This document shows, piece by piece, positions 1-55,195 of a stretch of 55,195 nt of DNA. The notes beneath the pieces are model-generated. The model was not told where the DNA came from. It worked only from the letters and a program-made list of their open reading frames with translations, and did not search any database. The stretch spans positions 1-55,195 of the forward strand of contig JAFEEH010000254.1 in the NCBI GenBank assembly GCA_018241185.1. Direction: 5' to 3'. The position numbers and the translations under genes were made by a program. How positions within the stretch are numbered: the first letter of the stretch is position 1; every line of letters starts with the position of its first letter. This stretch comes from Pseudomonadota bacterium (GTDB lineage: Bacteria; Pseudomonadota; Gammaproteobacteria; Burkholderiales; Burkholderiaceae_C).

Positions 1-1
1 G

Positions 2-448
2 GTGGACGTGCCGGGGCCAACCGGTGTGATGAGCCTGTTCTCCAAGCCACGGGCACCGGAAGGCCCGCTGCCCGCTGTGGGAACCATGAACTATCTCCAT
101 AGGGCCACCCCTGCACCTCGCGCGAAACAGAAGACAAGTACCGACCGCTTGTTGGCGGACGTGTCGTGGCGCCTGCTGTGGAAGGACACCCGCTACGAAG
201 ACGGCACGATCCCCGAGGAAGAGCAGCACTACGTATTTCTCCAACCGGAGGTGAAGACCGATGCGGTCAAGCCGGTGGTCAGCGCCGCGACGGACCCGCT
301 GATGACGGCCTACAGCGGCCAGCCCGCGCCAGTGGCCGGACGCTGGCTGGTCGAAGACGATCTGTTCGGCGCGGTGCAGTTGCAGAAGGGAGAAGAACTG
401 TCGATGCACAAGGGGCGCAAGGTGCGATGGGTGCTGGCCAAGCCCTGA
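2..448 (+). CDS. Small protein of unknown function, 5' end uncertain or cut by the window edge
   Basis: The reading frame is open from the first bases and ends in TGA at 446-448. An internal ATG at 29 (MSLFSKPRAP) is a possible start, but the frame is open to the edge, so the true start may lie outside. The product has no clear membrane segment. The C-terminal third (SGQPAPVAGRWLVEDDL, then QKGEELSMHKG, then VRWVLA) has the layout 'packaged as ... G.W ... G..vr...G..mp...G..v.W' that I associate with small proteins encoded beside type VI secretion effectors in Burkholderiales, some of them immunity proteins. That resemblance is weak and is inference only. The gene converges on ppc, with repeat R1 copy A between them. 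I do not recognise it with certainty. Confidence 0.55.
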   Translation: MDVPGPTGVMSLFSKPRAPEGPLPAVGTMNYLHRATPAPRAKQKTSTDRLLADVSWRLLWKDTRYEDGTIPEEEQHYVFLQPEVKTDAVKPVVSAATDPLMTAYSGQPAPVAGRWLVEDDLFGAVQLQKGEELSMHKGRKVRWVLAKP

Positions 449-507
449 CTGGATCATGTTGCCAAGGCATATCCACCGCTGGCGGGTGTCCGGCGAGAAC
501 TGCAGTA

Positions 508-572
508 TTGCTATCGAAAAGATAGCTGCTCGCGCCCGCCCCGCGGGCGCTGCAGGCCGATTCGGCTTGAAA
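508..572 (+). repeat. R1 dispersed repeat, copy A (best-preserved copy)
   Basis: This is the clearest copy of a 60-67 nt element. It has a first hairpin (GCTATC, loop GAAAA, GATAGC), a second hairpin (GCGCCCGC, loop CCC, GCGGGCGC), and a tail CTGCAGGCCGATTCGGCTTGA. It fills the space between two convergent genes and ends 1-2 nt before the ppc stop codon. Nine other recognisable copies occur in this window. Confidence 0.85.
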
Positions 573-573
573 T

Positions 574-3516
574 TCAGCCGGTGTTGCGCAGCCCCGCCGC
601 CACGCCATTGATCGACAGGTGGATGCCGCGCTGGACGCGCTCGCCGCCCTCGCCGGCGCGAAAGCGCCGCATCAGTTCCACCTGCAGGTGGTGCAGTGGA
701 TCGATGTAAGGAAAACGATGGCGCACCGAGCGCTGCATGTCGGCGTTGCCCTCCAGCCGCTGCTTGGCGCCGGTGATGAGCGTGAGCGCTTCGGAGGTGC
801 GGTGCCACTCGGCGTCGATCATGCCGAAGACCTTCTGGCGCAGCTTGCGGTCGGCCACCAGCTCGGCATAGCGTGTGGCCAGCTGCAGGTCGCTCTTGGC
901 GAGCACCATGTCCATGTTCGACAGCAGCGTGCGGAAGAAGGGCCACTGCGCGTACATGCGCTGCAGCAGGGCGATGCGGTCCTTGCGCTCGGTGGCCGAT
1001 GCCTTGCCGTCCGCACCGTCGAGGAAGCCCGCGACGGCGCTGCCGAAGCCGTACCAGCCGTTGAGCGTGAGACGGCACTGACCCCAGCTGAAGCTCCAGG
1101 GCACGGCGCGGAGGTCCTCGATGTTGCGCTTCGGGTTGCGCGAGGCCGGGCGCGAGCCGATGTTCAGCTCGGCGATCTCGCGGATCGGCGTGGAGCCGAA
1201 AAAGTAGTCGACGAAGCCGGGCGTCTCGTACACCAGTGCCCGGTACGCGGCCATGCTGGCGCGCGAGAGCGTCTCGGCAGTGGCGATGAAGGCGGCCGAC
1301 GCAGGTTTCGCCGGTGCGAGGAAGGTGGCCTCGAGCGTGGCGGCGACCAGCGTCTCGAGGTTGCGGCGGCCGATCTCGCGGTTGGCGTACTTGGATCCGA
1401 TGACTTCGCCCTGCTCCGTGAGGCGCAGCTGGCCGCGCACCGTGCCGGGCGGCTGCGCAAGGATGGCCTGGTAGCTCGGGCCGCCGCCGCGGCCGACAGT
1501 GCCGCCGCGTCCGTGGAACATCCGCAGTCGAATCTTGTCGTCACGGTTCGCGTTCATTTCGTCGAACAGCTTCACCAGGGCCATGCCCGCGCGGTAGAGC
1601 TCCCAGTTGCTGGTGAAGATGCCGCCGTCCTTGTTGCTGTCGCTGTAGCCCAGCATCACGTCCTGCTCGGCACCCGAGCGGCGCACCAGCGCGTCGATGC
1701 CGGGCAGGGCGTAGAAGGCCTTGACGATCGGCGCGGCGTTGCGCAGGTCCTCGATGGTTTCGAAGAGCGGGACGACGATCAGGTCGCACACCGCGTCGCC
1801 GGTGCCGGCGCCGGGCCGCCCCAAGCCGGCACGCGCCCCCTCGGGGGGCAGCGAGGACACGTCAGTGCCGAGCGTGGGGGCGTTGTTCAGCGTCCCGCGC
1901 ATCAGGCCGACCTCCTTCTGCAGCAGCAGCGCTTCCAGCAGGTCGCTCACCGTCTCGGTGTGGCTGATGATGTAGTGGCGGATGGCGGCGCGGCCGTAGC
2001 GCGCGTGGGCGGTGCGGGCCTGCGAGAAGATGGCCAGCTCGCTCACGGTGAGCGGCTGGTAGGCGCCGTCGGGCACGCGCAGCGGGCGGGCGTCGTCGAG
2101 CAGCCTGACCAGCAGCGTCTGTTTGGCGTCTTCGGGCAAGGCAGCGTAGTCGGGCTCGATGCGCGCGATCTTCAGCAGGTCCGCGACCACCGCCTCGTGC
2201 TTGTCGGAGCTCTGGCGCAGGTCGACGGTGGCGAGGTGGAAGCCGAACACCTCCACCGCGCGGATCAGGGGGCGCAGGCGTTGGTTGACCAGGGCGCCCC
2301 CGTGCTTCTCGCGCAGCGAATCCTCGATCGTGCGCAGATCGGCCAGGAAGGCCTCGGCACTGGGGTAGGGGTTCTGCGGCGCGACGGCATGGCGCGCCGC
2401 GACGCCGCCGGTCAGGTCCCGCAGGGTGGCGGCCAGCCGCGCGTACACGCCCGTCAGCGCGCGGCGGTAGGGCTCGTCGTGGCGGTGTTCGTTGGGGTCG
2501 GGCGAGGCCTCGGCCAGCGCCTGCATCTCGGGCGTGACGTCGACCAGCGCCGCCGACAGTGACAGCTCGCCGCCCAGGTAGTGGACTTCGGTGAGGTAGT
2601 GACGCAGCGCCAGCTCGCACTGGCGGCGCAGGGCGTAGTCGAGCGTGTCGGCCGTCACGTTCGGGTTGCCGTCGCGGTCGCCGCCGATCCACTGGCCCAT
2701 GCGGAAGAAGGAGGCGATGTCCTCGCGGCCGAGGGCCTTCTCCAGGTCGGCGTACACGCGCGGGATCTCGCGCAGGAAGGTGGCCTCGTAGTACGACAGC
2801 GCGTTCTCGATCTCGTCGGCCACGGTGAGCTTGGTGAAGCGCAGCAGGCGCGTCTGCCACAACTGCGTGACGCGGGTGCGGATCTGCTCTTCGTTGTCGG
2901 CCAGCTCGCGCGGGGTGAGGGCGTCCTTCTGGCCGGCGAACATCTTCTGCCGTGCGCGGATCTCGTAGCGCGCCGCGAGCAGGCCGGCGATGCCGCGCTC
3001 GGCGTCGAGGATGCTCTTGCGCTGCACCTCCGTCGGGTGCGCGGTGAGCACCGGCGACAGGTAGCTGTGCGCCAGCGAGGCGGCCACCTGGTCCGGACCC
3101 ACGCCGGCCTTGCGGATGCGCGCCAGCGCCACGTCGAGGCTGCCTTCGATGGCGTCGTCCGCGCGCTCGGCGTCGGTGCGGCGGCGGATCAGGTGGCGGT
3201 CTTCGGCCAGGTTGGCCAGGTGGCTGAAGTAGGTGAAGGCGCGGATCACGCGCACCGTCTCGGCGGCCGAGAGGCCCTTGAGCAGGTTCTTCAGCGCCCG
3301 GTCGGCCGAGTGGTCGGCGTCGCGCCGGAAGGCGACCGACAGGGTGCGGATCTTCTCGACCAGCTCGTAGCTGTCCTTGCCTTCCTGCTCGCGGATCACG
3401 TCGCCGAGGATGCGGCCCAGCAGTCGGATGTCCTCGATCAGCGGCTGGTCCTCCGCCTGCCGCTTGGGCTGAGCCGGGGCGCTGCTCTTGTTGTTGTTCT
3501 TGCGGGCGGTGGGCAT
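574..3516 (-). CDS. ppc: Phosphoenolpyruvate carboxylase
   Basis: This cytoplasmic anaplerotic enzyme converts phosphoenolpyruvate and bicarbonate to oxaloacetate. Visible landmarks are [12 protein letters not shown] near residue 157 (active-site His), [10 protein letters not shown] near 622, [13 protein letters not shown] near 670, and the invariant C-terminal NTG. The start is the ATG giving MPTARKNNN, which opens a short basic, asparagine-rich tail before the conserved region; the frame is open further upstream, but that part is antisense to hemC. The protein is 980 aa, long beside the E. coli enzyme of about 883. Part of the excess is a Pro/Gly/Arg-rich segment at about residues 546-569 that is encoded by repeat R2 (1809-1880), followed directly by [15 protein letters not shown]. 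The gene is divergent from hemC and convergent with the small gene at the left edge. Confidence 0.97.
1809..1880 (-). repeat. R2 dispersed repeat inside ppc, in frame
   Basis: Read on the minus strand, this 72-nt block begins CCCCCACGCTC, continues with TCGCTGCCCCCCGAGGG, and ends CTTGGGGCGGCCCGGCG. The same three blocks, in the same order and spacing, occur at 33128-33198 upstream of yceD. Seventy-two bases is 24 codons, so the insertion leaves the ppc frame intact and adds a segment containing [18 protein letters not shown]. Confidence 0.85.
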
Positions 3517-3580
3517 TCGACGTGGCTCCTTGAGGCTGAGGGGCGATGGGGAAAAGACCGGGCCGAGCAGCGTTGCTGCG

Positions 3581-4534
3581 ATGCAACATGCTAGCATCCC
3601 CGACCCCCCTGAACAGCACCCGGACGGCCCTGTGACCCACATCGTGATCGCCACGCGCGAAAGCCGCCTGGCCCTCTGGCAGGCCGAGCATGTGCGCAGC
3701 CTCCTGCAAGAACAGGGCCACACGGTCGACCTGCTGGGCATGACCACCACCGGCGACCAGATCCTCGACCGCACGCTGAGCAAGGTGGGTGGCAAGGGCC
3801 TGTTCGTGAAGGAACTGGAATCGGCCCTGGAAGACGGCCGTGCCGACATCGCCGTGCACTCGCTCAAGGACGTGCCGATGGACCTGCCGCCGGGCTTCGC
3901 GCTGGCCTGCGTGCTGGAGCGCGAGGACCCGCGCGACGCCTTCGTCTCGCCGCACCACGCCTCGCTCGATGCGCTGCCCCAGGGCGCCGTGGTCGGTACG
4001 TCCAGCCTGCGCCGCACGGTGCTGCTGCGCGCGTTGCGGCCGGACCTGCGCATCGAGCCCCTGCGCGGCAACCTCGACACGCGCCTGCGCAAGCTCGACG
4101 ACGGCCAGTACGCCGCCATCGTGCTGGCCGCCGCGGGCCTCAAGCGGCTCGGTCTGGAGGCGCGCATCCGCCAGTGCTTCGATGCCGCAACGATGCTGCC
4201 GGCGGCGGGGCAGGGCGCGCTGGGCATCGAGATCCGCAGCGGCCGGCCCGAGCTGACCGCCGCCCTGGCGCCCCTGGCCCACCAGCCGACATGGCTGGCC
4301 ACGGCAGCCGAGCGGGCGGTGAGCCGCGCCATGGGCGGCAGCTGTTCGATGCCCTTGGCCGCCCATGCCCGGAGCATCGACGGCGGCCTGTATCTGGCCG
4401 CCGCCTGGGGCGAGGTCGAACAGGCCGCGCCGCTGCTGCACGCGCAGGCCGAGGCACCGGTCGGCGACCTGGCCCAGGCCGAGGCGCTGGGCACGCGGGT
4501 GGCGGCTTCGCTGCAGGCGCAGGGCGCCCGTTGA
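3581..4534 (+). CDS. hemC: Porphobilinogen deaminase (hydroxymethylbilane synthase)
   Basis: The enzyme polymerises four porphobilinogen units into hydroxymethylbilane in haem and sirohaem synthesis. The N-terminal [16 protein letters not shown] block, [18 protein letters not shown] and the cofactor-binding [12 protein letters not shown] (Cys near residue 255 from this start) are all present. The ATG at 3581 gives 317 aa; a GTG at 3632 gives 300 aa and fits the family's usual N terminus better, so the start is uncertain. Neither has a good ribosome binding site. It heads a hemC-hemD-hemX-hemY operon, with hemD starting 7 nt after its stop, and is divergent from ppc. Confidence 0.95.
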
Positions 4535-4541
4535 GGCGGCC

Positions 4542-5348
4542 ATGAGCGGCACCCCGCGGCGGGTGATCGTGACCCGTCCGGCGCGCGAAGCGGCCCGGTG
4601 GGTCCAGGCCCTGAACGCCCACGGCATCGAGGCCGTGGCCCTGCCGCTGATCGAGATCGCGCCGCTGCTCCCCGGCATGCCCGCCGGCCCGCTCGATGCC
4701 CGGCCTTATGCGGCATTGATGTTCGTGAGCGCAGCGGCCGTCGACGGATTCTTTGAACGAAATCGGGCCGCAGCGCCCGCCGGACGGGCGCAGGCAGCTA
4801 TTGATTTAATAGCAAACGCGCGCTGCTGGGCCACCGGGCCCGGCACGGCGCAGGCGCTGGCGGACGCGGGCGTGCCGCCGGAGCGCATCGATGTGCCGCC
4901 CACCGAGGTGGGCCGTTTCGATTCCGAGGCGCTGTGGACGCAGGTGCAGGGGCAGTTGGCCGCTGGCGCACGCGTGCTGCGGGTGCGCGGCAGCGATGCG
5001 GCCGGGCGGCCGGCGGGGCGCGACTGGCTGGCCCGGACGCTCGAAGCGACGGGTGTGGCGGTCGACACGGCCGTCGTCTACCGGCGGCTCGCGCCGCGCG
5101 TGGACGACGCCGCACGCGCGCTGGTCGCTGCCAGCACGGTCGACGAACGGCATGTGTGGCTGTTCAGCAGCTCGGAAGCGATCGCCCATCTCATGGCCGC
5201 GATGCCCGGCACCGACTGGCGCGGCGCCCGCGCCTGGGCCACGCATCCGCGCATCGCCGATGCCGCGCGCACAGCCGGTTTCGGCTCGGTGTGCGAGGTG
5301 CCGGCGAGCCTGGACGCACTGGTCGCGTCGATAGAATCGATTCGATGA
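4542..5348 (+). CDS. hemD: Uroporphyrinogen-III synthase carrying an internal repeat
   Basis: The enzyme cyclises hydroxymethylbilane to uroporphyrinogen III, inverting ring D. The assignment rests on position after hemC, on size, and on family features: [19 protein letters not shown] at the N terminus, [20 protein letters not shown], the central [12 protein letters not shown], and a C-terminal [12 protein letters not shown] block. The product is 268 aa, about 22 longer than E. coli HemD. Residues 71-92 are encoded by an inverted copy of repeat R1 (4752-4817), which accounts for the extra length. The stop codon overlaps the hemX start (ATGA), so the two are probably translationally coupled. 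Confidence 0.9.
4752..4817 (-). repeat. R1 dispersed repeat, copy B, inside hemD in frame
   Basis: Reverse-complemented, this block shows the R1 head (TTTGCTATTAAATCAATAGC), the second hairpin (GCGCCCG, loop TCCGG, CGGGCGC) and the R1 tail (GCGGCCCGATTTCGTTCAAA). It is 66 nt long, equal to 22 codons, and begins exactly on a hemD codon boundary. It encodes a run rich in Ala and Arg followed by IDLIAN. Confidence 0.85.
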
Positions 5349-6427
5349 CCGCTGCTCCCGTGCCCGACGACTCCGCACCCGACGCCGTGGGCCGCGGGCA
5401 GTTGCCGGCGGTGGTGGTGCCGGCCCCCGAGGCGGGGGCCGTGGCGCTGGCGCGCATCGGCGTCGGCCTGCTGGGGCTGATCGCCGTGGTGGCGCTGGTG
5501 ATGGCCATCGTGCTGTGGCAGAAGGTGGGCGGCATGCAGGAGCAGCTCGCGCGCCAGAGCGCCGACGCCACCACCCAGGCGGCCGAAGCCAGGGCGCTCG
5601 CGCGCCAGGCCCAGGACGTGGTGCGCGACACCGCCGGCCGGCTGGCCCTCATGGAGTCGCGCGTGGCCGAGGTCGCGCTGCAACGCAGCCAGCTCGAGGA
5701 GCTGATGCAGAGCCTCTCGCGCTCCCGCGACGAGAACCTCGTGGTCGACATCGAATCCGCCGTGCGCCTGGCGCAGGAGCAGACCCAGGTCACGGGCAAC
5801 GTGCAGCCGCTGCTGGCCGCGCTCAAGGCGGGCGAGCAACGCGTCGCGCGTGCCGCCCAACCGAGGCTTGCGCCGCTGCAGCGCGCCATGCAGCGCGACG
5901 CCGACCGCATCCGTGCCACCGCGAGCGGCGATGGCGGCGAGGCCCTGGCCCGGCTCGACGACCTGCTGCGCAGCGTGGACGAGTTGCCGCCCCTCAATGC
6001 GCTGGCCGTGCGCGGCGTCGGCGGCGGCGACGCCTGGCAGAACGAGGCCATTCCGGCCGATGCGGCGTGGTGGGAGCGCATCCTGCTGAGCGCGCGCAAC
6101 GAACTGCGCTCGTTGGTGCGCGTGTCGCGCATCGATCGGCCCGAGGCCGTGCTGCTCTCGCCCGACCAGACCTTCTTCCTGCGCGAAAACCTCAAGCTCA
6201 AGCTGCTCAACGCGCGCCTCGCATTGCTGTCCCGGCAGGTCGACAACGCGCGTACCGAACTGGCGTCGGTGTCGGCGTCGCTGAACCGGTATTTCGACCC
6301 GGCCTCGCGCCGCGTGCAGCAGGCGGCAACGCTGCTGCAGCAGGTCCAGGCTGCGGTCAAGGCCTCGGCGCCACCGCGCATCGACGAGACGCTCGCGGCA
6401 CTGGCCACCGCGGCCGCGGGGCGCTGA
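5345..6427 (+). CDS. hemX: HemX-family membrane protein of the haem operon
   Basis: This is a HemX-like protein, related to the uroporphyrin-III C-methyltransferase-annotated family but without the methyltransferase fold. It has a short Pro/Ala-rich cytoplasmic N terminus, one membrane helix at about residues 35-57 (ALARIGVGLLGLIAVVALVM), then a long predicted coiled coil (QEQLARQSADATTQAAEARA onward) and a helical periplasmic domain. At 360 aa it is of normal length. The ATG overlaps the hemD stop. The family's biochemical role is not settled; membrane anchoring of haem-pathway proteins is commonly suggested. Unlike the compact enterobacterial arrangement, hemY does not follow directly: 285 bp intervene. 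Confidence 0.88.
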   Translation: MTAAPVPDDSAPDAVGRGQLPAVVVPAPEAGAVALARIGVGLLGLIAVVALVMAIVLWQKVGGMQEQLARQSADATTQAAEARALARQAQDVVRDTAGRLALMESRVAEVALQRSQLEELMQSLSRSRDENLVVDIESAVRLAQEQTQVTGNVQPLLAALKAGEQRVARAAQPRLAPLQRAMQRDADRIRATASGDGGEALARLDDLLRSVDELPPLNALAVRGVGGGDAWQNEAIPADAAWWERILLSARNELRSLVRVSRIDRPEAVLLSPDQTFFLRENLKLKLLNARLALLSRQVDNARTELASVSASLNRYFDPASRRVQQAATLLQQVQAAVKASAPPRIDETLAALATAAAGR

Positions 6428-6712
6428 GATGAAGCACCCCCCAGGCCGCTTCGCGGCTCGCCCCTCTCTGGCGCCTTCGGCTTGGAGGGCGGCTGAGCCC
6501 GTACACAAAATGTCGGGTGGACATTTTGTGACTGGCGAAGAGCGAGGCCACTGGCCTCGCGCGGCCTGCAAGGCCTCCCCAGCGGCCTGGCCCCTCGACA
6601 AGATCAGGACAGGCCAGGGCCAGTTCCGCGGGTGCCCTGGAGGCTTCGCTTCGCTCGCCGACTCGTCGCGGCTGCGTGCAGCGACGACCGGTCTTGGCGA
6701 AGGAGGGGACTG
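6428..6712 (+). other. Spacer between hemX and hemY, built of repeat-like sequence
   Basis: These 285 bases separate two genes that usually abut. An open frame starts with an ATG at 6429, two bases after the hemX stop, and ends in a TGA at 6711-6713 that overlaps the hemY ATG. Its translation (about 94 residues, rich in Arg, Pro, Ala and Gly) looks like translated repeat rather than a folded protein. The spacer contains the hairpin at 6504-6530 and, near 6594, CCTCGACAAGATCAGGACAGG, which resembles a dispersed intergenic motif known from many proteobacteria. The last bases hold the hemY ribosome binding site. Confidence 0.5.
6504..6530. repeat. Perfect 11-bp inverted repeat between hemX and hemY
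   Basis: CACAAAATGTC at 6504-6514 is followed by loop GGGTG and by GACATTTTGTG at 6520-6530. The arms are perfect reverse complements and are AT-rich within very GC-rich surroundings. There is no T-run after the second arm, so it is not a typical intrinsic terminator. It could be a mobile palindromic element, an RNA hairpin within the operon transcript, or a protein-binding site. Confidence 0.75.
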
Positions 6713-7993
6713 ATGCGCGCCGCACTGTGGCTCCTGGCGCTGTTCGGCATCGCTGCGGCGGTGGCGCTGTTCGCGGGCAACAACCAGGGCACGATCACCG
6801 TGTTCTGGCCGCCCACGCGGGTGGATCTGTCGCTCAACCTCGTGCTGCTGGTGCTGGTGGTGCTCTTCGTGCTCCTGCATCTGGCGCTGCGTGCACTGAC
6901 GGCGCTGTTCTCGCTGCCGCGCCAGGCACGCCAGTGGCGCCTGCTGCAGAAGGAGCGTGCGCTGCACACGGCGCTGCTCGATGCCATGGCGCAGTTGCTG
7001 GCCGGCCGCTTCACGCGAGCCCGCAAGGCTGCCCAGGCAGCACTGGCGCAGGAGCGCATGCTCGCGGCCCTGGATGCCCGATTGCCGCAGGCCCAGCAAG
7101 TCCGCATCCTGGCCCACTTGCTGGCGGCGGAGGGTGCCCAGGCGCTGCAGGACCGTGCGGCGCGCGACGCCCACCTTCAGCAGGCCCTCAACGACGGCGA
7201 GGAGCGCGGCGCGCCGCCGCTGCCGAACGAGACGCGCGAGGGCGTCCAGTTGCGGGCCGCCCGCTGGGCGCTGGAAGACCGCGACCCGGCCGGCGCGCTG
7301 GCCCGTCTGGCCGAGCTGCCGCAGGGCGCTCAGCGCCGCACGCTGGCCTTGCGTTTGCGGCTCAAGGCTGCACGGCAGGAGCGCCGTACGCTGGAAGCCC
7401 TGGAAACCGCCCGGCTGCTGGCCAAGCACAGGGCCTTCCCGGAGGCGGGGGCGCAGAGCATCGTGCGCGGGTTGGCTTCGGATCTGATCGCCAGTGCCCA
7501 CGACACCGAACAGCTGCGCCGGGCCTGGTCCGAGTTGGAGCCGACGGAGCGGGAGACGCCTGAAGTCGCGATCCAGGCCGCGCAGCGGATGGTGGCGCTG
7601 CATGGCGACCTGTCCCTGGCGAGGACCTGGCTGCTTCCCGTCTGGGAGCGTGCCGCCGCCGAGCCCAAGAGGCTGAGCGACGCACTGCGGGTGCGGCTCG
7701 TCCGCGCCCTGGAGGCGGGGCTCGACACCGTGGATGGCGACTGGCTGGCCCGCATCGAGGCCGCCCAACGGGCCAACCCGCGGGACCCCAACCTTCAGTA
7801 TCTGGCCGGCATGGCCTGCATGAAGCGACAGTTGTGGGGCAAGGCGCAGCAGCTCCTGACCCAGGCGGGGCTGGGGCTGCAGGATGTTGCACTGCACCGT
7901 CGGGCCTGGATGGCGCTCGCCCGATTGGCCGAGGATCGGGGCGATCCCGCACAGGCCGCCGAGGCCTGGAAGCACGCTGCGCAGGCCGACTGA
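6713..7993 (+). CDS. hemY: HemY, membrane protein of haem biosynthesis with TPR-like repeats
   Basis: This is the proteobacterial HemY of the hemCDXY operon, not the unrelated protoporphyrinogen oxidase that shares the name. Two N-terminal membrane helices (MRAALWLLALFGIAAAVALF and, near residues 40-60, LNLVLLVLVVLFVLLHLAL) precede a long alpha-helical, TPR-like region with repeated AL.DR.AR patterns. The FWPPTRVDLSLN segment between the helices is typical. The product is 426 aa. The start is the ATG at 6713, preceded by a strong AGGAGGGG ribosome binding site at about 6700-6707. The exact biochemical role of HemY is not established; a structural or protein-protein role in the haem pathway is likely. 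Confidence 0.92.
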   Translation: MRAALWLLALFGIAAAVALFAGNNQGTITVFWPPTRVDLSLNLVLLVLVVLFVLLHLALRALTALFSLPRQARQWRLLQKERALHTALLDAMAQLLAGRFTRARKAAQAALAQERMLAALDARLPQAQQVRILAHLLAAEGAQALQDRAARDAHLQQALNDGEERGAPPLPNETREGVQLRAARWALEDRDPAGALARLAELPQGAQRRTLALRLRLKAARQERRTLEALETARLLAKHRAFPEAGAQSIVRGLASDLIASAHDTEQLRRAWSELEPTERETPEVAIQAAQRMVALHGDLSLARTWLLPVWERAAAEPKRLSDALRVRLVRALEAGLDTVDGDWLARIEAAQRANPRDPNLQYLAGMACMKRQLWGKAQQLLTQAGLGLQDVALHRRAWMALARLAEDRGDPAQAAEAWKHAAQAD

Positions 7994-8002
7994 GCAGGTT
8001 CC

Positions 8003-8028
8003 CGGGGCGCGCGTCGATGCCCCGTTTT
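8003..8028 (+). terminator. Weak candidate terminator after hemY
   Basis: A 6-bp stem (CGGGGC and GCCCCG) with a 10-nt loop is followed by TTTT. It is placed correctly, 10 nt after the hemY stop, but the stem is short and the T-run is brief. Confidence 0.35.
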
Positions 8029-8075
8029 GGCTGAAACGCCGCCATATCGCGGCGAATCGCACACCGGCCATACGA

Positions 8076-8121
8076 TGTAACCCAAGAAACATTTGGGAGC
8101 TTTCGCTTCGTAGGTTACAGT
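8076..8121 (+). promoter_or_regulatory. Candidate promoter and operator for the polysaccharide export operon
   Basis: TTGGGA at 8093-8098 and TACAGT at 8116-8121 are 17 bp apart, a plausible sigma-70 pair, with transcription expected to start near 8128. A 7-bp inverted repeat, TGTAACC (8076-8082) and GGTTACA (8113-8119), flanks the -35 region and overlaps the -10 element. A smaller pair CCCAA and TTGGG lies inside it. Such a layout suits a regulator that controls promoter access, but this is inference. Confidence 0.4.
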
Positions 8122-8170
8122 CGGAACTGTGTCCAAAAGTACTAATTGCGGATGCAGTTGGGGGCCCAGA

Positions 8171-9301
8171 TTGGAACGAACTTCTACATTTTTTGCGATC
8201 GGCTTGACGGCGGCAGTCCTGGTTCTCCAGGGGTGCGCGGCCATCGGACCGGGTTTTGATTCCACCAAGGTGGCATTGCCGCCGCCGCTGGCTGCGGCCG
8301 ACGACGGCACCCCACCGGAGGGAGCACTACGAGAGATCGATGCCGAGCTCGTGACCCGCATGAAGGCCCGGCAGCCGGCGACGATCAGCGACGACGTCCG
8401 GGCTTTGCTTGGCACGCCCGAGAAGTACCGGATCGGCGCGGGTGACGTGATCGGCATCACGGTGTTCGACCATCCCGAACTGATCTCCAGTGCCATCCCG
8501 GCCACGACCGTGGCCGATCCGGCCAGCGTGTCGCCCGCTCCGGGCTTCATCGTGTCGGACACGGGCCAGCTCGCGTTTCCCTACGCCGGCACCTTGAAGG
8601 TCGAGGGCATGACGGTGCAGGAACTCGAGGACACGCTGACCCGGCGCCTGGCGAAGGTGTTCCGAGAACCCCAGGTGAGCGTCCGTGTCTCGGCCTTCCG
8701 GAGCAAGCGCGCCTACGTCGAGGGGGAGGTGAAGAACCCGGGGCTGCAGGTCTTCACCGACATTCCCATGACCTTGCCGGAAGCGATCAACCGCGCGGGC
8801 GGCATCCTGCCGACGGGCGATCGGTCTTTCGTCACGCTCACGCGCGGCAGCAAGACCACCAACATCGACCTGATGCAGATGGGCGAGGTCGGCGTCGACC
8901 CGACGCGCATTCCGCTGCTCAATGGTGACATGGTCATGGTTCGCAACCGCGAAGACCGCAAGATCTTCGTGATGGGCGAGGTGCTGCGTCCGGCGGCCAT
9001 CCTGATGAGAAATGGGCGCCTGAGCCTGAACGACGCGCTGGGAGAAGCCGGCGGCGTCGACCTGGGCACGGCCAACCCGCGGCAGATCTACGTGGTGCGC
9101 AACCAGCCGGGAGGCGGCCAGACCGTTTTCCACCTCGACGCGCGCACCGCCACTGCGCTGGCGCTGGCCGATACGTTCCCGCTCGAGCCCAAGGACGTGG
9201 TGTACGTCGATCCGGTCGCGCTTGTGCGCTGGAACCGCATCGTGACCCTGATCCTGCCGTCCGCGACGACCGCCAGCACCATTCGCAGCACCTACAAGTA
9301 G
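8171..9301 (+). CDS. wza: Wza-like outer-membrane polysaccharide export lipoprotein
   Basis: This is the outer-membrane channel subunit of a Wzx/Wzy capsule or exopolysaccharide system. A lipoprotein signal (LERTSTFFAIG, then TAAVLVLQGC) ends in a lipobox Cys at residue 22 from this start. The polysaccharide-export domain follows (YRIGAGDVIGITVFDHPEL near residue 90), then SLBB-type domains with YVEGEVKNPG and FVMGEVLRPAAILM. It ends without the long amphipathic helix being obvious to the eye. I chose the TTG at 8171 because it gives a normal signal peptide and leaves a leader after the predicted promoter; a GTG at 8129 would add 14 residues. wzb follows 4 nt after its stop. Confidence 0.9.
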   Translation: MERTSTFFAIGLTAAVLVLQGCAAIGPGFDSTKVALPPPLAAADDGTPPEGALREIDAELVTRMKARQPATISDDVRALLGTPEKYRIGAGDVIGITVFDHPELISSAIPATTVADPASVSPAPGFIVSDTGQLAFPYAGTLKVEGMTVQELEDTLTRRLAKVFREPQVSVRVSAFRSKRAYVEGEVKNPGLQVFTDIPMTLPEAINRAGGILPTGDRSFVTLTRGSKTTNIDLMQMGEVGVDPTRIPLLNGDMVMVRNREDRKIFVMGEVLRPAAILMRNGRLSLNDALGEAGGVDLGTANPRQIYVVRNQPGGGQTVFHLDARTATALALADTFPLEPKDVVYVDPVALVRWNRIVTLILPSATTASTIRSTYK

Positions 9302-9305
9302 GTAC

Positions 9306-9755
9306 GTGGTGTCCATCCGGCGGATCCTCATCGTGTGCACAGGCAACATCTGCCGAAGCCCCATGGCGGAGCGCGTGATGCGCGACGCGCTGCCGGGTTT
9401 CGACGTGTCGTCTGCGGGCACGCACGCCCTTGTCGGGGCGGGCGCCGACGAGACCGCCCGTGCGTTGATGCAGGCGCGCGGCCTGCCGATCGACGAGCAT
9501 CGCGCACGCCAGCTGGACACCCGCCTCTGCCATGAGGCGGACTTGGTCCTCGTGATGGAAAGTGCCCAGCGGCAATGGATCCAGCAACGGCATCCGGAGA
9601 GCACCGGCAAGGTGTTTCGCCTGACCGAGCAGTTGCGGGTCGATGTGCCCGACCCCTACCGGCGAACCCTGGCCTCCTTCCAGACCGCGCTGGCCCTGAT
9701 CGACCAAGGAGCCCAGGCCTGGGCCGAACGAATCTGCAGAGTGACCCCATCATGA
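9306..9755 (+). CDS. wzb: Low-molecular-weight protein-tyrosine phosphatase (Wzb-like)
   Basis: This cytoplasmic phosphatase removes phosphate from the tyrosine cluster of the Wzc kinase encoded next, which allows cycles of polymer assembly. The catalytic P-loop CTGNICRSP (Cys 11, Arg 17) lies at the N terminus and the general-acid DPY motif (VDVPDPYRR) near residue 117; both are characteristic of the family. It is 149 aa, the normal length. The start is GTG at 9306, with a second GTG directly after it. Its stop codon overlaps the wzc start (ATGA). Confidence 0.95.
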   Translation: MVSIRRILIVCTGNICRSPMAERVMRDALPGFDVSSAGTHALVGAGADETARALMQARGLPIDEHRARQLDTRLCHEADLVLVMESAQRQWIQQRHPESTGKVFRLTEQLRVDVPDPYRRTLASFQTALALIDQGAQAWAERICRVTPS

Positions 9756-12025
9756 AGTCATCGACCGTTACCCCTCCCTCTTCTTCATTTGGTTCCGGCT
9801 TCCAGGGTGGCGCCGATGGCGAGGAGGTCGAACTCGGCCACTACATCGATGTCGTTGTCGCCAATCGATGGCTGATCGCCATCGTGACGCTGGTGGTGCT
9901 GGCCTGCGGTATTGCCTACGCCTACCTGACGCGACCGGTCTACGAGGCCAACCTTCTGGTGCAGGTCGAGGACAGCGAGGCAAGCGCCAGCAAGAGCTTC
10001 CTCGGCGAAGCGAGCGCGCTCTTCGATGTCAAGACACAGGCGAGCGCCGAGATGGAAATCATGCGTTCGCGCATGATCGTGGGCAGCGCCGTCGAGGCCA
10101 CCCATCTGTACATCGACGCGCATCCGCGCTACGTGCCGCTGATCGGCGGGTGGTTGTCGCGTCGCGCCACCGCGCTGTCCGCCCCCGGTTTCCTCGGCTT
10201 CGGCGGCTACACGTCGGGCACCGAACGCATCGACGTGAGCCGTTTCAACGTTCCGCCGAATTTCGAGAACACGCCTTTCATCCTCACGGCGCAGGAAGGG
10301 GGCCGGTATTCGCTCTCGCACAAGGGCTTGAGCCAGGCGATGGAGGGAAGCGTCGGCCAGTTGTTCCAGACCACGCTTCAGCCCAGCGGCAAGAAGATCG
10401 AACTGTTGGTCGATCGCCTCGACGGCAAGCCCGGCGCACAGTTCGTGCTCGCTCGCGCGCCGACGCTGGGCACGATCGAGGGTTTGCAATCCCGGCTCGT
10501 TCTCGCGGAGCGCGGCCGGCAGTCGGGTGTCATCAGCGCGACGCTCCAGGACATCGATCCTGAGCGGCTTGCGCGCGTGCTGAATGCCATCGGCACGCAG
10601 TACGTAAACCAGAACATCGAGCGCAAGGCAGCCGAGGCACAGAAGACGCTCGCTTTCCTGGATGTGCAACTTCCCCTGTACAAGAAGCAGCTGGAACAGT
10701 CCGAAGAGATCTACAACCGATACCGCAACCAGAAGGGAACGGTTGCCTTCGACGAAGAGGCAAAGCTGATCCTCACCAACTCGGTCGAATTGCAGACCAA
10801 ATTGCTGGAAGCACAGCAGAAGCGTCGTGAACTCGAGAGCCGGTTCACTGCCGCGCATCCGATGGTGCAGACGCTCGATGCGCAGATCGCCGCCTACTCG
10901 CGCCAGATTGGTGAGATCCAGAGCCGGATCAAGGGCCTGCCCGCCATCCAGCAGGACGCCGTCCGGATGGAGCGCGAGGTCCGAGTGAACACGGGCCTGT
11001 ACCAATCCCTGCTGAACCAGGCGCTGCAACTGCGTCTGGTCAAGGAAGGCAAGGTCGGTACGGTCCGCCTGCTCGATGCGGCTGTACAGCCCGAGGTGCC
11101 GATCAAGCCCAATCGGCGCCTCATCGTGATGGCCTCCCTGGGCGCCGGCCTGATGGCAGGCCTTCTACTGGCGCTGCTGCGCAACGCCTTGGTGGAGCAG
11201 CGCCTGCGCGATCCGCACGAGGTCGAAGAGAACATCCACCTGCCGGTGTTCTCGTCGATTCCACACAGCAAGGTGCAGACCTCGATCGGGCAGCGCCGCC
11301 TCACCGGAGCGACCGGGGTGCGGCTGCTGGCCGTCGAACAGCCCGACGAGCCCGCGGTCGAAAGCCTGCGCAGCCTGCGCACGGCGATGCAGTTCGCCAT
11401 GCTCGAGTCGCCGAACAACCGCGTCATGATTACCGGCCCGACCCCGGGGGTCGGCAAGAGCTTCGTGACGGCGAACTTCGCGGCGCTGATGGCTGCGGCC
11501 GGCAAGAAGACCTTGTTGATCGATGCCGACCTGCGGCGCGGCCACCTGCACCAGTACCTGGGCCTGCAGCGGCACGGCGGCCTCTCCGAACTCATCGCGG
11601 GAAGCCTGACGATCCAGCAGACTGTCCATCGCGACGTGGTGCAGAGCCTCGACTTCCTGGCCACCGGCCAGTTGCCGCCCAATCCGGCGGAACTCCTGAC
11701 CTCGGCATCCTTCCACAGCGTCCTCGAGCGCCTGTCGGAACAGTACGACCTCGTCGTCATCGATACGCCGCCGGTGCTGGTGGCCTCGGACGCGACCACC
11801 ATTGCCGCCCAGGCCGGCACGGTGCTGCTGGTGGCGCGCGCGGCGGTGTCCACGATGGGCGAACTGCGCGAGAGCACCCGCCGCCTGTCGCTCGGCGGCA
11901 AGGTGGCCAGCGGTGTGCTGCTCAACGGCATGGAGGCCAAGCGCCGGAACTTCAGCACCTACAAATACGGGCGCTACCGCTACACCAACTACAACTACGA
12001 GAGCATCCTGCCGGAAGAGCAGTGA
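9752..12025 (+). CDS. wzc: Wzc-like polysaccharide co-polymerase and tyrosine autokinase
   Basis: This inner-membrane protein controls chain length and export of the polysaccharide. The order is: cytoplasmic N terminus, membrane helix near residues 42-62, Wzz and GNVR-type periplasmic region with coiled coil, second helix near 460-480, then a BY-kinase domain. The kinase shows Walker A GPTPGVGKS at about 561-569, Walker A' LLIDADLRRG and Walker B VVIDTPPVL near 667. The C terminus carries a tyrosine cluster, YKYGRYRYTNYNY, with six Tyr in 13 residues, the autophosphorylation site acted on by Wzb. It is 757 aa, a normal length. A strong terminator follows 5 nt after the stop. Confidence 0.96.
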   Translation: MKSSTVTPPSSSFGSGFQGGADGEEVELGHYIDVVVANRWLIAIVTLVVLACGIAYAYLTRPVYEANLLVQVEDSEASASKSFLGEASALFDVKTQASAEMEIMRSRMIVGSAVEATHLYIDAHPRYVPLIGGWLSRRATALSAPGFLGFGGYTSGTERIDVSRFNVPPNFENTPFILTAQEGGRYSLSHKGLSQAMEGSVGQLFQTTLQPSGKKIELLVDRLDGKPGAQFVLARAPTLGTIEGLQSRLVLAERGRQSGVISATLQDIDPERLARVLNAIGTQYVNQNIERKAAEAQKTLAFLDVQLPLYKKQLEQSEEIYNRYRNQKGTVAFDEEAKLILTNSVELQTKLLEAQQKRRELESRFTAAHPMVQTLDAQIAAYSRQIGEIQSRIKGLPAIQQDAVRMEREVRVNTGLYQSLLNQALQLRLVKEGKVGTVRLLDAAVQPEVPIKPNRRLIVMASLGAGLMAGLLLALLRNALVEQRLRDPHEVEENIHLPVFSSIPHSKVQTSIGQRRLTGATGVRLLAVEQPDEPAVESLRSLRTAMQFAMLESPNNRVMITGPTPGVGKSFVTANFAALMAAAGKKTLLIDADLRRGHLHQYLGLQRHGGLSELIAGSLTIQQTVHRDVVQSLDFLATGQLPPNPAELLTSASFHSVLERLSEQYDLVVIDTPPVLVASDATTIAAQAGTVLLVARAAVSTMGELRESTRRLSLGGKVASGVLLNGMEAKRRNFSTYKYGRYRYTNYNYESILPEEQ

Positions 12026-12030
12026 GCAAT

Positions 12031-12058
12031 AAGAAAGGCGCCGCAAGGCGCCTTTCTT
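12031..12058. terminator. Strong bidirectional terminator between the two arms of the polysaccharide locus
   Basis: AAGAAAGGCGCC, loop GCAA, GGCGCCTTTCTT is a perfect 12-bp stem with A-rich and T-rich ends. It can therefore terminate both the rightward wza-wzb-wzc transcript and the leftward synthesis operon that ends at 12108. Confidence 0.92.
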
Positions 12059-12107
12059 CTTTGGGCTGCGGCGCTACGCGCGGCAGCGCCCCGGTGTGGT
12101 CCTCGCG

Positions 12108-13367
12108 TCAGGAGGTGCGCACGCGCTCTGCCGCGGCGCTGGCGCCTTGCTGCACCACGCTCTGGAGTGCCGACTCGAAGCGCCGGAGCACCGCGCCCTG
12201 GTCGAGGTGCTCCTCGGCATAGGCACGCGCGGCAAGCCCGAACTGCGCGCGCCGCTCGGGCGCCGACGCCAGCGTGCGAATGGCGTTCACGAGCGCCTCG
12301 GGGTCTTCCGGCGGCACGACCACGCCGCACCGGGACACCACGGTGGCCAGTTCGGTGCCTTCGTGGGCCGTGGCGATCACCGGCCGGCCGCTGCTCAGCA
12401 TCCCGGTGAGCTTGGACGGCATCACCAGGTCGGCGGCATCGGCGCGCTGCGGCAGCAGATGGATGTCGGCCAGACCGAGCAGATCACCCAGCGCCTCGAC
12501 TGGCTGCAGGTTCAGGAAGCTCACTCGGGGCAGTCCGGCGCAGCGTGCCTCCAGCGTCTCGCGCGCGGGCCCGGAGCCACAGAAGACGAAATGGATGTCG
12601 GTGCGGTCGCGCAGCGCGAGTGCGCAGTCGCCCAGGATTTCGAGGCCCTGCTTGCCGCCCATGTTGCCGGAGTACAGGGCGACGACCTGGTCGTCGCCGA
12701 TGCCCAGTTCCTCGCGGAAGCGGCTCCTGCGTCCCAGCGGCCGGATGGCGGTGATGTCCGCCCAGTTGGGCAACGACACCAGCCGAGCATCGACCACACC
12801 CTTGCTGCGCGCTCGTTCCATCATGCGCTGCGAAATCGTCGACACGCGGGTGAAGCGCCCCATCAGCCAGCGTTCCAGGGCAAGCACGGCCCGCTTGGAG
12901 CGCTCGCCCTTCAGCACGCCGAGTGCGAAGGCCGCATCGACCTCGTAGTCCTGGATGTGCAGCCACGAGGCTGCACCACGCAGGCGGCAGAACGCCAGCG
13001 CGGCGGGTGTGCAGAACAACGGCGGCTCGGTGACCCAGACCACGTCGGGCTTCCAGCGCCATTGCGTGAACAGCAGGGGTGCGCTCGCGAGCGCAAAGCT
13101 CGCCAGGTGGACCAGTCGCTTGAGGCCGGACACCTTGCGCGGCACCCACAAGGGCGCACGCAGCACGGTCACGCCGTTGCGCTGTTCGCGCAGGTAACGC
13201 CCGGCGCGGTAGGGCACCTGGACTTCCCATTCGGGGTAGTAGGGAGGCGCAGTGATCACCCGCACTTCATGCCCCGCCGCGGCGAGCCATTCCGCCATTT
13301 CTCCCGAGTACTTGCCGATACCGGTCAGTTCAGGAGCGTAGTTGATGCCGTAGATCAGGATCTTCAT
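12108..13367 (-). CDS. wcaI: WcaI-type GT4 glycosyltransferase
   Basis: This is a cytoplasmic GT-B fold glycosyltransferase adding a sugar to the lipid-linked repeat unit. The N terminus (MKILIYGINYAPELTGIGKY, then EMAEWLAAAGHEV and ITAPPYYPEW) is the signature of the WcaI colanic-acid glycosyltransferase family. The C-terminal nucleotide-sugar domain shows YSGNMGGKQGLE, FCGSGP, LLPQRADAADLVMPSKL and the HEGTELA element. At 419 aa it is full length. It is the last gene of the leftward operon; its ATG overlaps the stop of the upstream wcaF-like gene. The donor sugar cannot be told from sequence alone. Confidence 0.88.
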   Translation of the reverse strand: MKILIYGINYAPELTGIGKYSGEMAEWLAAAGHEVRVITAPPYYPEWEVQVPYRAGRYLREQRNGVTVLRAPLWVPRKVSGLKRLVHLASFALASAPLLFTQWRWKPDVVWVTEPPLFCTPAALAFCRLRGAASWLHIQDYEVDAAFALGVLKGERSKRAVLALERWLMGRFTRVSTISQRMMERARSKGVVDARLVSLPNWADITAIRPLGRRSRFREELGIGDDQVVALYSGNMGGKQGLEILGDCALALRDRTDIHFVFCGSGPARETLEARCAGLPRVSFLNLQPVEALGDLLGLADIHLLPQRADAADLVMPSKLTGMLSSGRPVIATAHEGTELATVVSRCGVVVPPEDPEALVNAIRTLASAPERRAQFGLAARAYAEEHLDQGAVLRRFESALQSVVQQGASAAAERVRTS

Positions 13368-13936
13368 GCAGCGTCGGTGCGAAGCACGCGCTTCTTGATG
13401 GGCGTTGCGGGATTGCCCGTGTAGATGGTCCAGGGCTCGGCGTCGCGCATGAGCACGGTGCGTGCCCCGATCACGCTGCCTTCGCCCACGGAGACACCTG
13501 GGCCGACGAAGGCTTCCGCCGCCACCCAGGCCTGGTCGCCGATGCGGATCGGCCGCGCCACCAGTTGGAAATTTGGGTCACGCACGTCGTGCGTGCCGGC
13601 GCAAAGATGTGCGCGCTGCGACACCACGACGCGCTCGCCCAGCGATATGGGAGCCATGCAATAGCAAATGACACCGGGCCCCATGCACGCGTGGGCCTTC
13701 ATCTCGAGGAGCGGGGGATACCAGATCCTGGCGGACCCGTAGACCCGCGCCGTCGGATGCACGCGCGCGCCGAAGAGCGAGAGCAACAACCTCCGCCACG
13801 CGTGCAGCGGCGGCGGTGTCCAGGACGCCAGGCACAGCCAGGTGATGCCCCAGCATGCGCGGAACAGTCGGTGGCCCAGGGTGAAAGTGGGGCCGCCCTC
13901 GAGCGGCTTGCTCATGCGTGCGTCCAGCAGGCTCAT
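13364..13936 (-). CDS. wcaF: WcaF-type hexapeptide-repeat acetyltransferase
   Basis: This is a left-handed beta-helix acetyltransferase, likely O-acetylating a sugar of the repeat unit. Imperfect hexapeptide repeats run from about residue 60 (VHPTARVYGSARIW) to 165 (VGPGVSVGEGSVIGARTVL), followed by IYTGNPATPIKKR, as in the WcaF family. The N-terminal part contains a hydrophobic stretch (FRACWGITWLCLASW). The ATG at 13936 overlaps the stop of the upstream glycosyltransferase and its own stop overlaps the WcaI-type start, so three genes are likely coupled in translation. It is 190 aa, the usual size. Confidence 0.88.
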   Translation of the reverse strand: MSLLDARMSKPLEGGPTFTLGHRLFRACWGITWLCLASWTPPPLHAWRRLLLSLFGARVHPTARVYGSARIWYPPLLEMKAHACMGPGVICYCMAPISLGERVVVSQRAHLCAGTHDVRDPNFQLVARPIRIGDQAWVAAEAFVGPGVSVGEGSVIGARTVLMRDAEPWTIYTGNPATPIKKRVLRTDAA

Positions 13937-15132
13937 GGCGTCACTCCCATCAGGCGGCTGGCGGGCACTTCCGTAGAGTCGAGCTGGCTGCCGATCAGGC
14001 TGGCCAGATGTGCTGCCGCCGCGTCGATGCGAAAGCGCTTCTCGAAGCTTTGTCGTGCGGCAAGCGATGCGCGCTTGCGCTCGTCGTCGGAAGCCTGGAA
14101 CCACTGGCGCAGCGCACCGAGCGTGCCCTCCACGGTGTCGTTGCCCACCCAGCCGGCACCATCGTCGGCGATCTCTCGCCAGATGTTGACTTTGTCGGAG
14201 ATGGCGACAGGACGGCCGCAAGCCAGTGCTTCTGCCACGGCAATACCGAAATTCTCCTGGTGCGAAGGCAGGCAGAACAGTTCCGCCGCGTAGAACGCAC
14301 CCCACTTCAGGTCGCCGGTCAGCATGCCGGTCCAGGTGATGCGGTCTGAGGTACCGGCCTTGTGGGCCAGTTGCCGAAGTTGGGCAAGCCAGGCCTCCTC
14401 GCCGGGGCCGGCCATCACGAGGTGCAGGCGCTGGTCGTCCCGCGCAAGTTCGGCAAAGGCCTCGATCAGCAGGTCGCAGCCTTTCTTTTCCTGAATGCGT
14501 CCGAGGAACAGCAAAAGGCGCTTGTCGGCCAAGCCGGGAAACTGAGCATGGAAGGCCTGCCTCAGGTTGCCCGAGTCGGGCGGCACGTCGGCAGTGCCGA
14601 AGGCGGTCACCCATTCCTGCCGAGGCCGGTAGAGCCAGAACGACTCGCGTGCCAGGCGTCGTTCTTCTTCGCAGGTGAACAGGACAGCGCGCGCGTCGCG
14701 TAGCACGCGGTATTCGGCCCAAGGCCAATACAGCCACTTCTTGAGATGTTTGAGCGGGTAGGCCCGCTTGAACCAGGGGTCGAGCATGCCGTGGGTGAAC
14801 ACGAAATAGGGCACCGCGCCGCGGGCCAGCGCACGCCAGGTGGCCAAGCCGTGGTATTGCCAAAGGCCATCGACCACCACCGCGTCGAAGCGTGCGGCGT
14901 TGGCCTTGAGCCAGGGCAGCAGGCGACGGCTGTATCGGTAGCCGGCACGGCCATCGCCCATCGGATGCACCGCGGCCGGATAGCCGGCAGCGAAGTTGGT
15001 GTCCGGCGCATCGAGCGACGCGACCTCGACTTGGTGACCCAGTCGCAGCAGTTCGGAGTCGAGGCGCCGCGCAGCTTCGGCTGGGCCCCCGCTCTTCGGA
15101 TCAATGGTGGGGATGACCCGCAAGATGCGCAT
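13933..15132 (-). CDS. GT4 glycosyltransferase
   Basis: This is a retaining GT-B glycosyltransferase of the polysaccharide operon. The N-terminal domain begins MRILRVIPTIDPKSGGPAEA; the C-terminal domain has LLFLGRIQEKKGCDLLIEAF, VMAGPGEEAWL and the acidic FGIAVAEALACGRPVAISD motif of GT4 enzymes. The ATG at 15132 gives 399 aa; a GTG at 15153 would overlap the upstream stop (GTGA) and fits the ATGA-style coupling of the neighbouring genes, so it may be the true start. Donor and acceptor are unknown. Confidence 0.87.
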   Translation of the reverse strand: MRILRVIPTIDPKSGGPAEAARRLDSELLRLGHQVEVASLDAPDTNFAAGYPAAVHPMGDGRAGYRYSRRLLPWLKANAARFDAVVVDGLWQYHGLATWRALARGAVPYFVFTHGMLDPWFKRAYPLKHLKKWLYWPWAEYRVLRDARAVLFTCEEERRLARESFWLYRPRQEWVTAFGTADVPPDSGNLRQAFHAQFPGLADKRLLLFLGRIQEKKGCDLLIEAFAELARDDQRLHLVMAGPGEEAWLAQLRQLAHKAGTSDRITWTGMLTGDLKWGAFYAAELFCLPSHQENFGIAVAEALACGRPVAISDKVNIWREIADDGAGWVGNDTVEGTLGALRQWFQASDDERKRASLAARQSFEKRFRIDAAAAHLASLIGSQLDSTEVPASRLMGVTP

Positions 15133-15149
15133 GAGGCGGGGTTGGACGT

Positions 15150-15818
15150 TCACAGCACGTATCCAGCGGCGCGGTGGAAGTAGGTCGCGTCGCGCGGCAT
15201 CGCCTTGACCGGCGTGGCCGGCGTACCGGCGTATAGCTGGTACGACTCGGCGTGCGCCTTGTTCAGCACCGAGCCCGCACCGAGCACCGAGCAGTCGGGC
15301 AACACGCTGCCGGCCAGCACGACGCAGGCGGTGCCGACGAAGCAATAGGCCCCGATCGTTACCGGCTGAGCGCGCTGGACAGAGCGCCCGATGTCGATGC
15401 TGTGGGTGAGGATTTGCGTGCGAAAACCCGCCAGCGTCGAATGATGGCCGATGCTCACCCGGTCCGTGCAGTCGATGAGGTGGCGGTTGGTGATCGCAGC
15501 CTCTCTGCCCAGTACAAGTGAGGGGTCCCGGCCGGTGTCGTCGGCGAAGTGTGTGGGATGGCCGGCCGAAAAGCCCGAAATCCAGTTCAGATTGCCGACG
15601 ATGCCGTTCTCGCCCATCGACAACCGCGCCAGTCCCTTGATCATCGTCAGGTGCCCGATGCGTGCACCTTCGCCCATCGTGAGCTGTCCGACACTCACCA
15701 GCGAGAGGCCGATGCGTGCCGACGGCGCGATGTCGTGGCCGAGCGCATGCACCATCACCAGCCGCCGCAGGCGCCAAGGCAGGAGCGCGAGCAGTGCAGC
15801 CGTCAACAACGACCTCAT
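15150..15818 (-). CDS. Hexapeptide-repeat acyltransferase
   Basis: This is a 222-aa left-handed beta-helix protein. After a hydrophobic, basic N terminus (LLTAALLALLPWRLRRL) come hexapeptide-type repeats (IAPSARIGLSLVSVGQLTMG, IGHLTMIKGLARLSMGENG and so on), a loop containing GHPTHFADDTG, then VTIGAYCFVGTACVVLAGSV and LYAGTPATPVKAMP. It resembles acyltransferases found in Wzy-type clusters of betaproteobacteria. It probably adds an acetyl or other acyl group to the repeat unit. Both ends overlap or abut neighbours: its ATG overlaps the upstream stop. Confidence 0.82.
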   Translation of the reverse strand: MRSLLTAALLALLPWRLRRLVMVHALGHDIAPSARIGLSLVSVGQLTMGEGARIGHLTMIKGLARLSMGENGIVGNLNWISGFSAGHPTHFADDTGRDPSLVLGREAAITNRHLIDCTDRVSIGHHSTLAGFRTQILTHSIDIGRSVQRAQPVTIGAYCFVGTACVVLAGSVLPDCSVLGAGSVLNKAHAESYQLYAGTPATPVKAMPRDATYFHRAAGYVL

Positions 15819-16948
15819 CGGGCCTGCTCCAACACACGGCGGTACAGCGCCTCGTACGAATCGATCATGCCGCGCTTGGTGTACTTGGTGGCGTTGGCCA
15901 GGCCGCGTGCCGTGATCTCGGGCAGGCGCGCTGCATGATTCAGCAGCAGGTTGGCGATGCCCTTGTGGTCATAGGGGGGGGCGGCAAGGGCGGCTTCGCC
16001 GCCGATCTGATTCATGGGGGGCAAATCGGCAACCACCACCGGACACCCGCAGGCCTGCGCCTCGATGATCGGCCAGCCGAAGCCTTCGCTGGTCGAGGGA
16101 AAGACCAGCGCCAGCGCCGTCGAGTAGATGCCGCGGAGTTGCTCGATGTCGAGTCCTTCGATGACCAAAATCCGCTCATCCAGTTGGTGCTCGGCGGCGA
16201 AGGCCTGCATCTCGGCGTTCAGCGGCGGCCCGACCAGCACCAGCCTCAATTCCGGCCAGCGCTGCCGACCGCTGTCGGATCGGGCCAGTTCGGCGAAGGT
16301 GCGCAGTACGGTAAAGCGGTTTTTGCGCGGCAGATCGGTGCCGACGTGGAGCAGGAAGTCGTCGCCGCGCCGTATGCCCAAGCTTGCCAAAGCGGTATAG
16401 GCCGCGTCGGCGGGCACCGGATGGAAGTCGTCGTTCAGTCCATTCGAGACCAGCGCCGTGCGCTCTGCCTCGGCGATGTTCAAAGCGAGCAGATCGGTCC
16501 GGGTTTTCTCCGAGGCGCAGGCCACGGCGTCGGCGCGGCCGAGGCCGCGCTTGATGAGCCACTGGAACAGGCGGCCCGTGGCAGACATCTGCCAGCCATC
16601 GATCATGCCTTCGCCCGCCTGGATGGCGATCACGTCGTGGCAGGTGATCAGGTTCGGCTTGCGCCGCACCGGGCGGATATACATCGAGTTCGAATGGTCG
16701 CAGACGTGCACGATGTCGGCCCAGGCCGCCTCGCGGCGCAGCCGGGGCGGATAAAGCAGAAATTTGTCGACATATCGCAGCCACTTGTTCAGGCGACTGT
16801 GCGGTGCGAGTTTTCCCACCACCATCGGCGGATGCACCAGGCGCACTTCGTGTCCGCGGACAGCCAGTTCGTCGTGCATGACGCGGGCGAAGGCCAGCAT
16901 GCTCCGCTGCTCGTCGTGGACCGAATTGCCGATCAACAAGATTTTCAT
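15815..16948 (-). CDS. GT4 glycosyltransferase
   Basis: This GT-B glycosyltransferase starts MKILLIGNSVHDEQRSM. It has a conserved central ITCHDVIAIQAGEG and a C-terminal domain with LLHVGTDLPRKNR, LVLVGPP and the GT4 donor-site motif PSTSEGFGWPIIEAQACGCP. The product is 377 aa. The ATG at 16948 lies 13 nt after the stop of the upstream polymerase, and its stop overlaps the next start. It adds one sugar of the repeat unit; specificity is unknown. Confidence 0.88.
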   Translation of the reverse strand: MKILLIGNSVHDEQRSMLAFARVMHDELAVRGHEVRLVHPPMVVGKLAPHSRLNKWLRYVDKFLLYPPRLRREAAWADIVHVCDHSNSMYIRPVRRKPNLITCHDVIAIQAGEGMIDGWQMSATGRLFQWLIKRGLGRADAVACASEKTRTDLLALNIAEAERTALVSNGLNDDFHPVPADAAYTALASLGIRRGDDFLLHVGTDLPRKNRFTVLRTFAELARSDSGRQRWPELRLVLVGPPLNAEMQAFAAEHQLDERILVIEGLDIEQLRGIYSTALALVFPSTSEGFGWPIIEAQACGCPVVVADLPPMNQIGGEAALAAPPYDHKGIANLLLNHAARLPEITARGLANATKYTKRGMIDSYEALYRRVLEQAR

Positions 16949-16961
16949 GGTGCAGGTTTTC

Positions 16962-18362
16962 TCAAGCGGGGCGTGCAGGGCGGTCGATCCGACGGGCGGC
17001 GATTGCTTCAGCAGCACCAATGCGCAGTCCACGGGCCGCCGGTGCGATCGCCGCGGGCGCGAAGCGCAAGGCCAAGACCCCGAACGCCAGCAACAGGCCA
17101 ATGGCGGCGTTGACGGTCAACTGTCCGATGGCGGACCAAGTGGCCAGCGCGACCGCCAGCGTCAGCCAGACGAGCAGCGGCGAGGGCGAGCCGCTGCGCG
17201 CCGCCACGCGCCAGGCAGCCAGCAGGCCGACCAGCGCAATGGCCAACTTGGCCAAGATAAACATGGCGCCCATGAGGCCGCCCTCCAGCAGTGTGCGGGC
17301 GGACTCCGTTTCAGCCAGCAGAAAGCTGCGTTCGCCGGTCTGGAAGTACCCGGCGAGGTTGGAGCCGGAGCCCAGCCCGTGTCCCAGCCAGGTCATGCGG
17401 TTGTAGGTTTCGGGTTCGCCGGCAAAAATGGCGGTGATCCGCTCGCCGAGGTTTTCCGCCTCGGACGCCGCCTCGAAGCGCTGCTGTGTCGCCTCCACCG
17501 CGTCACCGAACACGAGCGAGGCGCCTGCCAGCAGCAGGCCCGAGAGGACCAGCCCGGCCAAGGCATACAGCTTGGTCGCGCCGCGGGAGAACCACATCGA
17601 ACCCAGCAAGTAACCGCCTAGCATCACGCCGTAGAGGATGATCGCCGCGCGGGAGCCGCTGAGGATCGTGCCGACCAGCAGCGATGCGAAAGCCAACGCG
17701 AAGAGCAGCCGCGTGCTGCCGCTGCGGGGTGCCAAGCGCGGATAGGCGAACGCCGCCGGGAGCGCTAGCGCCAAGAAGGTGGTGTAGCCCAGCGTGAAGC
17801 TGAAAGTGCCGGTGGGTCGCACGATGCCTGCCACCACCACGAAGATGTCGCGCTCATCGGTGTCCAGCTGGAGATTGATGAGGGCGCCTGGCGGCGACCG
17901 CTGCTGCAGAACGACCAGCGGCGTCATCAGGATCAGCAGCACCAGCACCACCTGGATGCTGCGGCGGTAGTCCAGTGCGGTCATCGAGATCGCGGCGGCA
18001 TACCCGAACCATAGGTACAGAAGCCAGAAGCGCAGCCCGATCAGCAGAACCTCCGGCGAGGACTGGTTGACGACGATCTGGACCAACCCCCAGGTGATCA
18101 ACAGACCGCTCCAGACCAGCAGCAACTGCGCAGGCAGGCGCGAGAAGGAGAGTGCGCCGCGCCGGATGGCGTACCACACCGTATAGATCGCCAACAGATC
18201 GCGCAGCAGCACCAGGGGCAGTGTCAACGAGCTTGAAACCCATTTGCGCAGGGCGCCTTCGAGCACAACAATAAGCAGCACCGCGACGAAGAGCTTGCCG
18301 GCGCGGCTCATCCTGGGGGACGCGTCGCGCGACCTGGGCAGGGGATAAGGTGAAGTCGTCAT
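16962..18362 (-). CDS. O-antigen-ligase-fold polysaccharide polymerase (Wzy candidate)
   Basis: This is a 466-aa, highly hydrophobic protein with about 10-12 membrane helices (for example LFVAVLLIVVLEGALRKWV, LLLVWSGLLITWGLVQIVV, STRLLFALAFASLLVGTIL). A large periplasmic loop near residues 280-360 contains YNRMTWLGHGLGSGSN and FLLAETESARTLLEGG, matching the layout of Wzy and O-antigen ligase family proteins. SGSRAAI in mid-protein is also typical. Being the only such protein in an operon with a flippase and an initiating transferase, it is the probable polymerase of the repeat unit. Its ATG overlaps the upstream stop. Confidence 0.8.
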   Translation of the reverse strand: MTTSPYPLPRSRDASPRMSRAGKLFVAVLLIVVLEGALRKWVSSSLTLPLVLLRDLLAIYTVWYAIRRGALSFSRLPAQLLLVWSGLLITWGLVQIVVNQSSPEVLLIGLRFWLLYLWFGYAAAISMTALDYRRSIQVVLVLLILMTPLVVLQQRSPPGALINLQLDTDERDIFVVVAGIVRPTGTFSFTLGYTTFLALALPAAFAYPRLAPRSGSTRLLFALAFASLLVGTILSGSRAAIILYGVMLGGYLLGSMWFSRGATKLYALAGLVLSGLLLAGASLVFGDAVEATQQRFEAASEAENLGERITAIFAGEPETYNRMTWLGHGLGSGSNLAGYFQTGERSFLLAETESARTLLEGGLMGAMFILAKLAIALVGLLAAWRVAARSGSPSPLLVWLTLAVALATWSAIGQLTVNAAIGLLLAFGVLALRFAPAAIAPAARGLRIGAAEAIAARRIDRPARPA

Positions 18363-19552
18363 GCTGTCAATCGCTCCCGGAACAGTTCACGGGCCCGGCG
18401 CCGATAGCTGCGCCAAGTGAACTCCTGCGCGGCCCGTAGAGCGTGCGCACGAGCATCGCGCAGCCGCTGCGGCTCGCCCAGCAGCGCGCGCACCTGTCGA
18501 TATAGCGACTCCACATCGGGCTCGACAATCCAGCCGCTGCCGGTGTACTGCTCGATGATGGCCTTGGCGCCGGTTTGGGTCGACACGATGGCGGGGGTGC
18601 CGCAGGCCATCGCTTCGGCGACCACCATACCGAACGAATCGAAGCGCGATGGCAGCAGCAGGCAATCCGACTCGCCCAGCATCGCATAGAGTTGCGACTG
18701 TGGAACGCTGGGGTGATAGACCGCATTGGGGGTGTCGTTCACCAGCGCCAGCAGTTCGCCATCGCCCACGCCGCCAACGAAGTGCACTTCGCAGGACAGC
18801 CCTTCGCAGTGCAGTCGGCGGAACACGGAGACGATGGTGTCGATCGCCTTGCGATAGCTGAGCACGCCGGCAAAGACGAAGCGGGGTTTGGCGTGAGTGG
18901 TGACGGGTTGCGGCTGGTCGAAGGGCAACTCGGCGCCCAGCAGCAGCGAATGCACCTTCTCGACCGGCACCGAGTGGTCGGTATAGCTGCGCGCCGCTAG
19001 CGGGGAGCAGGTCAGCACCAGATCGGCCTGTGCAACCTCCAAATCCTTGCGCCGGTTGATCTCGTCGGTGTAGGCAGTGTTTGGCACGTCCATCAGGCGC
19101 GCGCCAGCAGCGTGGTGCAGCGAAGGTGCGTCCAATACGCATAGTGCATCGATCGCCTTGGCGGCACAGAAGGTGTGATACGCCGCGTTCTCGTAGGCCA
19201 CCACCACCTTCGGCCGCAGTTGGGCGATCTGGCGCGCGGTCCACCAGTCGTAGGCGTGCTGCATCCGATGAAAGAAGTCCGACTTCGAGTACGGCAGCGG
19301 CAGCGCCATGCCGATGCGAGCCAGCAGTTGGAACGACGCCGGGTGGCGGCGCAGTGTGTGCGGGATGTCGACCCGCCGTATGCGTTGCTTATAGCGGTTT
19401 GGCAGCCAGAAGGGAACATCGCTGCCGTCAGCCGTTACCGGCACGCCGGACCAGAACGCCTGCAGCAGGTCTTCCTCGTGCAGCGCCAGTGCGAGTTGGT
19501 GCGAATGCTGCAAGCCGAAATGGCTCACGAAAACCGAACCCGGCGGCGTCAT
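18359..19552 (-). CDS. GT4 glycosyltransferase
   Basis: This GT-B enzyme (397 aa) begins MTPPGSVFVSHFGLQHSHQL. Its C-terminal domain carries FVFAGVLSYRKAIDT, VHFVGGVGDGELL and the donor-site motif LLLPSRFDSFGMVVAEAMAC. The N-terminal domain contains a conserved CVLDAPSLHH segment. Its ATG overlaps the stop of the upstream glycosyltransferase (ATGA) and its own stop overlaps the polymerase start in the same way, indicating coupled expression. The donor sugar is unknown. Confidence 0.87.
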   Translation of the reverse strand: MTPPGSVFVSHFGLQHSHQLALALHEEDLLQAFWSGVPVTADGSDVPFWLPNRYKQRIRRVDIPHTLRRHPASFQLLARIGMALPLPYSKSDFFHRMQHAYDWWTARQIAQLRPKVVVAYENAAYHTFCAAKAIDALCVLDAPSLHHAAGARLMDVPNTAYTDEINRRKDLEVAQADLVLTCSPLAARSYTDHSVPVEKVHSLLLGAELPFDQPQPVTTHAKPRFVFAGVLSYRKAIDTIVSVFRRLHCEGLSCEVHFVGGVGDGELLALVNDTPNAVYHPSVPQSQLYAMLGESDCLLLPSRFDSFGMVVAEAMACGTPAIVSTQTGAKAIIEQYTGSGWIVEPDVESLYRQVRALLGEPQRLRDARAHALRAAQEFTWRSYRRRARELFRERLTA

Positions 19553-20676
19553 GCGGAGGTTTCTCTCTTCTGGGAGCCTTGCTGATGCTCGCCGCGGGAC
19601 GAGAAGGAGTCGTCGAATGTCATGGCCAGTTCGTCATGGACGGCTCTCGAGGTCTGCCGCTTCCGGATGGTGGACAGGTGCTCGAGGTATTCGGCCGCGA
19701 CAGAGGAGGCACGGTAGGGCGTCAGGTGGAGATCCACGGCTGAGTCCAAGGCTTCCGCAGATGGTTCGGCGCGTCGCTGCAGTTCCTTCTCAAGCATGTC
19801 GGCGAGCGATTCCGCGCTTCCGGGCCTGAACAACCGTCCGCACGCGCCCACCGCTTCGGGCAACCCGCCGATGTCACTGGCGACCACCCGCAGGCCGCAA
19901 GCCAACCCCTCGAGGACCACCACACCAAAGGGCTCCTGCCATCGCGACGGCACCACCAAAACGCGATGGGCGGCGAGCGTGCGGGCGAGGGCAGGCCCCG
20001 ATCGTTTGCCGAGAAATGCGATCGACTCGGCGAGGCCGAGGCGATCAGCCTGGTCGCGCAGCGCGGCCTCCTCGGGGCCCGACCCCACAATCGACAGGGT
20101 CGGGCGGATGCCGCGCGCGTGGAGGACGGCCATCGCATCGACGAGCAGATCCACGCCTTTGTCGTCGACCAGCCGCCCCAGGAACACCAGATCGCCAAGC
20201 GGCGTCCTCTGTGGTTGTGGTTTGAAAGTTTGGTCGTCGTATGGGTTGCGTATCACCCCGACCCGACCGGGCAGGCTCGCCGCCACTGCACCGCTGACCG
20301 CCAAGTTCTTGGTAACCCAATGCATTGCCAGCCGCTTCACGCGGTCTTGCCAGGCCACCGTCCCATCGGGCCGCTGGAGCCAGGTGTGGTACGTGACCAG
20401 GGAGGGCGTTCGCAGCAGAACGGCCGGCCACAGGTAACGCAGGGAAATGTTGGACTGCAGGTGAACATCGCACCATTGCAGCAGCCGTGCGGTCTGTCTC
20501 GCGTTCGGACGCCGGTAAACCTCGTAAGGTAGCGCATCCTCTCCGTCGGCTGGCGTGTGGGTGATGACGCGGACATGGTGTCCCGCCGCGACGAACTCGC
20601 GAGCAAGCGTGGCCGACACGAATTCGATGCCGCCGAGCTGCGGCAGAAAAGCGTGGCTCGTGAGAAGGATGTTCAT
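19549..20676 (-). CDS. GT4 glycosyltransferase
   Basis: This GT-B enzyme (375 aa) starts MNILLTSHAFLPQLGGIEFV, the classic N-terminal glycine-rich loop of GT4 enzymes. LVFLGRLVDDKGVDLLVDAM, SIVGSGPEEAAL and PFGVVVLEGLACGLRVVASD mark the donor domain. The ATG at 20676 was chosen because the family begins there; an upstream ATG at 20760 overlaps the flippase stop (ATGA) and would add a 28-residue tail of low-complexity character. It probably adds one of the first sugars after the initiating one, but that is inferred from order only. Confidence 0.87.
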   Translation of the reverse strand: MNILLTSHAFLPQLGGIEFVSATLAREFVAAGHHVRVITHTPADGEDALPYEVYRRPNARQTARLLQWCDVHLQSNISLRYLWPAVLLRTPSLVTYHTWLQRPDGTVAWQDRVKRLAMHWVTKNLAVSGAVAASLPGRVGVIRNPYDDQTFKPQPQRTPLGDLVFLGRLVDDKGVDLLVDAMAVLHARGIRPTLSIVGSGPEEAALRDQADRLGLAESIAFLGKRSGPALARTLAAHRVLVVPSRWQEPFGVVVLEGLACGLRVVASDIGGLPEAVGACGRLFRPGSAESLADMLEKELQRRAEPSAEALDSAVDLHLTPYRASSVAAEYLEHLSTIRKRQTSRAVHDELAMTFDDSFSSRGEHQQGSQKRETSA

Positions 20677-20756
20677 CGGACCCGTCGATCCGTGGACGCG
20701 CACCGCCGGACCGCCGGGGCGCTCCTGGCTGCATGGCGGCACGAAGGAGGCGCCGA

Positions 20757-22097
20757 TCATTTCAGATCCCCTCTCACATGCGCATGCACCAGGTCTGCCA
20801 AGGTCGCGCTGATCATGGCGAGCGGAAAGCCGAACTGGAACATCAGCACACCTTTCAGTGTGGCCAGATCCAGAAAGCTGGGGCACAACGCACACCACAG
20901 GCAGAACACCGGAATCTGGATCAGGGTCCAGCGGTTCCATCCACGGTTGGCGGCCAGCCGCCACATCGTCATCGAGAGGATCACCGTCGCGCTGTAGATG
21001 CTGGCGATCAGCACTTCGTGCTGCAGGTGAGCGTAGTTCGGGCCGATGAGCAGGAGCAGCAACGACGGTGCCAGCGCTGCGATCACGACCAGCACCAGAC
21101 CTGGCACCAGCCCGAGAAGCGACCAGGCCATGAAGGTGGACAGCGTGCGACTCTTCGTCTGGCTGAAGCGTGGAATCGCAAAGGCGGACACGAGCATGGA
21201 CACGGGCACGAAAAGCTGCGCGAGGCGGCCCAGCGCCCCGAACGATGCGGTCTCCACCGGAGCACTCATCGCCGCCAGCAGAAACATCGGAATCTGCGAC
21301 TGGATGCAGTAATACAGTTCGACCGGCAACTGTCGCAGGGTGACGGATCGAATCTCCTTGCGATCGGACTCCACCAGCTTGGCAGAGTCCACCGGAACTT
21401 CCTGCCTCGCCCATTTCTGCACGAACGGGACGCGCAGCGTGGCGCCGATGACAGCCAGGGCGGTCACCAGGAGGATCGACACGCCGTTCAGCAGATGAAG
21501 CAGGGCGACCGCCGCGAGCCGGGCTGCTCCCAATGCGGCTTCGAGCGATTGCAGACGTGCCGCCCGCTGCGCGAATAGCAGGATCTGGTCCGTGATGTGG
21601 GACTTCAGCTCCATGAACCACTGGATCATCAGCAGGGTCAGCAGCGCGACCACCAGCCACACCGACGCGCCCGCCTTGAGCAGCAGCCAACTGGCGATCG
21701 CAAGAAAAAACGGCAGGACCACCGCGGAGATCAGATGTCGTTCGCGCCGGCAGGCGGCGAGCGCTTCGGCCGCACGCTGGCGATCGGGCCAGACTCGGCC
21801 GACGATGGTCGAAAAGGCGATGTTGACGCCGCCCATGGTCAGCACCGTCAGCGCTCCGGTCAATATGGCGAGCACCGTGTAGATCGCATAGTCGTTGACG
21901 CTCAACCATCGCGTCAACAGCAAGCCTGTGACGGCCGAGAGTCCCTGCGCCGCGAGCGCGCCGGTCAGAAACCCGGCAACACTCTTGAACCGGCCTCGCC
22001 ATGACGCATTCATGCGACGCTTGTCCTCCCGCCGTGGCTGTGGAGATGCCACCAGGTCCTGCTCGAGCGCGACGGTGCCTTGGACGGGGTTTTCCAT
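20757..22097 (-). CDS. Polysaccharide flippase-like membrane protein (Wzx candidate)
   Basis: This multi-pass inner-membrane protein of the MOP/oligosaccharide flippase type has about 12 predicted helices (for example FLTGALAAQGLSAVTGLLLT, AIYTVLAILTGALTVLTMGG, LVVALLTLLMIQWFMELK). The early TRWLSVNDYAIYTVL segment resembles the start of Wzx-type proteins. It would move the lipid-linked repeat unit to the periplasmic face. The ATG at 22097 gives 446 aa. An internal ATG at 22013, preceded by GGGAGG 11 nt upstream, is a credible alternative that begins just before the first helix. Sequence drift is high in this family, so the call rests on topology and context. Confidence 0.8.
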   Translation of the reverse strand: MENPVQGTVALEQDLVASPQPRREDKRRMNASWRGRFKSVAGFLTGALAAQGLSAVTGLLLTRWLSVNDYAIYTVLAILTGALTVLTMGGVNIAFSTIVGRVWPDRQRAAEALAACRRERHLISAVVLPFFLAIASWLLLKAGASVWLVVALLTLLMIQWFMELKSHITDQILLFAQRAARLQSLEAALGAARLAAVALLHLLNGVSILLVTALAVIGATLRVPFVQKWARQEVPVDSAKLVESDRKEIRSVTLRQLPVELYYCIQSQIPMFLLAAMSAPVETASFGALGRLAQLFVPVSMLVSAFAIPRFSQTKSRTLSTFMAWSLLGLVPGLVLVVIAALAPSLLLLLIGPNYAHLQHEVLIASIYSATVILSMTMWRLAANRGWNRWTLIQIPVFCLWCALCPSFLDLATLKGVLMFQFGFPLAMISATLADLVHAHVRGDLK

Positions 22098-22172
22098 GGG
22101 ATCGTCAGGGGCGGGCGAAGCGGATCGGATTTGCAAAGGCGGATTCTGACCCTGCCTCGGCGGGGATCACGC

Positions 22173-22895
22173 TCAGCGCGACCCCTCGGCCATGAACACC
22201 GCACGGAAGGTGCGCAGCAGAATCTTGATGTCGAGCCAGAGCGACCAGTTGTCGACATAGTAGGCATCGAGCTCGACGCGCTTGGCATAGGGAAGGCGGT
22301 TGCGGCCGCTCACCTGCCACAGCCCGGTGATACCCGGGCGCATGGCGCAGTAATGCGACCAGTGCTTGCCGTACAGGCTTCGTTGCCGTTCCATGCAGGG
22401 CCGCGGACCGACGAGGCTCATGTCTCCCTTGAGCACGTTCCAGAACTGCGGCAGTTCGTCCAGGCTGGCACGGCGGATCAGATGGCCCATGGGGGTGATG
22501 CGAGGATCCTCCTCCAGCTTCTGGAAGGTGTCCCATTGCGTACGCGCCATGTCGTTCTTGCTCAGAAAATCGTCGAGCACGGCATCTGAGTTGTGGACCA
22601 TGGACCGGAACTTGTAGAACTTGAAGCGTTCTCCGTTCTGGCCCAGGCGGCTCTGCCAGTAGTGGATCGGCGCGCCCATGCTGATGCGCACGCAGAGTGC
22701 GACCAGCAGGTACACCGGACCCAGCAGCGCAAAGAACACCAAGGCGCCCACGATGTCCATCGACCGCTTTGCGGCACGTTCCAGCCAATGCATCTTCCGG
22801 CCAACCACCGGATTCGGCGTGGCAGCAGTGCCCCCACCTCCAGGTGGCATGTGGCGTGCGATGGGCCCTTGCGCTGTCGAGTCAGAACGAAACAT
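22173..22895 (-). CDS. Undecaprenyl-phosphate sugar phosphotransferase (initiating transferase)
   Basis: This is a WbaP/WcaJ-family bacterial sugar transferase that puts the first hexose-1-phosphate onto undecaprenyl phosphate. One hydrophobic segment (SMDIVGALVFFALLGPVYLL) precedes the catalytic domain with FKFYKFRSMV, DELPQFWNVLKGDMSLVGPR and RPGITGLWQVSGR. It is the short, single-domain form (240 aa) without the N-terminal four-helix region and CoA-binding-like domain of longer members. The start at 22895 is chosen because GAAGG lies 8 nt upstream; ATG codons at 22901 and further upstream are alternatives. It is the first gene of the ten-gene leftward operon. Confidence 0.93.
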   Translation of the reverse strand: MFRSDSTAQGPIARHMPPGGGGTAATPNPVVGRKMHWLERAAKRSMDIVGALVFFALLGPVYLLVALCVRISMGAPIHYWQSRLGQNGERFKFYKFRSMVHNSDAVLDDFLSKNDMARTQWDTFQKLEEDPRITPMGHLIRRASLDELPQFWNVLKGDMSLVGPRPCMERQRSLYGKHWSHYCAMRPGITGLWQVSGRNRLPYAKRVELDAYYVDNWSLWLDIKILLRTFRAVFMAEGSR

Positions 22896-23368
22896 CACCA
22901 TTTCCTTCGAGAGGGGTGCCTTGCTGCCAGGGCGCTGAGACACCTGTCAAAGTAACTCTTTTCTACTAATGGGCCGCCATTGAATCACAGGCGATCCGCC
23001 TTGTCGTGTCAGCATTGGTCGTATGCCGTTTGCGACAAAATATGTAACTTGCTGCCTCGTTCCCGACCCTCTCGACCGCCCCGATCTTCGGTTGTTGCGC
23101 TGCAGCAAGGTGATTCAAATTGTAGTCCTTTCGGCTGACAGATATCTGAATTTCTAACTTAAGTACTCTTTTTCGTGGCCTAGTTCACCGCTCTGGGGCG
23201 AGACTCGATGTTTGTAACAAAAGTGTTTTGCAAGGCACAGTTCAGCAGCCGGGAAACAAATGCAAAACGCCCGCTCCGAGGGCCGGAGCGGGCGTTTCGT
23301 GTTGGCCCGGTGTGGCGGTGGGCCTCCGCCGCCCTGCGGGCGGCCGGGTCAGGGCGCTGGGGTGCCCG
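22896..23368. other. 473-bp intergenic region: promoter region of the synthesis operon and end of rne
   Basis: The region is strikingly more AT-rich than its surroundings, especially 22950-23230. The rne terminator lies at its right (23265-23297). On the minus strand a TACAAT hexamer at 23119-23124 could be a -10 element for the synthesis operon, but no good -35 element stands 16-18 bp upstream, so activation by a regulator or another sigma factor is possible. That would leave a leader of about 210 nt. I see no convincing gene in it. Confidence 0.5.
23265..23297 (-). terminator. Intrinsic terminator of rne
   Basis: AAACGCCCGCTCCG (23265-23278) and CGGAGCGGGCGTTT (23284-23297) form a perfect 14-bp stem with a 5-nt loop. 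On the minus strand the stem ends in GTTT, followed by TGCATTTGTTT. It lies 72 nt beyond the rne stop codon. Confidence 0.88.
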
Positions 23369-26305
23369 TCACGATGGACTGTTTTCGAAGGGCAAGGTCA
23401 AGGTCGCCAGATCCTTGCGGGTCTCTACCAGTACCAATGGGCCGTCGTCGAGGACGACCACGGCGGGTCGCTCGCGCGGGACGTGGATCGGACGAGGCTC
23501 GGCGTCGATGGCCGCCCGTACCGCCGCCACACGCTCGGCGTCCGAGTTGACCCACTGCAAGCCGGCACCCTCGGCGATCCGGGCCAGTTCCGCTGCAGGC
23601 AGGTCGAAGGCAGACACCTTGGGCAGCGCCGGTCGGCTTGAGGACGGCCTTGCGGGAGCGGGCGGCGCAGACACCGTCGCCGCAGCAGGAGGCGTCGGCG
23701 TCCCGCCTGCCGCGGCCGCCATCGGCGAGTCAACTGTTGCTTCGGCTTCATTTGCAGATTGCGCGGTCGGCGCCCCGATGCCGGTTTCGCGCTCACCTTC
23801 ACGGCCCTCGCGCGGCGCGCGTTCGCGGCGGTCCCTGCCATACCGGTCGCGAGACCGTCCGCGTCGGTCATCGCCCTCGCGGCGTGCGATGTCGCCCTCG
23901 ACTGGCGAGTCTTGAGGTGCAGCGCCGTTTGCCACCGGGGCGTCGACGACTTCGCCGCTCTCGCTCCGTTCGGCGGCTTCGGCCGGCCTCGGAGCTCGGC
24001 GTTCGCGCCGGCCTTCACGCGGCGCCTGCTCGTCGCCTGCGCCGGAGAGGTCCGAGGCTGCGGCGCGGGGTTCGCGGACGACGCCCTCGTCGCGGCGCGC
24101 GTCGCCGCGATCGCGGCGGTCACCCTGACGGCCGCGCGGTGCGCGTTCGGCGCCGGCCTCACGCTGCTCGTCGGTTGCCGCCGACACGGCGCCCTGGGCC
24201 GGCGCTGCCTTGTCGCCCAACTCCTGGTCGCGGGCTTCGATCGACTCGCGACGCTCGCCACGGCTGCCGCGGCGCTCGCCATCGCGCGGCGGACGTGCAT
24301 CGCCGCGCAGTTCGCGGCTTCCTTCGACGCGGCCCTCGCGGCGTGTGTCACTGCCACCGCCCTCACGGCGCTCACCGTTGCCGCGGCCCCCGCGGCGTTC
24401 GCCGTCGCGGGCGGAACGACCTTCACCATCACGACCGCGGCCTTCGCCACGACCGCCGCGGCGCTGCTCGCCCCGACCGCCCTCGCGGCGCGCCGGCTTG
24501 GCCGCGTCGGCCGCCGGCTCAGCCGGCGCAGGCGCTGGTGCCGGGGCGGGTGCGCCCTGGGCGCCGCCACCGAACAATCCCTTGAGCCAGGCGAAGAAGC
24601 CGCGTTCGGCCGGTGCACGCGGCGTCGCCGGAGCTGGTGCGGCCACCGGGGCTTGCACCGGCGCGGGCGCCGCGACTTCCTTGGGCGCCACCACGGGCGC
24701 CGGCGCATCGGGCAGCACGCCCTTGATGACCGGGGTCTGCCTGTTGGTCGGTTCCTGCGCGCGTCGCGTGACGTGGGTCGGGTCCTCGACTTCCTCGGCC
24801 ATGGTGTAGCTGGCGCGCAGGTGGTCCAGGCGCGGGTCGTCGTGCTTGAGGCGCTCGAGCTTGTAGTTCGGCGTCTCCAGCGTCTTGTTGGGCACCATCA
24901 GCACGTTCACGCGCTGCTTCAACTCGATCTTGGTGATCTCGGTGCGCTTCTCGTTCAGGAGGAATGAGGCCACTTCGACCGGCACCTGCACATGCACGGC
25001 GGCCGTGTTGTCCTTCATCGACTCTTCCTGAATGATCCGCAGGATCTGCAGGGCGCTCGACTCGGTGTCGCGGATGTGGCCCGAGCCGCCGCAGCGCGGG
25101 CAGGGGATCGACGAGCCTTCCGACAGCGCCGGCTTCAGGCGCTGGCGGCTCATTTCCATGAGGCCGAACTTGCTGATCGAGCCGAACTGCACGCGGGCGC
25201 GGTCCTGGCGCAGCGCGTCGCGCAGGCGGCTTTCGACCTCGCGGCGGTTCTTCGACTCGTCCATGTCGATGAAGTCGATCACGATCAGGCCGCCCAGGTC
25301 GCGCAGTCGCATCTGGCGGGCCACTTCGTCGGCAGCCTCGAGGTTGGTGCGGGTTGCGGTCTCCTCGATGTCGCCGCCCTTGATGGCGCGGGCCGAGTTG
25401 ACGTCGACCGAGACCAGCGCCTCGGTGTGGTCGATCACGATCGCGCCGCCCGAGGGCAGTTGCACGGTGCGGGCGTAGGCCGACTCGATCTGGTGCTCGA
25501 TCTGGAAGCGGCTGAACAGCGCCGCATCGTCGCGGTAGCGCTTCACGCGGGCGGCATGCTCGGGCATGACGTGCGCCATGAACTGCTGCGCCTGCTCGTA
25601 GATGTCGTCGGTGTCGATGAGGATGTCGCCGATGTCGTGATTGAAGTAGTCACGAATCGCGCGGATGACCAGCGAGGATTCCTGGTAAATCAGGAACGCG
25701 CCCTTGCCGCCCTTGGCTGCGCCGTCGATGGCGGTCCACAGCTTGAGCAGGTAGTTCAGATCCCACTGCAGTTCGGGCGCCGAGCGGCCGATGCCGGCGG
25801 TGCGCGCGATGATGCTCATGCCCTTGGGGTACTCGAGCTGGTCCATCGCCTCCTTGAGCTCGGCGCGGTCCTCGCCCTCGATGCGCCGGCTCACGCCGCC
25901 GCCGCGCGGGTTGTTGGGCATCAGCACCACGTAGCGGCCGGCCAGGCTGATGAAGGTGGTGAGCGCGGCACCCTTGTTGCCGCGCTCTTCCTTCTCGACC
26001 TGGACGACGATCTCCTGGCCTTCCTTGATCGCATCCTGGATGCGGGCCGAACTGGCCGACACGCCGTCGGCGAAGTACTGTTTGGAGATTTCCTTGAACG
26101 GCAGGAATCCGTGGCGGTCTTCGCCGTAGTCGACGAAGCAGGCCTCCAGCGACGGCTCGACGCGCGTCACGACGGCCTTGTAGATGTTGCCCTTGCGCTG
26201 CTCGCGCCCTTCGATCTCGATTTCGTAGTCGAGGAGCTTCTGCCCGTCGACGATGGCCAGGCGGCGCTCTTCGGCCTGCGTGGCGTTGATCAGCATCCGT
26301 TTCAT
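23369..26305 (-). CDS. rne: Ribonuclease E
   Basis: This endoribonuclease handles mRNA decay and rRNA/tRNA processing and acts as scaffold of the RNA degradosome at the inner membrane. The N-terminal catalytic half contains an S1 domain ([20 protein letters not shown] near residues 39-58), the magnesium site DVNSAR (near 303) and VIDFIDMDE (near 345), and the Zn-link CPRCGG near 404. The C-terminal half from about residue 540 is disordered and very rich in Arg, Gly, Glu and Ala with RGG-like repeats, typical of RNA- and protein-binding scaffolds. The start [15 protein letters not shown] is the family N terminus. It is 978 aa, close to other betaproteobacterial enzymes. It is divergent from rluC, as commonly seen in proteobacteria. 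Confidence 0.97.
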
Positions 26306-26880
26306 GGGAGTGCGTGTCCTTTTTGTTGTGTCTCGTCACTGGCCCGCAAGGGGCCCACGATGCACGGACGACGCAGCGAAACGACGGGAATTGCCGTTGC
26401 ACTCCGGAAGCTGGGACTGGCGAGGGGCGCGAGCGCCGCCACCGGTCCGGGGCAATCAGCCCTGCAGCCGCGGTGGTGGTGGCGCGAGGATGGGCGCGAG
26501 GCCGATGGGCTGCCGCGCTACTATCTTTTTGATAGCTGGCTGCGCAACAACGACGGGCGTTGCGGGCGATTCAATACCTGTATTCGCTGGGGTCAGCCAG
26601 CGCAGGCACATTTGAATCAGCCACATCAACACAAGGGCACTCGCTTCGATCCGCCGGCCAGCGCCTCGCGAAGGAGCGGGTGCGCTGGCTGGCTTGGGTA
26701 TTCCGTGGTCCCAATGACTTGGGGTTTCGTTTGCGTCGGCTTGACTGCCTTGCCTGGCTTGCCACTTTGCGCTGGAGCGCGGGGTCTGCAAGCCGTGCAA
26801 CGAAGTGGCATCGACCTCGCAGCGCCTTCGTGGGGTGCTCTAAACTTCTCGTCTAATCAAGCACTTACACGACCGCGCTG
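26306..26880. other. 575-bp divergent region between rne and rluC, probable long rne leader
   Basis: No convincing gene is seen. R1 copy C lies at 26517-26578. The rest is of mixed composition, with an AT-richer patch next to the rluC start (26842-26895) where promoters for both genes could be. E. coli rne has a long structured 5' leader through which RNase E cleaves its own message; the length here would allow the same, but the sequence gives no direct proof. Confidence 0.5.
26517..26578 (+). repeat. R1 dispersed repeat, copy C (degenerate)
   Basis: The head reads CTATCTTTTTGATAGCTGGC. The second hairpin is altered (GCGCAACAACGACGGGCGTTGC), still able to pair through GCAAC and GTTGC type arms, and the tail is reduced to GGGCGATTCAATA. 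Unlike most copies here it lies upstream of both neighbouring genes. Confidence 0.65.
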
Positions 26881-27957
26881 GTGAAAAACATTATAGGTGC
26901 GAAGCCGCGGGCCGCGACCGGGAAAGCCCTTCCCGGCCCATCGGCCCCGCCCGCCGAGGCGCGCATGCTCACCGTGGATGCGGAGTCCGCCGGTCAGCGG
27001 CTCGACAACTTCCTCTTCCGACACCTCAAGGGCGTACCCAAGACGCACGTCTACCGGATCATCCGTTCGGGCGAAGTGCGCATCAACAAAGGCCGGGTGC
27101 AGGCCGATTCGCGGGTCGAGGCGGGCGACACCGTGCGCCTGCCGCCTGTTCGCGTCAGCGCTGCGCCGGCGGCCGCGGTGCTGGCACCGGCGCGCAGCTT
27201 CGACCTGCTGCTGGAAGACGAGGCCCTGATCGCGATCGACAAACCCGCCGGCACCGCGGTCCATGGCGGCAGCGGCGTGAGCTTCGGCGTCATCGAGCAA
27301 CTGCGCGCCGCCCGGCCTGCCGCGCGCTTCCTCGAACTGGTGCACCGGCTCGACCGCGAAACCTCGGGCGTGCTGCTGGTCGCCAAGAAACGCAGCGCGC
27401 TCACCGCGCTGCAGGCCCAGTTCAAGAGCCGCGAAACCGGGAAGACCTACCTGGCGCTGGTCGAGGGCGACTGGCCCGCGCGCCTGAAGGTGCTCGATGC
27501 GCCGCTGGCGCGCTATCTCCTGCCCGGCAAGGACGGCCAGTCCGGCGAGGGCGAGCGGCGTGTCAAGGTGGTCGACAAGGACCACCCCGACGCGATGCGC
27601 GCCGTCACACTGGTGCGTGTGCTGGCACGACTCACGCTCCCCGGCGACGCCTCGCCGATGTCGCTGCTGGCCGTCACGATCAAGACCGGCCGCACCCACC
27701 AGATCCGCGTCCACCTCGCCTCGGCCGGACACCCGATCGCCGGCGACGACAAGTACGGCGACTTCGAACGCCGCCGTGCGCTGGCGCGGCTGGGGCTCAA
27801 GCGCATGTTCCTGCATGCCTGGCGGCTGCGCTTCACCCATCCGGCCACGGGCGAAGCCATCGCGCTGCGGGCGCCGCTGCCGCCCGAACTGGCCGAACTG
27901 CTGCCCGCGGCCGCGCGCGCTACCCTCGACACCCATGACGACAACGACAAGCCCTGA
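26881..27957 (+). CDS. rluC: 23S rRNA pseudouridine synthase RluC
   Basis: The enzyme makes pseudouridines in 23S rRNA (955, 2504 and 2580 in E. coli). An S4 RNA-binding domain lies at the N terminus (AGQRLDNFLFRHLKGVPKTH, then RSGEVRINKGRV). The catalytic motif HRLDRETSGVLLVAKK with its active Asp is near residue 155, followed by TGRTHQIRVHLASAGHPIAG. The GTG at 26881 gives 358 aa; an ATG at 26965 would trim 28 residues but would begin almost inside the S4 domain. The product is somewhat longer than E. coli RluC (319 aa). It overlaps the next gene by 23 nt. Confidence 0.94.
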   Translation: MKNIIGAKPRAATGKALPGPSAPPAEARMLTVDAESAGQRLDNFLFRHLKGVPKTHVYRIIRSGEVRINKGRVQADSRVEAGDTVRLPPVRVSAAPAAAVLAPARSFDLLLEDEALIAIDKPAGTAVHGGSGVSFGVIEQLRAARPAARFLELVHRLDRETSGVLLVAKKRSALTALQAQFKSRETGKTYLALVEGDWPARLKVLDAPLARYLLPGKDGQSGEGERRVKVVDKDHPDAMRAVTLVRVLARLTLPGDASPMSLLAVTIKTGRTHQIRVHLASAGHPIAGDDKYGDFERRRALARLGLKRMFLHAWRLRFTHPATGEAIALRAPLPPELAELLPAAARATLDTHDDNDKP

Positions 27958-28618
27958 CGGTGCCGTGCGCCGCTTCGATCTCATCGCCTTCGACTGGGAC
28001 GGCACGCTGTACGACTCCACCGCCGTGATCGTGCGCTGCATCCAGGCCGCGGTCGTCGACGTCGGCGGGCGCCTGCCCAGCGAGCGCGACGCGGCCTGGG
28101 TGATCGGCCTGGGCCTGGCCGAGGCGCTGGCCAAGGCCGCACCCGACGTGCCGCCCGAGAAGTACCCGGAACTCGGCGCCCGCTACCGCCACCACTACCT
28201 GCGCCACCAGGACGACCTGGTGCTCTTCGACGGTGTGCTGCCGATGATCGATGCGCTGCGCGCCCGCGGCCACAAGCTGGCGGTCGCGACGGGCAAGTCG
28301 CGCCGCGGCCTCGACCTGGCGCTGGAAACTGTCGCCCTGCGCGAGCGCTTCGACAGCTCGCGCACCGCCGACGAGACCTTCGGCAAGCCGCACCCGCGCA
28401 TGCTGCTCGAACTGATGGAAGAGCTCGACGTGCTCCCCGGGCGCACCCTGATGATCGGCGACACCATCCACGACCTCCAGCTGGCCACCAATGCCGGTTG
28501 CGCCAGCGTCGGCGTGAGCTACGGCGCCCACGAGCCCGCCAGCTTTGCCGACCACGGCCCGCTGCATGTGGCCCATTCCGTGCAAGACCTGCACGACTGG
28601 CTGATCCGGAACGCCTGA
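27935..28618 (+). CDS. HAD-IA family phosphatase, phosphoglycolate phosphatase-like
   Basis: All four HAD motifs are present: FDWDGTLYDS (motif I, nucleophile Asp) near residue 18, VATGKS (motif II), GKPHP with the Lys (motif III), and MIGDTIHDLQLA (motif IV). The cap is the small helical type. At 227 aa it matches the Gph/PGP-like phosphatases, and the gene commonly follows rluC in this order. The substrate is not certain; 2-phosphoglycolate is the default annotation. The ATG at 27935 lies inside the end of rluC, so translation is probably coupled. Confidence 0.88.
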   Translation: MTTTTSPDGAVRRFDLIAFDWDGTLYDSTAVIVRCIQAAVVDVGGRLPSERDAAWVIGLGLAEALAKAAPDVPPEKYPELGARYRHHYLRHQDDLVLFDGVLPMIDALRARGHKLAVATGKSRRGLDLALETVALRERFDSSRTADETFGKPHPRMLLELMEELDVLPGRTLMIGDTIHDLQLATNAGCASVGVSYGAHEPASFADHGPLHVAHSVQDLHDWLIRNA

Positions 28619-28631
28619 CTTTCCCTGCGCC

Positions 28632-29000
28632 ATGAGTACCGAAGCGATTCCCCTGTGCAATTCCCGTGATCTCGTCGAAGGCGGCGAGGCGGTGTCCTTC
28701 GATGTCACCTACGGGGGCGAGAGCTGCCGTGCCTTCGCCATCCGTTTCGAGGGACAGCCGCATGCCTACCTCAACCGCTGCACCCACGTGGCGATGGAGA
28801 TGGACTACCAGCCCGACCGCTTCTTCGACGACACCGGCCAGTGGCTGCTGTGCGCCACCCACGGCGCGTCGTACCGGCCCGACACCGGCGAATGCGGCGG
28901 CGGTCCGTGCCGCGGTGGACTCGTCAAGATCGACCTCAGCGAGCGCGACGGTGTGGTGCACTGGCATACTGCCTGGAACCTGCAGCCCCTGCAGTTCTGA
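28632..29000 (+). CDS. Small Rieske [2Fe-2S] protein
   Basis: This 122-aa protein consists of one Rieske fold. The two iron-sulfur motifs are CTHVAME (Cys-x-His) near residue 46 and CATHGASY (Cys-x-x-His) near 73, with a PDTGECGGGPC loop after them. There is no signal or membrane segment. It resembles ferredoxin-like Rieske proteins rather than dioxygenase large subunits. Its electron partner is unknown. It is located 13 nt after the HAD phosphatase and shortly before an S49 peptidase, an order I believe recurs in Burkholderiales. Confidence 0.9.
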   Translation: MSTEAIPLCNSRDLVEGGEAVSFDVTYGGESCRAFAIRFEGQPHAYLNRCTHVAMEMDYQPDRFFDDTGQWLLCATHGASYRPDTGECGGGPCRGGLVKIDLSERDGVVHWHTAWNLQPLQF

Positions 29001-29035
29001 CCCGGGCCCGCCCCGTTGCCGCGCCCCATTTCCCC

Positions 29036-30064
29036 ATGAGCACCTCCGACCGGAAGGAACCTTCGGGTTTCGAACCCTTTGAGCCGCAAGCGCCGAACCT
29101 GGCGAGCCCCTCCGTGAACAAAGACCCCACTTCATCGCCCGGCTGGGAGCGCGCGACGCTCGAGAAGCTGGCCTTCGCCTCCCTCAAGGAACAACGCGCC
29201 ACGCGCCGCTGGAAGACCTTCGTGCGCCTGGCCTGGCTGGCCTTCTTCGTCGTGCTGGCCTGGCTGGCCTTCATGCGCGCCCAGCCGTCCACCGCCAAGA
29301 CCACGGCCCACACGGCGGTGGTCGAGATCAAGGGCGAGATCGCCAGCGGTGCCGACGCCAGCGCCGAATTCGTCGTTGCCGCCATGAAGAGCGCCTTCGA
29401 GGACGAGGGCGCCAAGGGCGTGGTGTTGCTGATCAACTCGCCCGGCGGCAGCCCGGTGCAGGCCGGCATCATCAACGACGAGATCAAGCGGATGAAGGCC
29501 AAGTACAAGAAGCCGATCTATGCCGTGGTCGAGGAAAGTTGCGCCTCGGCGGCGTACTACATCGCCGCCGCCACCGACAAGATCTACGTCGACAAGGCCA
29601 GCCTCGTGGGCAGCATCGGTGTGCTGATGGACGGCTTCGGCTTCACCGGCACCATGGAAAAGCTGGGCGTCGAGCGGCGCCTGCTCACCTCGGGCGAAAA
29701 CAAGGGCTTCCTCGATCCCTTCAGCCCGATGAACGACGCGCAGAAGCAGCACGCGCAGCAGATGCTCGACCAGATCCACGCCCAGTTCATCGACGTGGTG
29801 AAGAAGGGCCGTGGCGATCGCCTGAAGGCCGACACGCCGGGCCTGTTCAGCGGCCTGTTCTGGACCGGCCAGCAGGCCGTCGACCTGGGCCTGGCCGACC
29901 AGGTGGGCAACGTCGACTACGTGGCGCGCGAGGTCATCAAGGCCGAGGACACCATCGACTACACCCGCCGCGACAACGTCGCCGAACGCCTGGCCAAGAA
30001 GTTCGGCGCCGCCTTTGCGGACACCACGGTGCGCAGCATGCGCAGCACGCCGACGGTGCGCTGA
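29036..30064 (+). CDS. S49 family signal peptide peptidase, SppA-like
   Basis: This membrane-anchored serine peptidase probably degrades cleaved signal peptides or membrane protein fragments. A cytoplasmic N terminus is followed by one membrane helix near residues 65-80 (LAWLAFFVVLAWLAF) and a single S49 domain, the short form, whereas E. coli SppA has two domains. The nucleophile Ser lies in CASAAYYIAA and the catalytic Lys in DKASLVGSIGV. LLINSPGGSPVQ is the oxyanion-forming motif. Note AA after the Ser where many SppA proteins have GG. It is 342 aa and is followed by a clear terminator. Confidence 0.9.
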   Translation: MSTSDRKEPSGFEPFEPQAPNLASPSVNKDPTSSPGWERATLEKLAFASLKEQRATRRWKTFVRLAWLAFFVVLAWLAFMRAQPSTAKTTAHTAVVEIKGEIASGADASAEFVVAAMKSAFEDEGAKGVVLLINSPGGSPVQAGIINDEIKRMKAKYKKPIYAVVEESCASAAYYIAAATDKIYVDKASLVGSIGVLMDGFGFTGTMEKLGVERRLLTSGENKGFLDPFSPMNDAQKQHAQQMLDQIHAQFIDVVKKGRGDRLKADTPGLFSGLFWTGQQAVDLGLADQVGNVDYVAREVIKAEDTIDYTRRDNVAERLAKKFGAAFADTTVRSMRSTPTVR

Positions 30065-30095
30065 GAGCAAGCGCGCGCGGCGCGGTCATCCCTGC

Positions 30096-30118
30096 AACGG
30101 CGCTTCGGCGCCGTTTTT
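30096..30118 (+). terminator. Intrinsic terminator after the S49 peptidase gene
   Basis: AACGGCGC, tetraloop TTCG, GCGCCGTT followed by TTT: a perfect 8-bp stem 31 nt after the stop codon. Confidence 0.9.
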
Positions 30119-30140
30119 CATGCGCGACGGCGATGCAGAA

Positions 30141-30204
30141 ATGCTCTCATTTCGATAGCTGTTCGCGCCCGCCTGGTGGGCGCCGCAGCACGATTTGGCT
30201 TGAA
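30141..30204 (+). repeat. R1 dispersed repeat, copy D
   Basis: The head is slightly decayed (ATGCTCTCATTTCGATAGCTG). The second hairpin is GCGCCCGCCTGGTGGGCGCC and the tail is CGATTTGGCTTGAAA. It lies between convergent genes, just beyond the MFS gene stop codon at 30213. Confidence 0.8.
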
Positions 30205-30212
30205 AGATCGGC

Positions 30213-31427
30213 TCAGTGGGGGCCGCCCGCCGGTGCCGGCGCGCCCGCACTGGCGGCGGCCCGCGGCGCCGCCACCGCCAGGGCCACGGCGAACACCACC
30301 ACCACCGACAGCGCCGCCGTGAGCGAACTCACCCGCGCCAGGAAACCGATCATGGGCGGCCCCGCCATGAAGCCCAGGTAGGCCGCGGCCGAGACGGCTG
30401 CGATGCCGCGCGCCGCATCCACGCCCGGCACCCGCGCCGCCGCGGCGAACAGGATCGGCACCACGTTCGCGAAGCCGACGCCCACGCCCGCGAACCCGGC
30501 CAGGGCCAGCCAGGGCGAATCGGTCAGCAGCACCCCCGCCATCGACAGTGCCGCCAGCGACGCGCTGGCGCGCAGCAGCGTGGCGGAGGCGAAGCGCGCC
30601 CGCAGCGCGTCGCCGCCGAAGCGCGCCGCCGCCATCGCCGCCGAGAAGCTCGCGTAGGCGAGGGCGGCCTGCTGCTGCGGGCTGCCGAGCTCCTGCTGCA
30701 GGTAGAGCACGCTCCAGTCGTACATCGCGCCCTCGGCCACCAGGCCCAGCGCGGCGAGGATGCCCAGCACCACCAGCGCGCCGCGCGGCAGGCGAAAACC
30801 GCCTTCCGCCGGCGTCGTGCTAGCGGTGAAGCGGCGCGGCAGCATCCAGCGCGTGCCGCCGGCGACCGCCACGGCCATGACGCCCGCGACCAGCGCCAGG
30901 TGCCAGTTCGGTGCCAAGCCGGCCGCGAGCGCCGCGCTGCCGCTCACCGCGCCGGCCATGCCCCCGAGACTGAACATGCCGTGCATGCCGCTCATCAGCG
31001 GCCGGCCGCCGTGCAGCTCGAGCTGCGAAGCCTCGGTGTTGATGGCGACGTCGAACACGCTGGTCACCAGGCCGAAGGCCGCCAGCAGGACCAGCAGAAA
31101 GGCGTACGACGGCATGTGCGTCAGCAACGCCACCAGCAGGGCGTAGACAGTGCCGGTGACGAGCGCCATGCGCGCCGCGCCGTGGCGGCCGATCCAGCTG
31201 CCCGCGCGGCTGATGCCGAAGAGCGCCCCGAAGCCCGCGGCCAGCAGCGCCAGGCCCAGTCCGGCCTCGTCGACGCCGTAGTGCGCCTTCACGGTGGGGA
31301 TGTGCACGCCCCAGGTGGCGAAGATGAAGCCGGAGCAGAAGAACTGGGTGCGGGTGGCCCAGCGGGTGGGGGCACTGCGGGCGAGGGTGGTGTCGGCGTC
31401 GGTCAAGGCGGGTGTATGGAGAAGCAC
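30213..31427 (-). CDS. MFS transporter (YbjJ-like)
   Basis: This is an inner-membrane major facilitator with about 12 helices in 404 aa. Visible features are the early FFCSGFIFATWGVHIPTVK, the helix 2-3 loop GSWIGRHGAARMAL (a variant of the MFS motif A), and two halves joined by a cytoplasmic loop near residue 200. The overall pattern resembles the YbjJ-type branch often annotated as a fucose-like or general efflux transporter. Its substrate cannot be read from sequence. It starts with GTG at 31427, and R1 copies flank it on both sides. Confidence 0.82.
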   Translation of the reverse strand: MLLHTPALTDADTTLARSAPTRWATRTQFFCSGFIFATWGVHIPTVKAHYGVDEAGLGLALLAAGFGALFGISRAGSWIGRHGAARMALVTGTVYALLVALLTHMPSYAFLLVLLAAFGLVTSVFDVAINTEASQLELHGGRPLMSGMHGMFSLGGMAGAVSGSAALAAGLAPNWHLALVAGVMAVAVAGGTRWMLPRRFTASTTPAEGGFRLPRGALVVLGILAALGLVAEGAMYDWSVLYLQQELGSPQQQAALAYASFSAAMAAARFGGDALRARFASATLLRASASLAALSMAGVLLTDSPWLALAGFAGVGVGFANVVPILFAAAARVPGVDAARGIAAVSAAAYLGFMAGPPMIGFLARVSSLTAALSVVVVFAVALAVAAPRAAASAGAPAPAGGPH

Positions 31428-31453
31428 GGCCGCCAGTCTGCCCGGCGCGTCAG

Positions 31454-31519
31454 ATTGCTATGAAATTAGTAGCTGCTTGCGCAGGCGGGACGGGCGCTGC
31501 AGGCCGATTTGGCCTGAAA
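31454..31519 (+). repeat. R1 dispersed repeat, copy E
   Basis: The head ATTGCTATGAAATTAGTAGC is followed by GCTTGCGCAGGCGGGACGGG and the canonical tail CTGCAGGCCGATTTGGCCTG. It lies between the start of the MFS gene and the end of the methyltransferase gene, in a 212-bp gap that otherwise shows no gene. Confidence 0.85.
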
Positions 31520-31639
31520 GTCGGCCGTCTGGACGCAGCGGTTGCGCAAGTCACGCAGCGACGCGGAAGCGCGCATTGTCGACGTCCCTTTTGCGCCTTT
31601 CGCGAAACCTTTTCGTCCTCTGCGTCCGGATGTCCGGAT

Positions 31640-32401
31640 TCAGCGCCCGATGGCGAACACCGCGGGCAGGCGCTCCTCGGCCAGGGCGGGTGCGGCGCGC
31701 CAGGACTTCACGCTCTGGCTGCGCACCTGCATGCCCGGCAGGGTCAGCCCGCTGGCCACCGCCAGGCGCGTGTGGTGCTGCAACGTCTGGACCAGCGCCT
31801 GCAGCAGCGCGGCGTTGCGATAGGGCGTTTCGATGAAGAGCTGCGTCTGGCCGGTGCGCAGCGCCAGCGTTTCCAGCTCGCGGATGCGTGTGCGGCGCGC
31901 CTCGGCGTCCTGCGGCAGGTAGCCGACGAAGGCGAAGTTCTGGCCGTTGAGCCCGCTGGCCGCCAGGGTGAGCAGCAGCGACACCGGCCCGACCAGCGGC
32001 ACCACCGCGGCGCCGGCCTCGTGGGCGGCGCGCACCACCGACGAACCCGGGTCGGCCACCGCCGGCATGCCCGCCTCGCTGAGCAGGCCCATGTCGTGGC
32101 CATCGCGCAGCGGCGCGAGCAGGGCGGCGATGGCCGCCGGCGCAGGGGCGCCGTCATGGTCGCCCTTCTTGTGCACCTCGCGCGGCAGCTCCTGGAGGGA
32201 CTGCGCCTGCAGCGGCGCGGCCAGCGGCACGACGGCGTCGATGCGCTTGAGGTAGGCGCGGGCCGACTTGGCGTTCTCGCAGACCCAATGCGTGAGCCGC
32301 GCGGCCACCTGCAGCGTGCCCAGGGGCAGGGCGTCCTGCAGGGGCGCCTGCACCTCGCAGCCGAAGTCGAGCGGGGCGGGGACGAGGTAGAGCGTTGGCA
32401 T
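31640..32401 (-). CDS. SAM-dependent methyltransferase of the tetrapyrrole-methylase/RsmI fold
   Basis: This 253-aa cytoplasmic protein has the tetrapyrrole methylase fold used by RsmI, the 16S rRNA C1402 ribose methylase. It starts MPTLYLVPAPLDFG and carries GLLSEAGMPAVADPGSSVVR and VVPLVGPVSLLLTLAASGLN, the nucleotide-site motifs of that family, then FAFVGYLPQDAEARR. It is shorter and more divergent than RsmI, and Burkholderiales usually carry it in addition to RsmI, so the target is unknown. The gene is leftward, 75 nt beyond the Maf gene, with R1 copy F in between. Confidence 0.8.
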   Translation of the reverse strand: MPTLYLVPAPLDFGCEVQAPLQDALPLGTLQVAARLTHWVCENAKSARAYLKRIDAVVPLAAPLQAQSLQELPREVHKKGDHDGAPAPAAIAALLAPLRDGHDMGLLSEAGMPAVADPGSSVVRAAHEAGAAVVPLVGPVSLLLTLAASGLNGQNFAFVGYLPQDAEARRTRIRELETLALRTGQTQLFIETPYRNAALLQALVQTLQHHTRLAVASGLTLPGMQVRSQSVKSWRAAPALAEERLPAVFAIGR

Positions 32402-32409
32402 GAGGTCCG

Positions 32410-32470
32410 TTGCTATCAATTCAGGAGCTTCCGGCGCCCGCTGCACGGGCGCCGGCGGCCGATTTCGTTC
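32410..32470 (+). repeat. R1 dispersed repeat, copy F
   Basis: The head TTGCTATCAATTCAGGAGC is followed by the hairpin GGCGCCCG, loop CTGCA, CGGGCGCC, and by a GGCCGATTTCGTTC tail. It ends 6 nt before the stop codon of the leftward Maf gene (32477-32479) and lies upstream of the methyltransferase start. Confidence 0.82.
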
Positions 32471-32476
32471 ACAAGG

Positions 32477-33058
32477 TCAGAGCAGGTCCACGCCGGCGGC
32501 GCGCAGCATCCGGCAGGTGCGGATCAGCGGCAGGCCGACCAGCGCGGTGGGGTCGTCGCTGTCGATCGCCTCGAGCAGCGCGATGCCCAGCCCTTCGCTC
32601 TTGGCGCTGCCGGCGCAGTCGTAGGGCTGCTCGGCCAGCAGGTAGCGCTCGATCGCCGCGTCGCTGAGGTCGCGGAACACCACGCGCACGGGCGCGATGT
32701 CCTGCTGCACAAAGCCGGAAGCGTGGCAGACCACGGCCACGGCCGTCTGGAAAATCAGCGTCTGGCCGCGCATGCGGCGCAGTTGTTCGGTGGCGCGGGC
32801 GTGGTCGCCGGGCTTGCCCAACGGCTCGCCGTGCAGGTCGGCCACCTGGTCGGAGCCGATGACCACGGCATCCGGAAAGCGGGCCGCCACAGCCTGCGCC
32901 TTGGCCAGCGCCAGGCGCACGGCCAGGTCGGCCGGTGTTTCGCCGGGCTGCGGGGTTTCGTCGACTTCGGGCGCCTGAATGTCGAAGGGCAGGTGCAGGC
33001 GCGACATCAGGTCGCGGCGATAGCGGGAGGTCGAACCGAGGATGACGGGGCGTTGCAT
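32477..33058 (-). CDS. Maf family nucleoside triphosphate pyrophosphatase (YceF-like)
   Basis: This 193-aa protein hydrolyses non-canonical or modified nucleoside triphosphates; the YceF branch acts on 7-methyl-GTP. Signatures are the N-terminal ILGSTSRYRRDLMSRL, VDETPQPGE, IGSDQVADLHGEPLGKPG and the C-terminal CAGSAKSEGLG. Location beside yceD-rpmF-plsX, on the opposite strand, is the usual YceF neighbourhood and supports that branch over YhdE. The start ATG lies 140 nt from the yceD start across a divergent region that contains repeat R2. Confidence 0.9.
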   Translation of the reverse strand: MQRPVILGSTSRYRRDLMSRLHLPFDIQAPEVDETPQPGETPADLAVRLALAKAQAVAARFPDAVVIGSDQVADLHGEPLGKPGDHARATEQLRRMRGQTLIFQTAVAVVCHASGFVQQDIAPVRVVFRDLSDAAIERYLLAEQPYDCAGSAKSEGLGIALLEAIDSDDPTALVGLPLIRTCRMLRAAGVDLL

Positions 33059-33127
33059 GCGGGCGATTGTCGGGGCCCATCGCTGTCCGCCGGTCCCCGC
33101 GTAGACTGCGGCCCGATGACATTCCTG

Positions 33128-33198
33128 CCCCCACGCTCCCCACTTCGTGTGGTCGCTGCCCCCCGAGGGCGCGCTCTTCCTCTTGGGGCGGCCCGGCG
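33128..33198 (+). repeat. R2 dispersed repeat directly before the yceD start codon
   Basis: Blocks CCCCCACGCTC, CACTTCGTGTGGTCGCTG, CCCCCCGAGGG and CTTGGGGCGGCCCGGCG follow one another over 71 nt and match the copy inside ppc (1809-1880). The final base lies directly before the yceD ATG, so the repeat forms the 5' untranslated region of yceD. Confidence 0.85.
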
Positions 33199-33753
33199 AT
33201 GAAGAAGGAATACGACGCCGGCCGCCTCGACGTGCCGGCCTTTGCCCAGGCGGGCGCCACGCTGTCGGCGGCCGAGCCGCTGTCGGCCTATCGGCGCCTG
33301 CTGGCCGAGTCGGCCGTGGCAGACGCCGCGGCCGAGGTCCGCTGGACGGCCGCAGGTGAAATGCGCACCGCCACGGGCGGACCGGCCGTGCCGTGGATCC
33401 ACCTGGACGCGACGGTGACGCTGCCGCTGGTCTGCCAGCGCTGCCTGCAGCCGGTGGACACGCCGCTGCAGGCCGACCGCTGGTTCCGCTTCGTGGCCGA
33501 CGAGGACACCGCGGCGCTGGAGGACGAAGAGGCCGAGGAGGACGTGCTGGTCAGCAGCCACGACTTCGACCTGCGCGAGCTGGTCGAGGACGAGTTGCTG
33601 ATGGACATCCCCTTCGCCCCCGTGCACGAGGTCTGCCCGGCGCCGGTGCCCATGTCCGCCGCCGATCCGGATTTCGATGCGGCCGGCCAGGAGCGCCCGA
33701 ACCCCTTCGCCGCGTTGGAAGTCCTGAAGAAGAAGCCCGCCGACGGGGCCTGA
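33199..33753 (+). CDS. yceD: YceD family protein (DUF177), 23S rRNA accumulation factor
   Basis: This 184-aa cytoplasmic protein belongs to the DUF177/YceD family, linked to 23S rRNA accumulation. The conserved CQRCLQPVDTPL motif (Cys-x-x-Cys) is near residue 78 and is followed by an acidic stretch and DLRELVEDELLMDIPFAPVH, all family hallmarks. It is encoded upstream of rpmF, as in most proteobacteria. No ribosome binding site is evident because repeat R2 occupies the bases before the ATG; the next in-frame starts upstream would translate the repeat. Confidence 0.92.
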   Translation: MKKEYDAGRLDVPAFAQAGATLSAAEPLSAYRRLLAESAVADAAAEVRWTAAGEMRTATGGPAVPWIHLDATVTLPLVCQRCLQPVDTPLQADRWFRFVADEDTAALEDEEAEEDVLVSSHDFDLRELVEDELLMDIPFAPVHEVCPAPVPMSAADPDFDAAGQERPNPFAALEVLKKKPADGA

Positions 33754-33786
33754 GGCAGGGGCTGGCGCGGTTCGCTCCCGGCGGGC

Positions 33787-33792
33787 TATAAT
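33787..33792 (+). promoter_or_regulatory. Candidate -10 element upstream of rpmF
   Basis: A perfect TATAAT lies in GC-rich sequence 34 nt after the yceD stop and 170 nt before rpmF. No good -35 hexamer stands 16-18 bp upstream. It could give rpmF, and perhaps the fatty acid genes, their own transcript with a leader of about 160 nt. Confidence 0.4.
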
Positions 33793-33961
33793 CGTGGGCT
33801 ACGCGCGCGCTTGCCGATCTGGTCGATGACCTGGATCGCCGACCGAGGGGCGGGATCCGATGGGTCCGCGCACCCGGCGGCAGTGGCAGGCGATGCCGGC
33901 TTCGGAAGCCCGGGCGCCGGCCGCACTGCCCACTCACCTCACCGTCTATTCAGGAGCCATC

Positions 33962-34144
33962 ATGGCCGTTCAGCAAAACAAGAAGTCGCCTTCGAAGCGC
34001 GGCATGCACCGCTCGCACAACGCCCTGGGCGTGCCCGGCATCGCCGTCGAGCCCACCACCGGCGAAACGCACCTGCGCCACCACATCAGCCCCAACGGTT
34101 TCTACCGTGGCCGCAAGGTGCTGAAGACCAAGTCCGAAGCCTGA
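33962..34144 (+). CDS. rpmF: 50S ribosomal protein L32
   Basis: This is a 60-aa basic ribosomal protein, starting [20 protein letters not shown] and ending in a Lys-rich tail. The family's usual C-terminal zinc cysteines are absent; [17 protein letters not shown] is the typical cysteine-free proteobacterial form. The AGGAG ribosome binding site lies at 33952-33956. It is positioned between yceD and plsX, and a terminator or attenuator hairpin follows 17 nt after its stop. Confidence 0.97.
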
Positions 34145-34161
34145 GTTGCTCTTTCAAGGCC

Positions 34162-34204
34162 AAGGCCCGAAGCTACTGAATCCGTAGCGTCGGGCCTTTG
34201 TTTT
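34162..34204 (+). terminator. Terminator or attenuator between rpmF and plsX
   Basis: AAGGCCCGA (34162-34170) and TCGGGCCTT (34190-34198) form a 9-bp stem enclosing a second stem, GCTAC (34172-34176) and GTAGC (34184-34188). TGTTTT follows. The inner hairpin looks like the head of repeat R1. The plsX ATG begins at 34206, directly after the T-run. Confidence 0.8.
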
Positions 34205-34205
34205 G

Positions 34206-35306
34206 ATGCCGTCGACTTCCTCTTTTTCGAGCGCCACCCCGCTGTCGGCCATCACCGTGGCCGTGGACTGCATGGGTGGCGACCATGGCCCCCGCGTCAC
34301 GCTCGCGGCCTGCCGTGCCTTCCTTGAGCGCCACGCCGACGCGTCGCTGCTGCTCGTCGGCGCGCCTGCGGCGCTGGCGTCCTTCAGCCATCCGCGTGGG
34401 CGGGTCATTCCGGCCACCGAGGTGGTCGGCATGGACGATCCGATCGAGGTCGCCCTGCGCAAGAAGAAGGATTCGTCCATGCGCGTGGCGATCCAGCAGG
34501 TCAAGGACGGCGCTGCGCATGCCGCTGTGTCGGCTGGCAACACGGGCGCCCTGATGGCGATCGCCCGCTACCTGCTCAAGACGCTGGACGGCATCGATCG
34601 TCCGGCCATCGCTCCCCAGTTGCCCAACGGCAAGGGTGGCGCCACGACGGTGTTGGATCTCGGCGCGAACGTGGATTGCGACGCCGAAGACCTGCTGCAG
34701 TTCGCCGTGCTGGGTTCGGCGCTGGTGTCGGCCCTGACGGGCAACGAATCGCCCAGCGTGGGTCTGCTCAACGTCGGTGAAGAGGCCATCAAGGGCAGCG
34801 AAACGATCAAGAAGGCGAGCCAACTGCTGCAAAAAGCGGCCAACTCGCAGGATCTGAACTTCTACGGCAACGTCGAGGGCAACGACATCTTCAAGGGCAC
34901 CACCGACATCGTGGTGTGCGACGGCTTCGTCGGGAATGTGGCGCTGAAGGCCACCGAGGGCGTCGCCTCGATGATCGTGGACTTCATGCGCCAAGAATTT
35001 TCGCGCGGCGTCTTCAGCAAGATGGCGGCGATCGTCGCTTATCCGGTTCTAAAAGCGCTCAAAGGACGGCTTGACCACCGTCGCTACAACGGCGCGGCGC
35101 TCCTCGGTCTGCGTGGTCTGGTCTTCAAGAGCCACGGTTCGGCCGATGAGGAGGCATTCGGGCACGCGTTGGATCGCGCTTATGATGCCGCTCGCAACAA
35201 CCTGCTCGACCGAGTGCGTGCCCGCATCGCCCATGCCGCACCGCTCTTGGCCCGTACCGACGCTCCTGCAGCGACGGCCGAAGCCCCGGTCGTGATCCAC
35301 GCCTGA
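34206..35306 (+). CDS. plsX: Phosphate acyltransferase PlsX
   Basis: The enzyme converts acyl-ACP to acyl-phosphate for phospholipid synthesis at the inner face of the membrane. Signatures are [16 protein letters not shown] at the N terminus, [12 protein letters not shown] near residue 105, NVGEEAIKG near 197 and [17 protein letters not shown] near 240. It is 366 aa from the ATG at 34206. There is no ribosome binding site because the rpmF hairpin occupies the upstream bases. The stop overlaps the fabH start (TGATG). Confidence 0.96.
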
Positions 35307-36283
35307 TGACCCTTTATTCCCGCATCACCGGCACGGGCAGCTACCTGCCACCGCGCCGGGTGACGAACGATGATCTGGCCCGCGAACTGGCCGGCCGCGG
35401 CATCGAGACCTCCGACCAGTGGATCATCGAGCGCACCGGCATCCGGGCGCGCCATTTCGCCGAACCCGAGGTGACCAGCAGCGACCTCGCGCTGCATGCC
35501 TGCCGCCACGCGCTCGAAGCGTCCGGCCGCAGCGCGCAGGACGTGGACCTGATCATCGTCGCGACCTCGACACCCGACATGGTGTTCCCTTCGTCGGCAG
35601 CGATTCTTCAGAACAAGCTCGGCGTCGCCGGCTGCCCGGCCTTCGACGTGCAGGCGGTGTGCAGCGGCTTCGTCTATGCGCTCACGGTGGCCGACGCGAT
35701 GATCCGCACTGGCGGCGCCAAGTGCGCGCTGGTCGTCGGTGCCGAGGTCTTCTCGCGCATCCTCGATTTCAATGACCGCACGACCTGTGTGCTCTTCGGC
35801 GACGGCGCCGGGGCCGTGGTGCTCGAGGCAAGCGACACGCCCGGCATTTTGGCCAGCGACCTCCATGCCGACGGTTCACACGTCGGGATCCTGTGCGTGC
35901 CGGGGAACGTCTCGGGCGGCCAGGTGCTCGGCACGCCGCTGCTGCACATGGACGGCCAGGCCGTCTTCAAGCTCGCGGTGCGCGTGCTCGAGGATGCCGC
36001 CCGCGCCACGCTGGCCAAGGCCGGCAAGGTCGATGCCGACATCGACTGGCTCATCCCCCACCAGGCCAACATCCGCATCATGCAGGGCACGGCCAAGAAG
36101 CTGAAGCTGCCGCTGGACAAGCTGATCGTCACCGTCGACGAGCATGGCAACACCTCCGCGGCGTCCATTCCCCTGGCGCTCGACGCTGCCGTGCGCGGCG
36201 GCAAGGTCAAGAAGGGCGACACACTCATGCTCGAAGGCGTGGGCGGCGGCTTCACCTGGGGCGCGGTGCTATTGAATCTGTAG
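35306..36283 (+). CDS. fabH: 3-oxoacyl-ACP synthase III
   Basis: The enzyme condenses acetyl-CoA with malonyl-ACP to start fatty acid synthesis. The catalytic triad is visible: Cys near residue 118 (VCSGFVYAL), His near 252 (PHQANIRI) and Asn near 282 (HGNTSAAS). It is 325 aa. The last codons, after [10 protein letters not shown], and the TAG stop are within the head of repeat R1 copy G, so the exact C terminus has been set by the repeat. fabD follows 51 nt later, after the repeat. Confidence 0.97.
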
Positions 36284-36331
36284 CGGCTGGCGCCCGCTGG
36301 ACGGGCGCTGCGGCTCGATTGGAGACATAAA
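36267..36331 (+). repeat. R1 dispersed repeat, copy G, overlapping the end of fabH
   Basis: The head TGCTATTGAATCTGTAGC contains the fabH stop codon TAG. Then come GGCGCCCG, loop CTGGA, CGGGCGCTGCGGC and the tail TCGATTGGAGACATAAAA, which reaches to within 3 nt of the fabD ATG. The tail also supplies the bases where the fabD ribosome binding site must lie (GGAG). Confidence 0.85.
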
Positions 36332-36334
36332 ACG

Positions 36335-37285
36335 ATGAAGACCTTCGCATTCGTCTTTCCTGGGCAGGGTTCGCAGGCCGTGGGCATGCTGGACGCCTGG
36401 GGTGACCATCCCGCCGTGCGCGACACCCTGGCCGAGGCCTCCGAAGCGCTGGGCGAGGACGTGGCGAAGCTGATCCACGAAGGCCCCAAGGAAGCGCTGG
36501 CACTCACCACCAACACCCAGCCCGTGATGCTGGTGGCGGGTGTGGCCGCCTGGCGCGCCTGGCTGGCCGAGGGCGGCGCGCAGCCGGCCGTCGTGGCGGG
36601 CCATTCGCTGGGCGAGTATTCGGCCCTGGTCGCTGCTGGCGTGCTGACGCTCTCGCAGGCCGCGCCGCTGGTGCGCTTCCGCGCGCAGGCCATGCAGGAG
36701 GCCGTGCCGGTCGGCGTCGGTGCCATGGCCGCCATCCTCGGCATGGAATCCGCCAAGGTCATTGCCGGCTGCGCCGAGGTGTCGGCCGGCTTCCCGGCGG
36801 GCAGCGGCGAAGTGGTCGAAGCCGTGAATTTCAACGACCCGGTGCAGACGGTGATCGCCGGCAGCAAGGCGGCGGTCGAGAAGGCCTGTGAGGTGCTCAA
36901 GGCGAACGGCGCCAAGCGCGCGTTGCCGCTGCCGGTGTCGGCGCCTTTCCACTCGAGCCTCATGCGGCCGGCCGCCGAAGCGCTCAAGGGCCGGTTGGCG
37001 GACGTGGAACTGAAGGCGCCCGTCATTCCGGTGCTGAACAACATCGACGTCGCGGTCGAGAGCGACCCGGCGCGCATCCGCGACGCCCTCGTGCGCCAGG
37101 CGGCCGGCCCGGTGCGTTGGGTCGAGAGCGTGCAGGCCCTGCAGGCGCGCGGCGTTCAGGCCATCGTCGAATGCGGGCCGGGCAAGGTCCTGTCCGGCAT
37201 GGTCAAGCGCATCGCGCCCGAAGTGGGCAACGGCGCCATCTACGACCCGGCCTCGCTGGCCGACGCCAAGCAACTGCTGGCCTGA
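36335..37285 (+). CDS. fabD: Malonyl-CoA:ACP transacylase
   Basis: The enzyme moves malonyl groups from CoA to ACP. FVFPGQGSQAVGML opens the protein; the nucleophile Ser lies in GHSLGEYSAL near residue 91, the substrate Arg in RAQAMQ, and the His in PVSAPFHSSLM near 207. It is 316 aa, the usual length. GGAG within the R1 repeat, 10 nt upstream of the ATG, is the probable ribosome binding site. Confidence 0.97.
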   Translation: MKTFAFVFPGQGSQAVGMLDAWGDHPAVRDTLAEASEALGEDVAKLIHEGPKEALALTTNTQPVMLVAGVAAWRAWLAEGGAQPAVVAGHSLGEYSALVAAGVLTLSQAAPLVRFRAQAMQEAVPVGVGAMAAILGMESAKVIAGCAEVSAGFPAGSGEVVEAVNFNDPVQTVIAGSKAAVEKACEVLKANGAKRALPLPVSAPFHSSLMRPAAEALKGRLADVELKAPVIPVLNNIDVAVESDPARIRDALVRQAAGPVRWVESVQALQARGVQAIVECGPGKVLSGMVKRIAPEVGNGAIYDPASLADAKQLLA

Positions 37286-37313
37286 GAAGCGCCGCATCCA
37301 CCTTCCTTCTGTC

Positions 37314-38397
<1,084 letters not shown>

Positions 38398-38518
38398 TTC
38401 AGGCCCTCCCGGAAGCCGAGCCCGTGCACCGGGGCCGGCGCCGATGGCGCTGCTGCCGCCCGCCTGACAGTGCGATGCGGCGTCGCTTCCTTCCCTTTTC
38501 CCAGAAAGGCTCGCCGGC

Positions 38519-39763
38519 ATGACCCTACGCCGCGTCGTCGTGACCGGGCTCGGTTGCGTTTCTCCCGTCGGCAACACCGTCGCCGACAGCTGGGCCGGCC
38601 TGATCGCAGGCAGGTCCGGGATCGACACCATCACCAAGTTCGATGTCAGCGCCTTCGCCTGCAAGTTCGCCGGCCAGGTCAAGGACTTCGACATCACGAA
38701 GTACATCTCCGAGAAGGAAGCGCGTCACATGGACCGCTTCATTCACCTGGGGATGGCCGCGTCGATCCAGGCGGTCGAGGACAGCGGGCTGCCGACCGGC
38801 GATGCGCTCACGCCGGAACTGGCCTCGCGCATCGGCTGCAACATCGGCTCGGGCATCGGCGGCCTGCCGCTGATCGAGGACACGCATGGCGAACTGGTGA
38901 ACCGCGGCCCGCGCCGCATCTCGCCCTTCTTCGTGCCGGCCTCGATCATCAACATGATCTCGGGCCACGTGTCGATCAAGTACGGCTTCACGGGCGCGAA
39001 CATCGCCGTCGTGACGGCGTGCACGACGGGTCTGCACGCCATCGGCCTGTCGGCCCGGCTGATCCAGGCGGGCGATGCCGACGTGATGGTGGCCGGCGGC
39101 GCCGAATCGACCGTCTCGCCGTTGGGCATCGGCGGCTTTGCGGCGGCCCGTGCCCTCAGCACCCGCAACGACGATCCGGCGACGGCCTCGCGTCCGTGGG
39201 ACAAGGACCGTGACGGCTTCGTGCTGGGTGAGGGCGCCGGCGTGCTGGTAATCGAGGAGTACGAGCATGCCAAGGCGCGGGGCGCCAAGATCTATGCGGA
39301 ACTGGTCGGTTTCGGCATGAGCGCCGACGCGTACCACATGACTGCGCCCAACGTCGACGGCCCGCGCCGCTCGATGGAGGCCGCCCTGCGCAATGCCGGC
39401 ATCAATGCCGACGAGGTGGACTACCTCAATGCGCACGGCACTTCGACGCCGCTGGGCGACCTCAACGAGACGAACGCGATCAAGAACGCCTTCGGCAGCC
39501 ACGCGAAGAAGCTTGTCGTGAACTCGACCAAGTCGATGACCGGCCACCTGCTGGGAGGCGCTGGCGGCATCGAGTCGGTGTTCACGGTGCTGGCCGTGCA
39601 CCACCAGAAGAGTCCGCCGACCATCAACATCTTCAACCAGGACCCGGAATGCGACCTGGACTACTGCGCCAACGAGGCGCGGGACATGAAGATCGACGTG
39701 GCCGTAAAGAACAACTTCGGGTTCGGCGGCACCAACGGCACCCTGGTGTTCAAGCGCGTCTGA
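38519..39763 (+). CDS. fabF: 3-oxoacyl-ACP synthase II
   Basis: This condensing enzyme elongates acyl-ACP chains and adjusts unsaturated fatty acid length. The Cys-His-His triad is visible: [10 protein letters not shown] (Cys near residue 168), [11 protein letters not shown] (His near 306) and [13 protein letters not shown] (His near 343). [13 protein letters not shown] opens the protein and NNFGFGGTN closes it. It is 414 aa, the usual length, and ends the fatty acid cluster. Confidence 0.97.
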
Positions 39764-39785
39764 CCCGCCGGAACACCTCGCCCGC

Positions 39786-40277
39786 ATGCACAGCGCCCCA
39801 TCGGTGAGCTATCCGGTGGGGCGCTCGCGCGTCGGCCACGCCATTCTCTGGGTCATTTGGGCCGCTGGCGCTTGCTGCGCCTGCGCGTGGCGCTACCAAA
39901 ACGATAGCAATGGAGCGCGCTGGGCGGTGGTGCTGGGCGCCTTCGTCGTGGCCTCGCTCGCGCTGACGTGGGCGTTGAGGCCCCAGTCAGCGCGGGTGCT
40001 GCGGTGGGACGGGGCCTTCTGGTCCCTCTCGGGCGCGCGGCCCATGGGCATGGCCGAAGCGGCGGTGGCGCTCGACCTGCAGTGCACGCTGTTGTTGCGC
40101 CTGCAGGAAGCCGGCCGCGCCACGCAATGGCTCTGGGCCGACCGCTCCGCGGCGCCCGAGCGCTGGAACGCGATGCGCCGTGCGGTATATTGCCGCGCCC
40201 CGAGTCCGCAAGACGCGGGGCTTCCAAATGCCGCCGCCGCTGCGCCGGCCGCCCGCATTCCCGACTTCCCCGCATGA
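39786..40277 (+). CDS. Small membrane protein of unknown function upstream of rpoE
   Basis: This 163-aa protein has two probable membrane helices: near residues 17-36 (VGHAILWVIWAAGACCACAW) and 46-63 (WAVVLGAFVVASLALTWAL). A soluble part follows with LRWDGAFWSLSG and LLLRLQEAGRATQWLWADR, a small beta-rich pattern I have seen in proteins encoded before rpoE in Burkholderiales. An inverted R1 repeat (39861-39911) encodes part of the first helix and the loop after it. The stop overlaps the rpoE start (ATGA), so the two are likely co-translated. Function is unknown. Confidence 0.75.
   Translation: MHSAPSVSYPVGRSRVGHAILWVIWAAGACCACAWRYQNDSNGARWAVVLGAFVVASLALTWALRPQSARVLRWDGAFWSLSGARPMGMAEAAVALDLQCTLLLRLQEAGRATQWLWADRSAAPERWNAMRRAVYCRAPSPQDAGLPNAAAAAPAARIPDFPA
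39861..39911 (-). repeat. R1 dispersed repeat, copy H, inside the small membrane protein gene (degenerate)
   Basis: Reverse-complemented, it reads ATTGCTATCGTTTTGGTAGC, then GCGCAGGCGCAGCAAGCGCC, matching the R1 head and a diverged second hairpin; the tail is not clear. It encodes residues between about 26 and 42. Confidence 0.65.
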
Positions 40278-40951
40278 CCTCGTCCGCGCCGCCCCCGCCG
40301 CCTTCGGGCGAGCTGCCCGACGCGGCAGCCGCCGCGCCGGCGCGGCCGGTCGATCCCGATTTCCAGCTCGTCCAACGCACGGTGGCGGGCGACAACAAGG
40401 CCTTCGAGCTGTTGGTCCTGAAATACCAGCGCCGGATCGAGCGGCTGATCGGCCGCATGGTGCGCGACGTCGACCTGGTCGAGGACATCGCGCAGGAGAC
40501 CTTCATCCGTGCCTACCGCGCCCTGCACCAATTCCGGGGCGAGGCGCAGTTCTACACCTGGCTGTACCGGATCGCCGTCAACACCGCCAAGAAGGCACTG
40601 GTGGACATGAAGCGCGACCCCACCATCCCGGAGGCGGCGCTGCGCGGTGCCAGCGACGACGACGATGAAACTTACCGCCCGGGAAACGAACCAATCAGCG
40701 ACGAAACCCCCGATTCCGTGCTGGCTGCCAACGAGATTGCGGCGGCGGTGAACGCTGCCATGGAGGCGCTGCCGGCCGAACTGCGCCAGGCCGTGACGCT
40801 GCGCGAGATCGAGGGCTTGAGCTACGAAGAGATTGCCGAGGTCATGAACTGCCCCATCGGGACGGTGCGTTCGCGCATCTTCCGGGCGCGGGAGGCCATC
40901 TCGGCGCGGGTGAAGCCGCTGCTGGACAACCAGTCCGGCAAGCGCTGGTGA
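40274..40951 (+). CDS. rpoE: RNA polymerase sigma-E factor (RpoE/AlgU)
   Basis: This ECF sigma factor directs the envelope stress response. Region 2 shows FELLVLKYQRRIERLIGRMV, DLVEDIAQETFIRAYRAL and FYTWLYRIAVNTAKK; region 4 shows LPAELRQAVTLREIEGLSYE and CPIGTVRSRIFRARE. It is 225 aa with a Pro/Ala-rich N-terminal tail of about 28 residues before the conserved part. The following genes are its anti-sigma factor and regulators, the standard order rpoE-rseA-rseB-mucD. Confidence 0.96.
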   Translation: MTSSAPPPPPSGELPDAAAAAPARPVDPDFQLVQRTVAGDNKAFELLVLKYQRRIERLIGRMVRDVDLVEDIAQETFIRAYRALHQFRGEAQFYTWLYRIAVNTAKKALVDMKRDPTIPEAALRGASDDDDETYRPGNEPISDETPDSVLAANEIAAAVNAAMEALPAELRQAVTLREIEGLSYEEIAEVMNCPIGTVRSRIFRAREAISARVKPLLDNQSGKRW

Positions 40952-40966
40952 TCACAGGTGAACGAC

Positions 40967-41647
40967 ATGAAGCAGACGAACGGATCGGAATCGCTGGAAT
41001 GGGTGTCCGCGCTGGCGGATGGTCAGTTGGAAGGCGATGAATTCGCACGGGCGGTGGACGAGGTGGGCTCGGGCGCCGACTTGCGCGCGAGCTGGCAGGT
41101 CTACCACGTCGTGGGCGAGGTGCTCCGCACGGGCAGGCACGCGCCGTGCAGCGACTCAGAGGCGTTCATGGCACGCCTCCAACGACGACTGGCCGCCGAG
41201 TCGCTGGTTCGGCCGACAGCCTCTCCGGTGCTCACCTTGCCGTTGGCGCAGGTGGCCGAGGCGGCCAACGAGCCGGTGTTCCGCTGGAAGATGGTGGCCG
41301 GCGTCGCGACCATCGCGGCGGCCGCGGCAATCGGCTGGACGTGGATGGGGCAGGGGCCGGTGCCGGCCGCGGCGGGCGGCGCACAACTCGCCCTGCAGGC
41401 GCCGGTGCAGGTGCATCCTGCGCCCGACGCTTCTTCCCAAAGCTCGATCCTGGCCGCCTCGGCAGCGGCCGGCGTTGGAACGCCGCTGAGCCGCACACGG
41501 GTGATGGTGGGCAACGGCGCGCCCCAGGTGATGCTGCGCAACCCGCGCCTGGACGAACTGCTGGAGGCGCATCAGCAGGCCAGCGGCGCGTCGCAAATGC
41601 CGTCGGGCTTCCTGCGCAACGCCACTTTTGAGGCACCGTCCCGCTGA
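40967..41647 (+). CDS. rseA: Anti-sigma-E factor RseA
   Basis: This single-pass inner-membrane protein holds sigma-E until stress-triggered proteolysis. The cytoplasmic N-terminal anti-sigma domain shows ESLEWVSALADGQLEGDEFA and SWQVYHVVGEVLR. A membrane helix lies near residues 103-120 (VAGVATIAAAAAIGWTWM), followed by a periplasmic tail ending in NPRLDELLEAHQQ. The ATG at 40967 has AGGTG 7 nt upstream; a GTG at 40958 is the alternative. It is 226 aa. Confidence 0.92.
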   Translation: MKQTNGSESLEWVSALADGQLEGDEFARAVDEVGSGADLRASWQVYHVVGEVLRTGRHAPCSDSEAFMARLQRRLAAESLVRPTASPVLTLPLAQVAEAANEPVFRWKMVAGVATIAAAAAIGWTWMGQGPVPAAAGGAQLALQAPVQVHPAPDASSQSSILAASAAAGVGTPLSRTRVMVGNGAPQVMLRNPRLDELLEAHQQASGASQMPSGFLRNATFEAPSR

Positions 41648-41670
41648 GGCCCGTGCGAAGCCGCCGTTTG

Positions 41671-42768
41671 ATGAATCCAGCATTGCCTATTCGGCGTCCT
41701 GCGCCTGTACGGACGGCTGTGGCCGTGATCGTGGTCGCCGGTTGCGCGGCGTGGACAGGGGCATGGGCCGCTCGTGAGCAGGCGCCGGCGTCCGCGCGCA
41801 CCCATCCTGACGCGGCGGTTGCACAGTCGCCGGCCGATCCCGCGAGCTACGGCGTGATCGAGTGGCTGCGTCGCATGCATCTGGCGGCGCGTCGCACCAA
41901 CTACGTGGGCACCTTCGTCGTCACCGCGGCCGCGGGCAACCTGTCGAGTGCGCGCATCTGGCACGCCTGCGAGGCCGACTTGCAGATCGAGCGCGTGGAA
42001 ACGCTGTCCGGCCCGCCGCGTTCCACCTTCCGCCGCAACGACCTCGTGATGACATTCCTGCCGGAGGCCAAGCTCATCAAGAGCGAGCGGCGCGAGAACT
42101 TCGACGTGTTCCCGAACCTGCTCGGCGCCTCGGAATCGGCGATCGCCGAACTCTATGGCGCGCGCCTGCTCGGCAAGGGCCGGGTGGCGGGAATCGATGC
42201 CGACGTGGTGCAACTGGCGCCTCGCGACGCGTTGCGTTTCGGTTATCGGGTGTGGAGCGAGCGCCGCTCGGGCCTGGTGCTCAAGTTGCAGACGCTGGAT
42301 GCGGAAGGGCGCATCGTCGAACAGTCCGCCTTTTCCGAGCTGCAGCTCGACGCGCCTGTCAAGACGCACGCGCTGGCGCAGATGATGAACAACACCGCCG
42401 GCTACCGTGTGGAACGGTCAGAGCTGGAGCGCACCACGGCCGCTGCCGAAGGCTGGTCGCTGCGCGGGCTGGTCGCCGGCTTCAAGCCCGTCAGCTGCTA
42501 CCGCCGGGCGCTCACCGCACGCGGCGTCGAAGCGGGCGAGCGCACGATGCAGTGGACCTTCTCCGACGGCCTGGCGACGGTGTCGTTGTTCGTCGAGCCT
42601 TACGACGCGCAGCACCCGCTGCAGGAGGGCGCGATGGCGCTCGGCGCCACCAACACCCTGACGCGCCGCATTCCGGATGCGCAGGGCGACTGGTGGCTCA
42701 CGGCCGTCGGTGAGGTACCACCGCAGACACTGGAGGCCTTTGCGCGCAATCTGGTGCGCAATCGCTGA
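41671..42768 (+). CDS. rseB: Sigma-E regulatory protein RseB (MucB)
   Basis: This periplasmic protein binds RseA and shields it from proteolysis. A signal peptide (TAVAVIVVAGCAAWTGAWA) is followed by the MucB/RseB N-terminal lipoprotein-like domain (NYVGTFVVTAAAGNLSSARI) and the C-terminal domain (LRGLVAGFKPV, WTFSDGLATVSLFVEP, TRRIPDAQGDWWLTAVGEVP). It is 365 aa from this ATG; a GTG at 41653 would add six residues. Confidence 0.93.
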   Translation: MNPALPIRRPAPVRTAVAVIVVAGCAAWTGAWAAREQAPASARTHPDAAVAQSPADPASYGVIEWLRRMHLAARRTNYVGTFVVTAAAGNLSSARIWHACEADLQIERVETLSGPPRSTFRRNDLVMTFLPEAKLIKSERRENFDVFPNLLGASESAIAELYGARLLGKGRVAGIDADVVQLAPRDALRFGYRVWSERRSGLVLKLQTLDAEGRIVEQSAFSELQLDAPVKTHALAQMMNNTAGYRVERSELERTTAAAEGWSLRGLVAGFKPVSCYRRALTARGVEAGERTMQWTFSDGLATVSLFVEPYDAQHPLQEGAMALGATNTLTRRIPDAQGDWWLTAVGEVPPQTLEAFARNLVRNR

Positions 42769-42860
42769 AATCCGCGGCCCTGACCGACGAGCGCTGAACC
42801 AAAGCGGCCAGGACAATTCACAGCACTGTCCTGAATCCATTCATTCCTGAAAGCAGTTCG

Positions 42861-44372
42861 ATGATGTTCCAACCCGAGGGCAAGAAACTTCATGCGCGGC
42901 TGATCGCCGGCGCGCTGGCCGTGGGAGCCGTGGCGGCCTTGCAGGCGCCGGTGACGCCGGCTTTTGCGCAATCCGCGCCGCAGCCTGCGGCACCGACGCG
43001 CACATTGCCGGATTTCACCGACCTGGTGGACCAGGTGGGGCCCTCGGTGGTCAACATCCGCACGGTGGAGCGTGTGGCGCAGCGCGGCGGCAACGGCGAG
43101 ATGGACGAGGAGATGCAGGAGTTCTTCCGGCGCTTCTTCGGCCAGCCCATCCCTGGCGTGCCGCGGCAAGGGCCACGACCCAACCGGCCGCAGCAACCGC
43201 AGGAAGAGGAGCGGCCTCGCGGCGTCGGTTCGGGTTTCATCCTCACGCCCGACGGCTACGTGATGACCAATGCGCACGTGGTGGAGGATGCGTCGGAGGT
43301 GCTGGTCACCCTGCCCGACAAACGCGAGTTCAAGGCCAAGATTGTGGGGGCCGACAAGCGCACCGACGTCGCTGTGGTCAAGATCGAGGCCACCGGCCTG
43401 CCGGCGGTGAAGGTGGGCGACATCTCGCGCCTGCGGGTGGGCGAATGGGTGATGGCCATCGGCTCGCCCTTCGGCCTGGAAAACACCGTGACGGCCGGGA
43501 TCGTGAGCGCCAAGCAGCGGGACACGGGCGATTACCTGCCGTTCATCCAGACCGACGTGGCGATCAACCCCGGCAACTCCGGCGGCCCGTTGATCAACAT
43601 GCGCGGCGAGGTGGTGGGCATCAACAGCCAGATCTACTCGCGCTCGGGTGGCTTCATGGGCATCTCGTTCTCGATCCCGATCGACGAGGCGATCCGTGTC
43701 AGCGACCAGTTGCGCACCTCGGGCCGCGTCTCGCGCGGGCGCATCGGCGTGCAGATCGACCAGGTCACGAAGGACGTGGCCGAATCGATCGGCCTGGGCA
43801 AGGCGCAGGGTGCGCTGGTGCGCGGCGTCGAGGCCGGCTCTCCCGGCGAGAAGGCGGGCGTTGAAGCGGGCGACATCATCGTCAAGTTCGATGGGCGCGC
43901 CATCGAGAAGCCGAGCGATCTGCCGCGCCTGGTTGGCAACACCAAGCCCGGCACCAAGAGCACGTTGACCGTATTCCGTCGCGGGTCCACCAAGGACCTC
44001 ACGGTCACGGTCGCCGAACTGGAGCCGGACAAGCCGGCCCGCCCGGCCACGACCCGCGAAGAGCCCACGCCCAAGCCTTCGTCGGCCTCGGCCGCAGCGA
44101 AGGCGCTGGGCCTGCTCGTCAATGAGCTCAGCGACGCACAGAAGAAGGAACTCAAGCTGAAAGGCGGCGTGCGTGTGGAGGCCGCCACCGAGGCAGCCGC
44201 GCGCGCAGGTCTGCGCGAGGGCGATGTCATCCTGGCGGTCGGCAACCTCGAGGTGGCGAACATCAAGGAGTTTGATGCCGCCCTCGGCAAGGCCGACAAA
44301 TCCAAGCCGATCAGCGTGCTGTTCCGCCGCGGCGAATGGGCGCAGTACGCGCTGATCCGCCCTGCCCGCTGA
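42861..44372 (+). CDS. mucD: Periplasmic serine protease MucD/DegP family
   Basis: This HtrA-type protease clears misfolded envelope proteins and belongs to the sigma-E response. A signal peptide ends in TPAFA near residue 35. The trypsin-like domain has His near 138 (TNAHVVED), Asp near 169 (RTDVAVVKI) and Ser near 240 (NPGNSGGPL). Two PDZ domains follow (GALVRGVEAGSPGEKAGVEA; VEAATEAAARAGLREGDVIL). It is 503 aa, the usual length, and is followed by a terminator. Confidence 0.96.
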   Translation: MMFQPEGKKLHARLIAGALAVGAVAALQAPVTPAFAQSAPQPAAPTRTLPDFTDLVDQVGPSVVNIRTVERVAQRGGNGEMDEEMQEFFRRFFGQPIPGVPRQGPRPNRPQQPQEEERPRGVGSGFILTPDGYVMTNAHVVEDASEVLVTLPDKREFKAKIVGADKRTDVAVVKIEATGLPAVKVGDISRLRVGEWVMAIGSPFGLENTVTAGIVSAKQRDTGDYLPFIQTDVAINPGNSGGPLINMRGEVVGINSQIYSRSGGFMGISFSIPIDEAIRVSDQLRTSGRVSRGRIGVQIDQVTKDVAESIGLGKAQGALVRGVEAGSPGEKAGVEAGDIIVKFDGRAIEKPSDLPRLVGNTKPGTKSTLTVFRRGSTKDLTVTVAELEPDKPARPATTREEPTPKPSSASAAAKALGLLVNELSDAQKKELKLKGGVRVEAATEAAARAGLREGDVILAVGNLEVANIKEFDAALGKADKSKPISVLFRRGEWAQYALIRPAR

Positions 44373-44393
44373 CGGCTTGATGACGGTCAAGTG

Positions 44394-44428
44394 GCCCCAC
44401 CCGCCAGTCGGGATTGGGGTCTTTTTTT
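44394..44428 (+). terminator. Intrinsic terminator after mucD
   Basis: CCCCACCCG, loop CCAGT, CGGGATTGGGG gives a stem of CCCG/CGGG stacked on CCCCA/TGGGG across a two-base bulge, followed by TCTTTTTTT. It ends the sigma-E operon. Confidence 0.85.
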
Positions 44429-44664
44429 GGCGACAACCCCATCGGGCGCAGGCTTGTCGCGCCAAGTTTTTGGGATCGAAGCCGGCGCGAAAATTGTTTG
44501 CGATCACTAACTTTAATCTGGCTTAACGACCGAATTCGATAGAATGCGGCGTCGTCTGGCGCGGGCAGCTGCATAAGCAAGGGGTCGGCCGCCACGATGC
44601 GGGATGTTCCATCACCGTGCACCGCTGCTCCACAGATCGCCCACAAGTTGTTCATCAAGTAGCC

Positions 44665-44683
44665 CACAGATGCTGTGGATAAG
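44665..44683. promoter_or_regulatory. Perfect DnaA-box match with a short palindrome
   Basis: TGTGGATAA at 44675-44683 is the reverse complement of TTATCCACA, the consensus DnaA box. CCACAG (44665-44670) and CTGTGG (44674-44679) form a palindrome around it. A single box suggests a DnaA-regulated promoter at most; there is no box cluster as at an origin. Confidence 0.4.
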
Positions 44684-44763
44684 TTGTTTATAAAATCCAT
44701 GTTGCTGACCTGCAACGAGCATCATGGCCTCTCCCTCGGCCTGTACGCGCCCCCTGTTTTGCC

Positions 44764-44843
44764 TACAATGAAGTTCCAACTACTGCAGTTGCCATTGCTT
44801 GTTGGTTCAGGGCGCGTCTCTCGAGGACGCGCCCTTTTTTCTT
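44764..44843 (+). ncRNA. Candidate small RNA or attenuated leader upstream of lepA
   Basis: A TACAAT hexamer at 44764-44769 could be a -10 element, giving a transcript from about 44776 to the strong terminator at 44810-44840, roughly 65 nt. The body contains CCAAC (44777-44781) and GTTGG (44801-44805) able to pair, and a small ACTGCAGT palindrome. lepA starts 53 nt after the terminator. It may be an independent small RNA or a leader whose terminator is conditional. Confidence 0.35.
44810..44840 (+). terminator. Strong intrinsic terminator 55 nt upstream of lepA
   Basis: GGGCGCGTC (44810-44818), loop TCTCGAG, GACGCGCCC (44826-44834), then TTTTTT. The stem is perfect over 9 bp. Its position before, not after, a protein gene is unusual. 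Confidence 0.9.
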
Positions 44844-44895
44844 GTGCGCTTGCCTGTGTGCGCGAGCTATTTCAAGTACTTAAGCGTTCCCGTTG

Positions 44896-46707
44896 ATGAA
44901 TCACATCAGAAATTTTTCGATCATTGCGCACATCGATCATGGCAAATCGACCCTCGCTGATCGGCTCATCCAACGCTGCGGAGGACTCGCGGAACGCGAC
45001 ATGGAAGCGCAGGTGCTCGACTCGATGGACATCGAAAAAGAGCGTGGGATAACCATCAAGGCACAGACCGCCGCACTGCACTACAAGGCGCGTGACGGCC
45101 AGGTCTACAACCTCAATCTCATCGATACACCGGGCCACGTCGACTTCTCGTACGAAGTCTCGCGATCGCTCTCCGCATGCGAAGGAGCACTGCTCGTCGT
45201 CGATGCGTCGCAAGGTGTCGAAGCGCAGACGGTGGCCAACTGCTACACCGCACTCGACCTCGGTGTGGAAGTGCTTCCGGTGCTCAACAAGATGGACCTG
45301 CCGCAGTCGGACCCCGACAACGCGAAGGCGGAAATCGAGGACGTGATCGGCATCGATGCGACCGACGCGATTCCCTGCTCGGCCAAGACGGGCATGGGTG
45401 TGGACGAGATCCTCGAGGCCATCGTCGCCAAAGTGCCCGCGCCGCGCGGCAATCCCGATGCCGCACTGCGCGCCATGATCATCGACAGCTGGTTCGATCC
45501 GTACGTCGGCGTCGTGATGCTGGTGCGCGTCGTCGACGGCCGCCTCGCCAAGGGCGAGCGCATCAAGATGATGGCGACGGGCGCCACCTACAACGCCGAC
45601 AACCTCGGCGTCTTCACGCCGGCGAACGAGCCGCGCGAGGCGCTGGAAGCGGGCGAGGTGGGCTACATCATCGCCGGCATCAAGGAACTGCAGGCCGCGA
45701 AGGTCGGCGACACCGTCACGCTGATCAAGGGCGGCACCGGCGGCGCGGCCTTCACCGCAACGGAGCCGCTGCCGGGCTTCAAGGAAATCCAGCCGCAGGT
45801 GTTCGCGGGCCTGTACCCGACCGAGGCCAGCGAATACGACCAGCTGCGCGACGCGTTGGAAAAGCTCAAGCTCAACGACGCCTCGCTGCACTACGAGCCC
45901 GAAGTGAGCCAGGCGCTGGGCTTCGGCTTCCGCTGCGGCTTCCTGGGCCTGCTGCACATGGAGATCGTGCAGGAGCGCCTGGAGCGCGAATTCGACCAGG
46001 ACCTCATCACCACCGCGCCGAGCGTGGTCTACCAGGTGATGAAGAACGACGGCGAGATCATCATGGTCGAGAACCCGGCCAAGATGCCCGACGTGGGCAA
46101 GATGGCGGAGATCCGCGAGCCCATCGTCACCGTGCACCTGTACATGCCGCAGGAGTACGTCGGTGCCGTCATGACGCTGGCCAACCAGAAGCGCGGCGTG
46201 CAGATCAACATGGCGTACCACGGTCGCCAGGTCATGCTGACCTACGACATGCCGTTGGGCGAGATCGTGCTGGACTTCTTCGACAAGCTGAAGTCGGTGA
46301 GCCGCGGCTACGCCTCGATGGACTACGAATTCAAGGAGTACCGCCCGTCCGACGTCGTCAAGGTCGACATCCTGCTCAACGGCGAGAAGGTCGATGCGCT
46401 GTCGATCATCGTGCACCGCACGCAGGCGCAGTTCCGCGGTCGGGCGGTGGTCAGCAAGATGCGCGAAATCATCAGCCGCCAGATGTTCGACGTCGCGATC
46501 CAGGCGGCCATCGGCGCCAACATCATCGCGCGCGAAACCATCAAGGCGCTGCGCAAGAACGTGCTGGCAAAATGTTACGGTGGCGACATCACCCGCAAGC
46601 GCAAGCTGCTCGAGAAGCAGAAGGCGGGCAAGAAGCGCATGAAGCAGATCGGTTCGGTCGAGGTCCCGCAAGAGGCCTTCCTCGCCATCCTGCAGGTCGA
46701 AGAATAA
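44896..46707 (+). CDS. lepA: Elongation factor 4 (LepA)
   Basis: This translational GTPase binds ribosomes and affects initiation and recovery of stalled ribosomes. GTPase motifs are [14 protein letters not shown] (G1) near residue 11, RGITIKAQ (G2), DTPGHVDF (G3) near 77 and NKMDLP (G4) near 131. The C-terminal LepA-specific domain is complete, ending [20 protein letters not shown]. It is 603 aa. The ATG at 44896 is preceded by an in-frame TTG. It heads the lepA-lepB-DUF4845-rnc-era-recO operon typical of betaproteobacteria. Confidence 0.97.
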
Positions 46708-46744
46708 GCGGCGGCCTGGCCCGCCAGAAGAAGAATCCCCAGCG

Positions 46745-47716
46745 ATGGCACTCCTGACTTCCCTGATCCTGGCCGCCTTCGTCGGCTACATCGGCGCCTG
46801 GTACACCGGCGCGGTGGAGGGCAACTTCGCCCTGCTGCTGCTGCTCGCGACGGTGGTCACCGGTGTGTACTGGCTGGCCGAGCGCTTCTATTTCCTGCCA
46901 CGGCGCCGCAGGGCCGCGGAGGCCTTCGAGACCTCCAGCGTGCAGCGCCGTGAGGCGCTCACCCAGCAAGGCATCACGCAGTTCGACCGCGAGGACAGCA
47001 AGGCACGCGAGAAGATCCTGGCCCAGCCCTGGTGGCTGGACTGGACCGCCGGGCTGTTCCCGGTGATCCTGGTGGTGTTCCTGCTGCGCTCGTTCGTGGT
47101 CGAGCCCTTCAAGATTCCGTCGGGGTCGATGATGCCGACCCTGCTCACCGGCGACCTGATCCTGGTGAACAAGTTCACCTACGGGCTGCGCCTGCCGGTG
47201 ATCAACACCAAGGTCACCGACGGCATGCCGCCGGCGCGCGGGGACGTGATGGTGTTTCGCTACCCGCCCAAGCCGAGCATGGACTACATCAAGCGCGTCG
47301 TCGGTGTGCCTGGCGACGAAGTGGCCTACCTCAACAAGAAGCTCACCATCAATGGCCAGCCGGTCAGCAAGGTGGAGGTGCCCGACTACTTCGACGACGA
47401 GGTGATGCGTTACTTCAAGCAGTACCGCGAGGACTTGGGCGGCAAGGAGCACCTGCTGCTCAACGACGAGACGCGCCGCGCCGGCCTGTCCGACGCCGAG
47501 ATCATGTCGTTTCCGAACCGTGAAAATTGTCGTTACAGTGTCGAGGGCGTGGTCTGCAAGGTGCCGGCCGGCCACTATTTCATGATGGGCGACAACCGCG
47601 ACAACTCGCTCGATTCGCGCTACTGGGGTTTCGTGCCGGACCAGAACATCGTGGGCAAGGCCTTCTTCGTCTGGATGAATTTCGGCAACCTCAAGCGCAT
47701 CGGACCGTTTCACTAA
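46745..47716 (+). CDS. lepB: Signal peptidase I
   Basis: This membrane serine protease removes signal peptides of exported proteins. Two N-terminal helices (LTSLILAAFVGYIGAW; GNFALLLLLATVVTGVYWLA) and a third before the active site (LFPVILVVFLLRSFVVEPF) anchor it. The catalytic Ser is in IPSGSMMPTLL near residue 128 and the Lys in YIKRVVGVPGD near 181; GDNRDNSLDSRYWG is the family's box E. It is 323 aa. Confidence 0.96.
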   Translation: MALLTSLILAAFVGYIGAWYTGAVEGNFALLLLLATVVTGVYWLAERFYFLPRRRRAAEAFETSSVQRREALTQQGITQFDREDSKAREKILAQPWWLDWTAGLFPVILVVFLLRSFVVEPFKIPSGSMMPTLLTGDLILVNKFTYGLRLPVINTKVTDGMPPARGDVMVFRYPPKPSMDYIKRVVGVPGDEVAYLNKKLTINGQPVSKVEVPDYFDDEVMRYFKQYREDLGGKEHLLLNDETRRAGLSDAEIMSFPNRENCRYSVEGVVCKVPAGHYFMMGDNRDNSLDSRYWGFVPDQNIVGKAFFVWMNFGNLKRIGPFH

Positions 47717-47749
47717 CCCGTTGACCAGGGAAGAGGAAGAGAAGAGGGT

Positions 47750-48106
47750 ATGAGGGCAATGCAATCCAGGACGCGCCAGCGCGGCATCTCGTTCATCGGC
47801 CTGCTGTTCGTGGCGGTCGTCTTCGTGTGCGTGGGCATCGTGGTGGCCAAGGTGGTGCCGACCGCGATCGAGTACCAGAGCATCCTCAAGGCCGCCAACA
47901 AGGCCAAGGAAGGCTCGACCGTGCCGGAAGTCCGCGCCATCTTCGATCGGGCGCAGGCGGTCGACTACTTCGACGCCGTGTCGGGCAAGGACCTTGATGT
48001 GCAGAAGGTGGGCGACAAGGTGGTCGTCTCCTTCGCCTACGACAAGGAGATCCCGCTCTTCGGCCCCGCCTATCTGGTGATCAAGTACCGGGGCCAGTCC
48101 AACTGA
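47750..48106 (+). CDS. DUF4845 membrane protein
   Basis: This 118-aa protein has one N-terminal membrane helix ([20 protein letters not shown]) after a basic head (SRTRQRGIS), resembling a pilin-like leader, then a small soluble domain with [17 protein letters not shown] and [19 protein letters not shown]. It matches the DUF4845 family that lies between lepB and rnc in betaproteobacteria and pseudomonads. Function is unknown; the conserved place between signal peptidase and RNase III genes suggests an envelope role but proves nothing. Confidence 0.87.
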
Positions 48107-48135
48107 GCCCGACCAGCCGCCAGCGCCCCGCCGAC

Positions 48136-48822
48136 GTGGCTCCCAGCGGGCTCGGGGCGCTACAGGCTCGCCTGCAGCACGCCTTCCGCGATCCGGCCCT
48201 GTTGCAGCGCGCACTCACGCACCGCAGCTTTTCGGCCGAGCATAACGAGCGCCTGGAATTCCTCGGCGACTCGGTGCTCAACCTGGCTGTCTCCCATCTG
48301 CTCTACACCCGCCTGGCGCAGTTGCCAGAGGGCGATCTTTCCCGCGTGCGGGCCAACCTGGTCAAGCAGGACACCCTGCATCGCATCGCGCTGCAACTGG
48401 ACCTGTCGCCGCTGCTGCGCCTGGGCGAGGGCGAGGCGCGATCGGGCGGCTCGGCGCGTCCGTCGATTCTGGCCGATGCACTGGAGGCCGTGATCGGTGC
48501 CGTCTACCTCGATGCGGGCTATGGCGCCGCGCAGGCGCTCGTCGAGCGCCTGTACGAGGCCGTGGAGATCAACCCGCGCATGGAGGCGGTCTCCAAGGAC
48601 CCGAAGACCGAATTGCAGGAATGGCTTCAGGGCCACAAAATGAAACTGCCCGCCTACCGCGTGGCCGGCACACTGGGTGCGGCACACAAGCAGACTTTCG
48701 AGGTGGAGTGCGAGGTGGCCGAACTCGGTCTGGTCGCACGCGGCATCGGCGGCTCGCGCCGGGCCGGCGAGCAGGCGGCCGCGGCGGCGATGTTGCTCCA
48801 ACTGAAGGCACGCGGCCGTTGA
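48136..48822 (+). CDS. rnc: Ribonuclease III
   Basis: This double-strand-specific endoribonuclease matures 16S and 23S rRNA and regulates mRNAs. The signature [15 protein letters not shown] lies near residue 36, with [14 protein letters not shown] carrying further metal ligands near 117, and a dsRNA-binding domain at the C terminus ([20 protein letters not shown] to [10 protein letters not shown]). It starts with GTG at 48136 and is 228 aa. In E. coli RNase III cleaves its own operon leader; whether that occurs here is not visible. Confidence 0.95.
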
Positions 48823-48830
48823 AGACATTC

Positions 48831-49862
48831 ATGACCACCGATCCCAATGCTATCGATTCCGTAGCGCCTCCCGCAGGCGCCACGGGCGTTTCGACCCCAA
48901 ATGGCTTGCAAATCCCGGGTGCGGGCGGTGCCCGGCGCTGCGGCTTGGTCGCCATCGTCGGCAAGCCCAACGTGGGCAAATCCACGCTGCTCAACGCACT
49001 GGTGGGTCAGAAGATCAGCATCACCTCGCGCAAGGCGCAGACCACGCGCCATCGCATCACGGGCATCCGCACCGTGGCGACGCCGGACGGCGGCGGCGCC
49101 CAGTTCGTCTTCGTCGACACGCCGGGCTTCCAGACCCGCCATGCGAATGCCCTCAACCGCTCGCTCAACAAGACCGTGCTGGGCGCGGTGGCCGACGTCG
49201 ACCTGATCCTGTTCGTGGTCGAGGCGGGGCGCTTCGCGCCGGCCGACGCCAAGGTGCTGTCGCTGCTGGGCAAGAACATCCCGGTGCTGCTGATCGCCAA
49301 CAAGCTCGACACCGTGCATCGCCGGGCCGACATCGCGCCCTGGCTGGCCCGGATGCAGGCCGAATACGCCGGTGAGGGTGCCGAGCGCTTCGCCGAGTTC
49401 GTGCCGATGTCGGCCAAGAACGCCAAGGACATCGAGCGGCTCATCGGCATCTGCGAGAAGTACCTGCCCGAGCAGCCGTGGTGGTACGACGAAGACGAAC
49501 TGACCGATCGCAGCGAGAAGTTCCTTGCCAGCGAGACGGTGCGCGAGAAGCTGTTCCGGCTCACGGGGGACGAGCTGCCCTACACCTCGACCGTGGTCAT
49601 CGACCGGTTTGAGGAAGAGCCGCCGCAGAAGAAGGGCCAGAAGCGCCTGGTCAAGATCGCCGCCACCATCGTGGTCGAGCGCGACGGCCACAAGGCGATG
49701 GTGATCGGCGACAAGGGCGAGCGCATCAAGCGCATCGGCACCGAAACGCGCCAGGAGCTCGAAAAACTCATGGATGCCAAGGTGTTCATCGAGCTGTGGG
49801 TCAAGGTGCGCTCCGGCTGGGCCGACGACGAGGCCCGGGTCAAGTCCTTCGGCTATGAGTGA
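48831..49862 (+). CDS. era: GTPase Era with a repeat-derived N-terminal extension
   Basis: Era is an essential GTPase in 30S subunit assembly that binds the 3' end of 16S rRNA. GTPase motifs are GKPNVGKS at residues 44-51, DTPGF near 96 and NKLD near 157; the C-terminal KH domain includes [20 protein letters not shown]. It is 343 aa against about 301 in E. coli. The extra N-terminal residues (about 6-28) are encoded by repeat R1 copy I. The ATG at 48831 stands 8 nt after the rnc stop; a later start that avoids the repeat is not obvious, since no ATG or GTG lies between the repeat and the G domain. Confidence 0.93.
48847..48913 (+). repeat. R1 dispersed repeat, copy I, inside the 5' end of era
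   Basis: The head ATGCTATCGATTCCGTAGC is followed by GCGCCTCCCGCAGGCGC, then CACGGGCGTTTCGACC and a tail AAATGGCTTGCAAAT. The pairing of the second hairpin is GCGCCT with AGGCGC. It is translated in frame as part of era. Confidence 0.8.
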
Positions 49863-50520
49863 ACCGGGCCGGCGCGCCGCCGGCCGCCTGTGGGTGCTGA
49901 TGCTCGCCGCCTGCCTGCTGGGCGGCGGCACGGGCGCCGGGGCGCAGGCCCCGCCGGTCGCGCCGCTGCTGCTGCGTGCCGGCACCGAGCAGAACCTGGT
50001 CATCGATGCCTCCGGCGACCCGCGCCTGCCACACCTGTTTTCCGTCGAAGGCGACGCCGCCGCGCCGCAGCGGCGGCCGTGGGCCGTGTCGCTCAACGTC
50101 GCGCTCGACGGCGCGGCGGAACTCGACCGGCGGCTGGTACAGGAACTGGCGCAGCGCCAGTTGGCCGGGCAGGTGCTGCTGGAGGAATTCCGCCCGCCGC
50201 GCGTACCCCGCTGTACCGAGCTGCAGGTCGGCAGCCGGGTGCCCGTCGCGGTCGTGCAGGCCGTCGTTCGCGCGTTGCTGCCGCTGTCGCAGCGCTGGTC
50301 GGTGCAGATCGTGGAGGACGATGAAGCCGGCACCGGCGAGTTGCAGCGCGTGTACATCGGCGGCATGGTGCAGCGGCCCTGTGCGCTGGCACCGCCTTCC
50401 AGGCTGCGCGAACTCGCCGCGCCGGGCCTGAGCCTGCCCGAACTCCATCGCCTGCTGCGCAACATCAACGGCACTGCCCGGCAACACGCCGCGGCGGCGC
50501 GGCCGCTCGGCGGAGCGTGA
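49855..50520 (+). CDS. Exported protein of unknown function between era and recO
   Basis: This 221-aa protein has a signal peptide ([20 protein letters not shown]) with likely cleavage after GAGAQA. The mature part holds [20 protein letters not shown] and a central [20 protein letters not shown]. Two Cys residues (in VPRCTELQV and QRPCALAPP) could form a disulfide. It overlaps the end of era by 8 nt and lies one base before recO, so it is in the operon. I do not recognise a named family. Codon use is like that of its neighbours, and the intact frame suggests a real gene. Confidence 0.7.
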
Positions 50521-50521
50521 C

Positions 50522-51292
50522 GTGAAGCGTGGCGTCGTGCACGAGCCGGCCTTCGTGCTGCACCGCTACGACTGGAGCGAATCGAGCCTGATCCTCGAGA
50601 CACTGACCCGGCACCACGGCCGCATCGCGCTGGTGGCCAAGGGCGCCAAGCGGCCCAGTTCGAATTTCCGGCCCATCCTGCTGCCGCTGCAGCCGTTGCA
50701 GGTCAGCTATGGCGGCGATGCGGAGATCCGCACGCTCAAGGCCGCCGAGTGGATGGGTGGCCATGTGATGCCGACCGGCGAGGCCCTGCTGTCGGGCTAC
50801 TACCTCAACGAGCTGCTGATCCGCCTGCTGGCGCGAGACGATGCGCATCCGGCGCTCTTCGACGCCTACGCCGCCACCGTGCGGGTGCTGGCGACCGCGC
50901 ACGAAGCGGGCTCGCAGGCCAGCGTGCAGGCATCGGCGCTGCGGGCCTTCGAACTGCTGCTGCTGCGCGAGGTGGGCCTGCTGCCCACGCTCGATGCGCA
51001 GACGTCCACCCTGGCGCCACTCGATGCCGAAGTCGGCTACGCGCTGGTGGCCGAGGCTGGCCTGCGTGAGGCCCAGGCCGCCGAAGCGTCGCTGAACGGG
51101 GCGGGCTGGTCCGTTCTGCAGCGCGCGCTCGACGAGCCCGCGCCCTTCACCGCCACGCTGCGTGCGGTGGCCGAGCTTTCGGCGGGGGCCAACGCTTCCC
51201 TGCGCGGCCAGCTGCGCACCTTGCTCAACTACCATTGCGGCGTGTCCACGCTGCGCACGCGGCAACTGATGCGGGAGCTGCAGAACCTCTGA
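50522..51292 (+). CDS. recO: DNA repair protein RecO
   Basis: RecO works with RecF and RecR to load RecA on gapped DNA. The N-terminal OB fold shows [35 protein letters not shown] and [13 protein letters not shown]; the helical C-terminal part includes [12 protein letters not shown] and [13 protein letters not shown]. It starts with GTG at 50522, one base after the previous stop, and is 256 aa. Zinc-binding cysteines are not evident, as is usual for proteobacterial RecO. Confidence 0.92.
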
Positions 51293-51353
51293 GCCCCGCC
51301 GATGCCCGGCCTCGCGCGGCGCGTCCTGCCTCCGGGCGCATGAAAGTCTTGCC

Positions 51354-52130
51354 ATGAGTGCTTCTTCCTCCTCGCGCAACCGCACGGCCCTGTCGGTCAA
51401 CCTGAACAAGGTGGCCCTGGTGCGCAACACGCGCCACCTCGGCATTCCCAGCGTGGTGTATGCCGCCGCGCTGTGCCTGGATGCCGGTGCCGACGGCATC
51501 ACCGTGCATCCACGGCCCGACGGGCGCCACATCCGCGCGCAGGACGTGGCCGACCTGTCCGCCCTGCTGCGCCGCGACTGGCCGCAGGTGGAGTTCAACA
51601 TCGAAGGCAATCCGTTCCAGAACCTGATGGACTTCGTGCGCGAGTTCCGACCTCAGCAGGCCACCTTCGTGCCCGACAGCGAGGACCAGTTCACCAGCGA
51701 CCACGGCTGGCGCTTCCCGGAGGACCTGGCGCGGCTCAAGCCCCTGGTGGCCGAGGCGCGCGCGCTCGGCGTACGCGTGAGCCTGTTCATGGACCCGGAC
51801 GCCGACCAGATGGCCGAAGCGCGCGCGACCGGCGCCGATCGCGTCGAGCTTTACACCGAAGGCTATGCCGCCTCGCGCGGCACTTCGCGCGCGACCCAGG
51901 TGCTCGCCCGCTACACCGAGGCGGCGCGCGCCGCGCAGGACGTCGGCCTGCAGGTGAATGCAGGGCACGACCTGAGCCGCGACAACCTCACCGACTTCCT
52001 GCGTGCGGTGCCCGGCGTGAAGGAGGTCTCGATCGGCCACGCCTTCATCGCCGATGCGCTGGAACTGGGCTACGCCGGCGCCACCCGCGACTACCTGCGC
52101 TGCATCGACGATGCGGCGCGCATCGCCTGA
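51354..52130 (+). CDS. pdxJ: Pyridoxine 5'-phosphate synthase
   Basis: The enzyme condenses 1-deoxyxylulose 5-phosphate with 3-amino-2-oxopropyl phosphate to give pyridoxine 5'-phosphate. Family features are [74 protein letters not shown] and [12 protein letters not shown]. It is 258 aa. The order recO-pdxJ-acpS is conserved in many proteobacteria. Confidence 0.96.
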
Positions 52131-52141
52131 GGGCACGCGCC

Positions 52142-52540
52142 TTGGTCCACGGCATCGGCACCGACATCTGCGACATCCGGCGCATCGCCGCCACCTTCGA
52201 ACGCCAGGGCGAGCGCTTTGCCGAACGCGTGCTGGGCGACGCCGAGCTGGCCGTCTGGCGCGCCCGCAGCGCCCGCTGGCCCAAGCGCGGCCTGCGCTAC
52301 CTGGCCACGCGCTTTTCCGCCAAGGAAGCCTTCAGCAAGGCCATCGGCCTGGGCATGCGCATGCCGATGGCCTGGCGCCTGTGCGAGATCCTCAACGAGC
52401 CCAGCGGCAAGCCGCGCATCGTGCTGCACGATCCGCTCAGGAGCTGGTTCGAGGCGCAGGGCCTGACGGCCCATGTGACCGTGACCGACGAGACCGATTA
52501 CGCCGCCAGCTTCGTGGTGGTCGAGAAGAAGAACCCCTGA
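52142..52540 (+). CDS. acpS: Holo-acyl carrier protein synthase
   Basis: AcpS transfers 4'-phosphopantetheine from CoA to the Ser of ACP. The N-terminal [12 protein letters not shown] and the [17 protein letters not shown] motif give the metal- and CoA-binding residues. The only sensible start in frame is TTG at 52142, 11 nt after the pdxJ stop, giving 132 aa, the usual size. The C-terminal [15 protein letters not shown] is typical. The target, acpP, lies about 14 kb upstream in this window. Confidence 0.93.
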
Positions 52541-52541
52541 G

Positions 52542-53615
52542 ATGGCCGATTCCCTTCACCGCCCCCTCGTCATCGACGTCGCGGGCACCACGCTCACGGC
52601 CGACGACCGCCGGCGCCTCGCGCATCCGCAGGTCGGCGGTGTCATCCACTTCGCGCGCAACTGGGAAAGCCGCGCGCAGATGACGGCGCTCAACGCCGAG
52701 ATCAAGTCGATCAATCCGCAGGTGCTGATCTGCGTCGACCACGAGGGCGGCCGCGTACAGCGTTTTCGCACAGACGGTTTCACGCGCCTGCCTTCAATGC
52801 GATCGTTGGGCGAGTGCTGGATGCGCGATCCGATGGAGGCCATCCAAGTGGCTACCGCGGCTGGCTACGTGCTCGCCAGCGAACTGCGCGCCGTCGGCGT
52901 CGACTTCAGCTTCGCGCCCGTGCTCGACCTCGACCACGGCGAGAGCAGCGTCATCGGTGACCGCAGCTTCCATCGCGACCCGCGTGTCGTGACGTTGCTG
53001 GCCAAGAGCGCGATGCATGGCATGCTGCAGGCCGGCATGCCGAACTGCGGCAAGCATTTTCCGGGGCATGGCTTCGTCAAGGCCGATTCGCACACGGCGA
53101 TCCCGGTCGACCGCCGCAGCCTCAAGGCCATCCTGGCGGACGATGCGAAGCCCTTCGAGTGGCTGGCCGAGACGCTGGGAGCTGTGATGCCGGCGCATGT
53201 GATCTATTCGCGCGTCGATGCCCGGCCCGCTGGCTTCTCGGCCAAGTGGTTGCAGGAGATCCTGCGCGGTCGACTGCGCTTCGAGGGCGCGATCTTCAGC
53301 GACGACCTGAGCATGGAAGCCGGCCGGTACATCGACGGCCGGCTGTTGAGCTACACCGATGCCGCTTTGGCGGCGCTGGCGGCCGGCTGCGACCTGGCGA
53401 TGCTGTGCAACCAGAGCATCGGCATGGGCGAGCCGCTGGACGCGCTTCTCGACGGCTTCTGGGCTGCGGCCACCGCGGGCCGCTGGCAGCCGGTGGCCGC
53501 GAGCGAGGCGCGGCGGCAGGCCCTGATGCCGGCGTGCCCGGCGGCGCCTGGCTGGGTGGCCATGCAGGCATCGGCAGCCTACACAGCCGCGCTCCGTCTG
53601 CTGCAAAAAATATAG
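52542..53615 (+). CDS. nagZ: Beta-N-acetylhexosaminidase NagZ
   Basis: This cytoplasmic GH3 enzyme removes GlcNAc from anhydro-muropeptides in peptidoglycan recycling, which in some bacteria affects AmpC induction. VDHEGGRVQRFR near residue 65, the His-containing CGKHFPGHGFVKADSH near 172 and the nucleophile region FSDDLSMEA near 253 are present. It is 357 aa. The last codons (LQKI) and the TAG stop lie in repeat R1 copy J. It is convergent with lysS, 41 nt away. Confidence 0.95.
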   Translation: MADSLHRPLVIDVAGTTLTADDRRRLAHPQVGGVIHFARNWESRAQMTALNAEIKSINPQVLICVDHEGGRVQRFRTDGFTRLPSMRSLGECWMRDPMEAIQVATAAGYVLASELRAVGVDFSFAPVLDLDHGESSVIGDRSFHRDPRVVTLLAKSAMHGMLQAGMPNCGKHFPGHGFVKADSHTAIPVDRRSLKAILADDAKPFEWLAETLGAVMPAHVIYSRVDARPAGFSAKWLQEILRGRLRFEGAIFSDDLSMEAGRYIDGRLLSYTDAALAALAAGCDLAMLCNQSIGMGEPLDALLDGFWAAATAGRWQPVAASEARRQALMPACPAAPGWVAMQASAAYTAALRLLQKI

Positions 53616-53661
53616 CGGCTTGCGCAGGCGCCGCGGGCATTACAGGGCTTTTTGATTCAAG
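53601..53661 (+). repeat. R1 dispersed repeat, copy J, joining the ends of nagZ and lysS
   Basis: The head is decayed (GCAAAAAATATAGCGGC), followed by TTGCGCAGGCGCCGCGGGC and a tail that reads TACAGGGCTTTTTGATTCAAG. It contains the nagZ stop TAG (53613-53615) and overlaps the lysS stop (TGA on the minus strand, 53657-53659). Confidence 0.7.
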
Positions 53662-55180
53662 CCTCGCGCCGCAGCGCCGGAAACAGGATCACGTCCCGGA
53701 TGCTCGGTGAATCCGTGAGCAGCATCATCAGTCGGTCGATGCCGATGCCGCAGCCGCCGGTGGGCGGCATGCCGTATTCAAGGGCGCGCACGAAGTCGTG
53801 GTCGAAGTACATGGCCTCGTCGTCGCCGGCATCCTTGGCGCTGACCTGCGCGTTGAAGCGGGCGGCCTGGTCCTCGGCGTCGTTCAGCTCGCTGAAGCCG
53901 TTGCCGAACTCGCGGCCGGTGATGTAGAGCTCGAAGCGCTCGGTCACCTCCGGCCGGTCGTCGTTGGCACGGGCCAGCGGCGAGATTTCGGTCGGGTGCT
54001 CCATGATGAAGGTGGGCTGCCAGAGCTTTTCCTCCACCGTCTCCTCGAAGTACAGCACCTGCAGGCTGGCAAGGCTGTGGCCCGAGAGGCGGTCCTTCTC
54101 TTCGCTCAAGCCCAGCTTGCGCAGGGCGTTGATCAGCCATGCGGCGTCGTCGACGTGCTTGCCCGCGTCGGTGTACTTGAGGATCGCCTCGCGGATCGTG
54201 AGCCGCGCGAAGGGCAGGCTCAGGTCCACCGGCTGGCCTTGGTAGGTGAGCTGCTGCGAACCGACGGCCTTGTCGGCGATGGTGCGGATCAGCAGTTCGG
54301 TGAAGTCCATCAGGTCGCGGTAGTTCCAGTAGGCCGCGTAGAACTCCATCATCGTGAACTCGGGGTTGTGCCGCACCGAGATGCCCTCGTTGCGGTAGCT
54401 CCGGTTGATCTCGAACACACGTTCGAAGCCGCCGACGATCAGGCGCTTGAGGTACAGCTCCGGCGCGATGCGCAGGAACATCTCCTGGTCCAGCGCGTTG
54501 TGGTGCGTCTTGAAGGGCTTGGCGTTGGCACCGCCGGGGATGGGATGCAGCATCGGCGTCTCGACCTCGAGGAAGTCGTTGGCCACCATGAACTCGCGCA
54601 GCGCGCTCACGGCGCGGCTGCGGGCCTTGAAGCGGTCGCGCGCGGTCTCGTCGGTGATGAGGTCGACGTAGCGCTGGCGGTACTTCTGTTCCTGGTCGGC
54701 CATGCCGTGGAACTTGTCGGGCAACGGGCGCAGGCTCTTGGTCAGCAGGCGCAGGGACGTGACCTTGATCGACAGCTCGCCGGTCTTGGTCTTCATCAAG
54801 GTGCCTTCGGCGCCCACGATGTCGCCCAGGTCCCACTTCTTGAAGTCGGCGTATGCCTCTTCGCCGATCGCGTCGCGCGTGACGTACAACTGGATGCGGC
54901 CGGTGGCGTCCTGCAGGGTGGCGAAGCTGGCCTTGCCCATCACGCGCTTGAGCATCATGCGGCCAGCCACGCTGGCCGCGACAGGCTGCGCTTCAAGCAC
55001 GTCGGCGCCGGTCTCGCCGTGGACTTCGGCGAGCGCGGCGGCGCGGTTGGCAGGCTTGAAGTCGTTGGGGAAGGCCACGCCCTTGCCCTCGGCTTGCGCG
55101 TTGCGCAGCGTCTTGAGCTTCTCGCGCCGTTCGGCGATCAGCTGGTTGTCATCGGGCGGGAGGGCGGGCGTGTCGGACAT
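53657..55180 (-). CDS. lysS: Lysyl-tRNA synthetase, class II
   Basis: This enzyme charges tRNA-Lys. An OB-fold anticodon domain ([20 protein letters not shown]) is followed by the class II catalytic core with motif 1 ([20 protein letters not shown]), motif 2 ([20 protein letters not shown]) and motif 3 ([13 protein letters not shown]). It is 507 aa. The ATG at 55180 is preceded on the minus strand by a run of purines (CTTTCTTTCTTCTT on the plus strand), which may hold the ribosome binding site. The window ends just upstream, so its promoter is not included. Confidence 0.97.
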
Positions 55181-55195
55181 GAAGAAGAAAGAAAA

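What the first reader, a model, noticed from the sequence alone, without database searches (positions are those of the whole stretch)
508..53661. Family R1: a double-hairpin repeat with ten copies in 55 kb
The element is 60-67 nt: a head GCTAT-N5/7-ATAGC or GTAGC, a GC hairpin around GCGCCCGC, and a tail near CTGCAGGCCGATTTGGCTTGAA. Copies lie at 508, 4752 (inverted), 26517, 30141, 31454, 32410, 36267, 39861 (inverted), 48847 and 53601. About one per 5.5 kb is very dense. Most are at gene 3' ends or convergent junctions. Similar short repeats occur widely in Comamonadaceae genomes to my knowledge, but how they spread and what they do is not something I know to be settled. The size and hairpins suggest a non-autonomous element moved by an outside enzyme, like REP/RAYT pairs.
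Basis: partly seen in the sequence, partly recalled or inferred. Interest (0 to 1): 0.72.

Follow-up and report, generated by a model that had tools for sequence, protein, structure and literature searches.

The report
Old REP-like repeat in Comamonadaceae chromosomes
A 66-letter hairpin repeat sits at several hundred places, mostly between genes, in this bacterium and in many of its relatives; it behaves like an old, now stationary cousin of the known REP repeats, and its front end resembles the end of a transposase gene of a class for which no REP repeat had been found.

Summary
All ten places match a covariance model, though 26517 (conserved rne leader) and 39861 (coding, weak) are doubtful copies. 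The element is 66 nt with sharp ends. At 51 places in a 400-kb sample the genome would hold roughly 680 copies. Relatives of it occur in 72 of 200 genomes of the GTDB family, named ones being Acidovorax, Ottowia and Simplicispira; blastn of one copy finds none in plasmids or phages. Copies lie mostly between genes, more often at convergent than divergent junctions, without strand preference. No target duplication was found. Between two species about 93% identical nothing was cleanly gained or lost. It looks like a REP-like element that spread in the past and is now stationary. The best candidate mover is the single gltB-linked Y1 transposase (subclass 2.1, 'TIRYT'), for which no REP is known: the R1 head recurs in its 3' terminal repeat, and motif and R1 co-occur across genera. 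Against this: 8 of 53 R1-bearing genomes have a catalytically dead copy, and whole R1 copies are not enriched beside the gene. The link is a lead, not shown.

The parts
507..574 (+). R1 copy between convergent genes (161-448 + and 574-3516 -)
   Evidence: 81.8 bits, E 1.5e-26; gene calls by own codon model
4749..4816 (-). R1 copy, in frame inside a hemD-like gene; stretch of the same length in G010, G008, G013
   Evidence: 74.9 bits; alignment
26517..26578 (+). R1-like match in the rne (RNase E) leader; doubtful member, perhaps exapted
   Evidence: 50.3 bits but in the training set; 470-nt stretch 97-98% identical in four clade species, head missing in G005 and G012
30140..30207 (+). R1 copy between convergent genes; R1-length sequence in 6 clade genomes (decayed in G008), none in the 8 of 9 R1-lacking relatives whose flanks were placed
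   Evidence: 72.7 bits
31454..31521 (+). R1 copy between tandem genes; missing in G010, G014, G008; followed by a second repeat as a 196-nt unit
   Evidence: 82.6 bits
32409..32476 (+). R1 copy between tandem genes; R1-length sequence in 6 clade genomes (decayed in G008), no R1 in the other 9 of the genus
   Evidence: 72.3 bits
36265..36332 (+). R1 copy at the fabH/fabD junction; its head encodes the end of FabH (AVLLNL stop)
   Evidence: 72.4 bits
39844..39911 (-). weak R1-like match in coding sequence; doubtful
   Evidence: 35.8 bits, not in the training set
48846..48913 (+). R1 copy in frame in the N-terminal tail of era
   Evidence: 63.7 bits
53597..53660 (+). R1 copy at a convergent junction; its TAG is the stop codon of the gene 52542-53615
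   Evidence: 54.8 bits

Best explanation
R1 is a REP-like, non-autonomous interspersed element of Comamonadaceae chromosomes. Shown: a 66-nt unit with fixed ends, a nearly invariant CTA...TAGC head, a covarying GC hairpin and a GGCCGATTTGGCTTGAAA-like tail; hundreds of chromosomal copies; mostly intergenic, no strand preference; stationary between two sister species; conserved columns change less than free columns. Inferred: it was spread in ancestors of R1-bearing clades as a single-stranded hairpin substrate, with RTAG at the foot of the hairpin as guide and the complementary CTAT ahead of it as the cleavage site, in the way of IS200/IS605-type Y1 enzymes. Inferred and weaker: the enzyme was the gltB-linked TnpA_Y1 of subclass 2.1, whose 3' terminal repeat (TTGCTATCAAATTTGATGTGTCCCC in the clearest cases) starts with the R1 head. 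Today the copies sit still and the family motif is kept by selection or by exchange among copies.
For: Genome-wide family with sharp ends and a covarying hairpin; patchy in the genus, in 57 of 141 sampled genera of the family. R1 in 6 clade species and not in the 9 others at 32410, nor in 8 of 9 at 30141 (one unplaced). 12 copies for 41 convergent, 35 for 321 tandem, 2 for 41 divergent junctions; 7 of 57 inside predicted genes, 1 at an edge; tandem orientation 17 same, 18 opposite. R1-head motif at the fixed place in the transposase 3' repeat in 34 of 53 genomes with >=7 R1 hits against 6 of 33 with none (Fisher 4.6e-5; best of 5 registers, Mann-Whitney 6e-8). On the transposase tree, correlated change is preferred (LR 13.4, 4 df, p 0.0095, 88 genomes). 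R1 match next to the transposase stop in G000, G010, G013, G002 and G145. Conserved columns of shared intergenic copies differ at 62 of 448, free columns at 118 of 397 (Fisher 2e-8), 4-fold sites at 0.176.
Against: Catalytic His/Tyr lost in 8 of 53 R1-bearing and 5 of 42 R1-lacking genomes, no association (Fisher 0.77). R1 copies are as alike in two dead-enzyme genomes (0.75, 0.75) as in three live ones (0.74, 0.70, 0.78). PF01797 rings in none of G120, G220, G046, G066, G188 (22 or more R1 hits each) and G156 (4 hits); G120, G220 and G046 do have a diverged homologue, so PF01797 misses some. Whole R1 matches lie next to the gene in 7 of 60 loci, and outside the own genus in 3 of the 29 from genomes with >=7 hits, where junction occupancy in this genome (about 12%) would give about 7. 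15 of 52 R1-bearing genomes lack the motif and 7 of 36 with fewer than 7 hits have it; G034 (none found) has it too. The motif test was re-registered by one base after a first negative run (p 0.86), so its p values are post hoc. No target duplication, no observed movement. The tag is mostly ATAG, not the GTAG of REPs.
Confidence: 0.45

Rival explanations
1. REP-like element spread by a different enzyme, now lost or unlinked; the likeness between the R1 head and the end of the gltB-linked transposase repeat is old R1 debris or chance.
For: Dead or unrecognised Y1 enzymes in R1-rich genomes; whole copies not enriched at the gene; in some genomes the motif is the edge of an inverted R1 copy.
Against: In several genera (for example G124, G150, G096, G211, G157) the motif stands without the rest of R1, at a constant place before TGTCCC; correlated change on the tree. 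No other candidate enzyme was searched for, so this rival is little tested.
Confidence: 0.33
2. A host-maintained chromosomal site (protein binding site or RNA structure at gene ends) that spreads mainly by conversion among copies and is no longer a transposon.
For: Same places kept in G010 and G013 (21 of 22) while free columns change faster (0.297) than 4-fold sites (0.176) and conserved columns slower (0.138, p 0.04 against 4-fold); 4 of 16 sites compatible with full replacement of the copy; element differs more than its flanks (median 0.212 against 0.107, p 0.0012).
Against: At 12 of 16 sites the orthologous copy is still the nearest one, and element and flank divergence go together (Spearman 0.54). 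Seven of 15 species of the genus have none; no strand preference; no terminator-like site at the six copies in 26000-40500. It does not explain how hundreds of sites arose.
Confidence: 0.15
3. A currently active mobile element.
For: 31454 is polymorphic inside the clade and gained or lost with a second repeat; 53597 has no hit in G010.
Against: No near-identical copies (highest pairwise identity 0.80-0.89 among ten good copies in each of five genomes); no clean gain or loss between G010 and G013.
Confidence: 0.05

Closest known systems
GTAG-tagged REP elements and their RAYT/TnpA_REP (passages of PMC3733652 and PMC2817692; PMC6006769 sections 12 and 15 part 1)
   Same: Short hairpin, hundreds of intergenic copies, tetranucleotide ending in TAG at the foot of the hairpin, a Y1 transposase gene in the chromosome
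   Different: Tag mostly ATAG; 66 nt with an upstream complementary CTAT and a fixed tail; single, not paired, in the window; not regularly flanking the transposase gene
TIRYT / TnpA_Y1 subclass 2.1 with GGGGWSAS terminal repeats, and the dispersed TIR repeats of some TIRYT genomes (passages of PMC3733652; PMC6006769 section 15 part 1)
   Same: The gltB-linked gene fits by motif (NHFH, YIDLNP), length (231 aa) and GGGGTCAG/GGGGACAC flanks; R1 shares its head with the 3' repeat; PMC3733652 already suggests that TIRYTs may form repeat families from their TIRs
   Different: The R1 consensus holds no GGGGWSAS; PMC6006769 reports no REP for subclass 2.1; PMC3733652 has no mention of Comamonas, Acidovorax, Delftia, Variovorax, Burkholderia or Polaromonas in its text
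BRE, Betaproteobacterial repeat element (PMC3110155, section 14 read)
   Same: Short repeat in Bordetella and Comamonadaceae
   Different: About 90 bp, 69% GC in Bordetella, at most 29 copies per genome, partly in tandem; its sequence is only in a figure and could not be compared
MITEs (recalled)
   Same: Short non-autonomous unit with sharp ends
   Different: No target duplication; by eye the ends are not inverted repeats of each other

Membership tests
GTAG REP | GTAG/GTGG directly at the 5' foot of a hairpin | tested here: not met
   First base A in 79% of 35 copies: RTAG, not GTAG
GTAG REP | Hairpin kept by compensating changes | tested here: met
   60 two-sided cells against 26.5 +- 7.6 in shuffles, 56 copies from three genera; number of pairs with such a change not above shuffles
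GTAG REP | High copy, mostly intergenic, chromosomal | tested here: met
   no blastn match in plasmids or phages
GTAG REP | Copies flank the cognate transposase gene | tested here: inconclusive
   7 of 60 loci, four of them one clade; head motif alone in 34 of 53 R1-bearing genomes
REPIN/BIME | Two elements in inverted orientation at short distance | tested here: not met
   Singletons in the window; smallest spacing 955 nt
MITE | Target site duplication | tested here: not met
   85 copies, lengths 2-6, 8 and 9, observed within the permuted range
TnpA_Y1 subclass 2.1 / TIRYT (the gene, not R1) | HUH and Y motifs, about 238 aa, GGGGWSAS-type flanks | tested here: met
   PF01797 43.8 bits; sequence and flanks by eye; definitions from PMC6006769 and PMC3733652
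TnpA_Y1 subclass 2.1 / TIRYT (the gene, not R1) | C-terminal HTH-like domain; place in the published subclass tree | not tested
   No profile of the subclass was at hand
Intrinsic terminator | GC stem followed by a T run | tested here: not met
   None of 9 terminator-like sites in 26000-40500 coincides with the six copies there
Rfam family | Match to a curated model | tested here: not met
   0 at gathering score in the window; one good copy gives only a 13-bit isrG match against a cut-off of 100
BRE | Sequence identity | not testable with these tools
   Sequence only in a figure

The most novel reading that the evidence does not exclude
R1 is the missing cognate repeat of TnpA_Y1 subclass 2.1 (TIRYT): the R1 head is the transferred part of the transposase's own 3' terminal repeat, and the gltB-linked gene, after spreading R1, has repeatedly lost its catalysis while being kept as a full-length protein, perhaps as a binding protein for its paired repeats (48-49 nt apart) just ahead of gltB.
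Probability: 0.3. Interest if true: 0.72.

Novelty: new variant of a known kind. Interest (0 to 1): 0.5.

Why it matters
Subclass 2.1 is called the second largest subclass of these enzymes and is described as having no REP nearby (PMC6006769, section 15 part 1). A repeat family with hundreds of copies whose head matches the enzyme's terminal repeat gives that group a testable substrate. The stationary copies with fast free columns and slow fixed columns also give a setting to ask whether REP-like repeats are kept by selection or by conversion.

Tried and rejected
Whole-copy adjacency to the transposase as proof of linkage: rejected; 7 of 60 loci, and 3 of 29 outside the own genus where about 7 would be expected from junction occupancy (my estimate). 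First motif test in the wrong register: negative (p 0.86); redone one base over after seeing that the loop is one base longer, plus a best-of-five-registers version. Link between dead catalysis and loss of R1: rejected. Target duplications: none (length 7 not tried). Decay by neutral drift alone: does not give the column pattern, though the six places below threshold in one species (1 of 22 and 5 of 25) are left out and bias it somewhat. A simple gene caller trained on all long ORFs picked antisense frames and was retrained. Full-consensus pattern in genome contigs: 0 matches. Literature: eight searches, of which the other papers were seen only as listings; read were passages of PMC3733652 and PMC2817692, passages, abstract, section 12 and part 1 of section 15 of PMC6006769, and passages and section 14 of PMC3110155. 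No description of R1 was seen there, but most subscription papers are not held. That similar repeats are common in Comamonadaceae was also my own recollection. R1 counts are capped at 25 per genome and strictly filtered, so 'none' can hide weak variants; of 16 such genomes searched again with looser settings 12 stayed at none and 4 gave 1-2 hits at E <= 0.001. Of the 100 loci nine gave no anchor and two more were dropped; G034 (none found, 65% complete) shows the motif but was lost because its locus is cut short, and G045 was left out of the tree because its gene start was misplaced. The cut-offs for the tree test (R1 >= 7, PWM > 4) were chosen after seeing the data.
Full report
Observation. 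The ten reported places were read on both strands and aligned. A covariance model built from nine of them finds all ten in the window at E <= 4e-10; apart from the same places on the other strand, the next has E 0.06. In the own genome (5.34 Mb, 269 contigs; the window is contig C171) the scan returned 150 hits, its limit, 144 of them outside the window, all at E <= 1e-14. A sample of 400 kb from seven long contigs holds 51 distinct places at E <= 1e-6, one per 7.8 kb, which extrapolates to roughly 680 copies.

Anatomy. Thirty-six copies were laid out with flanks and the 35 of full length used for column statistics. Information starts at column 1-3 and stops at column 66; flanks carry almost none. 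The majority sequence is GTTGCTATCGAATCGATAGCTGCTCGCGCCCGCTGGACGGGCGCTGCAGGCCGATTTGGCTTGAAA, close to it in the free columns. Copies from two other genera (G017, G016) keep the plan but change the central stem. On 56 copies the structure shows 60 two-sided cells against 26.5 +- 7.6 in shuffles, nearly all in the central hairpin; the number of pairs with such a change (7) is not above the shuffles (6.0), and lineage effects contribute. The head GCTAT/ATAGC hardly varies, so pairing there is not demonstrated. Rfam has nothing.

Distribution. None of 12 genomes from other families of the order has a match at E <= 1e-8. One exact pattern in named genomes hits 18 stretches: 13 Acidovorax, 2 Ottowia, 1 Simplicispira and 2 unplaced MAGs. 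Blastn of one copy finds nothing in 72,556 plasmids or 50,697 phages.

Context. With a codon-usage gene caller of my own 57 copies in 455 kb, that is 48 of the 51 sampled places plus nine window copies without 26517, fall as 12 at convergent, 35 at tandem and 2 at divergent junctions, 7 inside predicted genes and 1 at an edge; the same stretch has 41, 321 and 41 such junctions. In tandem gaps 17 copies point with the genes and 18 against. Several window copies are built into genes: the head of 36265 encodes the end of FabH with the same residues as in the R1-lacking relative G012, 4749 lies in frame in a hemD-like gene and 48846 in the N-terminal tail of Era (gene names recalled from sequence motifs). 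In four of 57 copies the upstream gene ends 19 nt into the match, so that the TAG of R1 is its stop codon (seen in the sequence for two).

Movement. At 32410 the six R1-bearing species have R1 or its remains and the nine others do not; 30141 agrees for the eight of nine whose flanks were placed. These are not clean empty sites: 32-83 nt of other DNA, 40 of them flank, lie between the anchors at 32410 in the R1-lacking species. 31454 differs inside the clade, as part of a 196-nt unit with a second repeat. G013 has a match at all ten window places, some weak, and G010 at eight. In 200 kb of G010 and 192 kb of G013 there are 24 and 27 hits at E <= 1e-5. Of 22 G010 copies with both flanks placed, 21 have an R1 hit at the same place in G013; of 25 such G013 copies, 20 in G010; of the six others five have a sequence of full length below threshold and one is about 20 nt shorter. 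So no clean gain or loss in that sample. Eighty-five copies show no target duplication. Ten good copies from each of five genomes are only 70-78% alike on average: no burst is recent.

Change in place. In the shared intergenic copies conserved columns differ at 62 of 448 positions, free columns at 118 of 397, 4-fold sites at 0.176 and other intergenic DNA at 0.130; in copies inside genes the difference is weaker (9 of 105, 14 of 93). Elements differ more than their flanks (median 0.212 against 0.107, 21 sites, p 0.0012), but the flanks include coding sequence and the two go together (Spearman 0.54). At four of 16 sites the data allow complete replacement of the copy; at 12 of 16 the orthologous copy is still the nearest. 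Selection on the motif, exchange among copies, or raised mutation in the hairpin could each produce this; I could not separate them.

Candidate enzyme. The own genome has one PF01797 (Y1_Tnp) match, a 231-aa protein with NHFH and YIDLNP, upstream of gltB (gltB named from its N-terminal sequence, recalled). In all 15 species of the genus there is one homologue, followed by the same gene start. A homologue at E <= 1e-30 is present in 183 of 200 family genomes, two copies in five of them. By motifs, length and GGGGTCAG/GGGGACAC flanks it fits TnpA_Y1 subclass 2.1 or TIRYT; PMC6006769 (section 12 and part 1 of section 15 read) reports no REP near subclass 2.1, while PMC3733652 (passages) reports moderately abundant dispersed TIR repeats for some TIRYTs. 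Downstream of the gene many R1-bearing genera carry a motif of the kind TTGCTATCAAATTTGATGTGTCCCCAATTA and, usually 48-49 nt on, TAATTGGAATCTGACCCCAATTA. The first 17 nt are the R1 head with one extra loop base.

Test of the link. Of 100 loci, nine gave no anchor and two were dropped; 53 genomes with at least 7 R1 hits, 33 with none and 3 between remained. GCT stands at the fixed place in 34 of 53 and 6 of 33 (Fisher 4.6e-5), and the best of five registers differs at p 6e-8. The first run, one base off, gave p 0.86, so these are post hoc. On a midpoint-rooted tree of 88 transposases a dependent model of R1 and motif beats the independent one (37 both, 29 neither, 15 R1 only, 7 motif only; LR 13.4, p 0.0095); cut-offs were chosen after seeing the data.

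Against the link. Whole R1 matches near the gene occur in 7 of 60 loci, four of them one clade. Eight of 53 R1-bearing genomes have lost HUH or Tyr residues, as have 5 of 42 without R1. Six of 12 genomes asked gave no PF01797 match, five of them with 22 or more R1 hits; three of these five have a diverged homologue, and the two others are MAGs 70-74% complete. A live enzyme is thus not needed to keep R1. It may have been needed to spread it; that remains inference.

Verdict.

Noticed in passing
window 26505-26590 (rne leader): The R1-like match at 26517 sits in a 470-nt stretch upstream of rne that is 97-98% identical between the window and four R1-bearing species: either an R1 copy taken into the RNase E leader or an unrelated conserved leader structure.
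   Followed up: partly
window 31444-31639: R1 at 31454 is followed by a second repeat; the 196-nt unit has other copies (G002:C23, G013:C12) and is missing in G010, G014 and G008.
   Followed up: partly
window 1798-1884 and 33078-33197: Another repeat (inverted pair 1809-1861 / 33146-33198, CCCTCGGGGGGCAGCG-like) coincides with breaks in the alignment to several relatives; could be BRE-like.
   Followed up: no
L040-L054, L103-L129, L186-L204, L232-L271 (gltB-linked Y1 gene): Catalytic residues are lost in 14 of 98 homologues that stay full length; dN/dS of two dead same-genus pairs is 0.52 and 0.32, of three live pairs 0.14-0.41.
   Followed up: partly
3' flank of the Y1 gene, e.g. L040: Two GGGG[AT]CA[CG]-type repeats usually 48-49 nt apart lie just ahead of a promoter-like sequence of gltB in many of the printed loci.
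   Followed up: no
G013:C44 about 179560-193840 (L340-L341): About 14 kb present in G013 and missing in G010 between otherwise syntenic blocks.
   Followed up: no
L131:8686-8747, L131:19237-19294, L142:3539-3598, L141:3096-3158: Weak R1 hits on both strands with higher GC: perhaps another palindromic repeat.
   Followed up: no
G161 loci L295-L304: Three contig lengths of G161 equal those of Acidovorax sp. MR-S7, an R1-rich genome whose Y1 gene has lost catalytic residues.
   Followed up: no
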